Below, piece by piece: positions 1 to 46,772 of a stretch of 46,772 nucleotides of DNA. Location: positions 1 to 46,772 of the forward strand of contig SVMH01000012.1 in the NCBI GenBank assembly GCA_015067525.1. Reading direction: 5' to 3'. The DNA comes from Oscillospiraceae bacterium. Its GTDB lineage: Bacteria > Bacillota > Clostridia > Oscillospirales > Oscillospiraceae. A program made the position numbers and the translations under genes. The notes under the pieces are model-generated. The model had not been told where the DNA came from and made no database searches. It saw nothing but the letters and a program-made list of their open reading frames with translations. The number at the start of each line of letters is the position of its first letter. Positions within the stretch are counted from its first letter, which is position 1.

Positions 1-93
1 TTCGAAAGTAGTGGGCATCATCACGCCCTGGCGCTGCTCGCAGAACACCCATACGTTCTTGAAGGCGCCGATATCAGCACTATTAAAAGCCAT
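1..93 (-). CDS. etfA: Electron transfer flavoprotein alpha subunit, N-terminal fragment (cut by window edge)
   Basis: Only the first 31 codons are inside the window, beginning MAFNSADIGAFKNVWVF and continuing with a CEQR stretch. The K-x-V-W-V-F-x-E-Q-R pattern is the usual start of EtfA proteins. An AGGAAG-type ribosome site lies just upstream, in the 18-base gap to etfB. EtfA binds FAD and pairs with EtfB to pass electrons to or from the acyl-CoA dehydrogenase encoded three genes upstream. The rest of the gene lies left of position 1, so FAD-binding motifs cannot be checked. The identification rests on the short N-terminus plus the etfB neighbour. Confidence 0.85.
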   Translation of the reverse strand, partial: MAFNSADIGAFKNVWVFCEQRQGVMMPTTFE

Positions 94-111
94 TTTTCTT
101 TCTCCTTCCTC

Positions 112-912
112 TTAGATGATGTGCTTGGCGGCCAGGATGCCTGCCAGCTTGTCGGTGGTCTCCTTGCCATCGCCGTCCAGCATCATGCCCACGCCCTTCT
201 GGGGAGGCGTGAAGGAGGTCAGAATGTTGGTGGGAGAACCTTCCAGACCGATGGTGCTCTTGTCGATCAGGGGATGATCCTTCAGAGTCTCATAGGTCAT
301 GACGGTCATAGGCTTATGATAGGCATCCAGAATGCCGCGGATATTCATATAGCGGGGATTGTTCAGCTCCTTGACGCAGGTGATCACGCAGGGAGTCTGC
401 ACCTTCAGCGTCATATAGCCGTCTTCCAGCATGCGCTTGACGGTCAGAACGTTGTTATCCTTCTGGATCTGCGCAGCGTAGGAAACCTGGGGCAGATGCA
501 GCTTCTCAGCGATCTGAGGGCCGACCTGAGCGGTATCGCCGTCGATGGCCTGACGTCCGGCCAGGATGATATCCTCGGCCTCCACACCGTAGGTGTCGAT
601 AGCGGCGGCCAGGATCTGGGAGGTGGCATAGGTGTCGGAGCCGCCGAACTCACGGGCGGTGACCAGCACGCCTTCGTCCACGCCCATGGCCATCAGCTCA
701 CGCAGCATGCCCTCGGCAGGAGGGGGACCCATGGTAAATGCGACGACCTTGCAGCCCAGCTCATCCTTCAGGGCCAGAGCGGCCTCAACAGCATTTCTGT
801 CATCGGGGTTGATGATGGTCTGCATGCTGGCACGGTTCAGGGTGCCATCGGGGTTCACGGCCACCTTGCCGGAGGTATCGGGAACCTGCTTCACTGTTAC
901 CAAAATCTTCAT
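112..912 (-). CDS. etfB: Electron transfer flavoprotein beta subunit
   Basis: This 266-residue protein has the usual EtfB length. It starts MKILVTVKQVPDT and carries the AGRQAIDGDTAQVGPQ nucleotide-binding stretch near residue 118. Its EtfB signature runs from VKRMLEDG to the TCVKELNNPRY segment near residues 160-195. With EtfA it forms the FAD/AMP- or FAD/FAD-containing heterodimer that is the redox partner of acyl-CoA dehydrogenases. In anaerobic Clostridia such pairs often bifurcate electrons from NADH to an enoyl-CoA and to ferredoxin. Whether this one bifurcates cannot be told from sequence alone. It sits 18 bases before etfA and 14 bases after the acyl-CoA dehydrogenase stop, with an AGGAGG site 9 bases from ATG. 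This is one transcription unit. Confidence 0.95.
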   Translation of the reverse strand: MKILVTVKQVPDTSGKVAVNPDGTLNRASMQTIINPDDRNAVEAALALKDELGCKVVAFTMGPPPAEGMLRELMAMGVDEGVLVTAREFGGSDTYATSQILAAAIDTYGVEAEDIILAGRQAIDGDTAQVGPQIAEKLHLPQVSYAAQIQKDNNVLTVKRMLEDGYMTLKVQTPCVITCVKELNNPRYMNIRGILDAYHKPMTVMTYETLKDHPLIDKSTIGLEGSPTNILTSFTPPQKGVGMMLDGDGKETTDKLAGILAAKHII

Positions 913-926
913 TTTCCTTTTCCTCC

Positions 927-2066
927 TTACAGACCCATATTGGCAGAGATGACGATGCGCTGGACTTCGGAAGTACCCTCATAGATCTCGGTGATCTTGG
1001 CATCGCGCATCATGCGCTCCATGGGATAGTCCTTCGTGTAACCGTAGCCGCCGAACATCTGCAGGGCCTTGGTCGTAGTCTTCATGGCATGTTCGGAAGT
1101 GAACAGCTTGGCCATAGCGGCCTCCTTGGTGTAGCGCTTGCCTTCGCTCTTCAGCACAGCGGCCTGATAGGTCAGCAGGCGGCCTGCCTCACAGCCCAGC
1201 TCCATGTCAGCCAGCGTGAACTGGGTATTCTGGAACTTGGAGATCGGCTTGCCGAACTGAACGCGGCCCTTCGTATAGTTGATCGCCTCGGCCAATGCGC
1301 CCTCGGCAATACCCAGAGCCTGTGCAGCGATGCCGATACGGCCGCCGTCCAGAGTCTGCATGGCGATGGAGAAGCCTTTGCCCTCTCTGCCCAGCATGTT
1401 TTCCTTGGGAACGATGCAATCCTGGAACACGATCTCAGCCGTGGGGGATCCGTGCAGACCCATCTTTTCCTCGTGCTTACCCACGGAGAAACCGGGGAAG
1501 CTGCTCTCCACGATGAAAGCAGAGATGCCCTTGGTACCCTTGGTCTTGTCGGTCATGGCAAACACCACAAACACATCGGCCACATAGCCGTTGGTGATGA
1601 AGACCTTGGAACCGTTCATCACATAGTGATCGCCTTCCAGACGTGCCTCGGTCTGACCCTTGGAGGCATCGGAGCCGGCGTTGGGCTCGGTCAGAGCAAA
1701 GGCGCCCACCTTATGTCCCGTGGTCAGCATGGGCAGGTACTTTGCCTTCTGCTCTTCGGTGCCGTGGGTCATGATGGGGTCGCAGCACAGGCCGTTGTGG
1801 GTCGCCACAATGTCGCCGGTGGAAGCGCACTGCTTGCTCAGCTCTTCAATGGCGATGGCACTGGCCAGCGGATCGGCACCGGCGCCGCCATACTCGCGGG
1901 GGACGCACATACCCATGACGCCCAGGTCGAACAGCTTTTCAATGTTTTCGCGCGGATACTGACAGGTACGGTCCGTCTCAGCGGCGATGGGCTTGACTTC
2001 ATTCTCGGTGAACTCCGCCATCATTTTGCGCACCAGCAGGTGCTCTCTGCTCAGATTAAAATCCAT
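927..2066 (-). CDS. Acyl-CoA dehydrogenase (butyryl-/acryloyl-CoA reductase type)
   Basis: This 379-residue flavoprotein begins MDFNLSREHLLVRK, the typical start of clostridial short-chain acyl-CoA dehydrogenases. It has the FAD/substrate signature FALTEPNAGSDAS near residues 122-134 and, close to the C-terminus, QMFGGYGYTKDYPMERMMRD followed by ITEIYEGTSE, which holds the catalytic glutamate. Two ATGs lie side by side. The inner one (2064-2066) is 7 bases from GGAG and is preferred; the outer one ends at 2069. Next to etfBA, a CoA-transferase and an enoyl-CoA hydratase, it most likely works in the reducing direction on an enoyl-CoA (acryloyl- or crotonyl-CoA). The exact chain length is not readable. 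An 86-90 base gap without recognisable signals separates it from the CoA-transferase stop. Confidence 0.93.
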   Translation of the reverse strand: MDFNLSREHLLVRKMMAEFTENEVKPIAAETDRTCQYPRENIEKLFDLGVMGMCVPREYGGAGADPLASAIAIEELSKQCASTGDIVATHNGLCCDPIMTHGTEEQKAKYLPMLTTGHKVGAFALTEPNAGSDASKGQTEARLEGDHYVMNGSKVFITNGYVADVFVVFAMTDKTKGTKGISAFIVESSFPGFSVGKHEEKMGLHGSPTAEIVFQDCIVPKENMLGREGKGFSIAMQTLDGGRIGIAAQALGIAEGALAEAINYTKGRVQFGKPISKFQNTQFTLADMELGCEAGRLLTYQAAVLKSEGKRYTKEAAMAKLFTSEHAMKTTTKALQMFGGYGYTKDYPMERMMRDAKITEIYEGTSEVQRIVISANMGL

Positions 2067-2156
2067 CATATTTCTCCTTTTCCTTTGGTGAAATGATTAC
2101 TTGACGCCGGCAATATTGGGGGCCAGCTTTTTTGTTCTGAATACCGCGTCTTTTCC

Positions 2157-3719
2157 TTATTCGTCAGCCAGACCCATCTTCTCTTCGCGGAAGATGCGCG
2201 CATCCATCAGCTTCAGGTCTTCGGCGATCACGGGGGTGAACTCCATCTGGTCCAGAATGTCCTTCTGCAGGTCCACGCCGGGGGCGATCTCAATGAGGGT
2301 CACACCCTCGGGGCGCAGCTGGAACACGGCGCGCTCGGTGATATACAGCACCGGCTGGCCCACCTTGTTGGCGTAGGTGCCGGAGAAGGTGATGTGCTCC
2401 ACTTCACGGACGAACTTCTTCTTCTCGCCCTCCTGCAGGATCTTCAGCTGGCCGTCAGCCACCTCCACCTTCAGACCCTTGGCGGTGAAGGTGCCGCAGT
2501 AGCAGACCTTCTTGGCGTTCTGGGTAATATCCACAAAGCCGCCGGCGCCGGCCAGACGGGTGCCAAACTTGGAGACGTTCAGGTCACCGTTGGGTGCCGT
2601 CTCGGCCAGACCCAGGAATGCGATATCCAGACCGCCGCCCTGATAGAAGTCGAACTGCACGTTGTGCTCCAGAATGGCCTCGGCATTGGCCGAAGCACCG
2701 AACTGCGGACCGGACAGCGGTACACCGCCGATGGGGCCGGCCTCAACAGTCAGCGTCATCTTATCGGAGATGCCCTCTTCCGCGCAAACATTGGCGATCT
2801 GCTCGGGCATGCCGGTGCCCAGATTGACGATCGCGTTATCGGGCAGCTCCATCGCAGCGCGGCGGGCGACCACCTTGCGCTGGTTCAGGGGGATCGCGGG
2901 GATCGCGTCCAGAGGAATGGTGAACTCGCCGCAGGCAGAGCCGTCATACTCCATGCTGATGCACTGGGTGCTGTCCTCCGGCTCGCCGATCACAACGGCA
3001 TCCACGTAGATACCAGGGATCTTGACCAGCTTGGGATCCAGCGCGCCGGCTGCCACCATGCGTTCCACCTGCACGATGACCTTACCGCCGGAGTTCTTGC
3101 AGGCCTGCGCCATGGCGGTCACATCCAGGGGGCCCACCTCACGGTGGACGGTGCAGTTGCCGCGCTCATCGCAGTAGGATGCACGCAGGAACACCACATT
3201 AATGGGGAAGGTTTTATACAGCAGGCGCTCCTGACCTTCGATCTCGATCAGCTTGACCAGATCTTCCTTGGTCACGTCGTTCAGCTTGCCGCCGCCGTTG
3301 CGGGGATCGGCAAAGGTATACAGGCCCACATGGGTGATGGTGCCCAGATTATGCGCCGCGATATCGCGGTACATATGGGTGATAACGCCCTGAGGCAGGT
3401 TATATGCCTCGATCTTGTTCTCCAGAGCCAGCTTGCCAAGGCCCGGTGCGCGGTCCCAGTGACCGCCCACCACGCGCTTGACCATGCCTTCATGGGCAAA
3501 GTGGTCGCCGCCGGAGCCGGGCATCTGGCGATAGCCCTGACCGGCTGCATAGAACAGCGTCAGATCACGGGGAGCACCGGTCTCCACAAAGCGCTTTTCC
3601 AGCGCCTTGGACAAGGTTTCGGGGCAGGCGCAGCTAACAAAACCGCCGGTAGAGATGGTGTCTCCATCTTTCACCATCATGACAGCCTCTGCTGCAGAAA
3701 GTACGCGAACTTTTCTCAT
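2157..3719 (-). CDS. Family I CoA-transferase (propionate/acetate/3-oxoacid CoA-transferase type)
   Basis: This 520-residue single-chain protein has alpha-like and beta-like halves in one polypeptide, as in propionate CoA-transferase and E. coli YdiF. The first half has the glycine-rich ISTGGFVSCACPETL segment near residue 22. The second half has NLGTGMPEQIANV followed by the catalytic glutamate at about residue 326 in the LTVEAGPIGGVP motif. It would move CoA from acetyl- or propionyl-CoA onto a hydroxyacid made by the upstream dehydrogenases, and release the final fatty acid. It sits 12 bases after the crotonase gene, with a GAGGGA ribosome site. No AMP-forming CoA ligase is nearby, so this enzyme is the likely activation step. 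Substrate preference is inferred from context. Confidence 0.92.
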   Translation of the reverse strand: MRKVRVLSAAEAVMMVKDGDTISTGGFVSCACPETLSKALEKRFVETGAPRDLTLFYAAGQGYRQMPGSGGDHFAHEGMVKRVVGGHWDRAPGLGKLALENKIEAYNLPQGVITHMYRDIAAHNLGTITHVGLYTFADPRNGGGKLNDVTKEDLVKLIEIEGQERLLYKTFPINVVFLRASYCDERGNCTVHREVGPLDVTAMAQACKNSGGKVIVQVERMVAAGALDPKLVKIPGIYVDAVVIGEPEDSTQCISMEYDGSACGEFTIPLDAIPAIPLNQRKVVARRAAMELPDNAIVNLGTGMPEQIANVCAEEGISDKMTLTVEAGPIGGVPLSGPQFGASANAEAILEHNVQFDFYQGGGLDIAFLGLAETAPNGDLNVSKFGTRLAGAGGFVDITQNAKKVCYCGTFTAKGLKVEVADGQLKILQEGEKKKFVREVEHITFSGTYANKVGQPVLYITERAVFQLRPEGVTLIEIAPGVDLQKDILDQMEFTPVIAEDLKLMDARIFREEKMGLADE

Positions 3720-3731
3720 GCTTTTTCCCTC

Positions 3732-4508
3732 TTACTTGTTTTCAAACACGGCAGGACGCTTCTCCAGGAAGGCGCCCATGCCCTCTTTCTGATCCTGAGT
3801 GGCAAAGCACATGGCGAACAGCTCGTTCTCCAGGGCGATGCCGTCATCAATATCCATCTGCATGCCGCGGTCGATGCAGGCCTTGGCATACTTCACGGCG
3901 ATGGGTGCATTTTTGGTAAAGGATTTTGCCATTTCGATGGCGCCGGGCAGCAGCTCCTCGGGAGCGTACACGGCGTTGACCAGACCGATCTTCTCGGCTT
4001 CGTCAGCCTTGATCATCTTGCCGGAGTAGATCAGTTCCTTGGCCTTGCCGATGCCCACGCGGCGGGGCAGACGCTGGGTGCCGGAGAAACCGGGGGTGAT
4101 ACCCAGGCCCACTTCGGGCTGGCCGAACTTGGCCTTCTCGGAGGCCAGAATGATGTCGCAGGAGAGGGCCAGCTCACAGCCGCCGCCCAGAGCGAAACCG
4201 TTGACGGCAGCGATGGTGGGGATCTCCAGCTTTTCGATGCGGCGCATCAGAGCGCTGCCGCGCTGACCCCAGCGGCGGCCGCCGTCCAGCGTCAGAGGCT
4301 TCTGCTCACCGATGTCGGCGCCGGCCACGAAGGAGCGGCCTGCACCGGTAATGATCAGCGCACGCAGCTCCAGATCGCGCTCCACCTCACCGATGAGCTG
4401 CTCCAACTCGGAGATGACCGTGGAGTTGAGGGCGTTGAGAGCCTCGGGGCGGTCGATGGTCAGCACGCCGATGGCGTCTTCCTTGGTATACTTGATGGTC
4501 TGATACAT
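3732..4508 (-). CDS. Enoyl-CoA hydratase/crotonase family protein
   Basis: This 258-residue protein matches the family length. It shows the oxyanion-hole segment FVAGADIGE near residue 60 and NGFALGGGCELALSCDI with Glu112. Glu132 follows in GQPEVGLGITPGFSGTQRL. The 20-residue spacing equals that of the two catalytic glutamates of rat crotonase (144 and 164), so it should be an active hydratase. It would interconvert a 3-hydroxyacyl-CoA and a 2-enoyl-CoA between the CoA-transferase and acyl-CoA dehydrogenase steps. Having a crotonase rather than a radical or flavin/iron-sulfur 4-hydroxybutyryl-CoA dehydratase argues that the CoA ester is 3-hydroxylated. GGAGGAG lies 7 bases upstream of ATG. 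Confidence 0.93.
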   Translation of the reverse strand: MYQTIKYTKEDAIGVLTIDRPEALNALNSTVISELEQLIGEVERDLELRALIITGAGRSFVAGADIGEQKPLTLDGGRRWGQRGSALMRRIEKLEIPTIAAVNGFALGGGCELALSCDIILASEKAKFGQPEVGLGITPGFSGTQRLPRRVGIGKAKELIYSGKMIKADEAEKIGLVNAVYAPEELLPGAIEMAKSFTKNAPIAVKYAKACIDRGMQMDIDDGIALENELFAMCFATQDQKEGMGAFLEKRPAVFENK

Positions 4509-4540
4509 AGCTGCTCCTCCTTATGAGCCGGGCGTTCCCG

Positions 4541-5596
4541 TCAATCCATGACCAGCATGGCCTTGCCCGGTGTTCCGCCCATAGCATTCAATTCTTCAAA
4601 TCCCTTCTGCACCTGGGCAAAAGGTATCTTTCTGGTAATAAACTTCTTTACATTGATCTTCCCTGCCGCCACCGCATCCAGCACCTGCACAAATTCCTCG
4701 GGGAAATGTCCCTTGGTGCCCTTCCAGACCACTTCTTTCAAAATGAGGTCGTTGTAGCGGATGGCCATCTCTTCTCCCCTGTGCAAGGCAACAGAGGTGA
4801 AGCATTTTCTTGCCCGCACATCCTCTCGGAAGGCGTGGGCAATGGCGCCGTTCACCGCCGCGGCCACGCCGCAGCAGTCGAACACCACATCAAAACCGCC
4901 GCCCGACAGCGCCTGATACTGAACAAACAGATCCTCTGCCGCCGCATCCAGCACATGGTCGGCGCAGCGGAAGTCGCGGATCACATCCCGCTTCTCCGGC
5001 ACGATCTCGGTGATGACCACCAGCTCCGCGCCCTTGCTGCGGCACCACTCCGCCGTGGAGCAGCCGATGATGCCGCCGCCCAGCACCAGTACCTTGTCGC
5101 CGGGGCGGACGTCGGTGCGGTTGACGGCGTGCAGCGTCACCGCCAGCGGCTCCAGCAGCGCGCCTTCTTCGTTGGACACGTTTTCCGGCAGACGGAAAAA
5201 GCTGCCGGGGAACCAGGTGGTGTAACGGCTGTAGGCGCCCGGGTGGCTCAGATCGCCGCCCTTCCACGTGTATACCTTGCGGTTGGTGCAGCCGTCATAG
5301 TCGCCGCGCAGGCAGGCGTCACAGTGTCCGCAGAATTCGCCGCGGATGTTCTGGGTGTAACCGGCCACCCGGTCGCCGATCCGGAGATCACTGTTCCCCG
5401 GATCGACGACGGTGCCGGCAAATTCATGTCCTAAAACCTGTCCTACATGGTTTTCGCCTTCCAGCCACCAGTCCATGTCCGTTCCGCAGATGCCCACGTG
5501 GGTCACCTTCACCAGCGGCGTGCCGCTGACACGGAACTCCTCGTCCACCAGACGGAACTGCCGTTTACCGGCCAGAACAGCGCAGGTGTTTTTCAT
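4541..5596 (-). CDS. Zinc-dependent medium-chain alcohol/polyol dehydrogenase
   Basis: This 351-residue MDR protein has catalytic-zinc ligands Cys37 (ICGTD) and His57-Glu58 (GHEFAG). A complete structural-zinc set follows at Cys89, Cys92, Cys95 and Cys103. A Rossmann motif (VLGGGIIG) lies near residue 173. The layout is that of threonine/sorbitol dehydrogenases that oxidise a secondary hydroxyl with NAD(P). The substrate cannot be named. Being inside the run it may oxidise a polyol-derived intermediate. It lies 12 bases after the upstream 4-hydroxybutyrate-dehydrogenase-like gene and 32 bases before the crotonase gene. It is only distantly similar to the second zinc enzyme at 13356-14408, so the two probably act on different intermediates. 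Confidence 0.9.
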   Translation of the reverse strand: MKNTCAVLAGKRQFRLVDEEFRVSGTPLVKVTHVGICGTDMDWWLEGENHVGQVLGHEFAGTVVDPGNSDLRIGDRVAGYTQNIRGEFCGHCDACLRGDYDGCTNRKVYTWKGGDLSHPGAYSRYTTWFPGSFFRLPENVSNEEGALLEPLAVTLHAVNRTDVRPGDKVLVLGGGIIGCSTAEWCRSKGAELVVITEIVPEKRDVIRDFRCADHVLDAAAEDLFVQYQALSGGGFDVVFDCCGVAAAVNGAIAHAFREDVRARKCFTSVALHRGEEMAIRYNDLILKEVVWKGTKGHFPEEFVQVLDAVAAGKINVKKFITRKIPFAQVQKGFEELNAMGGTPGKAMLVMD

Positions 5597-5608
5597 GTCC
5601 CTCTCTCC

Positions 5609-6796
5609 TCAAAAGCACTCGCGGTAGACCCGCTCCATCAGCTCAAGATCCATGGGCACATAGGCGTTGCTCAAAAGACGCTGCTGGTTGGTCTCCACGC
5701 TCTTGGGAAAGTCCACCATGTCCTGTTGGGTAAAGCCCACCTCGCGCAGCGGGCGCAGGGGCAGGATCTTGGCCAGCAGGGCGTTGAGCTCGTCGATGGC
5801 GTCCTCCACCTTGCAGCCGGTGATGCGGGCGATCATTTCCTTGAACTTCAGCAGCTCGCCATTGGGATCGTACTCATCATAGATGCGCAGGATGGAGCCG
5901 AACAGCATGCAGTTGCTCTCGCCGTGCGGCACATGGTAGGCTCCGCTGAGAGGATAGCTCATGGCGTGCACGGCGCCGCAGCCCGCCTTCAGGAAGGCGA
6001 TGCCTGCATAGAAGGAAGCCGTGACAAACTCGTCGAGATAGGCAAAGCGGGCGTCGGGGCCATTCTCCGCAATACGGAGGAAGCCCTCCACGATCATCTC
6101 CACCGCCTTCACGGAGAAGAGCTCGGAGGTCATGGTCTTGCGGGTAGGAGACAGGAACGACTCGGTGGCGTGGATCAGGGCATCGATGGCGCTGCAGGCA
6201 AAGGGTTTGTAGGGCAGCGTCTTCAAAATGTCCGGGATCAGGCAGACCTTGTCGGGGATCAGCTCATCGGAGGCAAGACCCAGCTTGGTCTCACCGCCGG
6301 TCAGCACGCCGTCCATTTCCGCCTTCACGCTGGCCACAGAGATGTTGGTGCATTCGCTGCCGGAGCCGCAGGTGGCGGGCACCGCGATCACGGCCTTTTC
6401 GCGAATCACAGGGAAGCGCTTGTAAAACAGGTTGTGCGCCGTGTCGGGACGTCGGCAGCCCAGCAGCTTGCAAAGATCCAGCGTAGCTCCGCCGCCCACA
6501 GCAATGACGCGGTCATAGCTGTCATAGGGAATGGCGTCGTACATGTTCCCGATCATTTCCTCGCTGGGTTCGCCGGAACCGAACTGTTCCCGAAATACGA
6601 AGCGGCACTTCAGGCCCAGTTCCTCCATGCAGGGGCGGTAGATGTACTTGTTGGTCACCACCACATCGCGCTCGTTCAGCCCGAACTCCTCCGCCATCTG
6701 GGCAAAGGTTTCAAACTTATACACGGTGGGCGCGAAAATGATCTCGCGCTTGTCCGCCGCCGAAGCGGCAGGTGCGGTGTTTGTCTTCTTGGTCAT
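5609..6796 (-). CDS. Iron-containing alcohol dehydrogenase, 4-hydroxybutyrate dehydrogenase family (copy A)
   Basis: This 395-residue type III alcohol dehydrogenase reduces a short semialdehyde to a hydroxyacid, or the reverse. The family call rests on patterns also found in the C. kluyveri enzyme: APTVYKFET near residue 22, FGSGEPSEEM near 72, and YHVPHGESN near 287. Metal ligands are expected at Asp205, His209, His277 and His291, and all are present. GGGATLDLCK near residue 101 is the nucleotide-binding turn. It lies 52 bases after its close paralogue and appears to be a tandem duplicate. In this operon, malonic semialdehyde to 3-hydroxypropionate is as plausible as succinic semialdehyde to 4-hydroxybutyrate. 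The N-terminus has a short Ala/Thr-rich extension compared with copy B. Confidence 0.88.
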   Translation of the reverse strand: MTKKTNTAPAASAADKREIIFAPTVYKFETFAQMAEEFGLNERDVVVTNKYIYRPCMEELGLKCRFVFREQFGSGEPSEEMIGNMYDAIPYDSYDRVIAVGGGATLDLCKLLGCRRPDTAHNLFYKRFPVIREKAVIAVPATCGSGSECTNISVASVKAEMDGVLTGGETKLGLASDELIPDKVCLIPDILKTLPYKPFACSAIDALIHATESFLSPTRKTMTSELFSVKAVEMIVEGFLRIAENGPDARFAYLDEFVTASFYAGIAFLKAGCGAVHAMSYPLSGAYHVPHGESNCMLFGSILRIYDEYDPNGELLKFKEMIARITGCKVEDAIDELNALLAKILPLRPLREVGFTQQDMVDFPKSVETNQQRLLSNAYVPMDLELMERVYRECF

Positions 6797-6848
6797 CTAT
6801 GCTCTCCTTTACGGGTTTCTCCGGCACGGTGCGGTTATTTTCGGGTGC

Positions 6849-8036
6849 TTAGAAGCACTCGCGATACACGCGCTCCATCAGATCCAGATCCATGGGCACG
6901 TAGGAGTTGGTCAGCAGACGCTGCTGGTTGGCTTCCACGCTCTTGGGGAAGTCCACGATATCCTGCTCGGTGAAGCCGGCGTCACGCAGAGGACGCAGGG
7001 GCAGGATCTTGGCCAGCAGGGCGTTGAGCTCGTCGATGGCATCCTCTGCCTTGCAGCCGGTGATGCGGGCGATCATCTCCTTGAACTTCAGCAGCTCGCC
7101 ATTGGGATCGTACTCATCATAGATGCGCAGGATGGAGCCGAACAGCATATAGTTGCTCTCGCCGTGAGGCACATGATAGGTGCCGCCCAGAGGGAAGCTC
7201 ATGGCGTGCACGGTGGCGCAGCCGGCCTTCAGGAAGGCAATGCCGGCATAGAAGGAAGCGGTGACGAACTCGTCAAGATACTCGAAGCGGGCGTCGGGGC
7301 CGTTCTCAGCGATGCGGCGGAAGCCCTCCATGATCATCTCCATGGCCTTCACGGAGAACAGCTCGGAGGTCATGGTCTTGCGGGCGGGAGACAGGAAGGA
7401 CTCGGTGGCGTGGATCAAAGCGTCGATGGCGCTGCAGGCAAAGGGCTTGTAGGGCAGGGTCTTGAGCAGGTCGGGGATCAGGCAGACCTTGTTGGGGATG
7501 ATGTCGTCGGACACCAGGCCCAGCTTGGTCTCGCCGCCGGTCAGTTCGCCGTTGATCTCGGTCTTGACGATGGCCACGGAGATGTTGGTGCACTCAGAGC
7601 CGGTACCGCAGGTGGTGGGCACGGCGATAACATCCTTCTCATGGATGACGGGGAAGCGCTTGTAGTACAGGTTCTGCACGGTATCGGGACGCCGGCAGCC
7701 CAGCAGCTTGCACAGGTCCAGGATGGCGCCGCCGCCCACAGCGATGACGCGGTCATAGCTGTCGTAGGGAATGGCATCGTACATGATCTGGATCATCTCG
7801 GCGCTGGGCTCACCGGCACCGAACTTCTCCTGGAACACGAACTGGCACTTCAGGCCCAGATCCTTCATGAAGGGAGTGTAGATAAACTCGTTGGTCAGCA
7901 CCACGTCGCGCTCATTCAGCTTGAACTCCTCGGCCATCTGGGCGAAGGTCTCAAACTTATAGACGGTGGGAGCAAAAACGATCTCGCGCTTGTCAGCCAT
8001 CAGAGCGGCGGAAAAAGCATCCATTTTCTTTGCCAT
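6849..8036 (-). CDS. Iron-containing alcohol dehydrogenase, 4-hydroxybutyrate dehydrogenase family (copy B)
   Basis: This 395-residue paralogue of the next gene is very similar along its whole length, with the same Asp/His metal ligands. It is slightly closer to the C. kluyveri 4-hydroxybutyrate dehydrogenase (TNEFIYTPF, FQEKFGAGEPS). The ATG at 8034-8036 is preferred over an in-frame TTG at 8045, because GGAG is 11 bases from the ATG but only about 2 from the TTG. With this start both copies have equal length. Differences from copy A near the active site include YPLSGAYHV changed to FPLGGTYHV, and ATCGSGSE changed to TTCGTGSE. It follows the E3 gene by 20 bases. Two copies suggest two semialdehyde substrates or a dosage need; neither is proven. 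Confidence 0.88.
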   Translation of the reverse strand: MAKKMDAFSAALMADKREIVFAPTVYKFETFAQMAEEFKLNERDVVLTNEFIYTPFMKDLGLKCQFVFQEKFGAGEPSAEMIQIMYDAIPYDSYDRVIAVGGGAILDLCKLLGCRRPDTVQNLYYKRFPVIHEKDVIAVPTTCGTGSECTNISVAIVKTEINGELTGGETKLGLVSDDIIPNKVCLIPDLLKTLPYKPFACSAIDALIHATESFLSPARKTMTSELFSVKAMEMIMEGFRRIAENGPDARFEYLDEFVTASFYAGIAFLKAGCATVHAMSFPLGGTYHVPHGESNYMLFGSILRIYDEYDPNGELLKFKEMIARITGCKAEDAIDELNALLAKILPLRPLRDAGFTEQDIVDFPKSVEANQQRLLTNSYVPMDLDLMERVYRECF

Positions 8037-8056
8037 AATAATCAAATCTCCTTTTC

Positions 8057-9451
8057 TTATTTGCGGGCTTTGGGGGCGTTGATGCAGCGGCCGTGGCAGA
8101 CGTGAGCTGCCTCCATCACCACTTCACTGACGGTGGGGTGGGGATGGACGGTGCTGCCGATCTCAGAGATGGTGCCTTCGCACTCCATCACTGCGGCCAC
8201 TTCGGCGGCCAGATCGGTGGCGCGGGGACCGATGACATGGAAGCCCAGGATCTCGTCGGTGGTCTTATCGAACACGAACTTCACCAGGCCCTTGTTCTCG
8301 CCCATGGTCAACGCCTTGCCGTTGCCGCTGAGGTTGAAGATACCGGTGCCCACATCCTTGCCGGTGGCGCGGGCCTGCTCCTCGGTGAGACCCACCATGG
8401 CGGTCTCGGGATTGCAGTACACGCAGGAAGGAATGCGGTTGAGATTCAGCTGCTTGCAGGGTTTGCCGGCGATGTGATCGGCCACCAGAACGCCCTGGGC
8501 AGAGGCCACATGGGCCAGCTGCATCTTGCCGTTGATATCGCCGATGGCGTACACATTGGGTACGTTGGTGCGGCACAGACCGTCGATCTCCACGAAGCCC
8601 TTGCGATCCATCTTCACGCCCAGCTGCTCCAGGCCGATGCCGCGGGTGTTGGGTGCGCGGCCGCCGGCCATCAGCACCACGTCGCCTTCCACGGTGCCCT
8701 TGGCGCCGTCCTTAACGGAGGCGTAGTTCACCTTCAGGCCCTCTTCGATGGACTCCACGCGGACGCCCAGCACCAGCTCCACGCCGTTCTTCTTCAGTTC
8801 GGCTTCCACGAAGTCGGTGATGTCCTTGTCCAGGGGGCCCAGCACACGGTCCAGCATCTCCACCACGGTGACCTTCACGCCGAGGCGATAGTAGAAGGTG
8901 GCAAACTCAATACCGATGACGCCGCCGCCCACAATGATGATGTGCTTGGGGCAGGTGGTCATGTTGAGAAGGCCGGTGGAATCCACCACGCCGGGCAGAT
9001 CCACACCCTTGATGGGGATACGGGCGGGGTTGGAGCCGGTGGCCACGATCAGATGATCGCAGCTCAGGCTCTCGCCGTTATCCAGCGCCACGGTGTGACG
9101 GTCGGTCAGGGTGGCGTGGTTTTTGAACACGGTAACGCCGTGGCTCTTCTCCAAAAAGGCAATACCGTTGCTCAGCTGCTTGGAGACGGCGTTCTTGCGC
9201 TCGATGATCTTGCCGTAGTCGAAGGTGACGCCCTCGGTGTTGACACCGAAAGCGGCGCCGTTCTTGGCCTCGTAGTACACATCGGCGCTGTGCAGCAGCG
9301 TCTTGGTGGGGATGCAGCCGCGGTTGAGGCAGGTACCGCCCAGCTCCGCCTCCTCCACCAGAGCGGTCTTCAGACCGTTCTGGCTCAGGCGGATGGCACA
9401 TTCATAACCGCCGGGGCCGCCGCCCACGACGATCGCATCAAATTTCTGCAT
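8057..9451 (-). CDS. acoL: Dihydrolipoamide dehydrogenase (E3) of the acetoin-dehydrogenase-type complex
   Basis: This 464-residue flavoprotein disulfide reductase has the FAD motif GGGPGGYE near residue 10, the redox pair Cys41 and Cys46 in GGTCLNRGCIPTK, and the NAD motif GGGVIGIEFA near residue 174. The dimer-interface HPHPTVSE near the C-terminus contains the catalytic His. It reoxidises the dihydrolipoyl arm of E2 and makes NADH. It lacks the N-terminal lipoyl domain seen in some acoL products. It lies 13 bases after the E2 gene with GGAGGG 7 bases from ATG, so it should be made together with E1 and E2. It could also serve other lipoamide enzymes of the cell. Confidence 0.94.
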   Translation of the reverse strand: MQKFDAIVVGGGPGGYECAIRLSQNGLKTALVEEAELGGTCLNRGCIPTKTLLHSADVYYEAKNGAAFGVNTEGVTFDYGKIIERKNAVSKQLSNGIAFLEKSHGVTVFKNHATLTDRHTVALDNGESLSCDHLIVATGSNPARIPIKGVDLPGVVDSTGLLNMTTCPKHIIIVGGGVIGIEFATFYYRLGVKVTVVEMLDRVLGPLDKDITDFVEAELKKNGVELVLGVRVESIEEGLKVNYASVKDGAKGTVEGDVVLMAGGRAPNTRGIGLEQLGVKMDRKGFVEIDGLCRTNVPNVYAIGDINGKMQLAHVASAQGVLVADHIAGKPCKQLNLNRIPSCVYCNPETAMVGLTEEQARATGKDVGTGIFNLSGNGKALTMGENKGLVKFVFDKTTDEILGFHVIGPRATDLAAEVAAVMECEGTISEIGSTVHPHPTVSEVVMEAAHVCHGRCINAPKARK

Positions 9452-9464
9452 GGCACTTCCCTCC

Positions 9465-10802
9465 TCAGATCAGCAGCACGGGGCTCTGCAGATAGGTCTG
9501 CACCCGCTGCAGGAACTGAGCGGCCTCGGCACCGTCGATGATGCGGTGGTCGTAGCTCAGGGTCAGTGCGCACATGGGCTTGATGACGATCTCATCCTCG
9601 CCGTCCTTGCCGGTGACCACGACGGGGGTCTTGACAATGCGGCCCACCGCCAGAATGGCGGACTCGGGAGGATTGATGATGGCCACGAACTCGTCCAGGC
9701 CGAACATGCCCAGAGAGGACACGGTGAAGGTGCCGCCGTGGTAGTCATCGTTGGTCAGCGCGCCGTCACGGGCCTTGGCGATCAGGGCGGCAGACGCGTC
9801 TGCAATACCCTTCAGGCCGATGATGTCGGCATCCTTGATGACGGGCACGATCAGGCCGCCGGGCACGGATACGGCCACGCCCACGTTGACATAGTCATGG
9901 TAGACGATGTTGTCGCCGTCCACAGAGGCGTTGACGATGGGATAATCCTGCAGAGCCTTGGCGCAGGCGCGGACGATGATGTCGTTGTAGGACACCTTGG
10001 TACCCATGGCGGCGAACTGCTTGCGGGCCTCCATGGCGGCAGACATATCCACGCTGATGCGATGGTGGGTCTGGGCGTTGACCTGCTTGCTATTGAGCAT
10101 ATTGCGCATGATGGCCTTGCGCATACCGCTCATACGCTCGGTGCGGGTGCCGCGGACAGGAGCGACGGCAACCTCGGCAGCAGCGGGAGCTGCAGCGCCG
10201 GGCAGGTCGGCGGTGGTGATCTTGCCGCCCACGCCGGTGCCGGTGATGCCGGCCAGATCGATGCCCTGTGCCTTGGCCACGTTGGCAGCCAGAGGCGTCA
10301 CGGCGGGCTTGTTGGCGATGTAGGCCTTCACGTCGCGCTCGATGACCATGCCGTCGGGACCGGAACCGGCCACAGCGGCGATGGCGATGCCGTTTTCCTC
10401 GGCGCGCAGACGGGCGCGGGGAGAGGAGAACACGCGCTCACCGGGTGCACGCTCCACGGCAACAGCGGCGGCAGCTTCCTCCGCAGCGACAGCGGCGGCA
10501 GGAGCCTCTTCGGCGGCGGCAGCGGCAGGAGCCTCGCCGCCCACCAGAGCGGAGATGTCCTCGCCGGGCTCGCCCACGATGGCGATGGGCTGGGTGATGG
10601 GCACCTCGTCGCCTTCACCGTGCAGGATCTTCAGCACGGTGCCGGTGGCGGTGGAGTCCATGGTGATGGTCAGCTTGTCGGTCTCCATCTCAAAGAGGGG
10701 AGTACCCTCGGTGGTCTGCTCGCCTTCCTTCACCAGCCATTTGGTGATGGTACCGCTTTCCATCATAAGGCCCTGCTTGGGCATAATGATTACAGAAGCC
10801 AT
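9465..10802 (-). CDS. acoC: Dihydrolipoamide acyltransferase (E2), with two peripheral-subunit-binding domains
   Basis: This 445-residue protein has one lipoyl domain (residues 1-80, lipoyl lysine Lys43 in METDKLTI) and an Ala/Glu-rich flexible linker of about 40 residues. Two E3/E1-binding-domain-like segments follow (near 125-165, FSSPRARLRAEENG, and near 168-205, TPLAANVAKAQGI). A second Ala/Pro linker leads to the catalytic acyltransferase core (about 220-445). LTLSYDHRIIDGA near the C-terminus carries the catalytic His and the Asp-Gly. It takes the acyl group produced by E1 to CoA. Two binding domains in one E2 are less common than one. It lies between E1beta (15 bases) and E3 (13 bases). 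Confidence 0.93.
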   Translation of the reverse strand: MASVIIMPKQGLMMESGTITKWLVKEGEQTTEGTPLFEMETDKLTITMDSTATGTVLKILHGEGDEVPITQPIAIVGEPGEDISALVGGEAPAAAAAEEAPAAAVAAEEAAAAVAVERAPGERVFSSPRARLRAEENGIAIAAVAGSGPDGMVIERDVKAYIANKPAVTPLAANVAKAQGIDLAGITGTGVGGKITTADLPGAAAPAAAEVAVAPVRGTRTERMSGMRKAIMRNMLNSKQVNAQTHHRISVDMSAAMEARKQFAAMGTKVSYNDIIVRACAKALQDYPIVNASVDGDNIVYHDYVNVGVAVSVPGGLIVPVIKDADIIGLKGIADASAALIAKARDGALTNDDYHGGTFTVSSLGMFGLDEFVAIINPPESAILAVGRIVKTPVVVTGKDGEDEIVIKPMCALTLSYDHRIIDGAEAAQFLQRVQTYLQSPVLLI

Positions 10803-10817
10803 AATCTATTTCCTTTC

Positions 10818-11798
10818 TCAGCGATACAGAGTCTTCTTGCAGGCGTCCACGATCTCCTTGATGCTGGGGATCACGGCCTTCTCCAGCTCCAGATTGAAGG
10901 GCAGGGGGCAGGCCTTGGCACCCAGATGGATGGGAGCAGCGTCCAGATAGGGGAACACCATCTGACCGACCTGAGAGACGACCTGAGCGCCCCAGCCGTT
11001 GTTCTGGTGAGCCTCATGAACCACCACCAGGCGGCCGGTCTTCTTCACGCTCTCAGCGATGGTGTCATAGTCGAAGGGAACCAGAGTGCGGGGGTCGATG
11101 ACCTCGGCGCTGATGCCTTCCTTGGCCAGTTCCTCAGCGGCTTCCAGAGCGCGGGAAACGTACAGCAGGTTCGCCACGATGGTCACATCGGTGCCCTCGC
11201 GCTTGATGTCGGCCTTGCCGAAGGGGATCATGAAGTCGGGATCCTCGGGGACCTCGCCCTTGTTGATGTACAGAGCCTTGTGCTCGAAGAAGCACACGGG
11301 GTTGTCGTCGCGGATGGCGGTGCGCAGCAGACCTGCAGCCTCAGCGGGCGTGGAGGGGCAGGCGACCTTGATGCCGGGGATGTGCATGAACATGCTCTCC
11401 ACGCACTGGGAGTGGGTGGCGGCGTTGCCGCGGCCGGTACCTTCCTGGCTGCGGATGACCAGCGGGATCTTGGCGTTACCGCCGAAGACGTAGCGGGTCT
11501 TGGCCACCTGGTTGAAGATCTGATCGGCGGCCACGAAAGCGAAGTCCCAATACATCAGCTCAGCGATGGGACGCATACCGCCGCAGGCAGCGCCCAGAGC
11601 GGCGCCGACGATAGCGGACTCGGAAATGGGCGTATTGCGGATACGCTCCGTACCAAACTCTTTATACAGGTCGCGGGTGGTGCCGAACACGCCGCCCAGC
11701 TTCTCGCAGTCCTCGCCCATGCAGAAGACCTTGTCATCACGCTGCATCTCCTGCTGGATCACCATGCGGATTGCCTGTGCATAAGTCATTTTTGCCAT
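10818..11798 (-). CDS. acoB: Acetoin-dehydrogenase-type E1 component, beta subunit
   Basis: This 326-residue transketolase-like protein contains the beta-subunit hallmarks MGEDCEKLGGVFGTT near residue 27, RNTPISESAIVGAALGAA near 54, and RSQEGTGRGNAATHSQ near 116. It forms an alpha2beta2 thiamine-diphosphate enzyme with the adjacent alpha subunit. That enzyme cleaves acetoin or a related hydroxyketone/2-oxoacid and passes the acyl group to lipoyl-E2. Beta subunits of the pyruvate, branched-chain and acetoin complexes are close relatives. The acetoin assignment comes mainly from the alpha partner. GGGGGT lies 9 bases before ATG, and the gene starts 18 bases after the alpha stop codon. Confidence 0.92.
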   Translation of the reverse strand: MAKMTYAQAIRMVIQQEMQRDDKVFCMGEDCEKLGGVFGTTRDLYKEFGTERIRNTPISESAIVGAALGAACGGMRPIAELMYWDFAFVAADQIFNQVAKTRYVFGGNAKIPLVIRSQEGTGRGNAATHSQCVESMFMHIPGIKVACPSTPAEAAGLLRTAIRDDNPVCFFEHKALYINKGEVPEDPDFMIPFGKADIKREGTDVTIVANLLYVSRALEAAEELAKEGISAEVIDPRTLVPFDYDTIAESVKKTGRLVVVHEAHQNNGWGAQVVSQVGQMVFPYLDAAPIHLGAKACPLPFNLELEKAVIPSIKEIVDACKKTLYR

Positions 11799-11816
11799 GA
11801 TTTCGTACCCCCTTAC

Positions 11817-12782
11817 TTAACCTTCATAAAACACGTCGTCCAGAACATGAGCCGGATCGGGCTCAGGGCTGTTCATGGCGAACTCAACAGCTTCTTCCAT
11901 CTTCTTTGCCACGTCGGCGGCGATCTTGTCCAGCTCTTCCTGAGTGGCCAGACCGTTCTCGATCATATAGGCAGCAAACAGCTTGATGGGATCGCGGTTT
12001 TCCTTCCAGTATTCCACTTCCTCGCGGCTGCGGTACACCTCGGGGTCGCCGGTCCAGTGGCCGCGCCAGCGATAGGTCTTGCACTCCAGCAGCGTGGGGC
12101 CCTCGCCCTTCAGAGCGCGCTCCTTAGCGCGGGCAAATGCCTCGTACACGGCCACCACGTCGTTGCCGTCCACCACTTCGCCCACGATGCCGTAGCCGGC
12201 GGCGCGGTCAGCGATGTTCTCCACGGAAGTGGACTGCCACACGGGCACGGTCATACCGAACTGGTTGTTCTCGCAGATGTAGATGATAGGCAGCTTCCAC
12301 ACGGCAGCCATGTTGATGGCCTCGTGGAAGGTACCCTGGTTGGATGCGCCGTCACCAAAGAAGGCGACAGAGACGTTGGGCTTGCCCTGCATCTTCTGAG
12401 CCAGGGCGCCGCCGGTGGCGATGGGGATACCGCCGCCCACGATGGCGTTGGCGCCCAGATTGCCCTTGGAGAAGTCGGCGATGTGCATGGAGCCGGAACG
12501 GCCCTTGCAGTAACCGGTAGCCTTGCCCATCAGCTCAGCCAGAGCGCGGTCCAGCTCGGCGCCCTTGCCGATGCAGTGGCCGTGGCCGCGGTGGGTGGAA
12601 GCGATGTAGTCCTCGTCGCTCAGCTGAGCGCACACAGAGGCAGCCACGGCTTCCTCACCGGTGTACAGATGCACGCTGCCGCGCAGCTTGTTCTCGGTGA
12701 ACAGCGTCCATGCCGTCTCTTCAAATGCCCGGATCTCATGCATCTTGTTGTAGATCCACAGGGCGGTTTTCTTATCGATCAT
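11817..12782 (-). CDS. acoA: Acetoin-dehydrogenase-type E1 component, alpha subunit (TPP-binding)
   Basis: This 321-residue protein has the thiamine-diphosphate motif from GDG (143-145) to ENN (171-173). The HRGHGHCIGKG and RSGSMHIADFSKG segments, followed by GANAIVGGGIPIATG, are typical of AcoA-type alpha subunits. The start MIDKKTALW at 12780-12782 is chosen because GGAGGT lies 9 bases upstream. An in-frame extension to 13061 would run into the VOC gene and has no ribosome site. It decarboxylates or cleaves the C-C bond and hands the acyl group to E2. In this operon its substrate may not be acetoin; a diketone or 2-oxoacid derived from a polyol is possible. It follows an 85-base AT-rich gap. 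Confidence 0.93.
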   Translation of the reverse strand: MIDKKTALWIYNKMHEIRAFEETAWTLFTENKLRGSVHLYTGEEAVAASVCAQLSDEDYIASTHRGHGHCIGKGAELDRALAELMGKATGYCKGRSGSMHIADFSKGNLGANAIVGGGIPIATGGALAQKMQGKPNVSVAFFGDGASNQGTFHEAINMAAVWKLPIIYICENNQFGMTVPVWQSTSVENIADRAAGYGIVGEVVDGNDVVAVYEAFARAKERALKGEGPTLLECKTYRWRGHWTGDPEVYRSREEVEYWKENRDPIKLFAAYMIENGLATQEELDKIAADVAKKMEEAVEFAMNSPEPDPAHVLDDVFYEG

Positions 12783-12867
12783 TTGAAACGCACCTCCAAA
12801 AGATTTTGTTTGTTGGTTTGGTTGTTTTTTATTATTTCTCAGTGTTTCCACCGTAAATAAACCGTTG

Positions 12868-13359
12868 TTACGCTTCCTCCGGCCGGTAAGCCGTGGCGTT
12901 TTCCAGGATCTCCACGATGCCGGGGATATCCGGGATCTTGGCGTAGATGTTGCGGCGGTAGCCCTTGACGGGATCGTTGGCCACCATTTCGTAGACAAAC
13001 ACGGCGCCCATGGCCTCCACCTCGGCGCGGCACTCATCGAACCGGTCGGTGGTAAAGGCAAGATGGTTGAGGTTATCGCCGCTGGCCACCAGAGACAGGA
13101 AGTGGTAGCCCGCAGGGGTCAGGGGCTGGATGAACTCCATGGAGATCTTGTCCCCGATGGGGCACATGGCAATGCGCATCTCCAGCTTGCCCAGATCCAC
13201 GCCGCCCGACCAGGACTTGGTGGGAGCGAAGATGTAGGACTTCACATCCAGCGCGCAGCCGAACTTCTCCTGCACGCTCTTGAGGCACGCTTCCACATCC
13301 TCCACGATGTAGCCGGCGTGCACTTTGGGGGTCAGCTTATCCAGAATACTCACGCTCAT
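12868..13359 (-). CDS. VOC-superfamily protein (methylmalonyl-CoA epimerase-like / glyoxalase fold)
   Basis: This 163-residue two-module vicinal-oxygen-chelate protein has putative metal ligands His14 (KVHAGYIVED), His99 (LNHLAF) and Glu150 (PGIVEILEN). The spacing matches methylmalonyl-CoA epimerase and related isomerases. Members epimerise or isomerise carbons next to a carbonyl. In a polyol pathway a keto-sugar or keto-cyclitol epimerase role would fit as well as methylmalonyl-CoA. No mutase gene is in the window, which weakens the methylmalonyl reading. Its ATG overlaps the TGA of the upstream zinc dehydrogenase by 4 bases, so the two are translationally coupled. That favours a shared pathway with that dehydrogenase. 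Confidence 0.85.
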   Translation of the reverse strand: MSVSILDKLTPKVHAGYIVEDVEACLKSVQEKFGCALDVKSYIFAPTKSWSGGVDLGKLEMRIAMCPIGDKISMEFIQPLTPAGYHFLSLVASGDNLNHLAFTTDRFDECRAEVEAMGAVFVYEMVANDPVKGYRRNIYAKIPDIPGIVEILENATAYRPEEA

Positions 13360-14408
13360 ACCTCCTCAAACGTATTGTTCGGCAGCAGAACTGCCTTGTA
13401 GACCTTCTTTTCCAGCACGGCGTCAAAGGCTTCGTGCCACTGCTCCAGCGGCAGCTGCAGCGTGACGAAGGGCTCCAGAGACACACCCTTTTCCAGCAGT
13501 TCCATGGTGATCTTCCACGCCGAAACGCTGCTGGAATTACTGGGCACGTAGGTCACTTCCCGATCGAAGAAGCTGTCCAGACGGAAGGGCACCTTGCCGC
13601 CGAACATGCCCAGCTGCAGGTGGAAACCCATGGGGCGGATCACCTGCATGCAGGTGTCCAGCGAAGGCGTCACGCCGGTGCAGTCGCAGGTAATGTCGGC
13701 GCCGTAGGGGCTGCGGCGGTAAACTGCCGTCTTCAGTTCCTCTGCGCTCGTCACCGTCTCGTCCACGCTGCCCAGCTTCTGCGCCAGCTCCAGCTTATCG
13801 GCATCGGCCGGCAAGCCGGAGAGGATCACATACGCGCCGCGGGATTTGAAGAGGATGGAGGCCATCTGGCCCATGACACCGGGGCCGCTGACCACCACCG
13901 TGTCCCCTGCCTTCACGTCGAGGCGCTCATACACGCCGCGCACCACGCAGGCAAAGGGCTCGGCCAGCGCGTAGGAGATCTTCTGCTCCCGCGTGCGGGC
14001 GTTGGCGGGGATTTTGTACGTATACTTGGCGGGCACCACCACAAAGTTGGCCATAGCGCCGTTGCGGTGGGAGCCGATGGACTTGCGCTCACGGCACAGC
14101 GTCACAACGCCGGCAAGGCACAGCTCACACTCGCCGCAGCTATAGCAGGCCGGCAGTGTAGTGACCCAGTCGCCCACCTTCAGTTCGCCGGTGTCGCCGC
14201 AGGTCTCCACGATCTGGCCCACGTATTCGTGGCCCATCACCACCGGCATGGTCACGGAGCGCTCATCCCGCATGGCATGGATATCGCTGCCGCAGATGCT
14301 GGCTGCCAGCACCTTGACCTTGCATTCGCCCTCTTTGGGTACGGGATCGGGCAGTTCCTGCAGACCCACGCCGTCCATGCCCAGGGCGTATTTCACAAGA
14401 CCTTTCAT
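13356..14408 (-). CDS. Zinc-dependent dehydrogenase, sorbitol/L-iditol dehydrogenase-like
   Basis: This 350-residue MDR enzyme has catalytic-zinc residues Cys39 (SICGSD) and His60-Glu61 (MGHEYVG). Structural-zinc cysteines follow at 91, 94, 97 and 105. The cofactor-binding turn VSGPGVMGQMA is near residue 170. It is expected to oxidise a secondary alcohol of a polyol to a ketone with NAD(P). The start MKGLVKYALG at 14406-14408 has GGAG 7 bases upstream. A longer reading would overlap the SDR gene. It ends in a 4-base overlap with the VOC gene and begins 13 bases after an SDR gene. The cluster of three dehydrogenases around an isomerase-like protein resembles polyol or cyclitol catabolic gene sets; the substrate is unknown. 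Confidence 0.9.
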   Translation of the reverse strand: MKGLVKYALGMDGVGLQELPDPVPKEGECKVKVLAASICGSDIHAMRDERSVTMPVVMGHEYVGQIVETCGDTGELKVGDWVTTLPACYSCGECELCLAGVVTLCRERKSIGSHRNGAMANFVVVPAKYTYKIPANARTREQKISYALAEPFACVVRGVYERLDVKAGDTVVVSGPGVMGQMASILFKSRGAYVILSGLPADADKLELAQKLGSVDETVTSAEELKTAVYRRSPYGADITCDCTGVTPSLDTCMQVIRPMGFHLQLGMFGGKVPFRLDSFFDREVTYVPSNSSSVSAWKITMELLEKGVSLEPFVTLQLPLEQWHEAFDAVLEKKVYKAVLLPNNTFEEV

Positions 14409-14421
14409 AACGTTCTCCTTT

Positions 14422-15168
14422 TTAGCGCATGGACTGGCCGCCGTTGACACTCAGGTTCTGGCCCGTCACGTAGTTGGCCAGGGGAGACACCAGATACAGC
14501 ACGGCGTCCGCCACTTCCTGCGGCGTACCCATGCGGTCCATAGGCACATCGTAGGAGTAGACCTGGGAGCCCAGACTGTCGGTCATGCGGGAAGCGATGA
14601 TGCCGGGGGAAACGGTATTGGCCGTCACGCCGCTGCTGCCGGCCAGCTTGGCCAGCACCTTGGTAAAGCAGATGAGACCTGCCTTGGAGATGGAGTAGTG
14701 GGGGCCGGCATACTTGGCGCCGCGCTCACCGGAGATGGAGCCCAGCGTCACGATGCGGCCGAAGCCGCGCTCTTCCATGCGGAAAAACAGCTCCCGGGTC
14801 AGGAAGAAGGGGGACTTGAGGTTGATGTTCATCATCTTGTCCCAGTCCGCCGGGGTAATGTCGCGGTAGGTAATGGTGTTGGTGATGCCGGCCACATTGA
14901 CCAGAATGTCGATGGCGCCGCACTCACGCTCCATGGTGTCGATCAAACCGGCGAGGCCGTCGAAATCGCACAGGTCGTGCACATAGGTATGTACCGCCAC
15001 CTCGAAACGGCTTTCCAAATCGGCCTTCACGGCCTCCAGCGCCTTTTCGTTGATGTCCAGCAGCACGATGGCCGCACCTTCCGCCGCCAGCGTGGCAGCG
15101 ATGGTGGATGCCATCTCACCGGCGCCGCCGGTGATGAGGGCCTGACGGCCCTTGAGCATTTCTTTCAT
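14422..15168 (-). CDS. Short-chain dehydrogenase/reductase (SDR) with altered glycine motif
   Basis: This 248-residue classical SDR has the active-site serine in LGSISGERG near residue 140, the catalytic HYSISKAG tetrad segment (Tyr and Lys four residues apart) near residue 155, and NVAGI near 90. It ends in VTGQNLSVNGG. The cofactor motif reads ITGGAGEMAST. Two of the glycines of the usual TGxxxGxG pattern are replaced by Glu and Ala, which could change cofactor binding. It likely oxidises or reduces a hydroxyl of a sugar or polyol intermediate with NAD(P). GGAGG lies 9 bases before ATG, and it is 14 bases from the preceding SDR gene. The substrate is unknown. Confidence 0.88.
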   Translation of the reverse strand: MKEMLKGRQALITGGAGEMASTIAATLAAEGAAIVLLDINEKALEAVKADLESRFEVAVHTYVHDLCDFDGLAGLIDTMERECGAIDILVNVAGITNTITYRDITPADWDKMMNINLKSPFFLTRELFFRMEERGFGRIVTLGSISGERGAKYAGPHYSISKAGLICFTKVLAKLAGSSGVTANTVSPGIIASRMTDSLGSQVYSYDVPMDRMGTPQEVADAVLYLVSPLANYVTGQNLSVNGGQSMR

Positions 15169-15182
15169 AGGTTATTTCCTCC

Positions 15183-15938
15183 TTAGTGCATCAGCCAACC
15201 ACCGGTGACATTAAAAACCTGACCGGTGAGATAATCCGAACCATCGGAAGCCAGGAATTCGATCACCTTGGCCACATCATCGGCTTCGCCGAAGCGGTTC
15301 ATAGGAATCTTAGACATGAAGTTATCGACCTGCTCGGGCGTGTAGCGGGCAGTCATAGGGGTCTTAATGATGCCGGGAGCAATGCAGTTCACATTGATGC
15401 CGTCTTCAGCAACCTCGCGTGCCAGCGAACGGCTCATGCCGATAATTGCTGCTTTGGAAGCAGAATAATGGGTATGTTTGACAGAACCAACCACGCCGGC
15501 CTGAGAAGCCATGTTGATGATTTTGCCGTACTGGTTTTCCAACATATTGGGCAGGACTGCACGGCAGAAGAACATCACGCTGTTGATGTTGATGTCCATC
15601 GTATGGGACCACTCGTCGAAGGTCATGTCCTTAAACAGACAATCCGTGTAGATGCCGGCTATATTCACCAGAATAGAAACCTTACCGAACAGCTCGAGGC
15701 ATTTGTCAACGGCTGCGTTGACCTCTGCCTCAACGGTGGCGTTGCAGACATAAGGATATACAAGCTCAGACAGTCCCTCCTCGGCGATCTTTGCCATCAT
15801 GCGATCCAGAGCTTCCTGACTCATATCAACTGCAAACACTTTGCAGCCTTCTTTTGCAAGGCGCACAGTAGAAGCAGTGCCCATGCCACCGGCGGCACCG
15901 GAAATAATCGCAACAGCGTTATTCAGGCCCAAAAACAT
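15183..15938 (-). CDS. Short-chain dehydrogenase/reductase (SDR)
   Basis: This 251-residue classical SDR has the intact cofactor motif SGAAGGMG near residue 14, NIAGI near 93, the catalytic serine in NMASQAG near 144, and HYSASKAA with Tyr and Lys near 158. IAPGIIKTPMT near residue 187 is the usual post-catalytic loop. It would act with the neighbouring SDR and the zinc enzymes in polyol or keto-sugar oxidation and reduction. Its DNA looks noticeably more A/T-rich in codon third positions than the flanking genes, which may mean separate acquisition. That is a visual impression, not a computed value. It starts 32 bases after the transaldolase-like gene with only a weak AAGGGTG ribosome site. 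Confidence 0.9.
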   Translation of the reverse strand: MFLGLNNAVAIISGAAGGMGTASTVRLAKEGCKVFAVDMSQEALDRMMAKIAEEGLSELVYPYVCNATVEAEVNAAVDKCLELFGKVSILVNIAGIYTDCLFKDMTFDEWSHTMDININSVMFFCRAVLPNMLENQYGKIINMASQAGVVGSVKHTHYSASKAAIIGMSRSLAREVAEDGINVNCIAPGIIKTPMTARYTPEQVDNFMSKIPMNRFGEADDVAKVIEFLASDGSDYLTGQVFNVTGGWLMH

Positions 15939-15970
15939 GTCATTACACCCTTTCTAAAAAGCTATGCAGA

Positions 15971-17020
15971 TCAGAACCAGCGGGCACCCTGAGGAGCCTT
16001 CTGATAGCCTTCCAGCGGGACCCAACCGGTCCACAGGAACTGGGAGATGGTCTTCTGGGTGACGCCGAAGGTGATGAACTCCTCGGGCTTCAGTGCGCCT
16101 TCCTCGTAAGCGCGGACGAACTCGGGGATCTTGTACAGCTCCTGAATGACGGAAGCGGGGATCTCGTCGTCGATGTGGCACACGCGCTCAGGATCGGCCT
16201 CGATGGTCATCTGCTGGATGCGGGCCTGCAGAGAGAAGGTCATGTCGGCACCGGCCATGGAGGTCAGGTGATGCACGCCACGCAGGCCTGCAGGCATGAC
16301 CACGGCGGGAATGCCGCGCTCCTTGATGAGGCCGTACACCTTCTTGCAGATGGCGTTGCCGGCGTTGCGGATGATCTCGGGATCGATGTTGATGCGGTTA
16401 TCGGTGGCGCACTCCAGCAGGTACTCGTCCAGACGGCCGCCCTGCTGCACCACGAAGATGGGCTTGGGCTGAATGCCGGCAGCTTCTGCCTTGGCGCGGC
16501 CGCGCATGTAAGCCTCGCACACGGCCATGGCCTGGGAGACGGAGAAGTTCAGCGTGGTGCACACGGCGATGCCGCGGGAAGCCAGCTCCTCCACCAGAGG
16601 CAGGGCGGACATGATGGAAGGCGTTTTGACGGAGATGTTGTCCGCCCAGGAGGCGTAGCGCAGACCCTGTGCCAGCATCTTCTCGCTGTCCATGCAGATG
16701 GTGGGGTCCAGCTGGCCCAGCGCGTAACCATGCTGGCCATTGGTAGCCTCAAACACATGGCGGAACTTGTCGGCGGCGTAGGTGGCCACCATCTGCAGCA
16801 GCGCCTCGGCGTGCTCGGCAGGAGTCAGATCCTTGGGGATCTGGTCCACCTGAGGCTGCCAGAATTCAGGCACGGCCTGCAGCGTTTTGTAAGTCAGCAC
16901 GGGGTTGGTGGTCACGCCCATGGCGCCGTTCTCGATGGCGGCGTCGATCTCGGCGGGGATGGCAGAGTCATGCCAGAAACGGGTGGGGGTATTCTGCGTC
17001 AGCCACTGCAAATAGTTCAT
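15971..17020 (-). CDS. Transaldolase-family protein (divergent, about 350 residues)
   Basis: This 349-residue protein starts MNYLQWLTQNTPTRFWHDSA. It has GVTTNPVLTYKTL near residue 38, the transaldolase hallmark, and a likely Schiff-base lysine in NISVKTPSIMSAL near residue 125. TTLNFSVSQAMAV near 150 is also typical. Transaldolases and fructose-6-phosphate aldolases reversibly split a keto-sugar at a dihydroxyacetone unit. This sequence is longer than FSA-type enzymes (about 220 residues) and differs from the TalA/B core, so the substrate may be unusual. The start at 17018-17020 has GGAGG about 5 bases upstream. It is the first gene of the 17-gene run, preceded by a leader hairpin, and so probably marks the sugar type degraded. 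Confidence 0.85.
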   Translation of the reverse strand: MNYLQWLTQNTPTRFWHDSAIPAEIDAAIENGAMGVTTNPVLTYKTLQAVPEFWQPQVDQIPKDLTPAEHAEALLQMVATYAADKFRHVFEATNGQHGYALGQLDPTICMDSEKMLAQGLRYASWADNISVKTPSIMSALPLVEELASRGIAVCTTLNFSVSQAMAVCEAYMRGRAKAEAAGIQPKPIFVVQQGGRLDEYLLECATDNRINIDPEIIRNAGNAICKKVYGLIKERGIPAVVMPAGLRGVHHLTSMAGADMTFSLQARIQQMTIEADPERVCHIDDEIPASVIQELYKIPEFVRAYEEGALKPEEFITFGVTQKTISQFLWTGWVPLEGYQKAPQGARWF

Positions 17021-17071
17021 AAGATCCTCCTTATCGGTATATCTCTCGTTTGATGTTTGTTTTTTCGTCAA

Positions 17072-17112
17072 AACAGCCCCAGTCGGTGCCGTCGGCACAG
17101 TCTGGGGCTGTT
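17072..17112 (-). terminator. Strong hairpin, intrinsic terminator or leader attenuator
   Basis: An 11-base perfect stem (AACAGCCCCAG / CTGGGGCTGTT) encloses an inner 5-base stem (GTGCC/GGCAC). On the minus strand it is followed by TTTT. It lies 52 bases before the transaldolase-like gene and 160 bases after the M81 gene. It may end the kinase-M81 transcript, or act as a conditional terminator in the leader of the long operon. There is no T-run on the plus strand. Confidence 0.7.
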
Positions 17113-17202
17113 GAAGCTGTATCGTTCACCGCATAGCAGACAAAAAATGCATCTTGATGGGTGCTTATCTACTGCGCAGCGAGCAAAAGCCAATGCCCTC
17201 AG

Positions 17203-17231
17203 ATCATAGCACAGACGCGATTCCTTTTCAG
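17203..17231 (-). promoter_or_regulatory. Candidate sigma-A promoter of the 17-gene run
   Basis: On the minus strand CTGAAA, 17 bases, then TATGAT. Four and five of six positions match the consensus boxes. A transcript from here would include the hairpin at 17072-17112 in a leader of about 175 bases. This is a weak call by eye. Confidence 0.35.
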
Positions 17232-17271
17232 AAAAGCGTACGGGAATCTCTCCCGCAGATATTCTTGCGTC

Positions 17272-18747
17272 TTACAGCTGACGCATAGCAGTGTGCTCCT
17301 CGGCGCGATAGCCGTCCAGAGACACGAAGGGGAACATACCGGCCTTGGGCAGATGCTGCCAGGGCAGGCTGGCCAGGTCGGCGGTGGAAGCGCAGCCGGT
17401 GTCGCAGGAGACGATGTCCTCGGACACGGCGGAATACACAGCCTTGAAGGAGGTGTTGGCCTTGACCACCACCACCTGATAGAAACCGGGCTCGATGCCA
17501 AAGTGGCGGTAGAGCTGGATATCACCGGTGATACGCATGGCATAGCACAGCAGCACATCCACGTTGCCCACGGTGATCACGGCGGCGCGGCCGATGTCCA
17601 TCTCCACGCCCCGCATCATGGGGCCGCCCAGAATGTACTTGCCGTCGTGCAGGGAGCGGACAATGCCCTCGGCCTCCACGGGCTTGGAATAGTGGGGTGC
17701 CAGCGTACCGCCGATGCGGAAGGTGGCCTTGTTTCCCACGCCGCAGGCGAAGGCTGCATCGGTGGCCGCCACGTCGTTGACGATCACGGCGGCCTTCAGC
17801 TCGCTGCCGCGCTCCAGCAGGCCTGCCAGAATGTCCACGTTGTCACCGGCGGCACCGGCGTTGGGGGAATCGGAGAAGTCGGAGACGATGACGGGCTTGC
17901 CGTCGGTCTTGGCGCGGGCGCGATCGATGATCTCGTCCACGGTGCTCACCTCAGGGTGCATCTCGGTGCTGCAGGCAGCCATGCCCTGACCCAGAGACTG
18001 GGCGTGGCGCACGGCGGTCTCCTGATCGGCGGCGTACACCAGCACGGCGCTGTCGCACTCGTACACGTCCAGCCAGGGCTGCACCACGCAGGTGCTGTAA
18101 TCATAGATCTCACCGGCAGCCAGCAGGGCGCGGGCCTGGTCCACCACCTTGCCGAAGGCGCCGCCCTCGGTGGTATAGCCGCTGGCGGGCACGATCATGG
18201 GCACCTTGACGCGGGCGGAATAGATGGGCTCGCCCTTGAGCTTGCGCACGCACAGCTCGGCGCTGCGGCGGCCGGTCTCATAGGCGTCGCGATGGGGATA
18301 GGTCTGATAGGTGCTGATGAAGTCAGCGTTCTCGTAGAGCTTATCGGTGATGTTGGCGTGCAGGTCCAGCGCGATGGCCACGGGCACACCGCCGGCGACT
18401 TCCTTCAGCGCCACCACGATGTCGGCGCAGACGTTGTCGCTCTCGGTGGACTGGGTGGAGCCGTGCAGCTCGATGCACACTGCGGCCACTTCACCGATGG
18501 CGTTGAGCTGCTCAATGGACTCAGCGATGAACTGATCCACCACTTCCTGCTTCACGGGGCCGGAAGCCTGGGCGCGGTACATGGGACCCTTAACCACTTC
18601 GTAGCCGTTCTCGGTCATCACGTCGGTGAAGCCGTGGATCTCCTTTTTCGTGCCGCCGCCGTCCCACTCGCTGAAGTCCTCACGCACGGAGATCACCGGG
18701 CAGAAGGAGTTGGTCTCCTGAGAAAACTCACATACAAAAACTTTCAT
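17272..18747 (-). CDS. M81 family metallopeptidase-like protein (MlrC family)
   Basis: This 491-residue protein begins MKVFVCEFSQETNSF, the usual F-x-x-E-T-N-x-F start of MlrC proteins. It has IELHGS near residue 93, ALDLHANI near 124, YPHRDAYETG near 148, and the domain-joining segment DFSDSPNAGAAGDN near 305. The C-terminal MlrC domain follows. The founding member is the Sphingomonas enzyme that degrades linearised microcystin. Most relatives sit in unrelated catabolic clusters and may hydrolyse other amide or ester bonds; the histidines above could bind zinc. The start at 18745-18747 has a weak AGAGGGA site. An upstream in-frame reading would overlap the kinase gene. It follows the FGGY kinase by 62 bases and is probably co-transcribed with it. 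Confidence 0.88.
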   Translation of the reverse strand: MKVFVCEFSQETNSFCPVISVREDFSEWDGGGTKKEIHGFTDVMTENGYEVVKGPMYRAQASGPVKQEVVDQFIAESIEQLNAIGEVAAVCIELHGSTQSTESDNVCADIVVALKEVAGGVPVAIALDLHANITDKLYENADFISTYQTYPHRDAYETGRRSAELCVRKLKGEPIYSARVKVPMIVPASGYTTEGGAFGKVVDQARALLAAGEIYDYSTCVVQPWLDVYECDSAVLVYAADQETAVRHAQSLGQGMAACSTEMHPEVSTVDEIIDRARAKTDGKPVIVSDFSDSPNAGAAGDNVDILAGLLERGSELKAAVIVNDVAATDAAFACGVGNKATFRIGGTLAPHYSKPVEAEGIVRSLHDGKYILGGPMMRGVEMDIGRAAVITVGNVDVLLCYAMRITGDIQLYRHFGIEPGFYQVVVVKANTSFKAVYSAVSEDIVSCDTGCASTADLASLPWQHLPKAGMFPFVSLDGYRAEEHTAMRQL

Positions 18748-18770
18748 TGTTCCCTCTCTTTCCTTGTTGC

Positions 18771-18796
18771 CCTGCGGCCAGTAGAGCTGCCGCAGG
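18771..18796 (-). other. Intergenic hairpin between kinase and M81 genes
   Basis: An 8-base perfect inverted repeat (CCTGCGGC / GCCGCAGG) with a 10-base loop lies in the 62-base kinase-M81 gap. There is no T-run after it, so it is more likely an mRNA-stability or processing element than a terminator, or chance. Confidence 0.4.
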
Positions 18797-18809
18797 CACT
18801 GTTTCCGGT

Positions 18810-20270
18810 TCAAAGACTGCCCAGTGCATCGGCCGTCTTGCAGAACCGCTCCCATTTCTGATCGTATACTTCCTTATATTCCGGCCGGGGCTGGAAACGC
18901 TTCTTGATGCGCACCTTTTCGGCGCACTCATCAAAGTCGCGGCACAGGCCCAGACCGATCATGGCGCAGTAAGCTGCGCCCAGAGCACCGCTGTAGCGTG
19001 CATTCTCCGGCACGCAGACCTCCACCTGCAGGATATCGGCCATCATCTGCATCCAGTGGTCGCTGCCGGCGCCGCCGCCCACCGCGTTGACGCGGGTGAT
19101 AGGCCGTCCAGTGCTCTTTTCGATCATACCCTTGCGCAGACGCAGGATGCAGCACACGCCCTCCAGCACGGCGTTGACCATGTGCCGCCGGTCATGGGAG
19201 GCGGTCACGTTGGTAAAGCCGGCGCGCATGGTGGGGGAAAACGGGCCGCCCTCGCCGTTGAGGGACGGCAGCGCCGTCAGACCCAGAGATCCGGGTGGGA
19301 TCTGGGAGAGCTCCTTTTCCACAAAGTCAAAGATGCCGTCACCCAGCTGCGCCAGCTCCGCGCAGTAGAAGGTGCGCAAGCACCAGTCATAGCTCATGCA
19401 AGCCGCCTGCATACCCGCCGTGTGGATCCAGCGGTCCTCCGAGATCACCATGGGGATGCGGGGCTTGCCGTCATCGATAGCGCGGGTCACACCCAGCCAG
19501 CCGGAGGTGCCCAGATAGATGTGGGCTCCGTCCACTGCCGAGGCACCGGCGCCGATGGTCACTGCCGGAATGTCGCACAGGCCGCCAAACACCGGCGTGC
19601 CGGCACAAAGGCCCATCTCTTCCGCCGCCTGCACCGTCATGCGGCCCACCTCATCGGTGGACTTGACCACCGGCGGGAACTTATCGGCGTCCAGTCCGCC
19701 GGCTTCCAGCATGGTGTCGAACAGCTCCTGCACCCGCTCAATGGGCGAACGGGCGAAGTGCTCACCCTGGTCGATGGCTTTTTCACCGGTGGCCCGATAC
19801 TTTAAGTAGCCGTTGGCTTCCAGGAAGCACACCGTTTTTTCGTAAAGCTCGGGATAGCGCTTTTTGAACCACAGGATCCGGGGCCAGTAGTCTCTTGCCA
19901 CGCAGCTCTGGCCGGAGGCCTGTGCCATTTCTGCCGCCTCTTCCCCAGCTCGGGTATCCATCCAGATGATGCTGTTGTGCAGCACGTTGCCGTCTTCATC
20001 CAGCGGGACCATACCCTTCCACTGGGTAGCGAACACCACGCCTGCCACCAGCTCCGGCTCCACACCGCTCTCGCGCAGCACGCAGCGCGCGGCGCGGCAC
20101 GCAGCCGTCCAGTATTCCTCCGGAATCTGCTCGGCCCAGCCTTCGTGGGGCCGCAGCAGCGAGTATCCGGCATTGGCCGATGCGCGGATGGTTCCGTCCA
20201 CGCCTACCAGCACCGCCTTGATGCCGCTGGTGCCGGCGTCAAAGGCCATGATATGCGGCATTTTCTCCAC
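18810..20270 (-). CDS. FGGY-family carbohydrate kinase
   Basis: This 486-residue sugar kinase has the phosphate-1 motif FDAGTSGIKAV near residue 10, ATQWKGMVPLDEDG near 86, MDTRAGEEA near 108, and the catalytic-base segment GGLCDIPAVTIGAG near 235. AVGGGAGSDHWMQMMAD near 395 belongs to the C-terminal ATP-binding domain. Relatives phosphorylate xylulose, gluconate, glycerol, ribulose or erythritol; the substrate cannot be assigned. The start is GTG at 20268-20270, because GAGGTGAT sits 7 bases before it, whereas the in-frame ATG at 20259-20261 would be 16 bases away. It is transcribed from a good promoter at 20398-20426, divergent from a DeoR regulator that probably controls it. Confidence 0.92.
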   Translation of the reverse strand: MEKMPHIMAFDAGTSGIKAVLVGVDGTIRASANAGYSLLRPHEGWAEQIPEEYWTAACRAARCVLRESGVEPELVAGVVFATQWKGMVPLDEDGNVLHNSIIWMDTRAGEEAAEMAQASGQSCVARDYWPRILWFKKRYPELYEKTVCFLEANGYLKYRATGEKAIDQGEHFARSPIERVQELFDTMLEAGGLDADKFPPVVKSTDEVGRMTVQAAEEMGLCAGTPVFGGLCDIPAVTIGAGASAVDGAHIYLGTSGWLGVTRAIDDGKPRIPMVISEDRWIHTAGMQAACMSYDWCLRTFYCAELAQLGDGIFDFVEKELSQIPPGSLGLTALPSLNGEGGPFSPTMRAGFTNVTASHDRRHMVNAVLEGVCCILRLRKGMIEKSTGRPITRVNAVGGGAGSDHWMQMMADILQVEVCVPENARYSGALGAAYCAMIGLGLCRDFDECAEKVRIKKRFQPRPEYKEVYDQKWERFCKTADALGSL

Positions 20271-20397
20271 TGTATCACCTCATTTTTCCTCTGCCGTTTC
20301 CGACAGAAGCGACCGGTTTTTGTTAAAAAACGCTCGTTTTTATCCCAGTTTTTTGCCGCAGGGCATAGTACTCCCTTGGGCATACTGATTCATGTTT

Positions 20398-20426
20398 ATA
20401 ATACAAAAATTTGCTAAAAAAGTCAA
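20398..20426 (-). promoter_or_regulatory. Sigma-A promoter of the kinase-M81 unit
   Basis: On the minus strand TTGACT, 17 bases, TATTAT. Five of six positions match in each box with ideal spacing. It leaves a leader of about 120 bases before the GTG start. The surrounding 422-base divergent gap (20271-20692) is AT-rich and holds only this promoter, the opposing one, and a TTTGCAAC site. Confidence 0.75.
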
Positions 20427-20452
20427 CAGATTCCTTGTTGTTCCGCGGCTCA

Positions 20453-20470
20453 TTTGCAACAAATTTCAAC
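20453..20470. promoter_or_regulatory. Candidate operator: TTTGCAAC with imperfect direct repeat
   Basis: ATTTGCAAC is followed 11 bases on by ATTTCAAC, lying between the two divergent promoters and just upstream of the kinase -35 box. The core TTGCAA (20454-20459) recurs in four other upstream regions of the window. Binding by the adjacent DeoR protein is inferred. Confidence 0.45.
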
Positions 20471-20605
20471 CGCAATCTTTGTGCATATTACCCATACTTT
20501 CTGAAGTTGGTGTTGTAGCACCGCTATTTTCTCCTTATTTTTACACTTATCCGGCAGACAATCTTGAAAATCCGTCAAATTCCCCTTTTCTTTCCCGGGC
20601 GTCTA

Positions 20606-20614
20606 TGGTATAAT
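20606..20614 (+). promoter_or_regulatory. Extended -10 promoter of the DeoR gene
   Basis: TGGTATAAT reads as an extended -10 element (TG, one base, TATAAT). No convincing -35 box lies 16-18 bases upstream. The predicted transcript start near 20621 leaves about 70 bases of leader before the TTG start. Confidence 0.6.
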
Positions 20615-20692
20615 GGTCATAATTACAAATTTCACTAACCACAGCACCCGACCCCTCAGGAATATCGACCGTTTATAAAGGAGGTCCCTGCC

Positions 20693-21490
20693 TTGTTAGC
20701 TCAGGAACGTTATGATTTGATCGCCCGCGTGCTTGCGGAAAAAAATTCCATCAAAGTCTCCGAGGTCATGCAGCTTTGTGACATCTCTCACGAGACAGCC
20801 CGCCGCGACCTGGAGGCTCTGCAGGAGCAGGGTCTGGCCAGACGCGTCCACGGCGGCGCTGTGCTGGTACCCCAGAGCGGAACCGCTTCCACCGCCTCGG
20901 ATTCCGGCAGATATTCCGCCTGCACCCATTCCGGCAATGTGGCGGTGGCCAAGGCAGCCCTTTCGCTGGTTCACGCCGGTGACACCATTCTGCTGGACGC
21001 CGGACGCACCGTTTCCCATCTGGCCCACTACATCCGCGACCTGCCGGATCTCTTTGTGGTGACACCCAATCTGCTGGTCATCAACGAGCTGCGCGACGGC
21101 CGCGTCCATCTGCACGGTCTGGCCGGCGAGCTGCACCACGAAGAATACGCCTTCACCGGCAAGATGACCCAGACCACCTTCAGCGCCTTCAACGTGGACA
21201 CCGCGTTCATCAGCTGCGCCGGCCTCGACCTGACGCAGGGTTACCTGACCGACTATGATGACTGCGGCATCTCCCGCAGCCTGATCCGCGAGCACAGCAG
21301 CCGTATGGTCCTGCTGCTGAACAGCGACAAGCTGCGCATCCGCGCCTTCTCCAACCTGTGCCCCATCTCCATTCTGGACACCATTATTGTGGATGACCGC
21401 ATCTCTCCCGAGCACGAGGAGATGCTGCGCAGCACCGGCGTGGAGGTCATCATCGCCCCCATGCTGGGCGAGACCGACGACGCCGAATAA
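20693..21490 (+). CDS. DeoR-family transcriptional regulator (first of three)
   Basis: This 265-residue protein has an N-terminal winged helix-turn-helix (residues 1-57: IKVSEVMQLCDISHETARRDL, then RRVHGGAV, the DeoR wing). A DeoR sugar-phosphate sensor domain follows, with GDTILLDAGRTVSHLA near residue 98. The start is TTG at 20693-20695, 7 bases after AAAGGAGGT. No ATG is suitably placed. It is divergent from the FGGY kinase-M81 unit and is probably its repressor, released by a phosphorylated intermediate as is typical for the family. It closely resembles the regulator at 38014-38808, including the same TTG-TTA start. It ends at a shared terminator. Confidence 0.93.
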   Translation: MLAQERYDLIARVLAEKNSIKVSEVMQLCDISHETARRDLEALQEQGLARRVHGGAVLVPQSGTASTASDSGRYSACTHSGNVAVAKAALSLVHAGDTILLDAGRTVSHLAHYIRDLPDLFVVTPNLLVINELRDGRVHLHGLAGELHHEEYAFTGKMTQTTFSAFNVDTAFISCAGLDLTQGYLTDYDDCGISRSLIREHSSRMVLLLNSDKLRIRAFSNLCPISILDTIIVDDRISPEHEEMLRSTGVEVIIAPMLGETDDAE

Positions 21491-21499
21491 CGGACAAAC

Positions 21500-21542
21500 A
21501 AAAAAAGAAGCATTCTGCTTGCTGCAGAATGCTTCTTTTTTT
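21500..21542. terminator. Bidirectional intrinsic terminator between convergent DeoR genes
   Basis: A 14-base perfect stem AAGAAGCATTCTGC / GCAGAATGCTTCTT with loop TTGCT is flanked by A-rich and T-rich tracts. It therefore works for both the plus-strand regulator ending at 21490 and the minus-strand regulator ending at 21551. Confidence 0.92.
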
Positions 21543-21550
21543 GCTGTATT

Positions 21551-22318
21551 TCAGGCAACGATGACCTGTACGCCCATGCCGCTGAGCAGTTCCTTGTCCT
21601 GCTTGCGGATGCCGTCATCCACCACCACGTAGTCGAAGTGGGTCACGGGACAGGCGTTAATAAAGCTCTTGCGGTTGACCTTCTCGCTGTTGCATACCAG
21701 CACCATCTTCTTGGATACCTTCCGCAGGAACTCGCGGGACAGGCCGTACTCGTCGTACTCCATCACGGTACCGCTGCGCAGATCAATGCCGCCGCAGCTC
21801 ATGAAGGAAATGTCCGGCTTGTGCGTTTCCAGCGGAGTCAGATTCTTCACCACGAAGCTGGGCAAACGCAGGCAGGAGAGCTCACCGCCCATGAACACCA
21901 GCTTTGCCTGAGAGCCGGCCAGCTCTACCAGAACCGCCGGATTGGGCGTGAGCACCGTCAGGTCGGGGATGTTCTTGATATACTGGGCCAGACAGGCCAT
22001 GGTGTTGCCCGCCTCCAGATAAATGCAGCTGCCCGGTTGGATCAGCTTGGCCGCCTGCGCCGCAATGCCGTTGAGATCCGGCAGGCCGACATCCTTCTGG
22101 ATGCAGTACCGGCTCTTCCACACGGTGACCGCGTCGCTTTCGGTCAGCACGGCGCCGCCGTGCACGCGCTTGCACACGCCGTATTCCTGCATCCGCTCCA
22201 GATCCTTGCGGGCCGTCTCGCGGGAAGTTCCGCAGATCTCCATGACCTCGCGGGTCTTCAGTTGTTTCTTTTCCACCAGATGGCGAAAGATCAGTCCGTA
22301 CCGTTTTTCATCGAACAT
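21551..22318 (-). CDS. DeoR-family transcriptional regulator (second of three)
   Basis: This 255-residue DeoR protein has an N-terminal helix-turn-helix (LKTREVMEICGTSRETARKDL, then KRVHGGAV). A sensor domain follows, with GSCIYLEAGNTMACLAQYI near residue 96. It is more diverged from the other two regulators, which resemble each other. It has a strong GGGAGGTG site 6-8 bases before ATG and a promoter whose -35 box is TTGCAA. It is convergent with the first DeoR gene, with a shared terminator. Upstream, the phosphatase-GNAT gene points toward it and ends 161 bases away. Its target is unclear; self-control plus a distant sugar operon is possible. Confidence 0.92.
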   Translation of the reverse strand: MFDEKRYGLIFRHLVEKKQLKTREVMEICGTSRETARKDLERMQEYGVCKRVHGGAVLTESDAVTVWKSRYCIQKDVGLPDLNGIAAQAAKLIQPGSCIYLEAGNTMACLAQYIKNIPDLTVLTPNPAVLVELAGSQAKLVFMGGELSCLRLPSFVVKNLTPLETHKPDISFMSCGGIDLRSGTVMEYDEYGLSREFLRKVSKKMVLVCNSEKVNRKSFINACPVTHFDYVVVDDGIRKQDKELLSGMGVQVIVA

Positions 22319-22387
22319 GCTCTTTCACCTCCCTTTCTTTCCGCAAGCGATACGCCGTACCGCCTGCACTGATTTTCTCATATGTTG

Positions 22388-22416
22388 ATTGTACCGCTCT
22401 TTTGTCTCTTTTGCAA
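22388..22416 (-). promoter_or_regulatory. Sigma-A promoter of the second DeoR gene
   Basis: On the minus strand TTGCAA, 17 bases, TACAAT. The -10 matches 5 of 6 and the -35 matches 4 of 6. The -35 coincides with the TTGCAAC-type motif found in other upstream regions, so a repressor there would block polymerase. Confidence 0.6.
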
Positions 22417-22479
22417 CCGCCGTGCCGCCCGCGTGCCATCGCGATTTCACTCTTGACACAGCGCGGCACACTGCTGCTC

Positions 22480-23604
22480 TTATATCACGGGGCGCTGGCA
22501 GGCCGGCGGGATCACATCCAGCCGCAGCAGATCACTGTGGCCCGGGATCTCTTCAAAGAAAAAGCGCTCCACCATCAGGCGGTCCGCCTCGTTGTCGGGC
22601 TTGCGGATGGCCAGATATCGGCGGTTTTCCTTGCGCGCGGTGTGGATGGCGTGACCCAGCATCTGCAGGTCATACTCCTTGCCGCGGCGCGCATCATCCA
22701 TGTACCAGTCTTCCGCAAATGCGTGCTCATCATCCAGCGCTTCGTGCCGCCGCATGTAAATCATGCCGACAGGCTCGCCCAGCTGATAGAAGAAGGTCAC
22801 GTAGTCCCGGTTCTGCGCCGTTCTGGCCAGAGCCGCGGCTACGCATTCTTCCTCCGACTGCGCAGGCAGACCGCGCTTCTGGCGCAGCTTGGCGTCCATC
22901 TCCACCAACAGCTGCCGGTGCTCGTTCAGATCCAGCCCATAGGTGGGCATGTCCATCGCGGCGCGGTCACCGGTGGAGAAGCTGCGCTGCAGCTCCGGCG
23001 TCAGGTGGGACACATCGCCCATAAACTCGATGTGCAGCTTGCCTTCCTCCTCCACCACCAGACTGACGGCGGTGTTGTCGCCGTAGCTGATGCGGCCGCT
23101 CTCCTCGCGGGGATAGCCGGCCACGTAGTTGAGCAGGATCTGCAGCATGTAGGCGTGGGAGAGCACCATCAGCGTCTCGCCCTTGTGCTCTTCCAGCATT
23201 TCATGGAGGATCGCGGCGGCGCGGCGCTCGATGGCGTCGTAGGTGTCGCCGCCGGGGAACCACGTGTCACCGGGGTTCGCATTGTTGTGCTCAAGATATT
23301 TGGCAAAAATCCGACGGACATCGCCGTTGGCCAGACCATCCCAGACGCCCACGCTGTACTCACGCAGCAGCTTGCGGTATCTGGGCTTCAGCCCGTGATC
23401 CTCGGCCACCAGATCGGCCGCCACGTGGGCGCGGTAGGAGTCGCTGGAATACACGGCGTCCAGATGCACATCGTGGAACCGGTCCCGCAGCGCCTCGCAC
23501 TGACGAAAGCCCTTCGTGGTGATCAGTCCGTCATACAGGGTCTGGGAGCGCCGCGTGGCGTTGCCCTCACCCTCACAATGGCGAACAAAGTAAATTTTCG
23601 TCAT
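22480..23604 (-). CDS. Histidine phosphatase domain fused to a GNAT-like acetyltransferase domain
   Basis: This 374-residue two-domain protein has a phosphoglycerate-mutase-like phosphatase in residues 1-200. Its active-site pattern is VRHCEGEGN (Arg8, His9, Glu11; Cys replaces the usual Gly of RHG), with Arg58, Glu82, and the second histidine His150 in VLSHAYMLQ. Residues from about 205 on resemble a GNAT fold: GEPVGMIYMRR, then WYMDDARRGKEYDLQML in the acetyl-CoA-binding position, then NRRYLAIRKPDNEADR. The fusion is not one I recognise as a named protein. It could dephosphorylate and acetylate the same small molecule. It lies after the terminator of the beta-helix gene, with its own AGGAG-type site, and may have a separate promoter. 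Confidence 0.8.
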   Translation of the reverse strand: MTKIYFVRHCEGEGNATRRSQTLYDGLITTKGFRQCEALRDRFHDVHLDAVYSSDSYRAHVAADLVAEDHGLKPRYRKLLREYSVGVWDGLANGDVRRIFAKYLEHNNANPGDTWFPGGDTYDAIERRAAAILHEMLEEHKGETLMVLSHAYMLQILLNYVAGYPREESGRISYGDNTAVSLVVEEEGKLHIEFMGDVSHLTPELQRSFSTGDRAAMDMPTYGLDLNEHRQLLVEMDAKLRQKRGLPAQSEEECVAAALARTAQNRDYVTFFYQLGEPVGMIYMRRHEALDDEHAFAEDWYMDDARRGKEYDLQMLGHAIHTARKENRRYLAIRKPDNEADRLMVERFFFEEIPGHSDLLRLDVIPPACQRPVI

Positions 23605-23644
23605 AGGTTTTCTCCTGCATCACACAAAAGTTGCTGTTTCAGAC

Positions 23645-23674
23645 AAAAGGGGCGGGCGTCAGCCCGCCCCTTTT
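23645..23674. terminator. Intrinsic terminator after the beta-helix gene
   Basis: A 13-base perfect stem AAAAGGGGCGGGC / GCCCGCCCCTTTT with a 4-base loop. Flanking A and T runs make it able to work on both strands. On the minus strand it ends the transcript of the giant gene stopping at 23725. Confidence 0.88.
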
Positions 23675-23724
23675 CCTGCGGCCGGTGCACACCGCACCCG
23701 CCGGTTGGTCTTTTGAATGGTTGG

Positions 23725-26700
23725 TTAGCCCACCATTTCGGTTCCCTCGGGAACCGTACCGATGATGATCGATGCGGTGGCATTGGTCTTGTGCAGCTTG
23801 CCAATAGTACCGGTGAAGCCATCCACGATCTCCAGCGTTGCATTGCTGCCGCCGACAGAGATGTCAGATGCCGGAGAGGTGGCGTTGGTGCAGTCGTTGT
23901 TCACAAATACACCGTTGCCGGACAGAACCAGCTTCACAGTGCTGCCGCTGCCGATGTACACCGCGCCGCCATAAGCACCGTTGCCGGTGGTCTTGTTGTT
24001 CTGGAAGGTACCGCCGCTGATGGTCACATCGCTGCCAAGTACCAGAACTGCGCCGCCTGCGCCTGCGCTGGTATTGCCATCAAAGATACCGCCAGTGATG
24101 GTGGTCTTGCCCAGAGCATTGACCACAGCACCCTGCTTAGCCTTGTTGCCGGTGAAAGTACCGCCGGAAATGGTCAGCGTACCACCGTTATACACGGCGC
24201 CGCCGCGGCCGCCGACACTATTGTTTTCAAACGTGCCGCCCTTGATCTCAGCCGTAGCGTTTGCAGCGTTGAAAACTGCGCCGCCACCGTGGGTGTTGGT
24301 AGTGCTACTGCAGCTGTTGCCGCTGAAGGTACCGCCATTGATGGTCAGAACAGCCGCTACCGTGCCGTTGCCGTTATAGATAGCGCCCAGCTTGGTGGAC
24401 TTGTTGCCGGAGATGGTCACGCCTTCATTGATGGTGGCGGTAGCCTTGTTGTAGATGGCCGCACCGTTGACAGCGGTGTTGTTCAGGATAGAGGAGCCGC
24501 TGTTCATCACCAGGGTGCTGCCCACCTCGTTGATGATCGTACCGGCACTGTCACCGCTGGTAGCCGTAGCCGTACCGTTCTGCAGCACCGCGCCGCCGTT
24601 CACGTTCACCTTCGTGTTGGCGCCCGTTGCATAGATGGCAGAGCCGGAACCCTTGCAGCCGTCCACCACAGTGTCAGCCATGGTCAGGGTAGCAGCCGTC
24701 ACATAGATGGCGCCGCCGCTCTTGGTGGCCGTGCAGGTGGTGATCTTGGCGTTGGCACTGGTGTTCACGGTGCCGCCCTTGTGGTAGATAGCGCCGCCGT
24801 TGACAGCCGTGTTGTTCACCAGCTCAGCGCCGGCGATGTTGGTGGTAGCGCTGGCCTCGTTCCAGACAGCACCGCCGCCGCCGTTGGAGGTGTTGACGGA
24901 GCAGTTCTTCACCACGGTGCCCTCGCCCAGCGTGATGACGCTGTTGGCGCCGGTGTTGCACACAGCGCCGCCGTGCTTGGCAGAGCAGGTGTCGATGGTC
25001 GTACCGATCACGTCGATCTGGCCGGCAGATCTGTTGTAGATGGCGCCGCCCATGTTGGCCGCTGTGCAGTTGGTGATGGCGCAGTTCTGCAGCGTCACCT
25101 TGTTGGCGTTTCTGGCCGCATAGTTGTGGATCGCACCGCCGCCGGCATTAGCGGTGCCGGTATGCTCGGCCACGCAGCCATCCATCTTGGTGTTGGTCAC
25201 AGTGACCTTGCCGCTGGCGTGGCCGCTGTAGATGGCGCCGCCGCCGCCCCAAGTGGGCGTGATGCTGTCCATTACCTGCTTGCAGTTCAGGAACTCGCAG
25301 TCGGTGATTTCCGTCACGGAAGCTGCACCGGTAGCAAGACCGCCGCCGCCCGCGCTGGCTTCACAGCCGCTGAAGGTCACATACTGCACCGTGGTAGTAC
25401 CGCCGGTGACCATGATGGCGCCGCCGCGACCGGACTTGCAGTTTTCAAAGATCACGTCAAAGGCTGCGCCGTCGGCAGGCTTGGTGCCAATAATGTTGGT
25501 CGTGCCCTTGCTGGTGATAGCGCCGCCGCTGCCGGTGGCACTCTGGGTGCTGTTGTAAGCGTTGCGCATGGTCGTGCCGGCATTCACATTCAGCGTACCG
25601 GCGTTGACGATCATGGCGGTGGTAGCCGTAACCTTGTCGCGGTTGCCGTCCAGAATAATATTGCCGATGGTCAGGTTACCCTCAGCGGTAATGTTGAAGA
25701 TAGCGCCGGTCAGCGCGTCACCGCGGCTGATGGCCTTGCCTGCGCCGTCGATGGTAATGGCCTTGGCCACAGAAACAGTCTCCGTCACCGCAACATTCTT
25801 GTTCAGCACGATCACGTCGGCAGCTTCCGCCGCAGCAATGGCGTCGGTCAGGCTGGTGTACTCAGTGGTCACGCCGTCCTTGGTGATGGTAGCCACCACG
25901 GGATCTTCCATGATGGTGCCATCGCTGCCCAGCACGACATTGGTGTCGACAAACTGAGCGGCCAGCTTTTCCACGGCAGCAGCCACGTCAGAGCCGGTCA
26001 CCAGCACGGTACCGACCGTCTCCACGGCGCTGGTCAGGGAAATGGGAGTCTCAGTGGTCAGGGCGGAGGTAACATTCAGCTTGGCGCCGGCGGACAGATG
26101 TACCTTGCCGGCAGTAAATGCGCCGCCCACGTTCACGACTGCGTTCTCAGCCGCGGTCACAGTGCCGGTCACAGTGGTGCCGGTCAGATCAACGCCGTTG
26201 CCGGCGACGATGTCGCCCTTGACGCTGGCGTTGAGCAGCGTTACGTTGTCGCCCAGGATCAGCTTCACGCCGTCAGCCATGGTCAGCGTCTTACCCTCGG
26301 CCACTTCCAGCTTCACGCCGGCGGGCACGGTAACGTCTGCAGCAATCTCGTTCTTGCAGGTAAACTTCACGGTGTCGCCTTCCTTGGCGGCAGCCATGGC
26401 GTCAGCCACAGTGGCATAGGGGACCTCACCGATCCAGGCCTCGGGCGTAATGTCAGCCAGCTTACCGGCATCATCCACGCCCCAGACGGTCTCGCCCGTG
26501 CTCTCCACGGTGTACTTGGCGCCGATGCCGGCCAGCAGAGCGGCATCCTCAGCGGTGACCACCAGCAGGCCCTCTTCATACTTAGCGGGCATCAGGTTAG
26601 CAGCGCTGCCCTCTGCGGGAGCATCCAGCAGCTTGATGAGGGTAGCGTCGCTGCCGTACTTCACGTTGCCCAGAGCGGTCTTGCCGGAGACCTCCAGCAC

Positions 26701-29700
26701 GTGACCTGCGCCCAGAGCGATATCGCTGACAGCCTCGTCGGCAGAGACGATCACGCTGTTGGCGATGGCCACCTTGGTGGTGTGGCCGCTGGAGTTACCG
26801 GTATACAGCACGTTGCCGTTGCCGGTGGAAGCGGTGTTGCCGGTGAAGGCAGCGCCGTTGATGTTGAAGATGCCGCCCAGCGTAGCCAGAGCGCCGCCGG
26901 CCGTGCCGGTGTTGCCGGAGAAGGTCGTGCCTTCTGCCAGATCCACCACGGTGCTGTTGTTGATGTAGATGGCGCCGCCATAAGCGTTGCCCTTGCCCTT
27001 ACCGGCATTGTTCTTGAACTCGTTGGTGCCGGTGATGTTGATGGTGGAGGTGTTGCCGCCGTAGATGGCGCCGCCGTTGGAGTTGCCGGAGGCATTGTCC
27101 ACGGAGTTGCCGTCAAACACGCAGTTCTCCAGTGCAGCAGTGGAGTTGGTCAGAATGGCCAGCGCGCCGCCGTAGAAGCTGGAAGGCGCCTGGACATAGT
27201 TGCCGGTGAAGGTGGTATTCTTCACGCCCATGGTGGCGCTGTAGGTCATGATAGCGCCGCCGTGCTCGGCCGTGGTGTAGTTACCGGTGAAGGAAGCGCC
27301 GTCGATGTTGACGGTGGTGCCGGTGTTGGCATAGATGGCACCGCCGCGACCACCATGGTTGCCCTCAAAGGCAGTACCGGTGATGTCCACCACGGAGTTC
27401 TGGTTCATGTACACAGCACCGCCGAACACAGACTTCGCGCTGGCAGCGTGGTTGTTCTTCACGGTACCGCCGATGATGTCCACATCGGACTCATAGCCAA
27501 TGTAGAGGGCACCGGCGTTGCCGTTGGTGCTGGTGGTGGTCACGTAGTTACCGTCGAAGGTGTTGTTCTCCAGAACGCCCTTGGAGCCCTGCAGGAAGGT
27601 CATGGCACCGCCGTAGAAGTCGCCGGTGGCATCCACGTAGTTCTCGGTGAACTGGGAGTTCTTCACGTTCACTTCGCTCTTGTAGGCCAGGATGGCGCCG
27701 CCGTGATTATCAGTATGGTTGCCGGTGAAGGTAGCGCCGTCGACGTGGAAGATAGCGCCGTTGTTGGCGTAGATGGCGCCGCCGCGGCCGGAGGTGTTGC
27801 CCTCGAACTTGGTGGAGGAGATCTTGGTCACCGTGCCGTCGTTGGCATAGATAGCGCCGCCATAGGGGATGTTGGCGCTGGAAGAGCTGTTCTCCTTAAA
27901 GGTAGAACCGGAGATGGTCACCTTGGAGCTCTTGCCGATGTACATGGCACCGCCGGTACAATCCTTGGCAGAGCTCTCAGCCTTGTTGCCCACGAAAGTG
28001 CAGTTACGGATGGTACCCGTGCTTTCGGTGTTCACTACCACAGCACCGCCGAAATACACATCGTCACTCTTAACAACGTTGTTGCGGAAGGTGCAGTTCG
28101 CCAGTTCCAGCACGCCCTTGCTGGTTGCCGCAACAGCACCGCCGTGACGGTTACCGGAGTTGCCGGTGAAGGTGGAGCCGCTGACAGTCAGCTTACCGCC
28201 GCTGACCACGTGCATCGCGCCGCCGAAGCCGCTGCGGTTGTTGGTGAAGGATGCGCCGGAAACGTTGACAACGCAGTCGACGTTGACATAGAGTGCACCG
28301 CCGGTATTGTTGTCGCCGCCGCGGGTGTAGTTGCCCACGAACTTGCCGCCTTCCACGTCAGCGGTAGACTCCATACCCACGTAGACAGCACCGCCGCGGT
28401 TCTTACCGCCGTGGTCCACGGAGTTGCCGGTAAATTCGCAGTCCACCAGCTGAGCCTTGGCCAGCTGAACAATGGCCAAAGCACCGCCGTAGAAATCGCC
28501 CTCAGCCTTGACGGCGTTGTTCTTGAAGACGCAGTCAGTCAGCACGATGTCGCCCTTGTAGGTCATCATGGCGCCGCCGTGGCTCTTGTAGCTGTAGTTG
28601 TTTTCAAACACAGCACCGGTCACCAGGCCGCGGGCAGCTGCAATATACAGAGCGCCGCCGTGGCTGCCGGAGTTGCCGATAAACTCAGCGCCCTCGGCAA
28701 AGGACACGAAGCAATCGGTGTTGGCATACAGCACGCCGCCCAGGGCGTTGTTGCCGTCGAGAGATTTACCGTAGTTGTTGGTAAACACGTTCTTGCCGGC
28801 CGCATTCAGGCTGGAAGCAAGACCGATGTAGATGGCGCCGCCGTAGGCGTTGCCGTTGTGCTCGACAAAGTTGCCGTCGAACGTGCAGTCGTTCATGGTA
28901 GCCTTACTGCTGGAAACCACAGCGATCGCGCCGCCGAAAGTATCACCGTTACCCACAACGCTGTTATTGGTAAAGGTGCAGTTCTTGTAAGCGGTGACGC
29001 CCTTGTCGTAGGTGTACATAGCGCCGCCGTGGCCGATGGTGGACTTGTTACCGGTAAAGGTAGCGCCCACGATCTCAAAGTTGGAGCTGCGGTTGTACAG
29101 AGCACCGCCGTGAGTAGCCGTGTTGTTCTCGAACACAGCGCCCTCGCCGATGGTCACATAGCTGTTGCCGTCAGCATAGATCGCGCCGCCCAGAGCATAC
29201 TCCAGATTCTGGATCACGTTGTTCTTGAACTCGCTCTTGCCGGAAACGGTCAGCATGGAGCCGGCGCCCACATAGATGGCGCCGCCGTTGGCGTTACCGT
29301 CATGCTTGATGGTGTTGCCGTCAAACACGCAGTTCTCCACCGTACCGGAGCAGGCGTCCTGCAGTGCCACAGCGCCGCCGTAGCTGCCGCTCTTCTTGGG
29401 CAGGGAGTTGGCGGTAAAGGTGCTGTTGGTCAGCGTCACCTTGGCGTTCTTGTAGCCATAGATGGCACCGCCGTGGCCGAAATCAGCCGTGTTCTTGTTG
29501 AACACGCAGTTGTCGGCGCTCAGGCTGCCGCCTTCCAGATAGACAACACCGCCGCACTCGGCCAGGTTGTTTTCAAAGGTGCTGTCCTTGAGCACGATAG
29601 CACCGGCGGTGGCACGCACCACGCCGCCGAAGACAGACTGGGTGATGTTGTCGCTGGCAACGACCTTGTCCAGCGTAACCGCACCGCCCTCAGTGGTGAT

Positions 29701-30129
29701 CAGAGCGCCGTCCAGGCCGCCCTGTGCGGCTTCACCGCCGCCGTTGAGCATCAGCTTCTTGTCAGCCGTGCCCTGCACCGTCAGGGATGCGCCCTTCTCC
29801 ACGTCGAAGAAAGCCACGTCCACACCGGACTGACGCTGCAGCGTGCGCGCCGTACCGTCATCGGTGATAACAACCTTCTTGTCAGCGGGGACAGTGATCA
29901 GGCCTTCCATCTCGATGTCGGCCGTGAGGATCACAGTGCGCTCACTCTTGGTGCCTTCCACAGCCTTTTTCAGCTGTTCGAAGTCAGAAACTTCCACTTC
30001 CGTCTTGTTGCCGTAACCGGCCGTTCCCGCCAGAATACCGGCAGTACCGCCGCCCAGCAGCAACAGGATCAGCAGCAGGATGAGAAGTTTCTTTCCGCCT
30101 TTTTTCTCGGTTTTTGCCACTTCACTCAT
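23725..30129 (-). CDS. Giant membrane-anchored right-handed beta-helix surface protein (Pmp-like GGAI/FxxN repeats)
   Basis: This is a 2134-residue protein. Residues 1-12 are charged and cytoplasmic. KKLLILLLILLLLGGGTAG (about 14-32) is one membrane segment without a clear cleavage site, and no LPXTG or C-terminal anchor is seen. The rest carries about fifty GGA[I/L/V/M] motifs paired with F-x-x-N motifs, as in Chlamydia Pmp adhesins and other parallel beta-helices. Residues about 165-1110 form regular super-repeats of 146-148 residues. Residues about 1110-1530 are a different region with two DAxAAA-type modules. Residues about 1555-1830 have a cysteine ladder, and the last part returns to Asn ladders. 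It is 76 bases after a PHP gene, with AGGAGG upstream. Likely roles are adhesion or glycan/ligand capture; not proven. Confidence 0.85.
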   Translation of the reverse strand: MSEVAKTEKKGGKKLLILLLILLLLGGGTAGILAGTAGYGNKTEVEVSDFEQLKKAVEGTKSERTVILTADIEMEGLITVPADKKVVITDDGTARTLQRQSGVDVAFFDVEKGASLTVQGTADKKLMLNGGGEAAQGGLDGALITTEGGAVTLDKVVASDNITQSVFGGVVRATAGAIVLKDSTFENNLAECGGVVYLEGGSLSADNCVFNKNTADFGHGGAIYGYKNAKVTLTNSTFTANSLPKKSGSYGGAVALQDACSGTVENCVFDGNTIKHDGNANGGAIYVGAGSMLTVSGKSEFKNNVIQNLEYALGGAIYADGNSYVTIGEGAVFENNTATHGGALYNRSSNFEIVGATFTGNKSTIGHGGAMYTYDKGVTAYKNCTFTNNSVVGNGDTFGGAIAVVSSSKATMNDCTFDGNFVEHNGNAYGGAIYIGLASSLNAAGKNVFTNNYGKSLDGNNALGGVLYANTDCFVSFAEGAEFIGNSGSHGGALYIAAARGLVTGAVFENNYSYKSHGGAMMTYKGDIVLTDCVFKNNAVKAEGDFYGGALAIVQLAKAQLVDCEFTGNSVDHGGKNRGGAVYVGMESTADVEGGKFVGNYTRGGDNNTGGALYVNVDCVVNVSGASFTNNRSGFGGAMHVVSGGKLTVSGSTFTGNSGNRHGGAVAATSKGVLELANCTFRNNVVKSDDVYFGGAVVVNTESTGTIRNCTFVGNKAESSAKDCTGGAMYIGKSSKVTISGSTFKENSSSSANIPYGGAIYANDGTVTKISSTKFEGNTSGRGGAIYANNGAIFHVDGATFTGNHTDNHGGAILAYKSEVNVKNSQFTENYVDATGDFYGGAMTFLQGSKGVLENNTFDGNYVTTTSTNGNAGALYIGYESDVDIIGGTVKNNHAASAKSVFGGAVYMNQNSVVDITGTAFEGNHGGRGGAIYANTGTTVNIDGASFTGNYTTAEHGGAIMTYSATMGVKNTTFTGNYVQAPSSFYGGALAILTNSTAALENCVFDGNSVDNASGNSNGGAIYGGNTSTINITGTNEFKNNAGKGKGNAYGGAIYINNSTVVDLAEGTTFSGNTGTAGGALATLGGIFNINGAAFTGNTASTGNGNVLYTGNSSGHTTKVAIANSVIVSADEAVSDIALGAGHVLEVSGKTALGNVKYGSDATLIKLLDAPAEGSAANLMPAKYEEGLLVVTAEDAALLAGIGAKYTVESTGETVWGVDDAGKLADITPEAWIGEVPYATVADAMAAAKEGDTVKFTCKNEIAADVTVPAGVKLEVAEGKTLTMADGVKLILGDNVTLLNASVKGDIVAGNGVDLTGTTVTGTVTAAENAVVNVGGAFTAGKVHLSAGAKLNVTSALTTETPISLTSAVETVGTVLVTGSDVAAAVEKLAAQFVDTNVVLGSDGTIMEDPVVATITKDGVTTEYTSLTDAIAAAEAADVIVLNKNVAVTETVSVAKAITIDGAGKAISRGDALTGAIFNITAEGNLTIGNIILDGNRDKVTATTAMIVNAGTLNVNAGTTMRNAYNSTQSATGSGGAITSKGTTNIIGTKPADGAAFDVIFENCKSGRGGAIMVTGGTTTVQYVTFSGCEASAGGGGLATGAASVTEITDCEFLNCKQVMDSITPTWGGGGAIYSGHASGKVTVTNTKMDGCVAEHTGTANAGGGAIHNYAARNANKVTLQNCAITNCTAANMGGAIYNRSAGQIDVIGTTIDTCSAKHGGAVCNTGANSVITLGEGTVVKNCSVNTSNGGGGAVWNEASATTNIAGAELVNNTAVNGGAIYHKGGTVNTSANAKITTCTATKSGGAIYVTAATLTMADTVVDGCKGSGSAIYATGANTKVNVNGGAVLQNGTATATSGDSAGTIINEVGSTLVMNSGSSILNNTAVNGAAIYNKATATINEGVTISGNKSTKLGAIYNGNGTVAAVLTINGGTFSGNSCSSTTNTHGGGAVFNAANATAEIKGGTFENNSVGGRGGAVYNGGTLTISGGTFTGNKAKQGAVVNALGKTTITGGIFDGNTSAGAGGAVLVLGSDVTISGGTFQNNKTTGNGAYGGAVYIGSGSTVKLVLSGNGVFVNNDCTNATSPASDISVGGSNATLEIVDGFTGTIGKLHKTNATASIIIGTVPEGTEMVG
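27181..29385 (-). repeat. Five complete 146-148-residue super-repeats within the beta-helix gene
   Basis: Units begin at residues 249, 397, 545, 691 and 837, each at a [S/T/F/Y][Y/F]GGA motif. A partial unit starts at 984 and a partial half-unit precedes the first. Each unit is about 440 bases and holds six beta-helix coils. The DNA copies are similar but not identical. Confidence 0.8.
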
Positions 30130-30205
30130 GCAAAGGGTCCCTCCTCTTTATTTGCATATTTTTCTGCTTCCGTTCCGGGGCGTCTCCCCTTCCCGGCAGC
30201 CGGGA

Positions 30206-31213
30206 TCACTTGACTACGGTGGAATCCATGGCGAACTCCGGCTCATCCAGCAGTTCGTCAATAAAGATGGGCTGCGACCAGGCCTTGCCGCCCTGCTCGT
30301 CCTCGATCATCACGCGGGCGTACAGCAGCTTTTCCTTCAGAGGATACTCGTACTCGGTCAGCAGCGGGCCGTCCAGCGCGCACTTGGTGCGGCCTTCGCC
30401 GTCGTGCACCACCACGTACACCTTCTTGCAGGGGGAGAACTGCAGCTTCAGCACGCCGTTCTCCACGCGGATGTCCTTGAACTCCGGACCGGTGGAGGCG
30501 TAGAATTCGCCCTTCTTCAGAGCCGTCACCAGCTCCTTCTTGTCCAGATGGTCCGCCACCACGCTGGTGAAGCTGGCGCCCATGGCAGCGCTGATGCCGT
30601 GGGCATCGTCACCGGCCACCACGTACAGGCGCTTGCCGTAGCGCAGGCAGTAGTCCCAGATGGCCTCGTCGGACTTGCCGCCGCAGCCGTTCACATTGCC
30701 GCTGTTCCAGATCTCGATACCCAGAACATCCTCGCTGGCCAGCAGCAGGTTGGGATCCAGACGGGACCAGTCAGGATGGTTGACGAACACGATGTTGCCG
30801 TGGCGGCGCAGCTCGCGCACGGCCTTGTTCCAGGAATCCAGGCCCTTGTCGATCATGCGGGGCACGAACTGGCCGTGGGTGAAGTAAGGTGCCTCCGGCT
30901 CCTCGGTCTCATCCATGATGCAGCCGTAATGCATGTAGGTGTGGCTGTTGACATAGTCCATCAGCCAGGGGCGCTTGCGGTCCATGCGGATGGAGCTCTC
31001 CGTACCGCCCAGCACCACGAAATCCTCGCTGTCCAGCTCGGTGCTGTTCCAGTAGACCTCATGGTCGCTGATGGAAACGAAGTCATAGCCCCGCTTCTTG
31101 TATTCAGCCACCAGCTCGGGAGGCTGCAGCCGGCCGTCGGAACGGACGGTATGCATGTGCATATTGCCCTTCCACTGCTTCTTGCTGCCGTCAATGTAAA
31201 TTCTGTCAAGCAT
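30206..31213 (-). CDS. PHP-domain metal-dependent phosphoesterase-like protein (importer-linked type)
   Basis: This 335-residue protein has the PHP metal ligands HMH at 19-21 (in NMHMHTVRSDG), SDH at 49-51, a glutamate in GGTESS near 71, VNHPDWS near 140, and AGDDAHG near 196. PHP proteins use two or three metals to cleave phosphomonoesters or phosphodiesters. No polymerase domain is present, and with no signal peptide it is cytosolic. It shares the IDG-x(4)-QWKG-N/S-x-H-x-HT start with the protein at 39584-40663. These form one subfamily, each behind a sugar-importer gene set. It may release a polyol from an imported phosphoester. It is 26 bases after the MBL lipoprotein gene. The substrate is inferred only. 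Confidence 0.87.
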   Translation of the reverse strand: MLDRIYIDGSKKQWKGNMHMHTVRSDGRLQPPELVAEYKKRGYDFVSISDHEVYWNSTELDSEDFVVLGGTESSIRMDRKRPWLMDYVNSHTYMHYGCIMDETEEPEAPYFTHGQFVPRMIDKGLDSWNKAVRELRRHGNIVFVNHPDWSRLDPNLLLASEDVLGIEIWNSGNVNGCGGKSDEAIWDYCLRYGKRLYVVAGDDAHGISAAMGASFTSVVADHLDKKELVTALKKGEFYASTGPEFKDIRVENGVLKLQFSPCKKVYVVVHDGEGRTKCALDGPLLTEYEYPLKEKLLYARVMIEDEQGGKAWSQPIFIDELLDEPEFAMDSTVVK

Positions 31214-31239
31214 AGCAGGTTCTCCTTAAGACACTTGTC

Positions 31240-32253
31240 TTAGCCGTAGTTGTAAATGCCGCCGGGCAGCTGGCCCTCGGTATCCAGCGTCTCGATGATA
31301 CGGTCATACTGGGTCACGGCCTCGTACTTGCCGTCGCCGGTGGTGGATACCTTCACGGCGCCGTCAGCATGCAGATAGAACGAGTCGGAGCCCACGGAGA
31401 AGTAGGCCAGTTCCTTGGCTCTGTCCACGCCGTGGGTAGCGATGGCCAGCAGGGGCTCCACCGTGCGCACCCAGCTGAGGGTGTTGCAGGCCTCGTAGCC
31501 GTGGTGGTTCATCTTCACGATGTCGCTCTTCAGTTCCTTGCCATAGGCTGCCACCAGACGGTTCTCACCGCCGGAATAGGTGTCGCCGGCCAGCAGGAAG
31601 CTGGACTGGTTGTACACAAAGCGCAGGCACAGGCTGGAGTTGTTGCGGGTCTCCACGTAGCCGTCGGCATAGTAGAAGTCATAGTCCTTGGGGGGATTGT
31701 AGCAGGTGATGTCCACGCCGCCGATGTTCAGCTTGTCGCCTTCCCACAGCACGGTGATGGGAGTACCCTGCTCCTTTGCAGCCGTATGGAGGCGGGCGTA
31801 GTTGTCACCGTTGGCAATGTCGCAGCCCTCGTCGCCGGTCATGTAGACCTGCTTGATCTTAATGCTGCCGAACAGCGCCTTGGCGCCGCCGAAGTGGTCG
31901 CTGTGGTTATGGGTGATGACCAGATAGTCGATGGTCTCAACGCCCATGCTCTTCAGCTGACGCACCAGATGGTCACCGGCGGTATACGCCATGCAGTCCA
32001 CCAGCATCAGCTCGCCGTTGGGGAAGGTGATGAGCGTAGCGTCACCTACCTTGAAGCGGCCGCTGGAAGACTTACCCTCTTCGTTGTAGAGGATGATGTC
32101 GATAAAGCGCATGACCATCTCGCCCTCGGCGTCATCGGCGAGATCATACACCAGATTGGTGCGGTCAGCAGGGCCTTCGGGCTCCTTTTCGCCGCAGGCC
32201 GCCAGAGACAGGCACAGCAGCAGGCTCAGAAGCAAAGCGATCATTCTTTTCAT
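31240..32253 (-). CDS. Lipoprotein with metallo-beta-lactamase fold (tandem copy 1)
   Basis: This 337-residue protein has a lipoprotein signal (MKRMIALLL, lipobox LAAC, lipid cysteine Cys20). Its exported metallo-beta-lactamase domain has the zinc motif HNHSDH (His115, His117, Asp119, His120). FLLAGDTYSGGE near 215 and MNHHGYEA near 243 supply further ligands. The domain resembles the C-terminal hydrolase part of ComEC-type proteins, a nuclease/phosphodiesterase-like family. It is therefore expected on the outer face of the membrane, cleaving a substrate before uptake by the ABC importer upstream. It is a close tandem paralogue of the next gene (also 337 residues). After Cys20, GEKEPEG is nearly the same as in the binding lipoprotein at 33414-34790. 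Confidence 0.88.
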   Translation of the reverse strand: MKRMIALLLSLLLCLSLAACGEKEPEGPADRTNLVYDLADDAEGEMVMRFIDIILYNEEGKSSSGRFKVGDATLITFPNGELMLVDCMAYTAGDHLVRQLKSMGVETIDYLVITHNHSDHFGGAKALFGSIKIKQVYMTGDEGCDIANGDNYARLHTAAKEQGTPITVLWEGDKLNIGGVDITCYNPPKDYDFYYADGYVETRNNSSLCLRFVYNQSSFLLAGDTYSGGENRLVAAYGKELKSDIVKMNHHGYEACNTLSWVRTVEPLLAIATHGVDRAKELAYFSVGSDSFYLHADGAVKVSTTGDGKYEAVTQYDRIIETLDTEGQLPGGIYNYG

Positions 32254-32306
32254 AACGTTTCTCCTTTCCGATCCGCGGCAAGAGAACGCCGCGCAGCTTA
32301 CGTTTT

Positions 32307-33320
32307 TTATTCTACCTTATACACGCCGTCGGCGGGCAGATTCTCGCAGTTGAGCTGGGTGGTGTCGCGGTCAAACTGGGTGACCACCTCATACTTGCCG
32401 TCACCGGCGGAGGATACCTTCACGCAGCCGTCGGCAAACAGGAAGAAGTTCTTGCTGCCCACGGAGCTGTACGCCAGATCCTTCATGTTGTCCAGCAGCA
32501 GCGTGGCCACGGCCACCTTGGGCTGTACGGCGCGCACCCACGTCAGGGTATTGGTGGCCTCGTAGCCGTGGTGGTTCATCTTGATCACGTCGCTCTGCAG
32601 CTCGCTGCCGTACTTGGCCACCAGAGTGGCCTCGCCCATGGAATAGAGGTCGCCGCCCATCAAGAAGGAGGACTCGCCGTACACAAAGCGCAGGCAGATG
32701 CTGGAGTTGTTGCGCACCTCCACGCCGCCGGGCGCGGCCAGGAAGTCATAGTCCTTGGGGGGATTGTAGCAGGTGATCTCCACGCCGCCGATCTCCAGCT
32801 TGTCACCCTCCCACAGGTGGGTGATGGGGAGGTTCTTGTTCTGGAAAGCTTCCATCATCTTGCCGTAATAGGTGCCGCCGTACTCGTCGCTGGTGTCGGC
32901 GGTCATAAAGACCTGACCCACGTCGACCTGGCTGACCACGGCGGCCACGCCGCCGGTATGGTCGGCATGGTTGTGGCTGATGAGCAGATAGTCAAGGTAG
33001 TCGATGCCCATGCTCTCCAGATAGCGGGCAACATAGGGGCCGGCGGTAGGCGTTGCGGTATCCACCAGCATCAGCTTGCCGTCCGGGAATGTTATCAACA
33101 CACTGTCGCCGACCTTGCGGCGCACAGTGGTACTTCCGTCTTCATAAAGGATGTGGTCAAAAAAGCGCATGGTGAACTTACCGGCGTCGTTGCTGCGGTC
33201 CAGAACCGCATCCAGACGGTCAGCCGGGCCTTCCGGTTCCTTTTCGCCGGAGTCACCGCAGGCAGTCAGGAGGGTAATGCAGCTGATCAGTGCAAGGATG
33301 AGTGCCAAAACTCTCTTCAT
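32307..33320 (-). CDS. Lipoprotein with metallo-beta-lactamase fold (tandem copy 2)
   Basis: This 337-residue paralogue of the adjacent gene has a lipoprotein signal with lipobox LTAC (Cys21), the linker GDSGEKEPEGPADR, and the zinc motif HNHADH (His116, His118, Asp120, His121). FLMGGDLYSMGE and MNHHGYEATNTLTW lie later in the protein. It keeps all predicted metal ligands, so both copies should be active. It is 53 bases before copy 1 and follows the importer binding-protein gene after a strong hairpin. Exported MBL proteins of this type are not well characterised. Phosphodiesterase, lactonase or esterase activity are possible, and the operon with PHP hydrolases makes phosphodiester cleavage the best guess. 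Confidence 0.88.
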   Translation of the reverse strand: MKRVLALILALISCITLLTACGDSGEKEPEGPADRLDAVLDRSNDAGKFTMRFFDHILYEDGSTTVRRKVGDSVLITFPDGKLMLVDTATPTAGPYVARYLESMGIDYLDYLLISHNHADHTGGVAAVVSQVDVGQVFMTADTSDEYGGTYYGKMMEAFQNKNLPITHLWEGDKLEIGGVEITCYNPPKDYDFLAAPGGVEVRNNSSICLRFVYGESSFLMGGDLYSMGEATLVAKYGSELQSDVIKMNHHGYEATNTLTWVRAVQPKVAVATLLLDNMKDLAYSSVGSKNFFLFADGCVKVSSAGDGKYEVVTQFDRDTTQLNCENLPADGVYKVE

Positions 33321-33346
33321 ATCTTTTCCTTTCTACGGGGGGGAAG

Positions 33347-33373
33347 CCCTGGGGCGGAGGATCCGCCCCAGGG
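33347..33373 (-). other. Very stable hairpin without T-run after the binding-protein gene
   Basis: A 12-base perfect stem CCCTGGGGCGGA / TCCGCCCCAGGG with a 3-base loop lies in the 93-base gap between the importer lipoprotein and the MBL genes. On the minus strand it is followed by CTTCCCCCCC, not T. It probably protects the upstream mRNA or partly halts transcription, so the binding protein is made in excess. Confidence 0.65.
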
Positions 33374-33413
33374 ACATGCGTTTGCTTATTCAGCTGTTGG
33401 TGAAACGCTATGC

Positions 33414-34790
33414 TTAGCTCTTGGCCATGTTGACCAGATCCAGAGCATCCTGCAGGCTCTGCTGCAGAGTGGCGACCACGGTGTCAATGGAAACGCTGGG
33501 ATCGGCCATCACAGTGTCGATAGCGGTGTAGATGGGGGTAGCATAGTCCATACCGGCGGGCCATGCGGGGGTGAAGGAGTTGGCGGGGTCGGAAGCGCCC
33601 TGAGCGTCCATGCACAGCTGAGCGGTGGTGAAGACCTCGGCCATGTAGGTCTTGTACTCAGGATCGTTGACCGTGGACTTGGTGACGGGCAGGTAGCCGG
33701 TCTGACGGGCAAACAGAGAGGTCTGAGCGTCTTCCATCAGGAACTTGGTGAATTCCCAAGCACCCTGCTGGTTCTCGGTGCGGTTGTTGTCAGCGATGAA
33801 CAGGCCGCCACCGCCGGCGGGAGTGGAGATCACCTTGCCATCAGCGGAAGCAGAAGGAGCGGGCAGGAAGCCGAACTCGTAAGCACCGTTCATGGTGTTG
33901 TAGATCGCAGTGGCGGAAGAGCAGGTGAAGAACATGAAGCAGGTGTTGCCGCTGCAGAACAGGTCGATGAAGTCCTGAGTGGAGCCGGAGAAGGGAGCCA
34001 TCAGGCCATCCTTGGACAGCTCGGCAATGGCAGTCAGGTACTCGGTGGTAGCCTTCTTCAGAGGATCGCTGCCAACCATGGACTGGGTGGGGAATGCACC
34101 GCGGCCGTTCTCGTTGTTCAGGCCCTTGATGCCTTCAGCAGTGTACAGGAAGGTGTAGTAGATGGGGTTGCGGCCCATAGCCAGAGGAGTGGGGCAGCCG
34201 GTGGCCTTGTTGACCTTGCGGCAGGCTTCCACGAAGTCGGGGAAGTGCTTGAGCTCAGCGGGATCCACGCCGGCCTTGTCGCACAGGGTCTTGTTGTAGA
34301 AGAAGCCCACCATGGTGTTGCCCATGGGCATCATCAGCAGGTCGCCGTTGCCGTCGCTGTACTGACCGATCAGGGAGTCCTGAATGTTGCTGGTGTCATA
34401 ACCCTCAGCATCAATGAAGTCCTGCATGGGCTTGGCCAGGCCGGGCTCATACATGAAGTCGGGCATCTTCTCAGCGTTGATGTAGACGATGTCGGGCCAG
34501 TCGGTCTTGGGCATAGCCAGGAACTTGGTCCAGGTGTCACCGTAACCACCGTTGTAGTTCACGGTCACGAAGTACTTGTCCTGAGAGGCGTTGAAATCGT
34601 CAGCCATCTTCTGGACCTTCTCACCGGTGGAACCGGACCAGGTGCTCCAGAAGTCAACAGCGATCTTGCCATCAGCAGTGTAGCGGGTGTCAGCACCGGC
34701 GCTTTCGCCGCCTTCGGGCTGCTTCTCGCCGCAGGCCACCAGCGTCAGCACCATGGCCAGCATGCACAGGATTGCCAGGAACTTTTTCAT
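33414..34790 (-). CDS. Carbohydrate ABC transporter substrate-binding lipoprotein (set 1)
   Basis: This 458-residue lipoprotein has signal MKKFLAILCM, lipobox LVAC and lipid Cys20, then a short GEKQPEGGESAG linker. The extracytoplasmic solute-binding family 1 domain (MalE/UgpB-like) follows, with DFWSTWSGSTGEKVQKMADDF near residue 40, PDIVYINAEKMPDF near 103, and a C-terminal AIDTVMADPSVSIDT segment. It captures a sugar, polyol or glycerophospho-type compound for the two permeases just upstream. The order permease-permease-binding protein is unusual, as most such operons start with the binding protein. No ATPase gene is present, so an MsmX-like shared ATPase is expected elsewhere. It is 60 bases after the permease gene. 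Confidence 0.92.
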   Translation of the reverse strand: MKKFLAILCMLAMVLTLVACGEKQPEGGESAGADTRYTADGKIAVDFWSTWSGSTGEKVQKMADDFNASQDKYFVTVNYNGGYGDTWTKFLAMPKTDWPDIVYINAEKMPDFMYEPGLAKPMQDFIDAEGYDTSNIQDSLIGQYSDGNGDLLMMPMGNTMVGFFYNKTLCDKAGVDPAELKHFPDFVEACRKVNKATGCPTPLAMGRNPIYYTFLYTAEGIKGLNNENGRGAFPTQSMVGSDPLKKATTEYLTAIAELSKDGLMAPFSGSTQDFIDLFCSGNTCFMFFTCSSATAIYNTMNGAYEFGFLPAPSASADGKVISTPAGGGGLFIADNNRTENQQGAWEFTKFLMEDAQTSLFARQTGYLPVTKSTVNDPEYKTYMAEVFTTAQLCMDAQGASDPANSFTPAWPAGMDYATPIYTAIDTVMADPSVSIDTVVATLQQSLQDALDLVNMAKS

Positions 34791-34850
34791 CTTGTTTTCT
34801 CCTTTTTTCGATAGATTTTTTTATTAAGAGGTCGCCCTCGTAATAACAGT

Positions 34851-35681
34851 TTAGCCCTTCACAGCGCCGTCGGACATACCCTTGACCAGGTAATCCTGAC
34901 CCAGGATGAACACGACCACAGAGGGGATGATGCACAGCACGGCGCCGGCCAGGATCAGGCCGTACTCCGGCATATCCGTACCCACCAGGCGGGCCATACC
35001 GACCTGAATGGTACGCATGGTGTCCTTATTGGTCACCAGCAGGGGCCAGAAGTAAGCGTTGTAGATACCAATGAAGCGCATCAGGATCAGCGACACGATG
35101 GTGGGACGGGCCAGAGGCATAGCCATCTTGATGAAATAGCGCATCTCGCCGCAGCCGTCCAGCACGGCGGCCTCCTTGATGTCCTTCACCTGCGAGAGGA
35201 ATGTCTGGCGCATCATGAAAATGGATGTACCGGCGATCATACTGGTGATGGATAGGCCCAGATAGGTGTCGATCAGGCCCCAGGAGTACACCTGCATGTA
35301 GTTGGTGATGATGGTCACTTCGCCGGGGATCATCATGGCCACCTGGATCAGCGTGAACAGGAATACCTTGCCCTTGAACTCAAAGTTGGCAAAGGCATAG
35401 GCCGCCAGACTGGAGAACAGGATCTGGCACACGATGACGATGGCGCAGACGACAAAAGTATTGAAGATGTAGCGGAACACGGGGATGTTGTTGAACACCC
35501 ACTTGTAGTTTTCAAAGCTGACCTGCTCCCAGTACTCACTCCACGTAGGCAGGGAGTAGAGCACGCGGCTGGGCATAAAGCTGAACACCACGCCCACCAG
35601 AATGGGGAAGATAAAGGTCATACCGGTGGCCACTTTCAGGAACAGGGCCAGGTTCTGCGTATATTGCTTGCGGCTTCTCAC
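34851..35681 (-). CDS. Carbohydrate ABC transporter permease, MalG type (set 1)
   Basis: This 276-residue inner-membrane protein has six expected helices, starting with FLKVATGMTFIFPILVGVVF. The ATPase-coupling EAA loop is near residues 175-195 (IKEAAVLDGCGEMRYF, then MAMPLARPT). The start is GTG at 35679-35681, overlapping the TGA of the MalF-type gene by 4 bases, so translation is coupled. It moves the solute delivered by the lipoprotein at 33414-34790. It ends with LVKGMSDGAVKG, a common C-terminus of this family. It is similar in layout to the permease at 42314-43186. Confidence 0.92.
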   Translation of the reverse strand: MRSRKQYTQNLALFLKVATGMTFIFPILVGVVFSFMPSRVLYSLPTWSEYWEQVSFENYKWVFNNIPVFRYIFNTFVVCAIVIVCQILFSSLAAYAFANFEFKGKVFLFTLIQVAMMIPGEVTIITNYMQVYSWGLIDTYLGLSITSMIAGTSIFMMRQTFLSQVKDIKEAAVLDGCGEMRYFIKMAMPLARPTIVSLILMRFIGIYNAYFWPLLVTNKDTMRTIQVGMARLVGTDMPEYGLILAGAVLCIIPSVVVFILGQDYLVKGMSDGAVKG

Positions 35682-36589
35682 TGATAATGCACCATCCTTT
35701 TCTCAAATGCGAACTGCAGGCGGGTAAAGATGAAGATGACGATGAACAGGAACACAGAGTACACGCAGGCCGTTTCAAAGCGGCTCAGGCCGAATGCCTG
35801 CTTGTAGATCTGGTAGATCAGCACGTCGGTGCTGCCGCCCACGCCGCTGCCGGTCAGCAGCTTGAAGTAGGAGAACGCCTTGAAGGAGTTCAGGATGTTC
35901 AGGAAGATGACGAAGAAGATCTGGGGAGAGGCGATGGGGATCAGGATGTTCTTCACCGAAGCCCACCAGCCGGCGCCGTCCAGTCTTGCACTTTCTCGCA
36001 AATCCATGGGAACATTACGGAAACCCACCAGCAAGTACAGGTAACTGGAGCCCACATGGGACCAGATGGTAACGAACGCAATGGCAAAAATGGCCATTTT
36101 TGCATCGCCGAACCAGTCGATGGACACGCCCAGGAAGCGGTTGATGATACCGTCACGGGACAGCAGGAAGATAAACACGCTGGATGCCGGCACGGAAGCG
36201 ATGGCCATAGGCAGGGAGAACATGACCTGATAGATCTTGCCGCCCTTCACCTGATCCACAGACAGCAGGGCGAAAATCATGGACACCAGGAACGTGCCTG
36301 CACCCACCATCAGAGCAAACACAAAGGTGACCTTCATCATATTCCAGAATTCAGGGTTTTTGAGTACGCGCAGATAGTTGAAGGTTCCCACCCATTTGAC
36401 TGCTTTTCCGAACATATCCGTCAGGGTGAAGGACAGATAGATACTCTTGATGAACGGCCAGAAGGAAAAGACGATAAAGAACACAAAGCAGGGCAGCAGC
36501 AGTGCATAGGGCAGCCAGGTCTGTTTGGTCTGCAGGCCCGCCGATACCTTAACTCCCTGTTCTTTCTTCCGGCGCTTGACGTTACTCAT
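35678..36589 (-). CDS. Carbohydrate ABC transporter permease, MalF/UgpA type (set 1)
   Basis: This 303-residue permease has a basic N-terminus (MSNVKRRKKEQGVK), a first helix LPYALLLPCFVFFIVFSFWPF, and an EAA loop DLRESARLDGAGWWASV with IPIASPQIFFV near residue 210. The start at 36587-36589 has AGGAG 10 bases upstream. An in-frame extension to 36700 has no ribosome site and would start inside the leader. It is the first gene of importer operon 1, transcribed from the promoter at 36777-36804 through a leader of about 180 bases that carries TTGCAA sites. It pairs with the MalG-type gene by a 4-base overlap. Confidence 0.92.
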   Translation of the reverse strand: MSNVKRRKKEQGVKVSAGLQTKQTWLPYALLLPCFVFFIVFSFWPFIKSIYLSFTLTDMFGKAVKWVGTFNYLRVLKNPEFWNMMKVTFVFALMVGAGTFLVSMIFALLSVDQVKGGKIYQVMFSLPMAIASVPASSVFIFLLSRDGIINRFLGVSIDWFGDAKMAIFAIAFVTIWSHVGSSYLYLLVGFRNVPMDLRESARLDGAGWWASVKNILIPIASPQIFFVIFLNILNSFKAFSYFKLLTGSGVGGSTDVLIYQIYKQAFGLSRFETACVYSVFLFIVIFIFTRLQFAFEKRMVHYQ

Positions 36590-36670
36590 AGAAACATCGC
36601 TCCTTTCTTGGATCCGGATTCTCTCCGCGGTTTCCCACCGCAAGACAGCAACACCCGGCAAAAACACCCA

Positions 36671-36778
36671 TAGTTGCAAATCCAAATTTTCATCAGGCAC
36701 GCTTCGCGCAAACTTGTATTTGCAACTTTTTTGATTAAATTTTCAGTGTTTTTGTCGGAAAATCCTTATATTTGCAAT
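36671..36778 (-). promoter_or_regulatory. Three TTGCAA sites around the start and leader of importer operon 1
   Basis: TTGCAA lies at 36674-36679, 36720-36725 and 36772-36777. The third overlaps the -10 box by one base; the others are about 50 and 95 bases into the leader. Two extend to TTTGCAAC. Spacings of 46 and 52 bases suggest cooperative operators, possibly for a DeoR protein; this is inferred. The rest of the 362-base gap (36590-36951) holds a promoter and a terminator. Confidence 0.45.
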
Positions 36779-36804
36779 TATATTCACGGTTTTGCTTTTG
36801 TCAA
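36777..36804 (-). promoter_or_regulatory. Consensus sigma-A promoter of importer operon 1
   Basis: On the minus strand TTGACA, 16 bases, TATAAT. Both boxes are perfect. The transcript would start near 36770 and read the permease, binding-protein, MBL, PHP and beta-helix genes. Confidence 0.85.
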
Positions 36805-36888
36805 CCCTTTCCATTCCCTCGCATTCCCTTTTTGTAGTAATCCACTAACAATCCCTCCCCCGCTTTGTCACTATTAACAAAAGAAAGC

Positions 36889-36932
36889 GCCCTTTGTCGC
36901 ATTTGGAAGCTTTTTCCAACGCAGCAAAGGGC
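36889..36932 (-). terminator. Long imperfect hairpin terminator after the YcdX-like PHP gene
   Basis: Outer stem GCCCTTTG / CAAAGGGC and inner stem TTGGAA / TTCCAA with a short mismatched middle. On the minus strand it is followed by GCTTTCTTTTGTT. It lies about 20 bases after the stop of the PHP gene at 36952. Confidence 0.7.
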
Positions 36933-36951
36933 ATTTCCTTGCATTTCCTGT

Positions 36952-37686
36952 TTATTTTTCTGCCAGCTGGTGGCCCAGAAAAGCCCACAGCTTTTCTGCG
37001 CTGGTGTTCAGCACCAGACTTTCATCATAACCGGCCTCGGCCAGCATACCGCGGGACACGTCGAAACGGGCCACCTTGGTGGGGTCGTGGGCGTCGGAGC
37101 TGACGAACACCGGCACGTCGTACTCCAGACACAGGCGCAGCATGGTTTTGTAGTTCTCGCGGATGTTGATGCGGCTGCCCGGCTTCTTGCGCAGGGAGTT
37201 TTCGTTCACCTCCAGCGCCACGTTCAGCTCCTTGGCGGCGCGCACCAGACGCTCGTAGTTCAGCGGCGTGTGGTCGTCATCGGGATGGGACACGAAGCGC
37301 ACCAGCGGATGCTCCATGCAGCGGATCAGATTGTCCGTGTTCTTCTCGCGGCCTGCGTCGGTGTAGCACTGCCGGTGGATACCCACGATGGCATAGTCCA
37401 TGTAGGTCATGTACTTATCCTTCAGCGACAGCTCGCCCTCATCCAGCACGTTGATCTCGCAGCCGTTGAGGATGGTCACGCCGAACAGCTCGCGGGGCAC
37501 AGCCTTCAGATTGGTATAGTAAAAGGGATGAACAGTTCCGGGAATACCGGGCGCATGCTCCGTAATACCCAGAACCTCCAGGCCCTTCTCTGCCGCAGCC
37601 TGCGCCATCTCACGGATGGTGCCATACGCGTGTCCGCTCACCAGCGTGTGGGTGTGCAGATCCAGAACAAAAGGTGTTTCCTTCAT
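36952..37686 (-). CDS. PHP-domain phosphatase, YcdX/histidinol-phosphatase-like
   Basis: This 244-residue protein starts MKETPFVLDLHTHTLVSGHA, with metal ligands HTH at 11-13, His19, and Glu43-His44 in ITEHAPG. GCEINVLDEG near 88, SHPDDDHTPLNY near 130, and VSSDAHDP near 197 complete the trinuclear site. Its compact form is that of YcdX-type phosphatases, not the longer importer-linked PHP proteins nearby. It would hydrolyse a small phosphorylated metabolite in the cytosol. The start at 37684-37686 has GGGGAG 5 bases upstream. An in-frame extension to 37830 would pass its own promoter. It is a separate unit with a promoter and a terminator, divergent from the third DeoR gene. Confidence 0.88.
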   Translation of the reverse strand: MKETPFVLDLHTHTLVSGHAYGTIREMAQAAAEKGLEVLGITEHAPGIPGTVHPFYYTNLKAVPRELFGVTILNGCEINVLDEGELSLKDKYMTYMDYAIVGIHRQCYTDAGREKNTDNLIRCMEHPLVRFVSHPDDDHTPLNYERLVRAAKELNVALEVNENSLRKKPGSRINIRENYKTMLRLCLEYDVPVFVSSDAHDPTKVARFDVSRGMLAEAGYDESLVLNTSAEKLWAFLGHQLAEK

Positions 37687-37743
37687 ACCTCTCCCCTTCT
37701 CTTTCCGGCCGCCGCTGCGGCAGCCTGTACTTTTTCTGCTATC

Positions 37744-37772
37744 AGCATACAACCGCAGGGCAAAATTGTCAA
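37744..37772 (-). promoter_or_regulatory. Sigma-A promoter of the YcdX-like PHP gene
   Basis: On the minus strand TTGACA, 17 bases, TATGCT. The -35 is perfect and the -10 matches 4 of 6. It is placed about 50 bases before the ATG at 37686 and supports the short start. Confidence 0.7.
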
Positions 37773-37926
37773 TCCGGCTGTTGCGCTTCCCTTGCGTTTT
37801 CCTGCAATCGCGCCCATTCCCTCCCGGCAAAAATCCACATCATTTCTAACTTGTGCAACTAAAAATCGTTTTTCGCCTTTTTTTCACTATTTTGCGTTAA
37901 AAAAATAAGAATTCTTCATTTCCCTC

Positions 37927-37955
37927 TTCCGTTTTGCATTTTTCTGTGATATAAT
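37927..37955 (+). promoter_or_regulatory. Promoter of the third DeoR gene, with TTGCAA site downstream
   Basis: TATAAT is perfect at 37950-37955. The -35 (TTCCGT, 17 bases away) is poor, so an activator or weak basal expression is likely. ATTGCAAC at 37976-37983 lies about 20 bases after the -10 box, where a self-repressing regulator could bind. TGTGCAAC at 37852-37859 is a one-mismatch variant. The divergent gap (37687-38013) is otherwise featureless. Confidence 0.55.
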
Positions 37956-38013
37956 ACCATTAAAATTCGCACATGATTGCAACTTTACTACCCAACGGAA
38001 GGATGTGTCCCTT

Positions 38014-38808
38014 TTGTTAGCCCAAGAACGTTCCGATCTGATCTGCCGTGTCCTGATGGACAAGCGCACCATCAAGGTCTCCGAGGTCATGCAGTTGTGC
38101 GGCGTTTCTCACGAAACAGCCCGGCGCGATCTGGAAACCCTGCAGGAAGAAGGCATTGTCAAGCGCGTGCACGGCGGCGCCGTGCTGATCCAGCAGGACG
38201 AGCTGTCCGCTCTGGCACCCGTCGCACCCCACCAGACCCACAGCGGCAACATCTCTGTGGCCAAGGAGGCCTCCCGCCTGATCCGGCCCGGCAGCACCGT
38301 GTACATCGCGCCCGGCCGCACCATGGCCCATCTGGCCCACTTTGTCAAGGATGTTGCGGACCTGTCCGTGGTGACCCCCAGCCTGCTGGTCATCAACGAG
38401 CTCAGCGGCAGCGGCGTCAACGTCTTCGCACTGGGCGGCAATCTGTGGCACGACGAGGGCTACTTCGGCGGCAAACAGACCAGCGCCGACATGGCCATCT
38501 ACAACGTGGACATCGCGTTCATCAGCTGCGGCGGTCTGGATCTGGCCACCGGTACCCTGATGGACTATGACGACAACAACTTCTCCCACAGCCTGCTGCG
38601 CAGCCACTCCAATAAGCTGGTGCTGCTCCTGAACAGTGAGAAGCTGCACATCCGCACTTTCTCCAACGTAGGCAACATCAACATCGTGGATTGCGTCATC
38701 GTGGACTCCCGCATTACACCCGAGGATGCCGACGCCCTGCGCGCCATCGCCAAAAAGGTGATCATCGCCTCCGTGGTGGAGGATGCCGCCGTTTTGAACG
38801 AGATCTGA
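38014..38808 (+). CDS. DeoR-family transcriptional regulator (third of three)
   Basis: This 264-residue DeoR protein is very similar to the one at 20693-21490: helix-turn-helix IKVSEVMQLCGVSHETARRDL, then KRVHGGAV, then the sensor segment GSTVYIAPGRTMAHLAHFV. Two in-frame starts exist. TTG at 38014-38016 is preferred because GGAAGGA is 10 bases upstream, while the GTG at 38005 is only 1-2 bases from it. TTG also gives the same MLAQER start as the paralogue. It is divergent from the PHP gene and lies between the two importer operons, which it may control. It ends at a bidirectional terminator shared with the YesL-like gene. Confidence 0.92.
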   Translation: MLAQERSDLICRVLMDKRTIKVSEVMQLCGVSHETARRDLETLQEEGIVKRVHGGAVLIQQDELSALAPVAPHQTHSGNISVAKEASRLIRPGSTVYIAPGRTMAHLAHFVKDVADLSVVTPSLLVINELSGSGVNVFALGGNLWHDEGYFGGKQTSADMAIYNVDIAFISCGGLDLATGTLMDYDDNNFSHSLLRSHSNKLVLLLNSEKLHIRTFSNVGNINIVDCVIVDSRITPEDADALRAIAKKVIIASVVEDAAVLNEI

Positions 38809-38820
38809 TTTTTTCCGATA

Positions 38821-38855
38821 AAAAAGCTCTGTTCCCACGGGAACAGAGCTTTTTC
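38821..38855. terminator. Bidirectional terminator between DeoR and YesL-like genes
   Basis: An inverted repeat AGCTCTGTTCCC / GGGAACAGAGCT with a very short loop is flanked by AAAAA and TTTTT. It serves the plus-strand regulator (stop at 38808) and the minus-strand gene ending at 38856. Confidence 0.9.
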
Positions 38856-39587
38856 TTATTCTTCGTCCTCTTCTTCCTCGTTCTGGCCCAGCACCCGCTT
38901 CTGTACGATGGGCCACACGATGGCGCACAGCAGCAGCTGACGCATGGCAAAGCCAAGGAACATCAGCACCGGCACCCACCAGGGGAACAGGAAATACAGC
39001 ACCAGGATGGTCAGCGCGTCGATCAGCATCAAAAGCGCCGTCCACTTCAGGTTGGTCAGCATCAAAATCGCGGCGTTGCGCAGATTCTGTCCGAAGGTCA
39101 GATCCACCGAGTCCACCATCACCACCAGGTATTCCCAGATGGCGCCCAGCAGCAGATACAGCGCGAAGGCCAGACCCAGTGCCAGACCCTCCTTGATGTC
39201 GGTGTAAGTCACCAGTGCCAGCGCCAGCGTGGACGGCACCGCCGCCACCGCGAGGCCGGCCAGACTCTTGTCCATGAACTGGTCGGCAAAAGCCTTGAAA
39301 TAGCTGCGCAGGAAGGTGGTGCAGTTGCCCTTGCGCCACAGCTGCATCATGGTGTGGCACAGCGCCGACGATGTGGCCGGAATGGTGATGATCGGCAGGC
39401 TGGTCAGGCAGAACACGCAGCTGAGGATGGCAAACTTATACAGGTGGTTTTTCAGCAAAAACCAGTACCGCTTGGCGCCGCTCTCCGGCGCGTCATCTGT
39501 CAAGTCATAGGGCGGCACATAGTCCGGATGCAGCTGCTTGAGCGCATTGAGCAGCGCTGCGCTGCCGTTTCTCTTCTTCTTTTTCAA
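38856..39587 (-). CDS. YesL-like (DUF624) integral membrane protein
   Basis: This 243-residue protein has a charged N-terminus, then about five hydrophobic helices (near 50-72, 105-128, 132-152, 172-196 and 198-222) and an acidic tail GQNEEEEDEE. The conserved start of the helical part (KNHLYKFAILSCVFCLTSLPIITIPATS) fits YesL/DUF624 proteins. These accompany sugar importers in Firmicutes and have no established function. The start is TTG at 39585-39587, overlapping the TGA of the PHP gene by 4 bases and preceded by AAGGAGGAAGC, so the two are coupled. It is the last gene of the unit before the terminator. Confidence 0.82.
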   Translation of the reverse strand: MKKKKRNGSAALLNALKQLHPDYVPPYDLTDDAPESGAKRYWFLLKNHLYKFAILSCVFCLTSLPIITIPATSSALCHTMMQLWRKGNCTTFLRSYFKAFADQFMDKSLAGLAVAAVPSTLALALVTYTDIKEGLALGLAFALYLLLGAIWEYLVVMVDSVDLTFGQNLRNAAILMLTNLKWTALLMLIDALTILVLYFLFPWWVPVLMFLGFAMRQLLLCAIVWPIVQKRVLGQNEEEEDEE

Positions 39588-40663
39588 GCTTCCTCCTTGA
39601 TCTCGTCCAGATAACGGGGGAACGACCAGGACGGGCTGCGGGTTTCGCGGCCCTCGATGGGGGGATGTTCGATCAGCTCATCCACGAACACGGGCTGGGA
39701 CCAGGCCACCTCGCCCTGATGATCTACGATACGTACACGGAAATAGTTCAGCTTCTCGCCCACCTTCCACTCAATGTGGTTGAGCACCTCGCCGGGCAGG
39801 GCGCCAAAGCTCTTGCCGCGGTTGCCGCTGTAGTGGCTGGCGTAGCCAAAGCCCACGATCTGGGCAAAACGCGCGTCGGAGAAGTCCATTTTCAGCACAC
39901 CGTCCTCTACCCGCATGTCGTAGATCTTGGGACCGGTGGAGGCGTAGAACTTACCCTCCTTCAGCGCCTTGACGATGCCGTAGCGGGAGAAGTCCTCGGT
40001 ACACACCATGGTAAAGCCGGCGCCGCACTCGATGTGGTCGGGTCCATAGCTGTGGGAATCGTCGGCGGCGGTGGCCAGCAGCTTGCGGCCCCGCTCGAGG
40101 CAGTAATCCCAGCGCCAGTCATCCACCTGGCCGCCGGCGTAGCGCATGGAACCGGAGTTAAACACCTCGAAGGCGAAAATGTTCTGGGTGGCCATCAGCA
40201 CGCAGGGCTCCATGTGGGACCAGTCGGGATGGTTCATCTGCACGATCTGACCGCGCTCCTCCACCAGATAGCGGATGAACTCGTTCATGCAGTCCAGACC
40301 CTGATCGTAGCAGCGCAGCATCCGCTCGTCGTGCTTGAAGGGCTTGTCGCACTCACGCGTCACGTCCTTGATGGCGTTGATGTGGATGAACTTGCGGCGC
40401 AGGTCCACGTTCCACTCACGGTCCACGTTGGTCTTGAGGATGGTCTCCACGCCGGGCAGGGTGAGGAAGGTGTCGGTCTGACCCTCTTCGCTGTCCCAGT
40501 AGATCTCATGGTCAGTAACGGCGCAGAAGTGGTAGCCCTTGCTTTTCAGTTCTTCAAATACGTCCAGATAGTGGTACTTGCTGTCGTGGCTACGGCTGGT
40601 GTGCAGGTGGAGGCTTCCCTTCCACTGGGGCACCGCGCCATCGATGAATACAACATTTTTCAT
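39584..40663 (-). CDS. PHP-domain metal-dependent phosphoesterase-like protein (importer-linked type)
   Basis: This 359-residue protein is homologous to the one at 30206-31213. It shares the IDG...QWKGSLHLHT start (His19, His21), VTDHEIYW (Asp51, His52), VQMNHPDWSHMEP near 178, and ATAADDSHSYG near 240. All expected metal ligands are present. It is cytosolic, with no signal peptide. It sits behind importer set 2 exactly as the other copy sits behind set 1. The pairing suggests that each importer brings in a different phosphoester-like or related substrate, opened by its own PHP enzyme. It follows the binding-protein gene after a terminator and has a TATAAT box just upstream, so it may also be transcribed separately. 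Confidence 0.86.
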   Translation of the reverse strand: MKNVVFIDGAVPQWKGSLHLHTSRSHDSKYHYLDVFEELKSKGYHFCAVTDHEIYWDSEEGQTDTFLTLPGVETILKTNVDREWNVDLRRKFIHINAIKDVTRECDKPFKHDERMLRCYDQGLDCMNEFIRYLVEERGQIVQMNHPDWSHMEPCVLMATQNIFAFEVFNSGSMRYAGGQVDDWRWDYCLERGRKLLATAADDSHSYGPDHIECGAGFTMVCTEDFSRYGIVKALKEGKFYASTGPKIYDMRVEDGVLKMDFSDARFAQIVGFGYASHYSGNRGKSFGALPGEVLNHIEWKVGEKLNYFRVRIVDHQGEVAWSQPVFVDELIEHPPIEGRETRSPSWSFPRYLDEIKEEA

Positions 40664-40716
40664 GCCGGTTCTCCTTTTGCCTTGGATATCTATGTCGCAG
40701 AGCGGCAGTTTTTATG

Positions 40717-40722
40717 ATTATA
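40717..40722 (-). promoter_or_regulatory. Possible -10 box for the PHP-YesL unit
   Basis: A perfect TATAAT on the minus strand lies about 55 bases before the PHP start and downstream of a terminator. No -35 box is recognisable. A 7-base inverted repeat (CAGAGCG at 40698, CGCTCTG at 40741) brackets it. Confidence 0.4.
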
Positions 40723-40784
40723 CATCATTTTTCTCCGCAGCGCTCTGTTTATTTTCAAATTTAACAAAAATTTTTAAAAAGGAA

Positions 40785-40808
40785 GGGGGTCTGCTTTCGC
40801 AGACCCCC
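40785..40808 (-). terminator. Intrinsic terminator after binding-protein gene of set 2
   Basis: A 10-base perfect stem GGGGGTCTGC / GCAGACCCCC with a GAAA loop on the minus strand is followed by TTCCTTTTT. It lies 22 bases after the stop at 40831. It separates importer set 2 from the PHP-YesL genes, at least partly. Confidence 0.88.
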
Positions 40809-40830
40809 ATACCAAAAGGGATAAGTTCGA

Positions 40831-42228
40831 TTAGGTGTTGGTGGTCAGCCACAGATCCAGCTCGGCCTGCAGCTTGGTATCCATGTCCAGAATGGCCTGC
40901 TTGATGTCCAGAGTGGGATCGGCCATGACGGCGGACCACAGCTCAGCGGAAGCGGACTGGCAAGCGTTGTTGATGGGGTTCAGAGCGTTGGCGTGCTTGG
41001 CCTCGGGGGAGGCGTTCTGCTGCAGATAGAAAGCCTTCTCGGCAGCGGGGAAGGTGTTCTTCACATAGTCCTGATAAGTGTCGGACAGGAAGATGTCCTC
41101 AGACAGGGGCAGGTAGCCGGTAGCCATGGACAGGTTGACGGCATTCTCCTCTTCGCTGGTGTAGCAGATGAACTCATAAGCACCCTGCATGGCCTCTTCG
41201 TTACCGTTGTCAACGATGCAGAAGCCGGTACCGGAGGAAGCATAACCCTCGGGAGCATGGCCCAGGTCGGAAGCGGACCAGTGGGGAACCCAAGCAACAT
41301 TGAAGGGAGCCTCAGCCATGGCGTTGAGGATACGGGTGGAGGCAGCGATGGAGCCGGTAGCAACAGCGATCTTGCCGCCGCCGAAGGCGGGCAGGACCTC
41401 ATCGCCCCAAACAGCGCCGTAGGTCATCATGTAGCCCTCTTCCTGCATCTTGCGGAAGTAGTACATGTAGTCATACAGAGCGTTGGAGACCTCGGGGGTG
41501 TCGATCAGGATCTCGGTGGGGATGCCGGAACGGCCGTTGTCATTGTTCATGAACATAATGCCGTTGGCGGCCAGAGCGTACCACACGAAGCCGCCCCAGC
41601 TGTCCAGACCGATACCGCCTTCGCAGTAACCGCCGTCAACGATCTTCTTCATGGCCTCATAGATGCCCTTGGTGGAGGTCAGAGCCTCATAGGGATCGAT
41701 GCCGGCAGCAGCAAAGACGTCAGCGTTAACGAAGGAACCGTAGAAGCTGTTACCATAGGGATAGCAGAAGGGCTCACCGTTGTTGCCCCAGATGGCCTTC
41801 AGGTTACCGTTCAGCTTGGCCCAAACTTCGTCGGTGGCCTTGCAGTAGTCGCTCATGGGAGCAATCAGGCCGGGAGTCAGAGCGTAAGTACCAACCAGCT
41901 CGGTGGAAACGATACCCAGAGCGGGCAGATCCTTCTCGTTGATGGTGGTGGTCAGCTTGGTGTACACCTCAGTGTAGTTGCCCTGATAGGTGTAGGTGAC
42001 CCAGTACTTGTCCTGCTTCTCGTTGAAACGAGCGGCAGCAGCCTCGATCTCAGCAGCGACGGAGCCGCCGGCGGCGGACCACATCAGAACTTCGACGCGG
42101 CCAGCGGGAACGGCAGAGCCTTCGCCTTCGCCTTCGCCTTCACCCTCGCCAGAGGGCTGCTTCTGACCGCAAGCGACCAGAGACAGAACCATGACCAGAG
42201 CCAGCAGCATTGCCAAAAACTTCTTCAT
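40831..42228 (-). CDS. Carbohydrate ABC transporter substrate-binding lipoprotein (set 2)
   Basis: This 465-residue lipoprotein has signal MKKFLAMLLA, lipobox LVAC and lipid Cys20. A GQKQPSGEGEGEGEGEG spacer follows, coded by a hexanucleotide repeat. The solute-binding domain has RVEVLMWSAAGGSVAAEIEA near residue 43 and FCYPYGNSFYGSF near 154. It feeds the permeases encoded upstream (42314-44099). It is only moderately like the set 1 protein, so the ligand probably differs. The ligand is not predictable. As in set 1, it is the third gene instead of the first. A terminator follows, consistent with a high separate level of the binding protein. The leader peptide is nearly the same as in set 1. 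Confidence 0.92.
   Translation of the reverse strand: MKKFLAMLLALVMVLSLVACGQKQPSGEGEGEGEGEGSAVPAGRVEVLMWSAAGGSVAAEIEAAAARFNEKQDKYWVTYTYQGNYTEVYTKLTTTINEKDLPALGIVSTELVGTYALTPGLIAPMSDYCKATDEVWAKLNGNLKAIWGNNGEPFCYPYGNSFYGSFVNADVFAAAGIDPYEALTSTKGIYEAMKKIVDGGYCEGGIGLDSWGGFVWYALAANGIMFMNNDNGRSGIPTEILIDTPEVSNALYDYMYYFRKMQEEGYMMTYGAVWGDEVLPAFGGGKIAVATGSIAASTRILNAMAEAPFNVAWVPHWSASDLGHAPEGYASSGTGFCIVDNGNEEAMQGAYEFICYTSEEENAVNLSMATGYLPLSEDIFLSDTYQDYVKNTFPAAEKAFYLQQNASPEAKHANALNPINNACQSASAELWSAVMADPTLDIKQAILDMDTKLQAELDLWLTTNT
42118..42150 (-). repeat. Hexanucleotide repeat coding a Gly-Glu spacer
   Basis: Three perfect TTCGCC units plus two with one change each, coding a GEGEGEGEG spacer just after the lipid cysteine. 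Such a repeat can gain or lose units in frame and so change the tether length. Confidence 0.8.
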
Positions 42229-42313
42229 TTTGTCTTCTCCTTTTTTTAAATTTTTGTTTTTTAATCAAAGACCTCGCTCCAGGCCTTTAATCCGAAATAA
42301 GGGGTGGGCTTTC

Positions 42314-43186
42314 TTAGCCCTTGACAGAACCGGACACCATGCCGCGGATCAGGTATTCCTGGGCGATAACGAACACGATGATGGTGGGGATGATGGCCAC
42401 GGTGGAGGCCGCCAGCACCAGACCGTATTCGTCGTACACGTCGCCATTCAGGGCGCGGGCCAGACCGATCTGCACGGTACGCATGTTGTCGTCATTGGTG
42501 ACCATCAGCGGCCACAGCCAGGAGTTGTAAACGCCGATGAAGTCGTAGATGCACAGGGATGCATAAGTAGGAACAGAGATGGGCATCAGGATGCGCATCA
42601 GGAAGCGGATATCGCCGCAACCGTCGATCTCGGATGCTTCCTTCAGCTCTCTGGGAACCGTCAGGTAGAACTGGCGCATCATAAAGATGGCCATACCGCC
42701 GACGATGGAGGTGATGGTCAGGCCGAAGAAGGTGTCCACCAGACCCAGTCTCTGCACGGTGATGTAGTTGGCAACCACGTTGACGTCGCCGGGGATGGAC
42801 TGAGCCAGAATCACCATACCGAACACCAGACCGGCGCCCTTGAACTTGAAGAACACCAGGGCGTAGGCGGTGAGGGAAGCGGTGATGACGTGGCCGGCAA
42901 ACACGATGAAGAACTGAATAAAGCTGTTGAGGATGTAACGGCCCAGATTCAGGTTTTCAAAGCACCAGGCATAGAACCGGAACGTAGGATCATGGGGAAT
43001 GATGGATGCGCCGTACTTTACCAGCTCCACGTCGCTGCGGATGGACCAGGAGATCATGATCACGATGGGGAAGATCATCACGATACCCAGCGCCACCTTA
43101 AAGGCGAAGGAAAGGATGCTCTTCAGACGGCGCTTGGTGCGCTCCTTGCTCTTGCGCACGGCCAGAGAAGTATTATTGCTGCTCAT
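42314..43186 (-). CDS. Carbohydrate ABC transporter permease, MalG type (set 2)
   Basis: This 290-residue permease has basic residues 10-25 (RKSKERTKRRLK), a first helix SFAFKVALGIVMIFPIVIMI, and an EAA loop LKEASEIDGCGDIRFL with ILMPISVPTYA near residue 190. It ends in LIRGMVSGSVKG. The start at 43184-43186 has AAAGGAGG about 9 bases upstream. A longer in-frame reading would overlap the MalF-type gene. It lies 19 bases after that gene and 85 bases before the binding protein. It forms the membrane channel with the MalF-type partner and a missing ATPase supplied from elsewhere. Confidence 0.92.
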   Translation of the reverse strand: MSSNNTSLAVRKSKERTKRRLKSILSFAFKVALGIVMIFPIVIMISWSIRSDVELVKYGASIIPHDPTFRFYAWCFENLNLGRYILNSFIQFFIVFAGHVITASLTAYALVFFKFKGAGLVFGMVILAQSIPGDVNVVANYITVQRLGLVDTFFGLTITSIVGGMAIFMMRQFYLTVPRELKEASEIDGCGDIRFLMRILMPISVPTYASLCIYDFIGVYNSWLWPLMVTNDDNMRTVQIGLARALNGDVYDEYGLVLAASTVAIIPTIIVFVIAQEYLIRGMVSGSVKG

Positions 43187-43205
43187 TATCAAGATCCTCC
43201 TTTCC

Positions 43206-44099
43206 TTAATACACCACGAACTTATGTTCGCAGGCAAACTGGATGCGCTGGAAGATCCAGATGATGACGCACAGGATCATGCCTTCTGCGCAGGCCGTTT
43301 CGAAGCGGCCCAGGTTCATGGCGTTGAGGAACACGTCGTAGATCAGCACCATGGTGGCATTGTTGGGTCCGCCGCCGGTCAGCTGGCGGATCATAACGAA
43401 GTTCTTGAAAGAACCGTTGATGTTCAGGAAGATAACAAAGAAGATCTGGGGAGAGGCACAGGGGATCAGGATGCTCAGGATACGGCGGATAGGACCGGCG
43501 CCGTCCACGGTGCTGCTCTCCAGCAGATCGATGGGCACGTTACGGAAGCCCACCAGCAAAAACAGGAAGCTGGCACCCACAGAGCACCAGATGGTGGCAA
43601 CAGCCACAGCGCCCATAGCGGTGTCCTGATTCAGCAGCCACTCGGTATTGCCGCCGATCAGCGCGTTGAGAAGACCCTCTTTCTTGTAGATCTGCTTGAA
43701 GGCGTTGGCCACGGCGATGGAGGACACCGCCATGGGGATGGCATACATGGTCTGATAGACACGGCTGCCCTTGACCTTGTTCACGCTCAGCAGGGACAGG
43801 CACATGGCAATGATGAAGGTGCCCACGCCGATCAGGAACGCAAACTCAAAGGTGTTACGGATCATGAACCAGGTCTCCTGGCTCTTGAAAAGGCGGATGA
43901 AGTTGTCAAACCAAACCCACTTCTTGATTTCGCCTCGGGCATTGGCCACCGTCATGGACAAAATGATGCTCTTGATGAAGGGATAGTAGCACCACATGGC
44001 ATAGGCAACCACAGCGGGAAGTACCATAATGTAGGGCAAAATCTTTTTGCGCTTTTTCTTTCTCTTGACCATAGCGAGATGGGTCTGCTGGTCACTCAT
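43206..44099 (-). CDS. Carbohydrate ABC transporter permease, MalF/UgpA type (set 2)
   Basis: This 297-residue permease has an N-terminal basic patch (KRKKKRKK, residues 12-19) and a helix LPYIMVLPAVVAYAMWCYYPF. The EAA loop is DLLESSTVDGAGPIRRI, with IPCASPQIFFVIFLN near residue 210. LTGGGPNNATMVLIY near 240 is typical of the family. The start at 44097-44099 has AGGAG about 10 bases upstream. It is the first gene of importer operon 2 and has a leader of roughly 210 bases from the promoter at 44316-44344. It is paired with the MalG-type gene. Confidence 0.92.
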   Translation of the reverse strand: MSDQQTHLAMVKRKKKRKKILPYIMVLPAVVAYAMWCYYPFIKSIILSMTVANARGEIKKWVWFDNFIRLFKSQETWFMIRNTFEFAFLIGVGTFIIAMCLSLLSVNKVKGSRVYQTMYAIPMAVSSIAVANAFKQIYKKEGLLNALIGGNTEWLLNQDTAMGAVAVATIWCSVGASFLFLLVGFRNVPIDLLESSTVDGAGPIRRILSILIPCASPQIFFVIFLNINGSFKNFVMIRQLTGGGPNNATMVLIYDVFLNAMNLGRFETACAEGMILCVIIWIFQRIQFACEHKFVVY

Positions 44100-44154
44100 T
44101 GCACTTCACTCCTTTTTCGTTTTTCGGTTTTTCTCCTCTTGCGCCCGTTTTCGG

Positions 44155-44162
44155 TTTGCAAA
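44155..44162 (-). promoter_or_regulatory. TTTGCAAA site in the leader of importer operon 2
   Basis: A perfect 8-base palindrome is followed by a second ATGCAAA. It is one of the eight TTGCAA occurrences in upstream regions of this window. It is about 150 bases into the predicted transcript, a similar leader position to the sites in operon 1. Confidence 0.4.
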
Positions 44163-44315
44163 TGCAAAGTCGGAAGAACGCTTCTTGAAAAGGTGCTGCG
44201 CCGCCACGAAACACAAAGCTCCACAACGCCGAAAAGTGCGACCGCCTTCCCTGTTCCGCATGGATGCTCCTTGCTTCACAGTTCAGCAGACGCATTGCCT
44301 CTTCAATTTTTTCTT

Positions 44316-44344
44316 ATTATACTGCTTCTACCAAAAATTGCAAC
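44316..44344 (-). promoter_or_regulatory. Promoter of importer operon 2, -35 overlapping a TTGCAA site
   Basis: On the minus strand TTGCAA or GTTGCA, 16-17 bases, then a perfect TATAAT at 44316-44321. ATTGCAAC (44337-44344) overlaps the -35 box. The gene-free stretch 44100-44692 is AT-rich. Besides this promoter it has the site at 44155, a 10-base palindrome ACAATATTGT at 44500-44509, and a terminator at its right end. No gene could be supported in it. Confidence 0.6.
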
Positions 44345-44646
44345 TCCATTTGCGAATTTGGGCAGCAAAAACTCCGCTTTTTGTAAGAGCGTCCAAAATT
44401 TCCGTTCTTTTCTTAGTTAATTTCACAATCCCTTTTCCCATTTTTCTCCTCCTGTTGCTTTTCCTTTTTTGCTTTTCCGCTTTTCTGCTCTAAATTTCGA
44501 CAATATTGTGTTCTTATTGACGTCGTATCGCCCTTCATTTGACATATTTCGCGTCACAAACTGTTCTGTCACGGCCGTCAGGGCCCTTCTGATCGTTTTT
44601 GTACTTTCTTGCACTTTTTCTTTCGTTTCTTTCGCCATACAGGCGA

Positions 44647-44675
44647 AAAGGGCCGCCCTGCGCGGGCAGCCCTTT
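44647..44675 (-). terminator. Intrinsic terminator after the DUF5655 gene
   Basis: A 12-base stem AAAGGGCTGCCC / GGGCGGCCCTTT with one G-U pair and a 5-base loop ends in TTTT on the minus strand, 18 bases after the stop at 44693. Confidence 0.82.
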
Positions 44676-44692
44676 GAAATCTGTTCGTTTTG

Positions 44693-45049
44693 TTACCGTT
44701 TGGCGGCAGAAAAGGCCCGACTGGCCTCCAGCCAGCCCAGCAGCTCGCCGTCCACCGCCTCTGCCGACGGCACCGGCACATGGTGGGTCCACCGGCCGGG
44801 ATAAGCCTCCACAGCACAGGCGATACGCGCGTGGTGCACTTCTGCTCCCAAGCCGAAACTCACCACGATGCCCGCGTTCCCCCTGCGCCGCGGCAGCGAC
44901 ACGAACGCGTAGCCGTATTTTTCGCGCAGGGTGATCTGGGTCTTCTTCACCTCGATCACCGTCTCCGGCCAGCGCTGCATCAGTTCCTCACGCAGCCGCA
45001 GATAGACCGGCAGCGCCTCCGGACGGGACTGAAAAAAGAATGTCTCCAT
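44693..45049 (-). CDS. DUF5655 domain-containing protein
   Basis: This 118-residue small soluble protein matches the DUF5655 pattern. An FFxSRPEALPVYLRLREEL helix lies near the start, VEVKKTQITLREKYGYAFVSL follows in the middle, and the characteristic YPGRWTHHVPV segment comes near residue 85. The function is unknown; members are often single small proteins of possible DNA- or ligand-related use. ATG at 45047-45049 is preferred because AGGTG is 5 bases upstream. The in-frame GTG at 45053-45055 overlaps the stop of the preceding gene and has no room for a site. It is coupled to the DUF2156-GNAT gene upstream and ends at a terminator. Confidence 0.8.
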   Translation of the reverse strand: METFFFQSRPEALPVYLRLREELMQRWPETVIEVKKTQITLREKYGYAFVSLPRRRGNAGIVVSFGLGAEVHHARIACAVEAYPGRWTHHVPVPSAEAVDGELLGWLEASRAFSAAKR

Positions 45050-45051
45050 GC

Positions 45052-46452
45052 TCACACCTGCTTTTCAAAGTAGAAGAAGGTGTCGTCCTCCCCCACTTTG
45101 CGCATGCAGGAAGAGAGCATCCGGTACGAGGCCGTGTTTTCCTTGTAGCACTTGGCCACCACCCGCGTCAGCAGCAGGCCGTACAGCGCCCACTCCGCCG
45201 CCGCAGCGAAAGCCTCGGTGCCGTAACCGTATCCGGCGTATTCCGGCGCGATGCGCACGCCCAGCTCGGCGCCGCCCCGCCAGTCCACATTGTACAGCAC
45301 AGCTTCACCGATGCACTTGCCGTCCAGCCGGATGGCCCAGTTGACAGCCCAGCGCTTTTCAAAGTCGCGCCGCGCCACATCCAGAAAATAGTCCTCGGTC
45401 AGCGCTCCGTGGAGGTCCTGCCGATAGTCATAGCCCCACCAGCGGTTGCGTGCGTCATCCAGACACAGGGCGTTGTAGGCCGTCTTGTCCTCCTCGCCCA
45501 GCGCGCTGAGGGTCAGCCGCTCCGTTTCCAGCGCGGGGATCTCCTGCAGCAGATCCAGCTCGCAGCCCACGTCAAAGCGCATCTTGCCCGCCAGCTCGGC
45601 AGGCAGATACTGCAGCTTGGAGGTGCGCAGGCCCTTGTCGTGGGCGTCATCCTGCCGGTTGAGCCACACCATATCGCCGCCGAAATGGGCGGCAAAGGCC
45701 TGTACCATGGCGGGATACGCTCCGGCATGGGAATAGAGTGCCTTTTCGATGTGCACCTGCAGCGTGCTGCCGCACTTCTCGCCCAGACTCAGCGCCACCA
45801 GACGTCCGTCCACCGTAAGGCCGCCGGCGCAGAACCAGCCCCGCTCCAGCAGGCGGAACATCTCCTTGGCGTAGTTCAGCTCGCTGCGGGCACTCTCGTT
45901 GTCGCCCTTGCGGAACTCCGCCTCGTAATCCTGCCAGAACTGCTCCACCAGCGCACTGTCCGCCGCCGTCAGCTCTACAAACTGCGCCTGCGGATAATTC
46001 TTGCGGAACTTGTTGATGTGGTTACGCTGACCGCTGTAGCGGCGGCCGGCAAAGGTGGCCAGATCCTCGGCGCGGTAGAGATAGTCCTTCCACGCGCGCT
46101 CGCTGCGCACCGTCATATAGGGATAGCGGTGCAGAAGCTTCACCGCCTTGTCCTCCGGCACCAGAGACAGGATCAGCCGCGTGCCCGATTCGGTGCACCA
46201 GCGCTCGATCTGCCGCAGCGCCTCCTCCTCGTCGCCCTCCGGCCCGGGGATGGGATAGTCAAACTGCGTCCGGCCGTTGATCTGATTGCGCACGATCAGG
46301 CAGCCGGCCACTTCGGTAAAGTCCGCGTGGAGATACCGGCCCCACATCAGCTTCACACCGACGGAATATTCGCAAAGCCGGTACTCGCAGCGCGCAAAAT
46401 ACGCCCGCACCTTTCCGGCATTTTCCAGCGTAATGGGTTCAAATTGCAGCAT
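45052..46452 (-). CDS. DUF2156 (LPG-synthase C-terminal-like) domain fused to GNAT acetyltransferase
   Basis: This 466-residue protein has two domains. Residues 1-290 match DUF2156, the aminoacyl-transferase-like domain of phosphatidylglycerol lysyltransferases (FDYPIPGPEG near 64, RRYSGQRNHINKFRKNYP near 137, VWLNRQDDAHDKGLRTSK near 262), but no membrane helices are present. Residues about 305-466 are a GNAT domain (ERLTLSALGEEDK near 307, IRLDGKCIGEAVLYN near 383, GVRIAPEYAGYGYGTEAF near 405, KENTASYRMLSSCMRKVG near 440). Both halves are GNAT-like folds that transfer acyl or aminoacyl groups. GAGGAG lies 4-7 bases before ATG. It follows the serine dehydratase gene by 12 bases and is coupled to the DUF5655 gene. 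The substrate is unknown. Confidence 0.85.
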   Translation of the reverse strand: MLQFEPITLENAGKVRAYFARCEYRLCEYSVGVKLMWGRYLHADFTEVAGCLIVRNQINGRTQFDYPIPGPEGDEEEALRQIERWCTESGTRLILSLVPEDKAVKLLHRYPYMTVRSERAWKDYLYRAEDLATFAGRRYSGQRNHINKFRKNYPQAQFVELTAADSALVEQFWQDYEAEFRKGDNESARSELNYAKEMFRLLERGWFCAGGLTVDGRLVALSLGEKCGSTLQVHIEKALYSHAGAYPAMVQAFAAHFGGDMVWLNRQDDAHDKGLRTSKLQYLPAELAGKMRFDVGCELDLLQEIPALETERLTLSALGEEDKTAYNALCLDDARNRWWGYDYRQDLHGALTEDYFLDVARRDFEKRWAVNWAIRLDGKCIGEAVLYNVDWRGGAELGVRIAPEYAGYGYGTEAFAAAAEWALYGLLLTRVVAKCYKENTASYRMLSSCMRKVGEDDTFFYFEKQV

Positions 46453-46464
46453 AGGTCTCCTCGC

Positions 46465-46772
46465 TTAGTTCTGTTCCATGCGGTTTTTGACCGCCTGTCC
46501 CGTGGGCGTGGCGGCCAGACCGCCCAGCGCCGTCTCCCGGAATTCCACCGGCATGCGGCGTCCCACATCGCCCATGGCGTCGATCACCTCGTCGGCGCCG
46601 ATGCGGCTTTCGATACCTGCCAGCGCCATGTCCGCGGCGCTGACGGCGTTCATGGCGCCGATCACGTTGCGCTTGACGCACGGCACCTCCACAAGGCCCG
46701 CCACCGGATCGCACACAAGGCCCATCAGATTTTTCAGCGTCATGGCCACCGCGTGGCCGATCTGGGCCGCGC
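46465..46772 (-). CDS. sdaAA: L-serine dehydratase, iron-sulfur-dependent, alpha chain, C-terminal fragment
   Basis: The visible 102 codons form the C-terminus. Positions about 1-35 of the fragment read AAQIGHAV, then [18 protein letters not shown], then KRN, a hallmark segment with the cluster-binding cysteines of anaerobic serine dehydratase alpha chains. It ends in [20 protein letters not shown]. It deaminates L-serine to pyruvate. The gene starts right of the window, so the N-terminal half and any beta chain are not seen. It is 12 bases before the DUF2156-GNAT gene and is likely in the same transcript. The role next to that gene is unclear. Confidence 0.9.

Follow-up and report, generated by a model that had tools for sequence, protein, structure and literature searches.

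Organization of the gene run

The window, which is the whole stretch of DNA analysed, comprises bases 1-46772 (46,772 nucleotides) of contig SVMH01000012.1, contig C20 of the draft genome G000 (1.97 Mb in 87 contigs). This genome is 85% complete with 4% contamination, which counts against the interpretation preferred below. Seventeen genes, all on the minus strand, extend from position 17020 to the contig end at position 1; all features below are on this strand. The 15 gaps among the 16 complete genes measure −4 to 87 bases. The sole overlap (−4) lies between the genes for the Zn-dependent dehydrogenase MDR1 and the VOC protein, and the widest spacing (87 bases) separates the CoA-transferase gene (PCT) from the acyl-CoA dehydrogenase gene (ACD). 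The seventeenth gene, etfA, starts at position 93 and is truncated by the contig end. A one-strand run with short gaps had been described in an earlier note on this DNA and is confirmed. Its family assignments (TAL_FSA, short-chain dehydrogenases, Zn-dehydrogenases, lipoyl complex, Fe-dehydrogenases, crotonase, family I CoA-transferase, ACD, EtfB) agree with ours, as does its view that an oxidative module of the polyol or sugar-acid type shares one run with an acyl-CoA module containing a semialdehyde reductase. Long open reading frames on the plus strand are taken to be mirror images of the minus-strand genes. A promoter-like and a terminator-like site are located directly before the transaldolase gene; promoter and terminator scans were at chance level (6 vs. 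a mean of 5.0 in shuffled DNA; 11 vs. 12.8). The whole run may be read as a single transcript.

The proximal module

The run begins with a gene for a transaldolase-like Schiff-base aldolase (TAL, 15971..17020, 349 aa), which matches PF00923 with 93 bits and whose AlphaFold model (pLDDT 94.9) has transaldolases as best solved folds (TM 0.77). Asp18, Asn39, Lys132 and Arg196 are invariant and the Schiff-base lysine is kept in 37/37 aligned rows; these include the window protein and two proteins present in duplicate (L007 and L023 belong to a single genome), 35 being distinct, and pieces aligned over <270 residues were dropped. TAL shares the fold, the Schiff-base lysine and the catalytic Asp and Asn with the transaldolase/fructose-6-phosphate aldolase family, in which we take these three residues to have their catalytic roles. 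Nevertheless, it is only ~18% identical to solved members of that family and lacks the arginine in the FSRAQ segment of the Neisseria enzyme, which presumably binds phosphate; at that place 37/37 aligned rows read FSVSQ, FTVPQ or the like. The rows split into two subfamilies, TAL and TAL'.

Two short-chain dehydrogenases matching NCBIfam SDR models follow, SDR1 (15183..15938), with a 73% relative in locus L020, and SDR2 (14422..15168), with relatives of 91% in L009 and, adjoining TAL, of 74% in L018. MDR1 (13356..14408) is a Zn-dependent dehydrogenase of the threonine/inosose dehydrogenase type, for which L-threonine 3-dehydrogenase is the best NCBIfam model (168 bits); against the IolM model it scored 153 bits, the cut-off of 450 not being reached. 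MDR1 adjoins TAL in several relatives. The VOC (Glyoxalase_4) protein (12868..13359; PF13669, 44.6 bits) is epimerase-like and has no PDB relative at E 0.01. The next four genes stand together and encode a thiamine-dependent 2-oxoacid/acetoin-type dehydrogenase complex. E1 beta (10818..11798; NF006667, 353, cut-off 321) and the dihydrolipoyl dehydrogenase E3 (8057..9451; TIGR01350, 553, cut-off 409) pass curated cut-offs, whereas E1 alpha (11817..12785; TIGR03182, 377 of 394 bits) is slightly under and the lipoyl acyltransferase E2 (9465..10802; TIGR01349, 331 of 445 bits) is also under. The order E1 alpha, E1 beta, E2, E3 is that of acetoin and pyruvate dehydrogenase complexes, from which this complex differs in the two subunits under the named cut-offs and in its link to a transaldolase-like gene.

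TAL is accompanied by complex genes in 6/29 loci, Acidobacteriota included, and TAL, the two SDRs, the Zn-dehydrogenase, the VOC protein and E1-E2-E3 form a conserved module. For the comparison of the complex with a CoA-acylating MMSDH, 18 handles represented 17 genomes, G308 and G052 being one and the same. Of these, 14 carry TAL at ≥70%; eight of the 14 have a close E1 beta (≥79%) and seven MMSDH (≥61%), with both in one (G296) and neither in none (Fisher p 0.0047). Kinship may underlie this alternation, since well-supported branches of the TAL tree yield only one independent pair. The count excludes the aldehyde dehydrogenase of G303 (32%) and the more distant G307, G309 and G310 (TAL ≤60%); G307 and G310 have MMSDH at 59-60%, and none of these three genomes has a close E1 beta.

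The distal module

The distal half starts with two putative Fe-dependent semialdehyde reductases. FeA (6849..8045) may be of the 4-hydroxybutyrate dehydrogenase type, as we read the name of its structural match Cvir-Hbd2 (PDB 30sm, 330 bits). Matches to propanediol or lactaldehyde reductases were far lower (≤80 bits), and the NCBIfam 4-hydroxybutyrate dehydrogenase model gave 94 of 500 bits, far under its cut-off. FeB (5609..6796) is 84% identical to FeA. At E 1e-40 the own genome yields no further matches of this kind, which speaks for a butyrate route. A 94% copy of FeA in the related genome G295 heads a run encoding ECH-PCT-AbfD-ACD-Etf, and the 3′ end of FeB aligns to the 3′ end of this copy. 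The second Zn-dependent dehydrogenase, MDR2 (4541..5596), stands in the window at a place where G295 carries no gene between FeA and ECH. The crotonase ECH (3732..4508) reached 364 of 394 with PRK05809, short-chain-enoyl-CoA hydratase. PCT (2157..3719) is a family I CoA-transferase of the PCT/YdiF type (PDB 2ahu, YdiF, 492 bits) and is 98% identical in G320, which is the same genome as G295; its next relatives (76%, G315 and G332) lie outside such a run, which counts against the preferred interpretation.

ACD (927..2069) is a short-chain acyl-CoA dehydrogenase of the butyryl-CoA dehydrogenase type (PDB 5ol2, 503 bits) and the only PF02771 match found in the draft genome. Its relatives found at 87-94% (G295, G305, G315) all follow abfD (3/3); of seven relatives at 61-65%, the three inspected follow 3-hydroxyacyl-CoA dehydrogenase genes. 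AcrC was the best-scoring named model for ACD, and its cut-off was missed (543.1 of 640); the G315 ACD, which adjoins AbfD, has an equal score (543.9). EtfB (112..912) exceeded the cut-off of the AcrB model (486.8, cut-off 475). As a control, the EtfB proteins of AbfD runs also pass (487.5 and 480.3); the acryloyl-CoA reductase label is therefore unspecific and was not accepted at face value. Only the N-terminus of EtfA (1..93) is present; the EtfA of locus L081 starts identically and has 373 residues.

A deleted abfD gene and its copy elsewhere

The earlier note had stated that the run lacks a thiolase, a 3-hydroxybutyryl-CoA dehydrogenase and a 4-hydroxybutyryl-CoA dehydratase. For the first two this holds. 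A complete gene for the dehydratase (abfD) is absent as well, but its 3′ stump remains in the gap between PCT and ACD (2097..2142). Since this gap still codes for the AbfD end (KKLAPNIAGVK and a stop codon, corresponding to KKLAKNIAGIQD and a stop codon in G295), we conclude that abfD was deleted in the window. The stump DNA aligned to the abfD end of L081 with a score of 37, the best of 1000 shuffles being 26; against the abfD ends of L054 and L118 the score was 22 each, which was reached by 17/1000 shuffles in each case. The runs of G295 (FeA-ECH-PCT-AbfD-ACD-EtfB-EtfA) and G305 (ECH-PCT-AbfD-ACD-EtfB, without FeA) carry AbfD at the exact place of the 87-base gap.

Absence of AbfD from the genome is ruled out by an intact copy on another contig (G000:C75:73014-74453), which matches PDB 1u8v with 819 bits (G295 AbfD: 892 bits). 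The Cys and His motifs, which presumably bind the iron-sulphur cluster, are kept in the alignments of both proteins. The own copy is flanked by a PCT paralogue and a CoA-transferase of the acetyl-CoA hydrolase/transferase type. Its location on another contig and its identity of only 71% to the G295 type count against the preferred interpretation.

A synteny search had been proposed in the earlier note. The distal order recurs in G295 and G305 with abfD in place. Only three of the eight genomes with a close complex show FeA, namely G000, G295 and G303, where a contig end preserves its first 43 residues. The pairing of the two modules is thus not constant, which, like the lack of FeA in the G305 run, counts against the preferred interpretation.

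Searches for a semialdehyde source

With PF00171, the 85% complete genome yielded neither a succinyl-CoA reductase nor a succinic semialdehyde dehydrogenase, a result that counts against the preferred interpretation; the only match to the aldehyde dehydrogenase family is ProA-like (42.6 bits). MMSDH is missing from the window genome at E 1e-20, and the run contains no iol genes (iolGEDBCJ).

Interpretation of the gene run

We consider it probable, at roughly 60%, that the run joins a module for sugar-acid or polyol breakdown to a 4-hydroxybutyrate-to-butyrate module served by AbfD in trans. The proximal enzymes would oxidize and cleave a sugar acid or cyclitol-derived keto acid. The dehydrogenases would create a keto group, TAL may break off or transfer a three-carbon ketol unit via a Schiff base formed with its lysine, and one of the products would be converted to acyl-CoA and NADH by the thiamine complex. 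Re-oxidation of NADH would fall to the distal module. Its Fe-dehydrogenases are predicted to reduce succinic semialdehyde to 4-hydroxybutyrate, which would be activated by the CoA-transferase and converted by AbfD to crotonyl-CoA; ACD with EtfAB would form butyryl-CoA, from which the CoA-transferase may free butyrate. The sequence itself establishes the gene content, the abfD stump, an AbfD encoded in trans, the single ACD found and the conserved catalytic residues, whereas all substrates, the direction of flow, the single transcript and the supply of the semialdehyde reductases by the complex are what we infer. For the distal half, the C4 route to butyrate is most likely on the strength of the abfD stump, the AbfD gene elsewhere, the sole ACD found and the closest ACD relatives beside abfD. 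The known route from 4-aminobutyrate or succinate to butyrate (abfH, 4hbt, abfD, bcd-etfAB; PMC5715108) shares with the window the putative semialdehyde reductase, the CoA-transferase, AbfD (here in trans) and the acyl-CoA dehydrogenase with Etf. The window differs by the deletion of abfD, the YdiF-type CoA-transferase, the lack of a detected succinyl-CoA reductase and the joined sugar-acid module.

The earlier note had proposed a route from malonic semialdehyde via 3-hydroxypropionate and acryloyl-CoA to propionyl-CoA. The call is tempting, as the AcrB label and one absent gene suggest an acrylate pathway; the stump and the synteny indicate the 4-hydroxybutyrate route to butyrate instead. The remaining genes do form a closed C3 set, EtfB exceeds the AcrB cut-off, and MMSDH (TIGR01722, 544, cut-off 449) adjoins TAL in sister genomes. 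The latter arrangement suggests malonic or methylmalonic semialdehyde in this pathway, but counts only as support for this alternative, MMSDH being absent from the window genome at E 1e-20. Loss of abfD could mean that the remaining genes were re-purposed, and would then mark the change of use. With PCT 98% and FeA 94% identical to enzymes of an AbfD operon, the enzymes have changed little. Moreover, the AcrB label is unspecific, the AcrC cut-off is missed, FeA is nearest to Cvir-Hbd2, and the window ACD is the only one found that could serve the AbfD of this genome. The argument from the missing dehydratase fails, since abfD was deleted in place and another copy exists. The inositol-to-propionate conversion of Anaerostipes (PMC8355322) likewise employs a CoA-transferase, an enoyl-CoA hydratase, an acyl-CoA dehydrogenase and Etf, which are co-induced there. 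Nevertheless, the order proposed in the note is not that of Anaerostipes, because the CoA-transferase there precedes reduction (3-oxopropionate to 3-oxopropionyl-CoA); 3-oxopropionate is supplied by iol enzymes, whereas the window run has no iol genes and carries an AbfD stump. We regard propionate formation as very unlikely.

It is also quite unlikely that the crotonase, ACD and Etf are ordinary enzymes of butyrate formation from acetyl-CoA, with thiolase and 3-hydroxybutyryl-CoA dehydrogenase encoded elsewhere and the Fe-dehydrogenases acting as general alcohol dehydrogenases. Matches to the 3-hydroxyacyl-CoA dehydrogenase family occur on C16, C74 and C67, the G295 run also has thiolase-like and 3-hydroxyacyl-CoA dehydrogenase genes, and one ACD would need to serve every route. 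Against this, ACDs that neighbour such dehydrogenases share only 65% identity in the three relatives inspected, and FeA is nearest to a structure named Hbd2. For E1-E2-E3, a plain pyruvate dehydrogenase with no special tie to the sugar-acid module would be compatible with either distal reading. Among named models and structures, pyruvate dehydrogenases match best; the location beside TAL-type genes in Oscillospiraceae and, with the genes ordered differently, in Acidobacteriota, and the alternation with MMSDH among TAL genomes argue against it, and we hold this tentative assignment for somewhat unlikely.

Returning to the joined modules, the proximal substrate may be sought among inositols, uronates and aldonates. 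UxaE is the second gene after MDR1 in one TAL run (L011), and the own genome encodes UxaE (tagaturonate epimerase) and an IolO-like epimerase, indicating 5-keto-hexonates of cyclitol or uronate origin as candidates. The inositol and hexuronate pathways of Thermotoga use IolM, IolO and UxaE, and we know of no aldolase of the TAL kind in them. UxaE and the IolO-like epimerase are shared with the own genome, and the Zn-dehydrogenase beside TAL is weakly IolM-like, but neither the IolM nor the IolO cut-off is reached there. IolM, IolO and UxaE are treated in PMC3750489. Titles and abstract beginnings of the papers listed, in a search whose coverage left out most subscription journals, revealed no transaldolase-acetoin dehydrogenase or transaldolase-inositol pathway, and the word transaldolase is absent from the main text of PMC12632266. 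The aldolase and lipoyl-complex module ranges from Oscillospiraceae of the herbivore gut to Acidobacteriota, with no description of its substrate in the literature searched. A more speculative and rather doubtful extension is an undescribed route for unphosphorylated 5-keto-hexonates from cyclitols or uronates. TAL would remove a three-carbon ketol and the dedicated lipoyl complex would cleave a second ketol to acyl-CoA and an aldehyde acid, which, as electron sink, would be reduced by the adjacent Fe-dehydrogenases on the way to a short-chain fatty acid. The same task may fall, in sister species, to a second aldolase together with the CoA-acylating semialdehyde dehydrogenase.

Organization of the gene run and its surroundings

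The genes on the minus strand from position 17020 to the contig end form a run of 17, confirming the one-strand run described in the earlier note. Spacing ranges from -4 to 87 bases among the 16 complete genes, and etfA is represented by 31 codons before the contig ends. The source assembly is a 1.97 Mb draft of 87 contigs (85% complete, 4% contaminated), in which the window corresponds to bases 1-46772 of contig C20. Promoter and terminator scans gave results at chance level. The run is immediately preceded by genes for an M81/MlrC-family protein (17272-18855, minus strand) and an FGGY kinase (18810-20270, minus strand), a pair that also lies upstream of the transaldolase-like gene in locus L009; beyond them lie two DeoR-type regulator genes on opposite strands. 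The protein encoded at 23725-30129 has 2134 residues and contains right-handed beta-helix repeats. The minus strand of 30206-44099 carries two sets of sugar-type transporter genes of the binding-protein-dependent kind, two metallo-beta-lactamase-fold proteins in tandem and three PHP-domain-like proteins, of which two score under the Pfam cut-off.

A remnant of abfD and its context in relatives

The closest relative (94%) of FeA, an Fe-dehydrogenase of the distal half, is encoded in genome G295 (identical to G320) by the first gene of a run FeA-ECH-PCT-AbfD-ACD-EtfB-EtfA, where ECH is a crotonase, PCT a CoA-transferase, AbfD 4-hydroxybutyryl-CoA dehydratase and ACD an acyl-CoA dehydrogenase. 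The order is ECH-PCT-AbfD-ACD-EtfB, without FeA, in G305 and AbfD-ACD-EtfB-EtfA in G315. At the abfD position the window has an 87-base gap, one frame of which reads KKLAPNIAGVK-stop, compared with KKLAKNIAGIQD at the C-terminus of the G295 AbfD, and the DNA alignment of the window with G315 extends into the final ~50 bases of abfD. In local alignment the gap scored 37 against the G315 abfD end (best of 1000 dinucleotide shuffles, 26) and 22 against each of the G295 and G305 ends, a score equalled by 17 of 1000 shuffles in each case; against the genome's own AbfD paralogue the score was that of chance (576/1000 shuffles). The gap reads as the end of AbfD, and its alignment with the G315 abfD end beats all 1000 shuffles; abfD has therefore been lost by in-place deletion, with ~46 bases remaining (2097-2142, minus strand).

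The own AbfD is encoded on another contig (C75, 73014-74453) and scored 819 bits to structure 1u8v. It is flanked by a PCT paralogue (51%) on one side and a CoA-transferase of the acetyl-CoA hydrolase/transferase type on the other. With this gene and the stump in the gap, the former argument that absence of the dehydratase implies acrylate chemistry does not hold.

Product of the distal half

Across the assembled genome, ACD alone matches the N-terminal family of acyl-CoA dehydrogenases. A search of 24 genomes for its relatives gave a match in nine at E 1e-150. Among the relatives found, all three with 87-94% identity (G295, G305, G315) are preceded by abfD; of seven further relatives at 61-65% that this search gave, the three inspected (G296, G304, G326) are all preceded by a 3-hydroxyacyl-CoA dehydrogenase gene. 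At E 1e-40 the genome has no proteins of the Fe-dehydrogenase kind other than FeA and the second one, FeB. The best solved relative of FeA is Cvir-Hbd2, a name which we take to stand for hydroxybutyrate dehydrogenase, and the NCBIfam 4-hydroxybutyrate dehydrogenase model scored 94 bits on FeA against a cut-off of 500 bits. An AcrB label of EtfB proved to be a false lead, as EtfB proteins from AbfD runs clear the same cut-off.

On the basis of the abfD stump and synteny, the own AbfD, the single ACD with its abfD-linked relatives, FeA and FeB, and the non-specific AcrB label, the distal half is read as leading from succinic semialdehyde via 4-hydroxybutyrate and crotonyl-CoA to butyrate, AbfD acting in trans. 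Two points count against this reading: abfD is missing from the operon itself, and no recognisable succinic-semialdehyde-making enzyme was found in the genome, whose sole aldehyde-dehydrogenase-family match resembles ProA. The route proposed in the earlier note, from malonic semialdehyde via 3-hydroxypropionate and acryloyl-CoA to propionate, is now the weaker of the two. ACD may serve acetyl-CoA-derived butyrate as well, and 3-hydroxyacyl-CoA dehydrogenase family matches are indeed present at other places in the genome.

The order E3-FeA, which joins the E1-E2-E3 complex of the proximal half to the distal half, is common to the window and locus L018 (FeA 93% identical across 43 residues before the L018 contig end) and hints at a link between the two modules. 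Against such a link, FeA occurs in just three of eight genomes with a close complex, the 43-residue fragment included. The run is an uncommon union of ordinary parts, namely a known butyrate route with displaced abfD and a sugar-acid module; no description of the latter was found in the literature searched.

The transaldolase-like aldolase and its candidate substrates

The transaldolase-like gene is rare, matching in two of 295 genomes from the order at E 1e-30, the own genome counted. When named genomes were scanned, 29 loci were recovered, many of them cut by contig ends. E1/E2/E3 genes lie alongside the aldolase in six (L016, L017, L018, L031, L035, L036), counting L036, where the E2 start alone is visible at a contig end, and L018, where a divergent regulator gene intervenes; in Acidobacteriota these genes occur in another order. 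In six other loci (L012, L013, L014, L021, L023, L025) the aldolase gene is accompanied by another transaldolase-like gene and by one related to CoA-acylating methylmalonate-semialdehyde dehydrogenase.

The structure of the window aldolase, predicted with confidence (pLDDT 94.9), has solved transaldolases as best matches. The catalytic Asp, Asn and Lys and one Arg are conserved in all 37 aligned rows (35 distinct, the window among them). The Neisseria enzyme has an arginine in its FSRAQ segment that binds the sugar phosphate; this arginine is missing in all 37 rows, and an unphosphorylated or acid substrate is therefore plausible.

Candidate substrates include D-tagaturonate, D-fructuronate and 5-keto-L-gluconate, which are ketoses carrying an acid group at one end. 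Such ketoses would have the right shape for transaldolase cleavage, which would yield a dihydroxyacetone unit and tartronate semialdehyde; a 2-deoxy form would give malonic semialdehyde. In locus L011 the Zn-dehydrogenase gene MDR1, a gene for a cupin-like protein and the tagaturonate epimerase gene uxaE (546 bits) come after the aldolase gene in that order, and in G295 UxaE (543 bits) is encoded within the run leading into FeA. Contig C81 of the own genome groups genes for UxaE (447 bits), an IolO-like epimerase (192 bits, cut-off 300) and a split transketolase with a glycerol-dehydrogenase-like gene. IolE-like (182 bits, cut-off 290) and IolO-like (148 bits, cut-off 300) genes lie near the aldolase in distant relatives, and TRAP transporter genes are present in L018 and L020.

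Further observations at aldolase loci

The genome of isolate RGIG7329 has three transaldolase-like loci (L010, L011, L027). L010 also carries genes for a thiolase, a CoA-transferase III and a short-chain dehydrogenase, relatives of some of which occur in L011 and L027; this content would fit degradation of a sugar acid via beta-oxidation-like steps. Following the run of aldolase and complex genes in L016, positions 16901-20543 encode a type II GAPDH, a phosphoglycerate kinase and a racemase of the nickel-dependent LarAH6 type, which scores over the cut-off. The GntR-type regulator of L018 has a relative in L055 and L056 that is divergent to the E1-E2-E3 genes and adjoined by a lipoate-ligase-like protein (judged by eye). 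In three loci belonging to different phyla (L030, L033, L034), the genes ahead of the aldolase encode an M24-family peptidase-like protein and a short-chain dehydrogenase.
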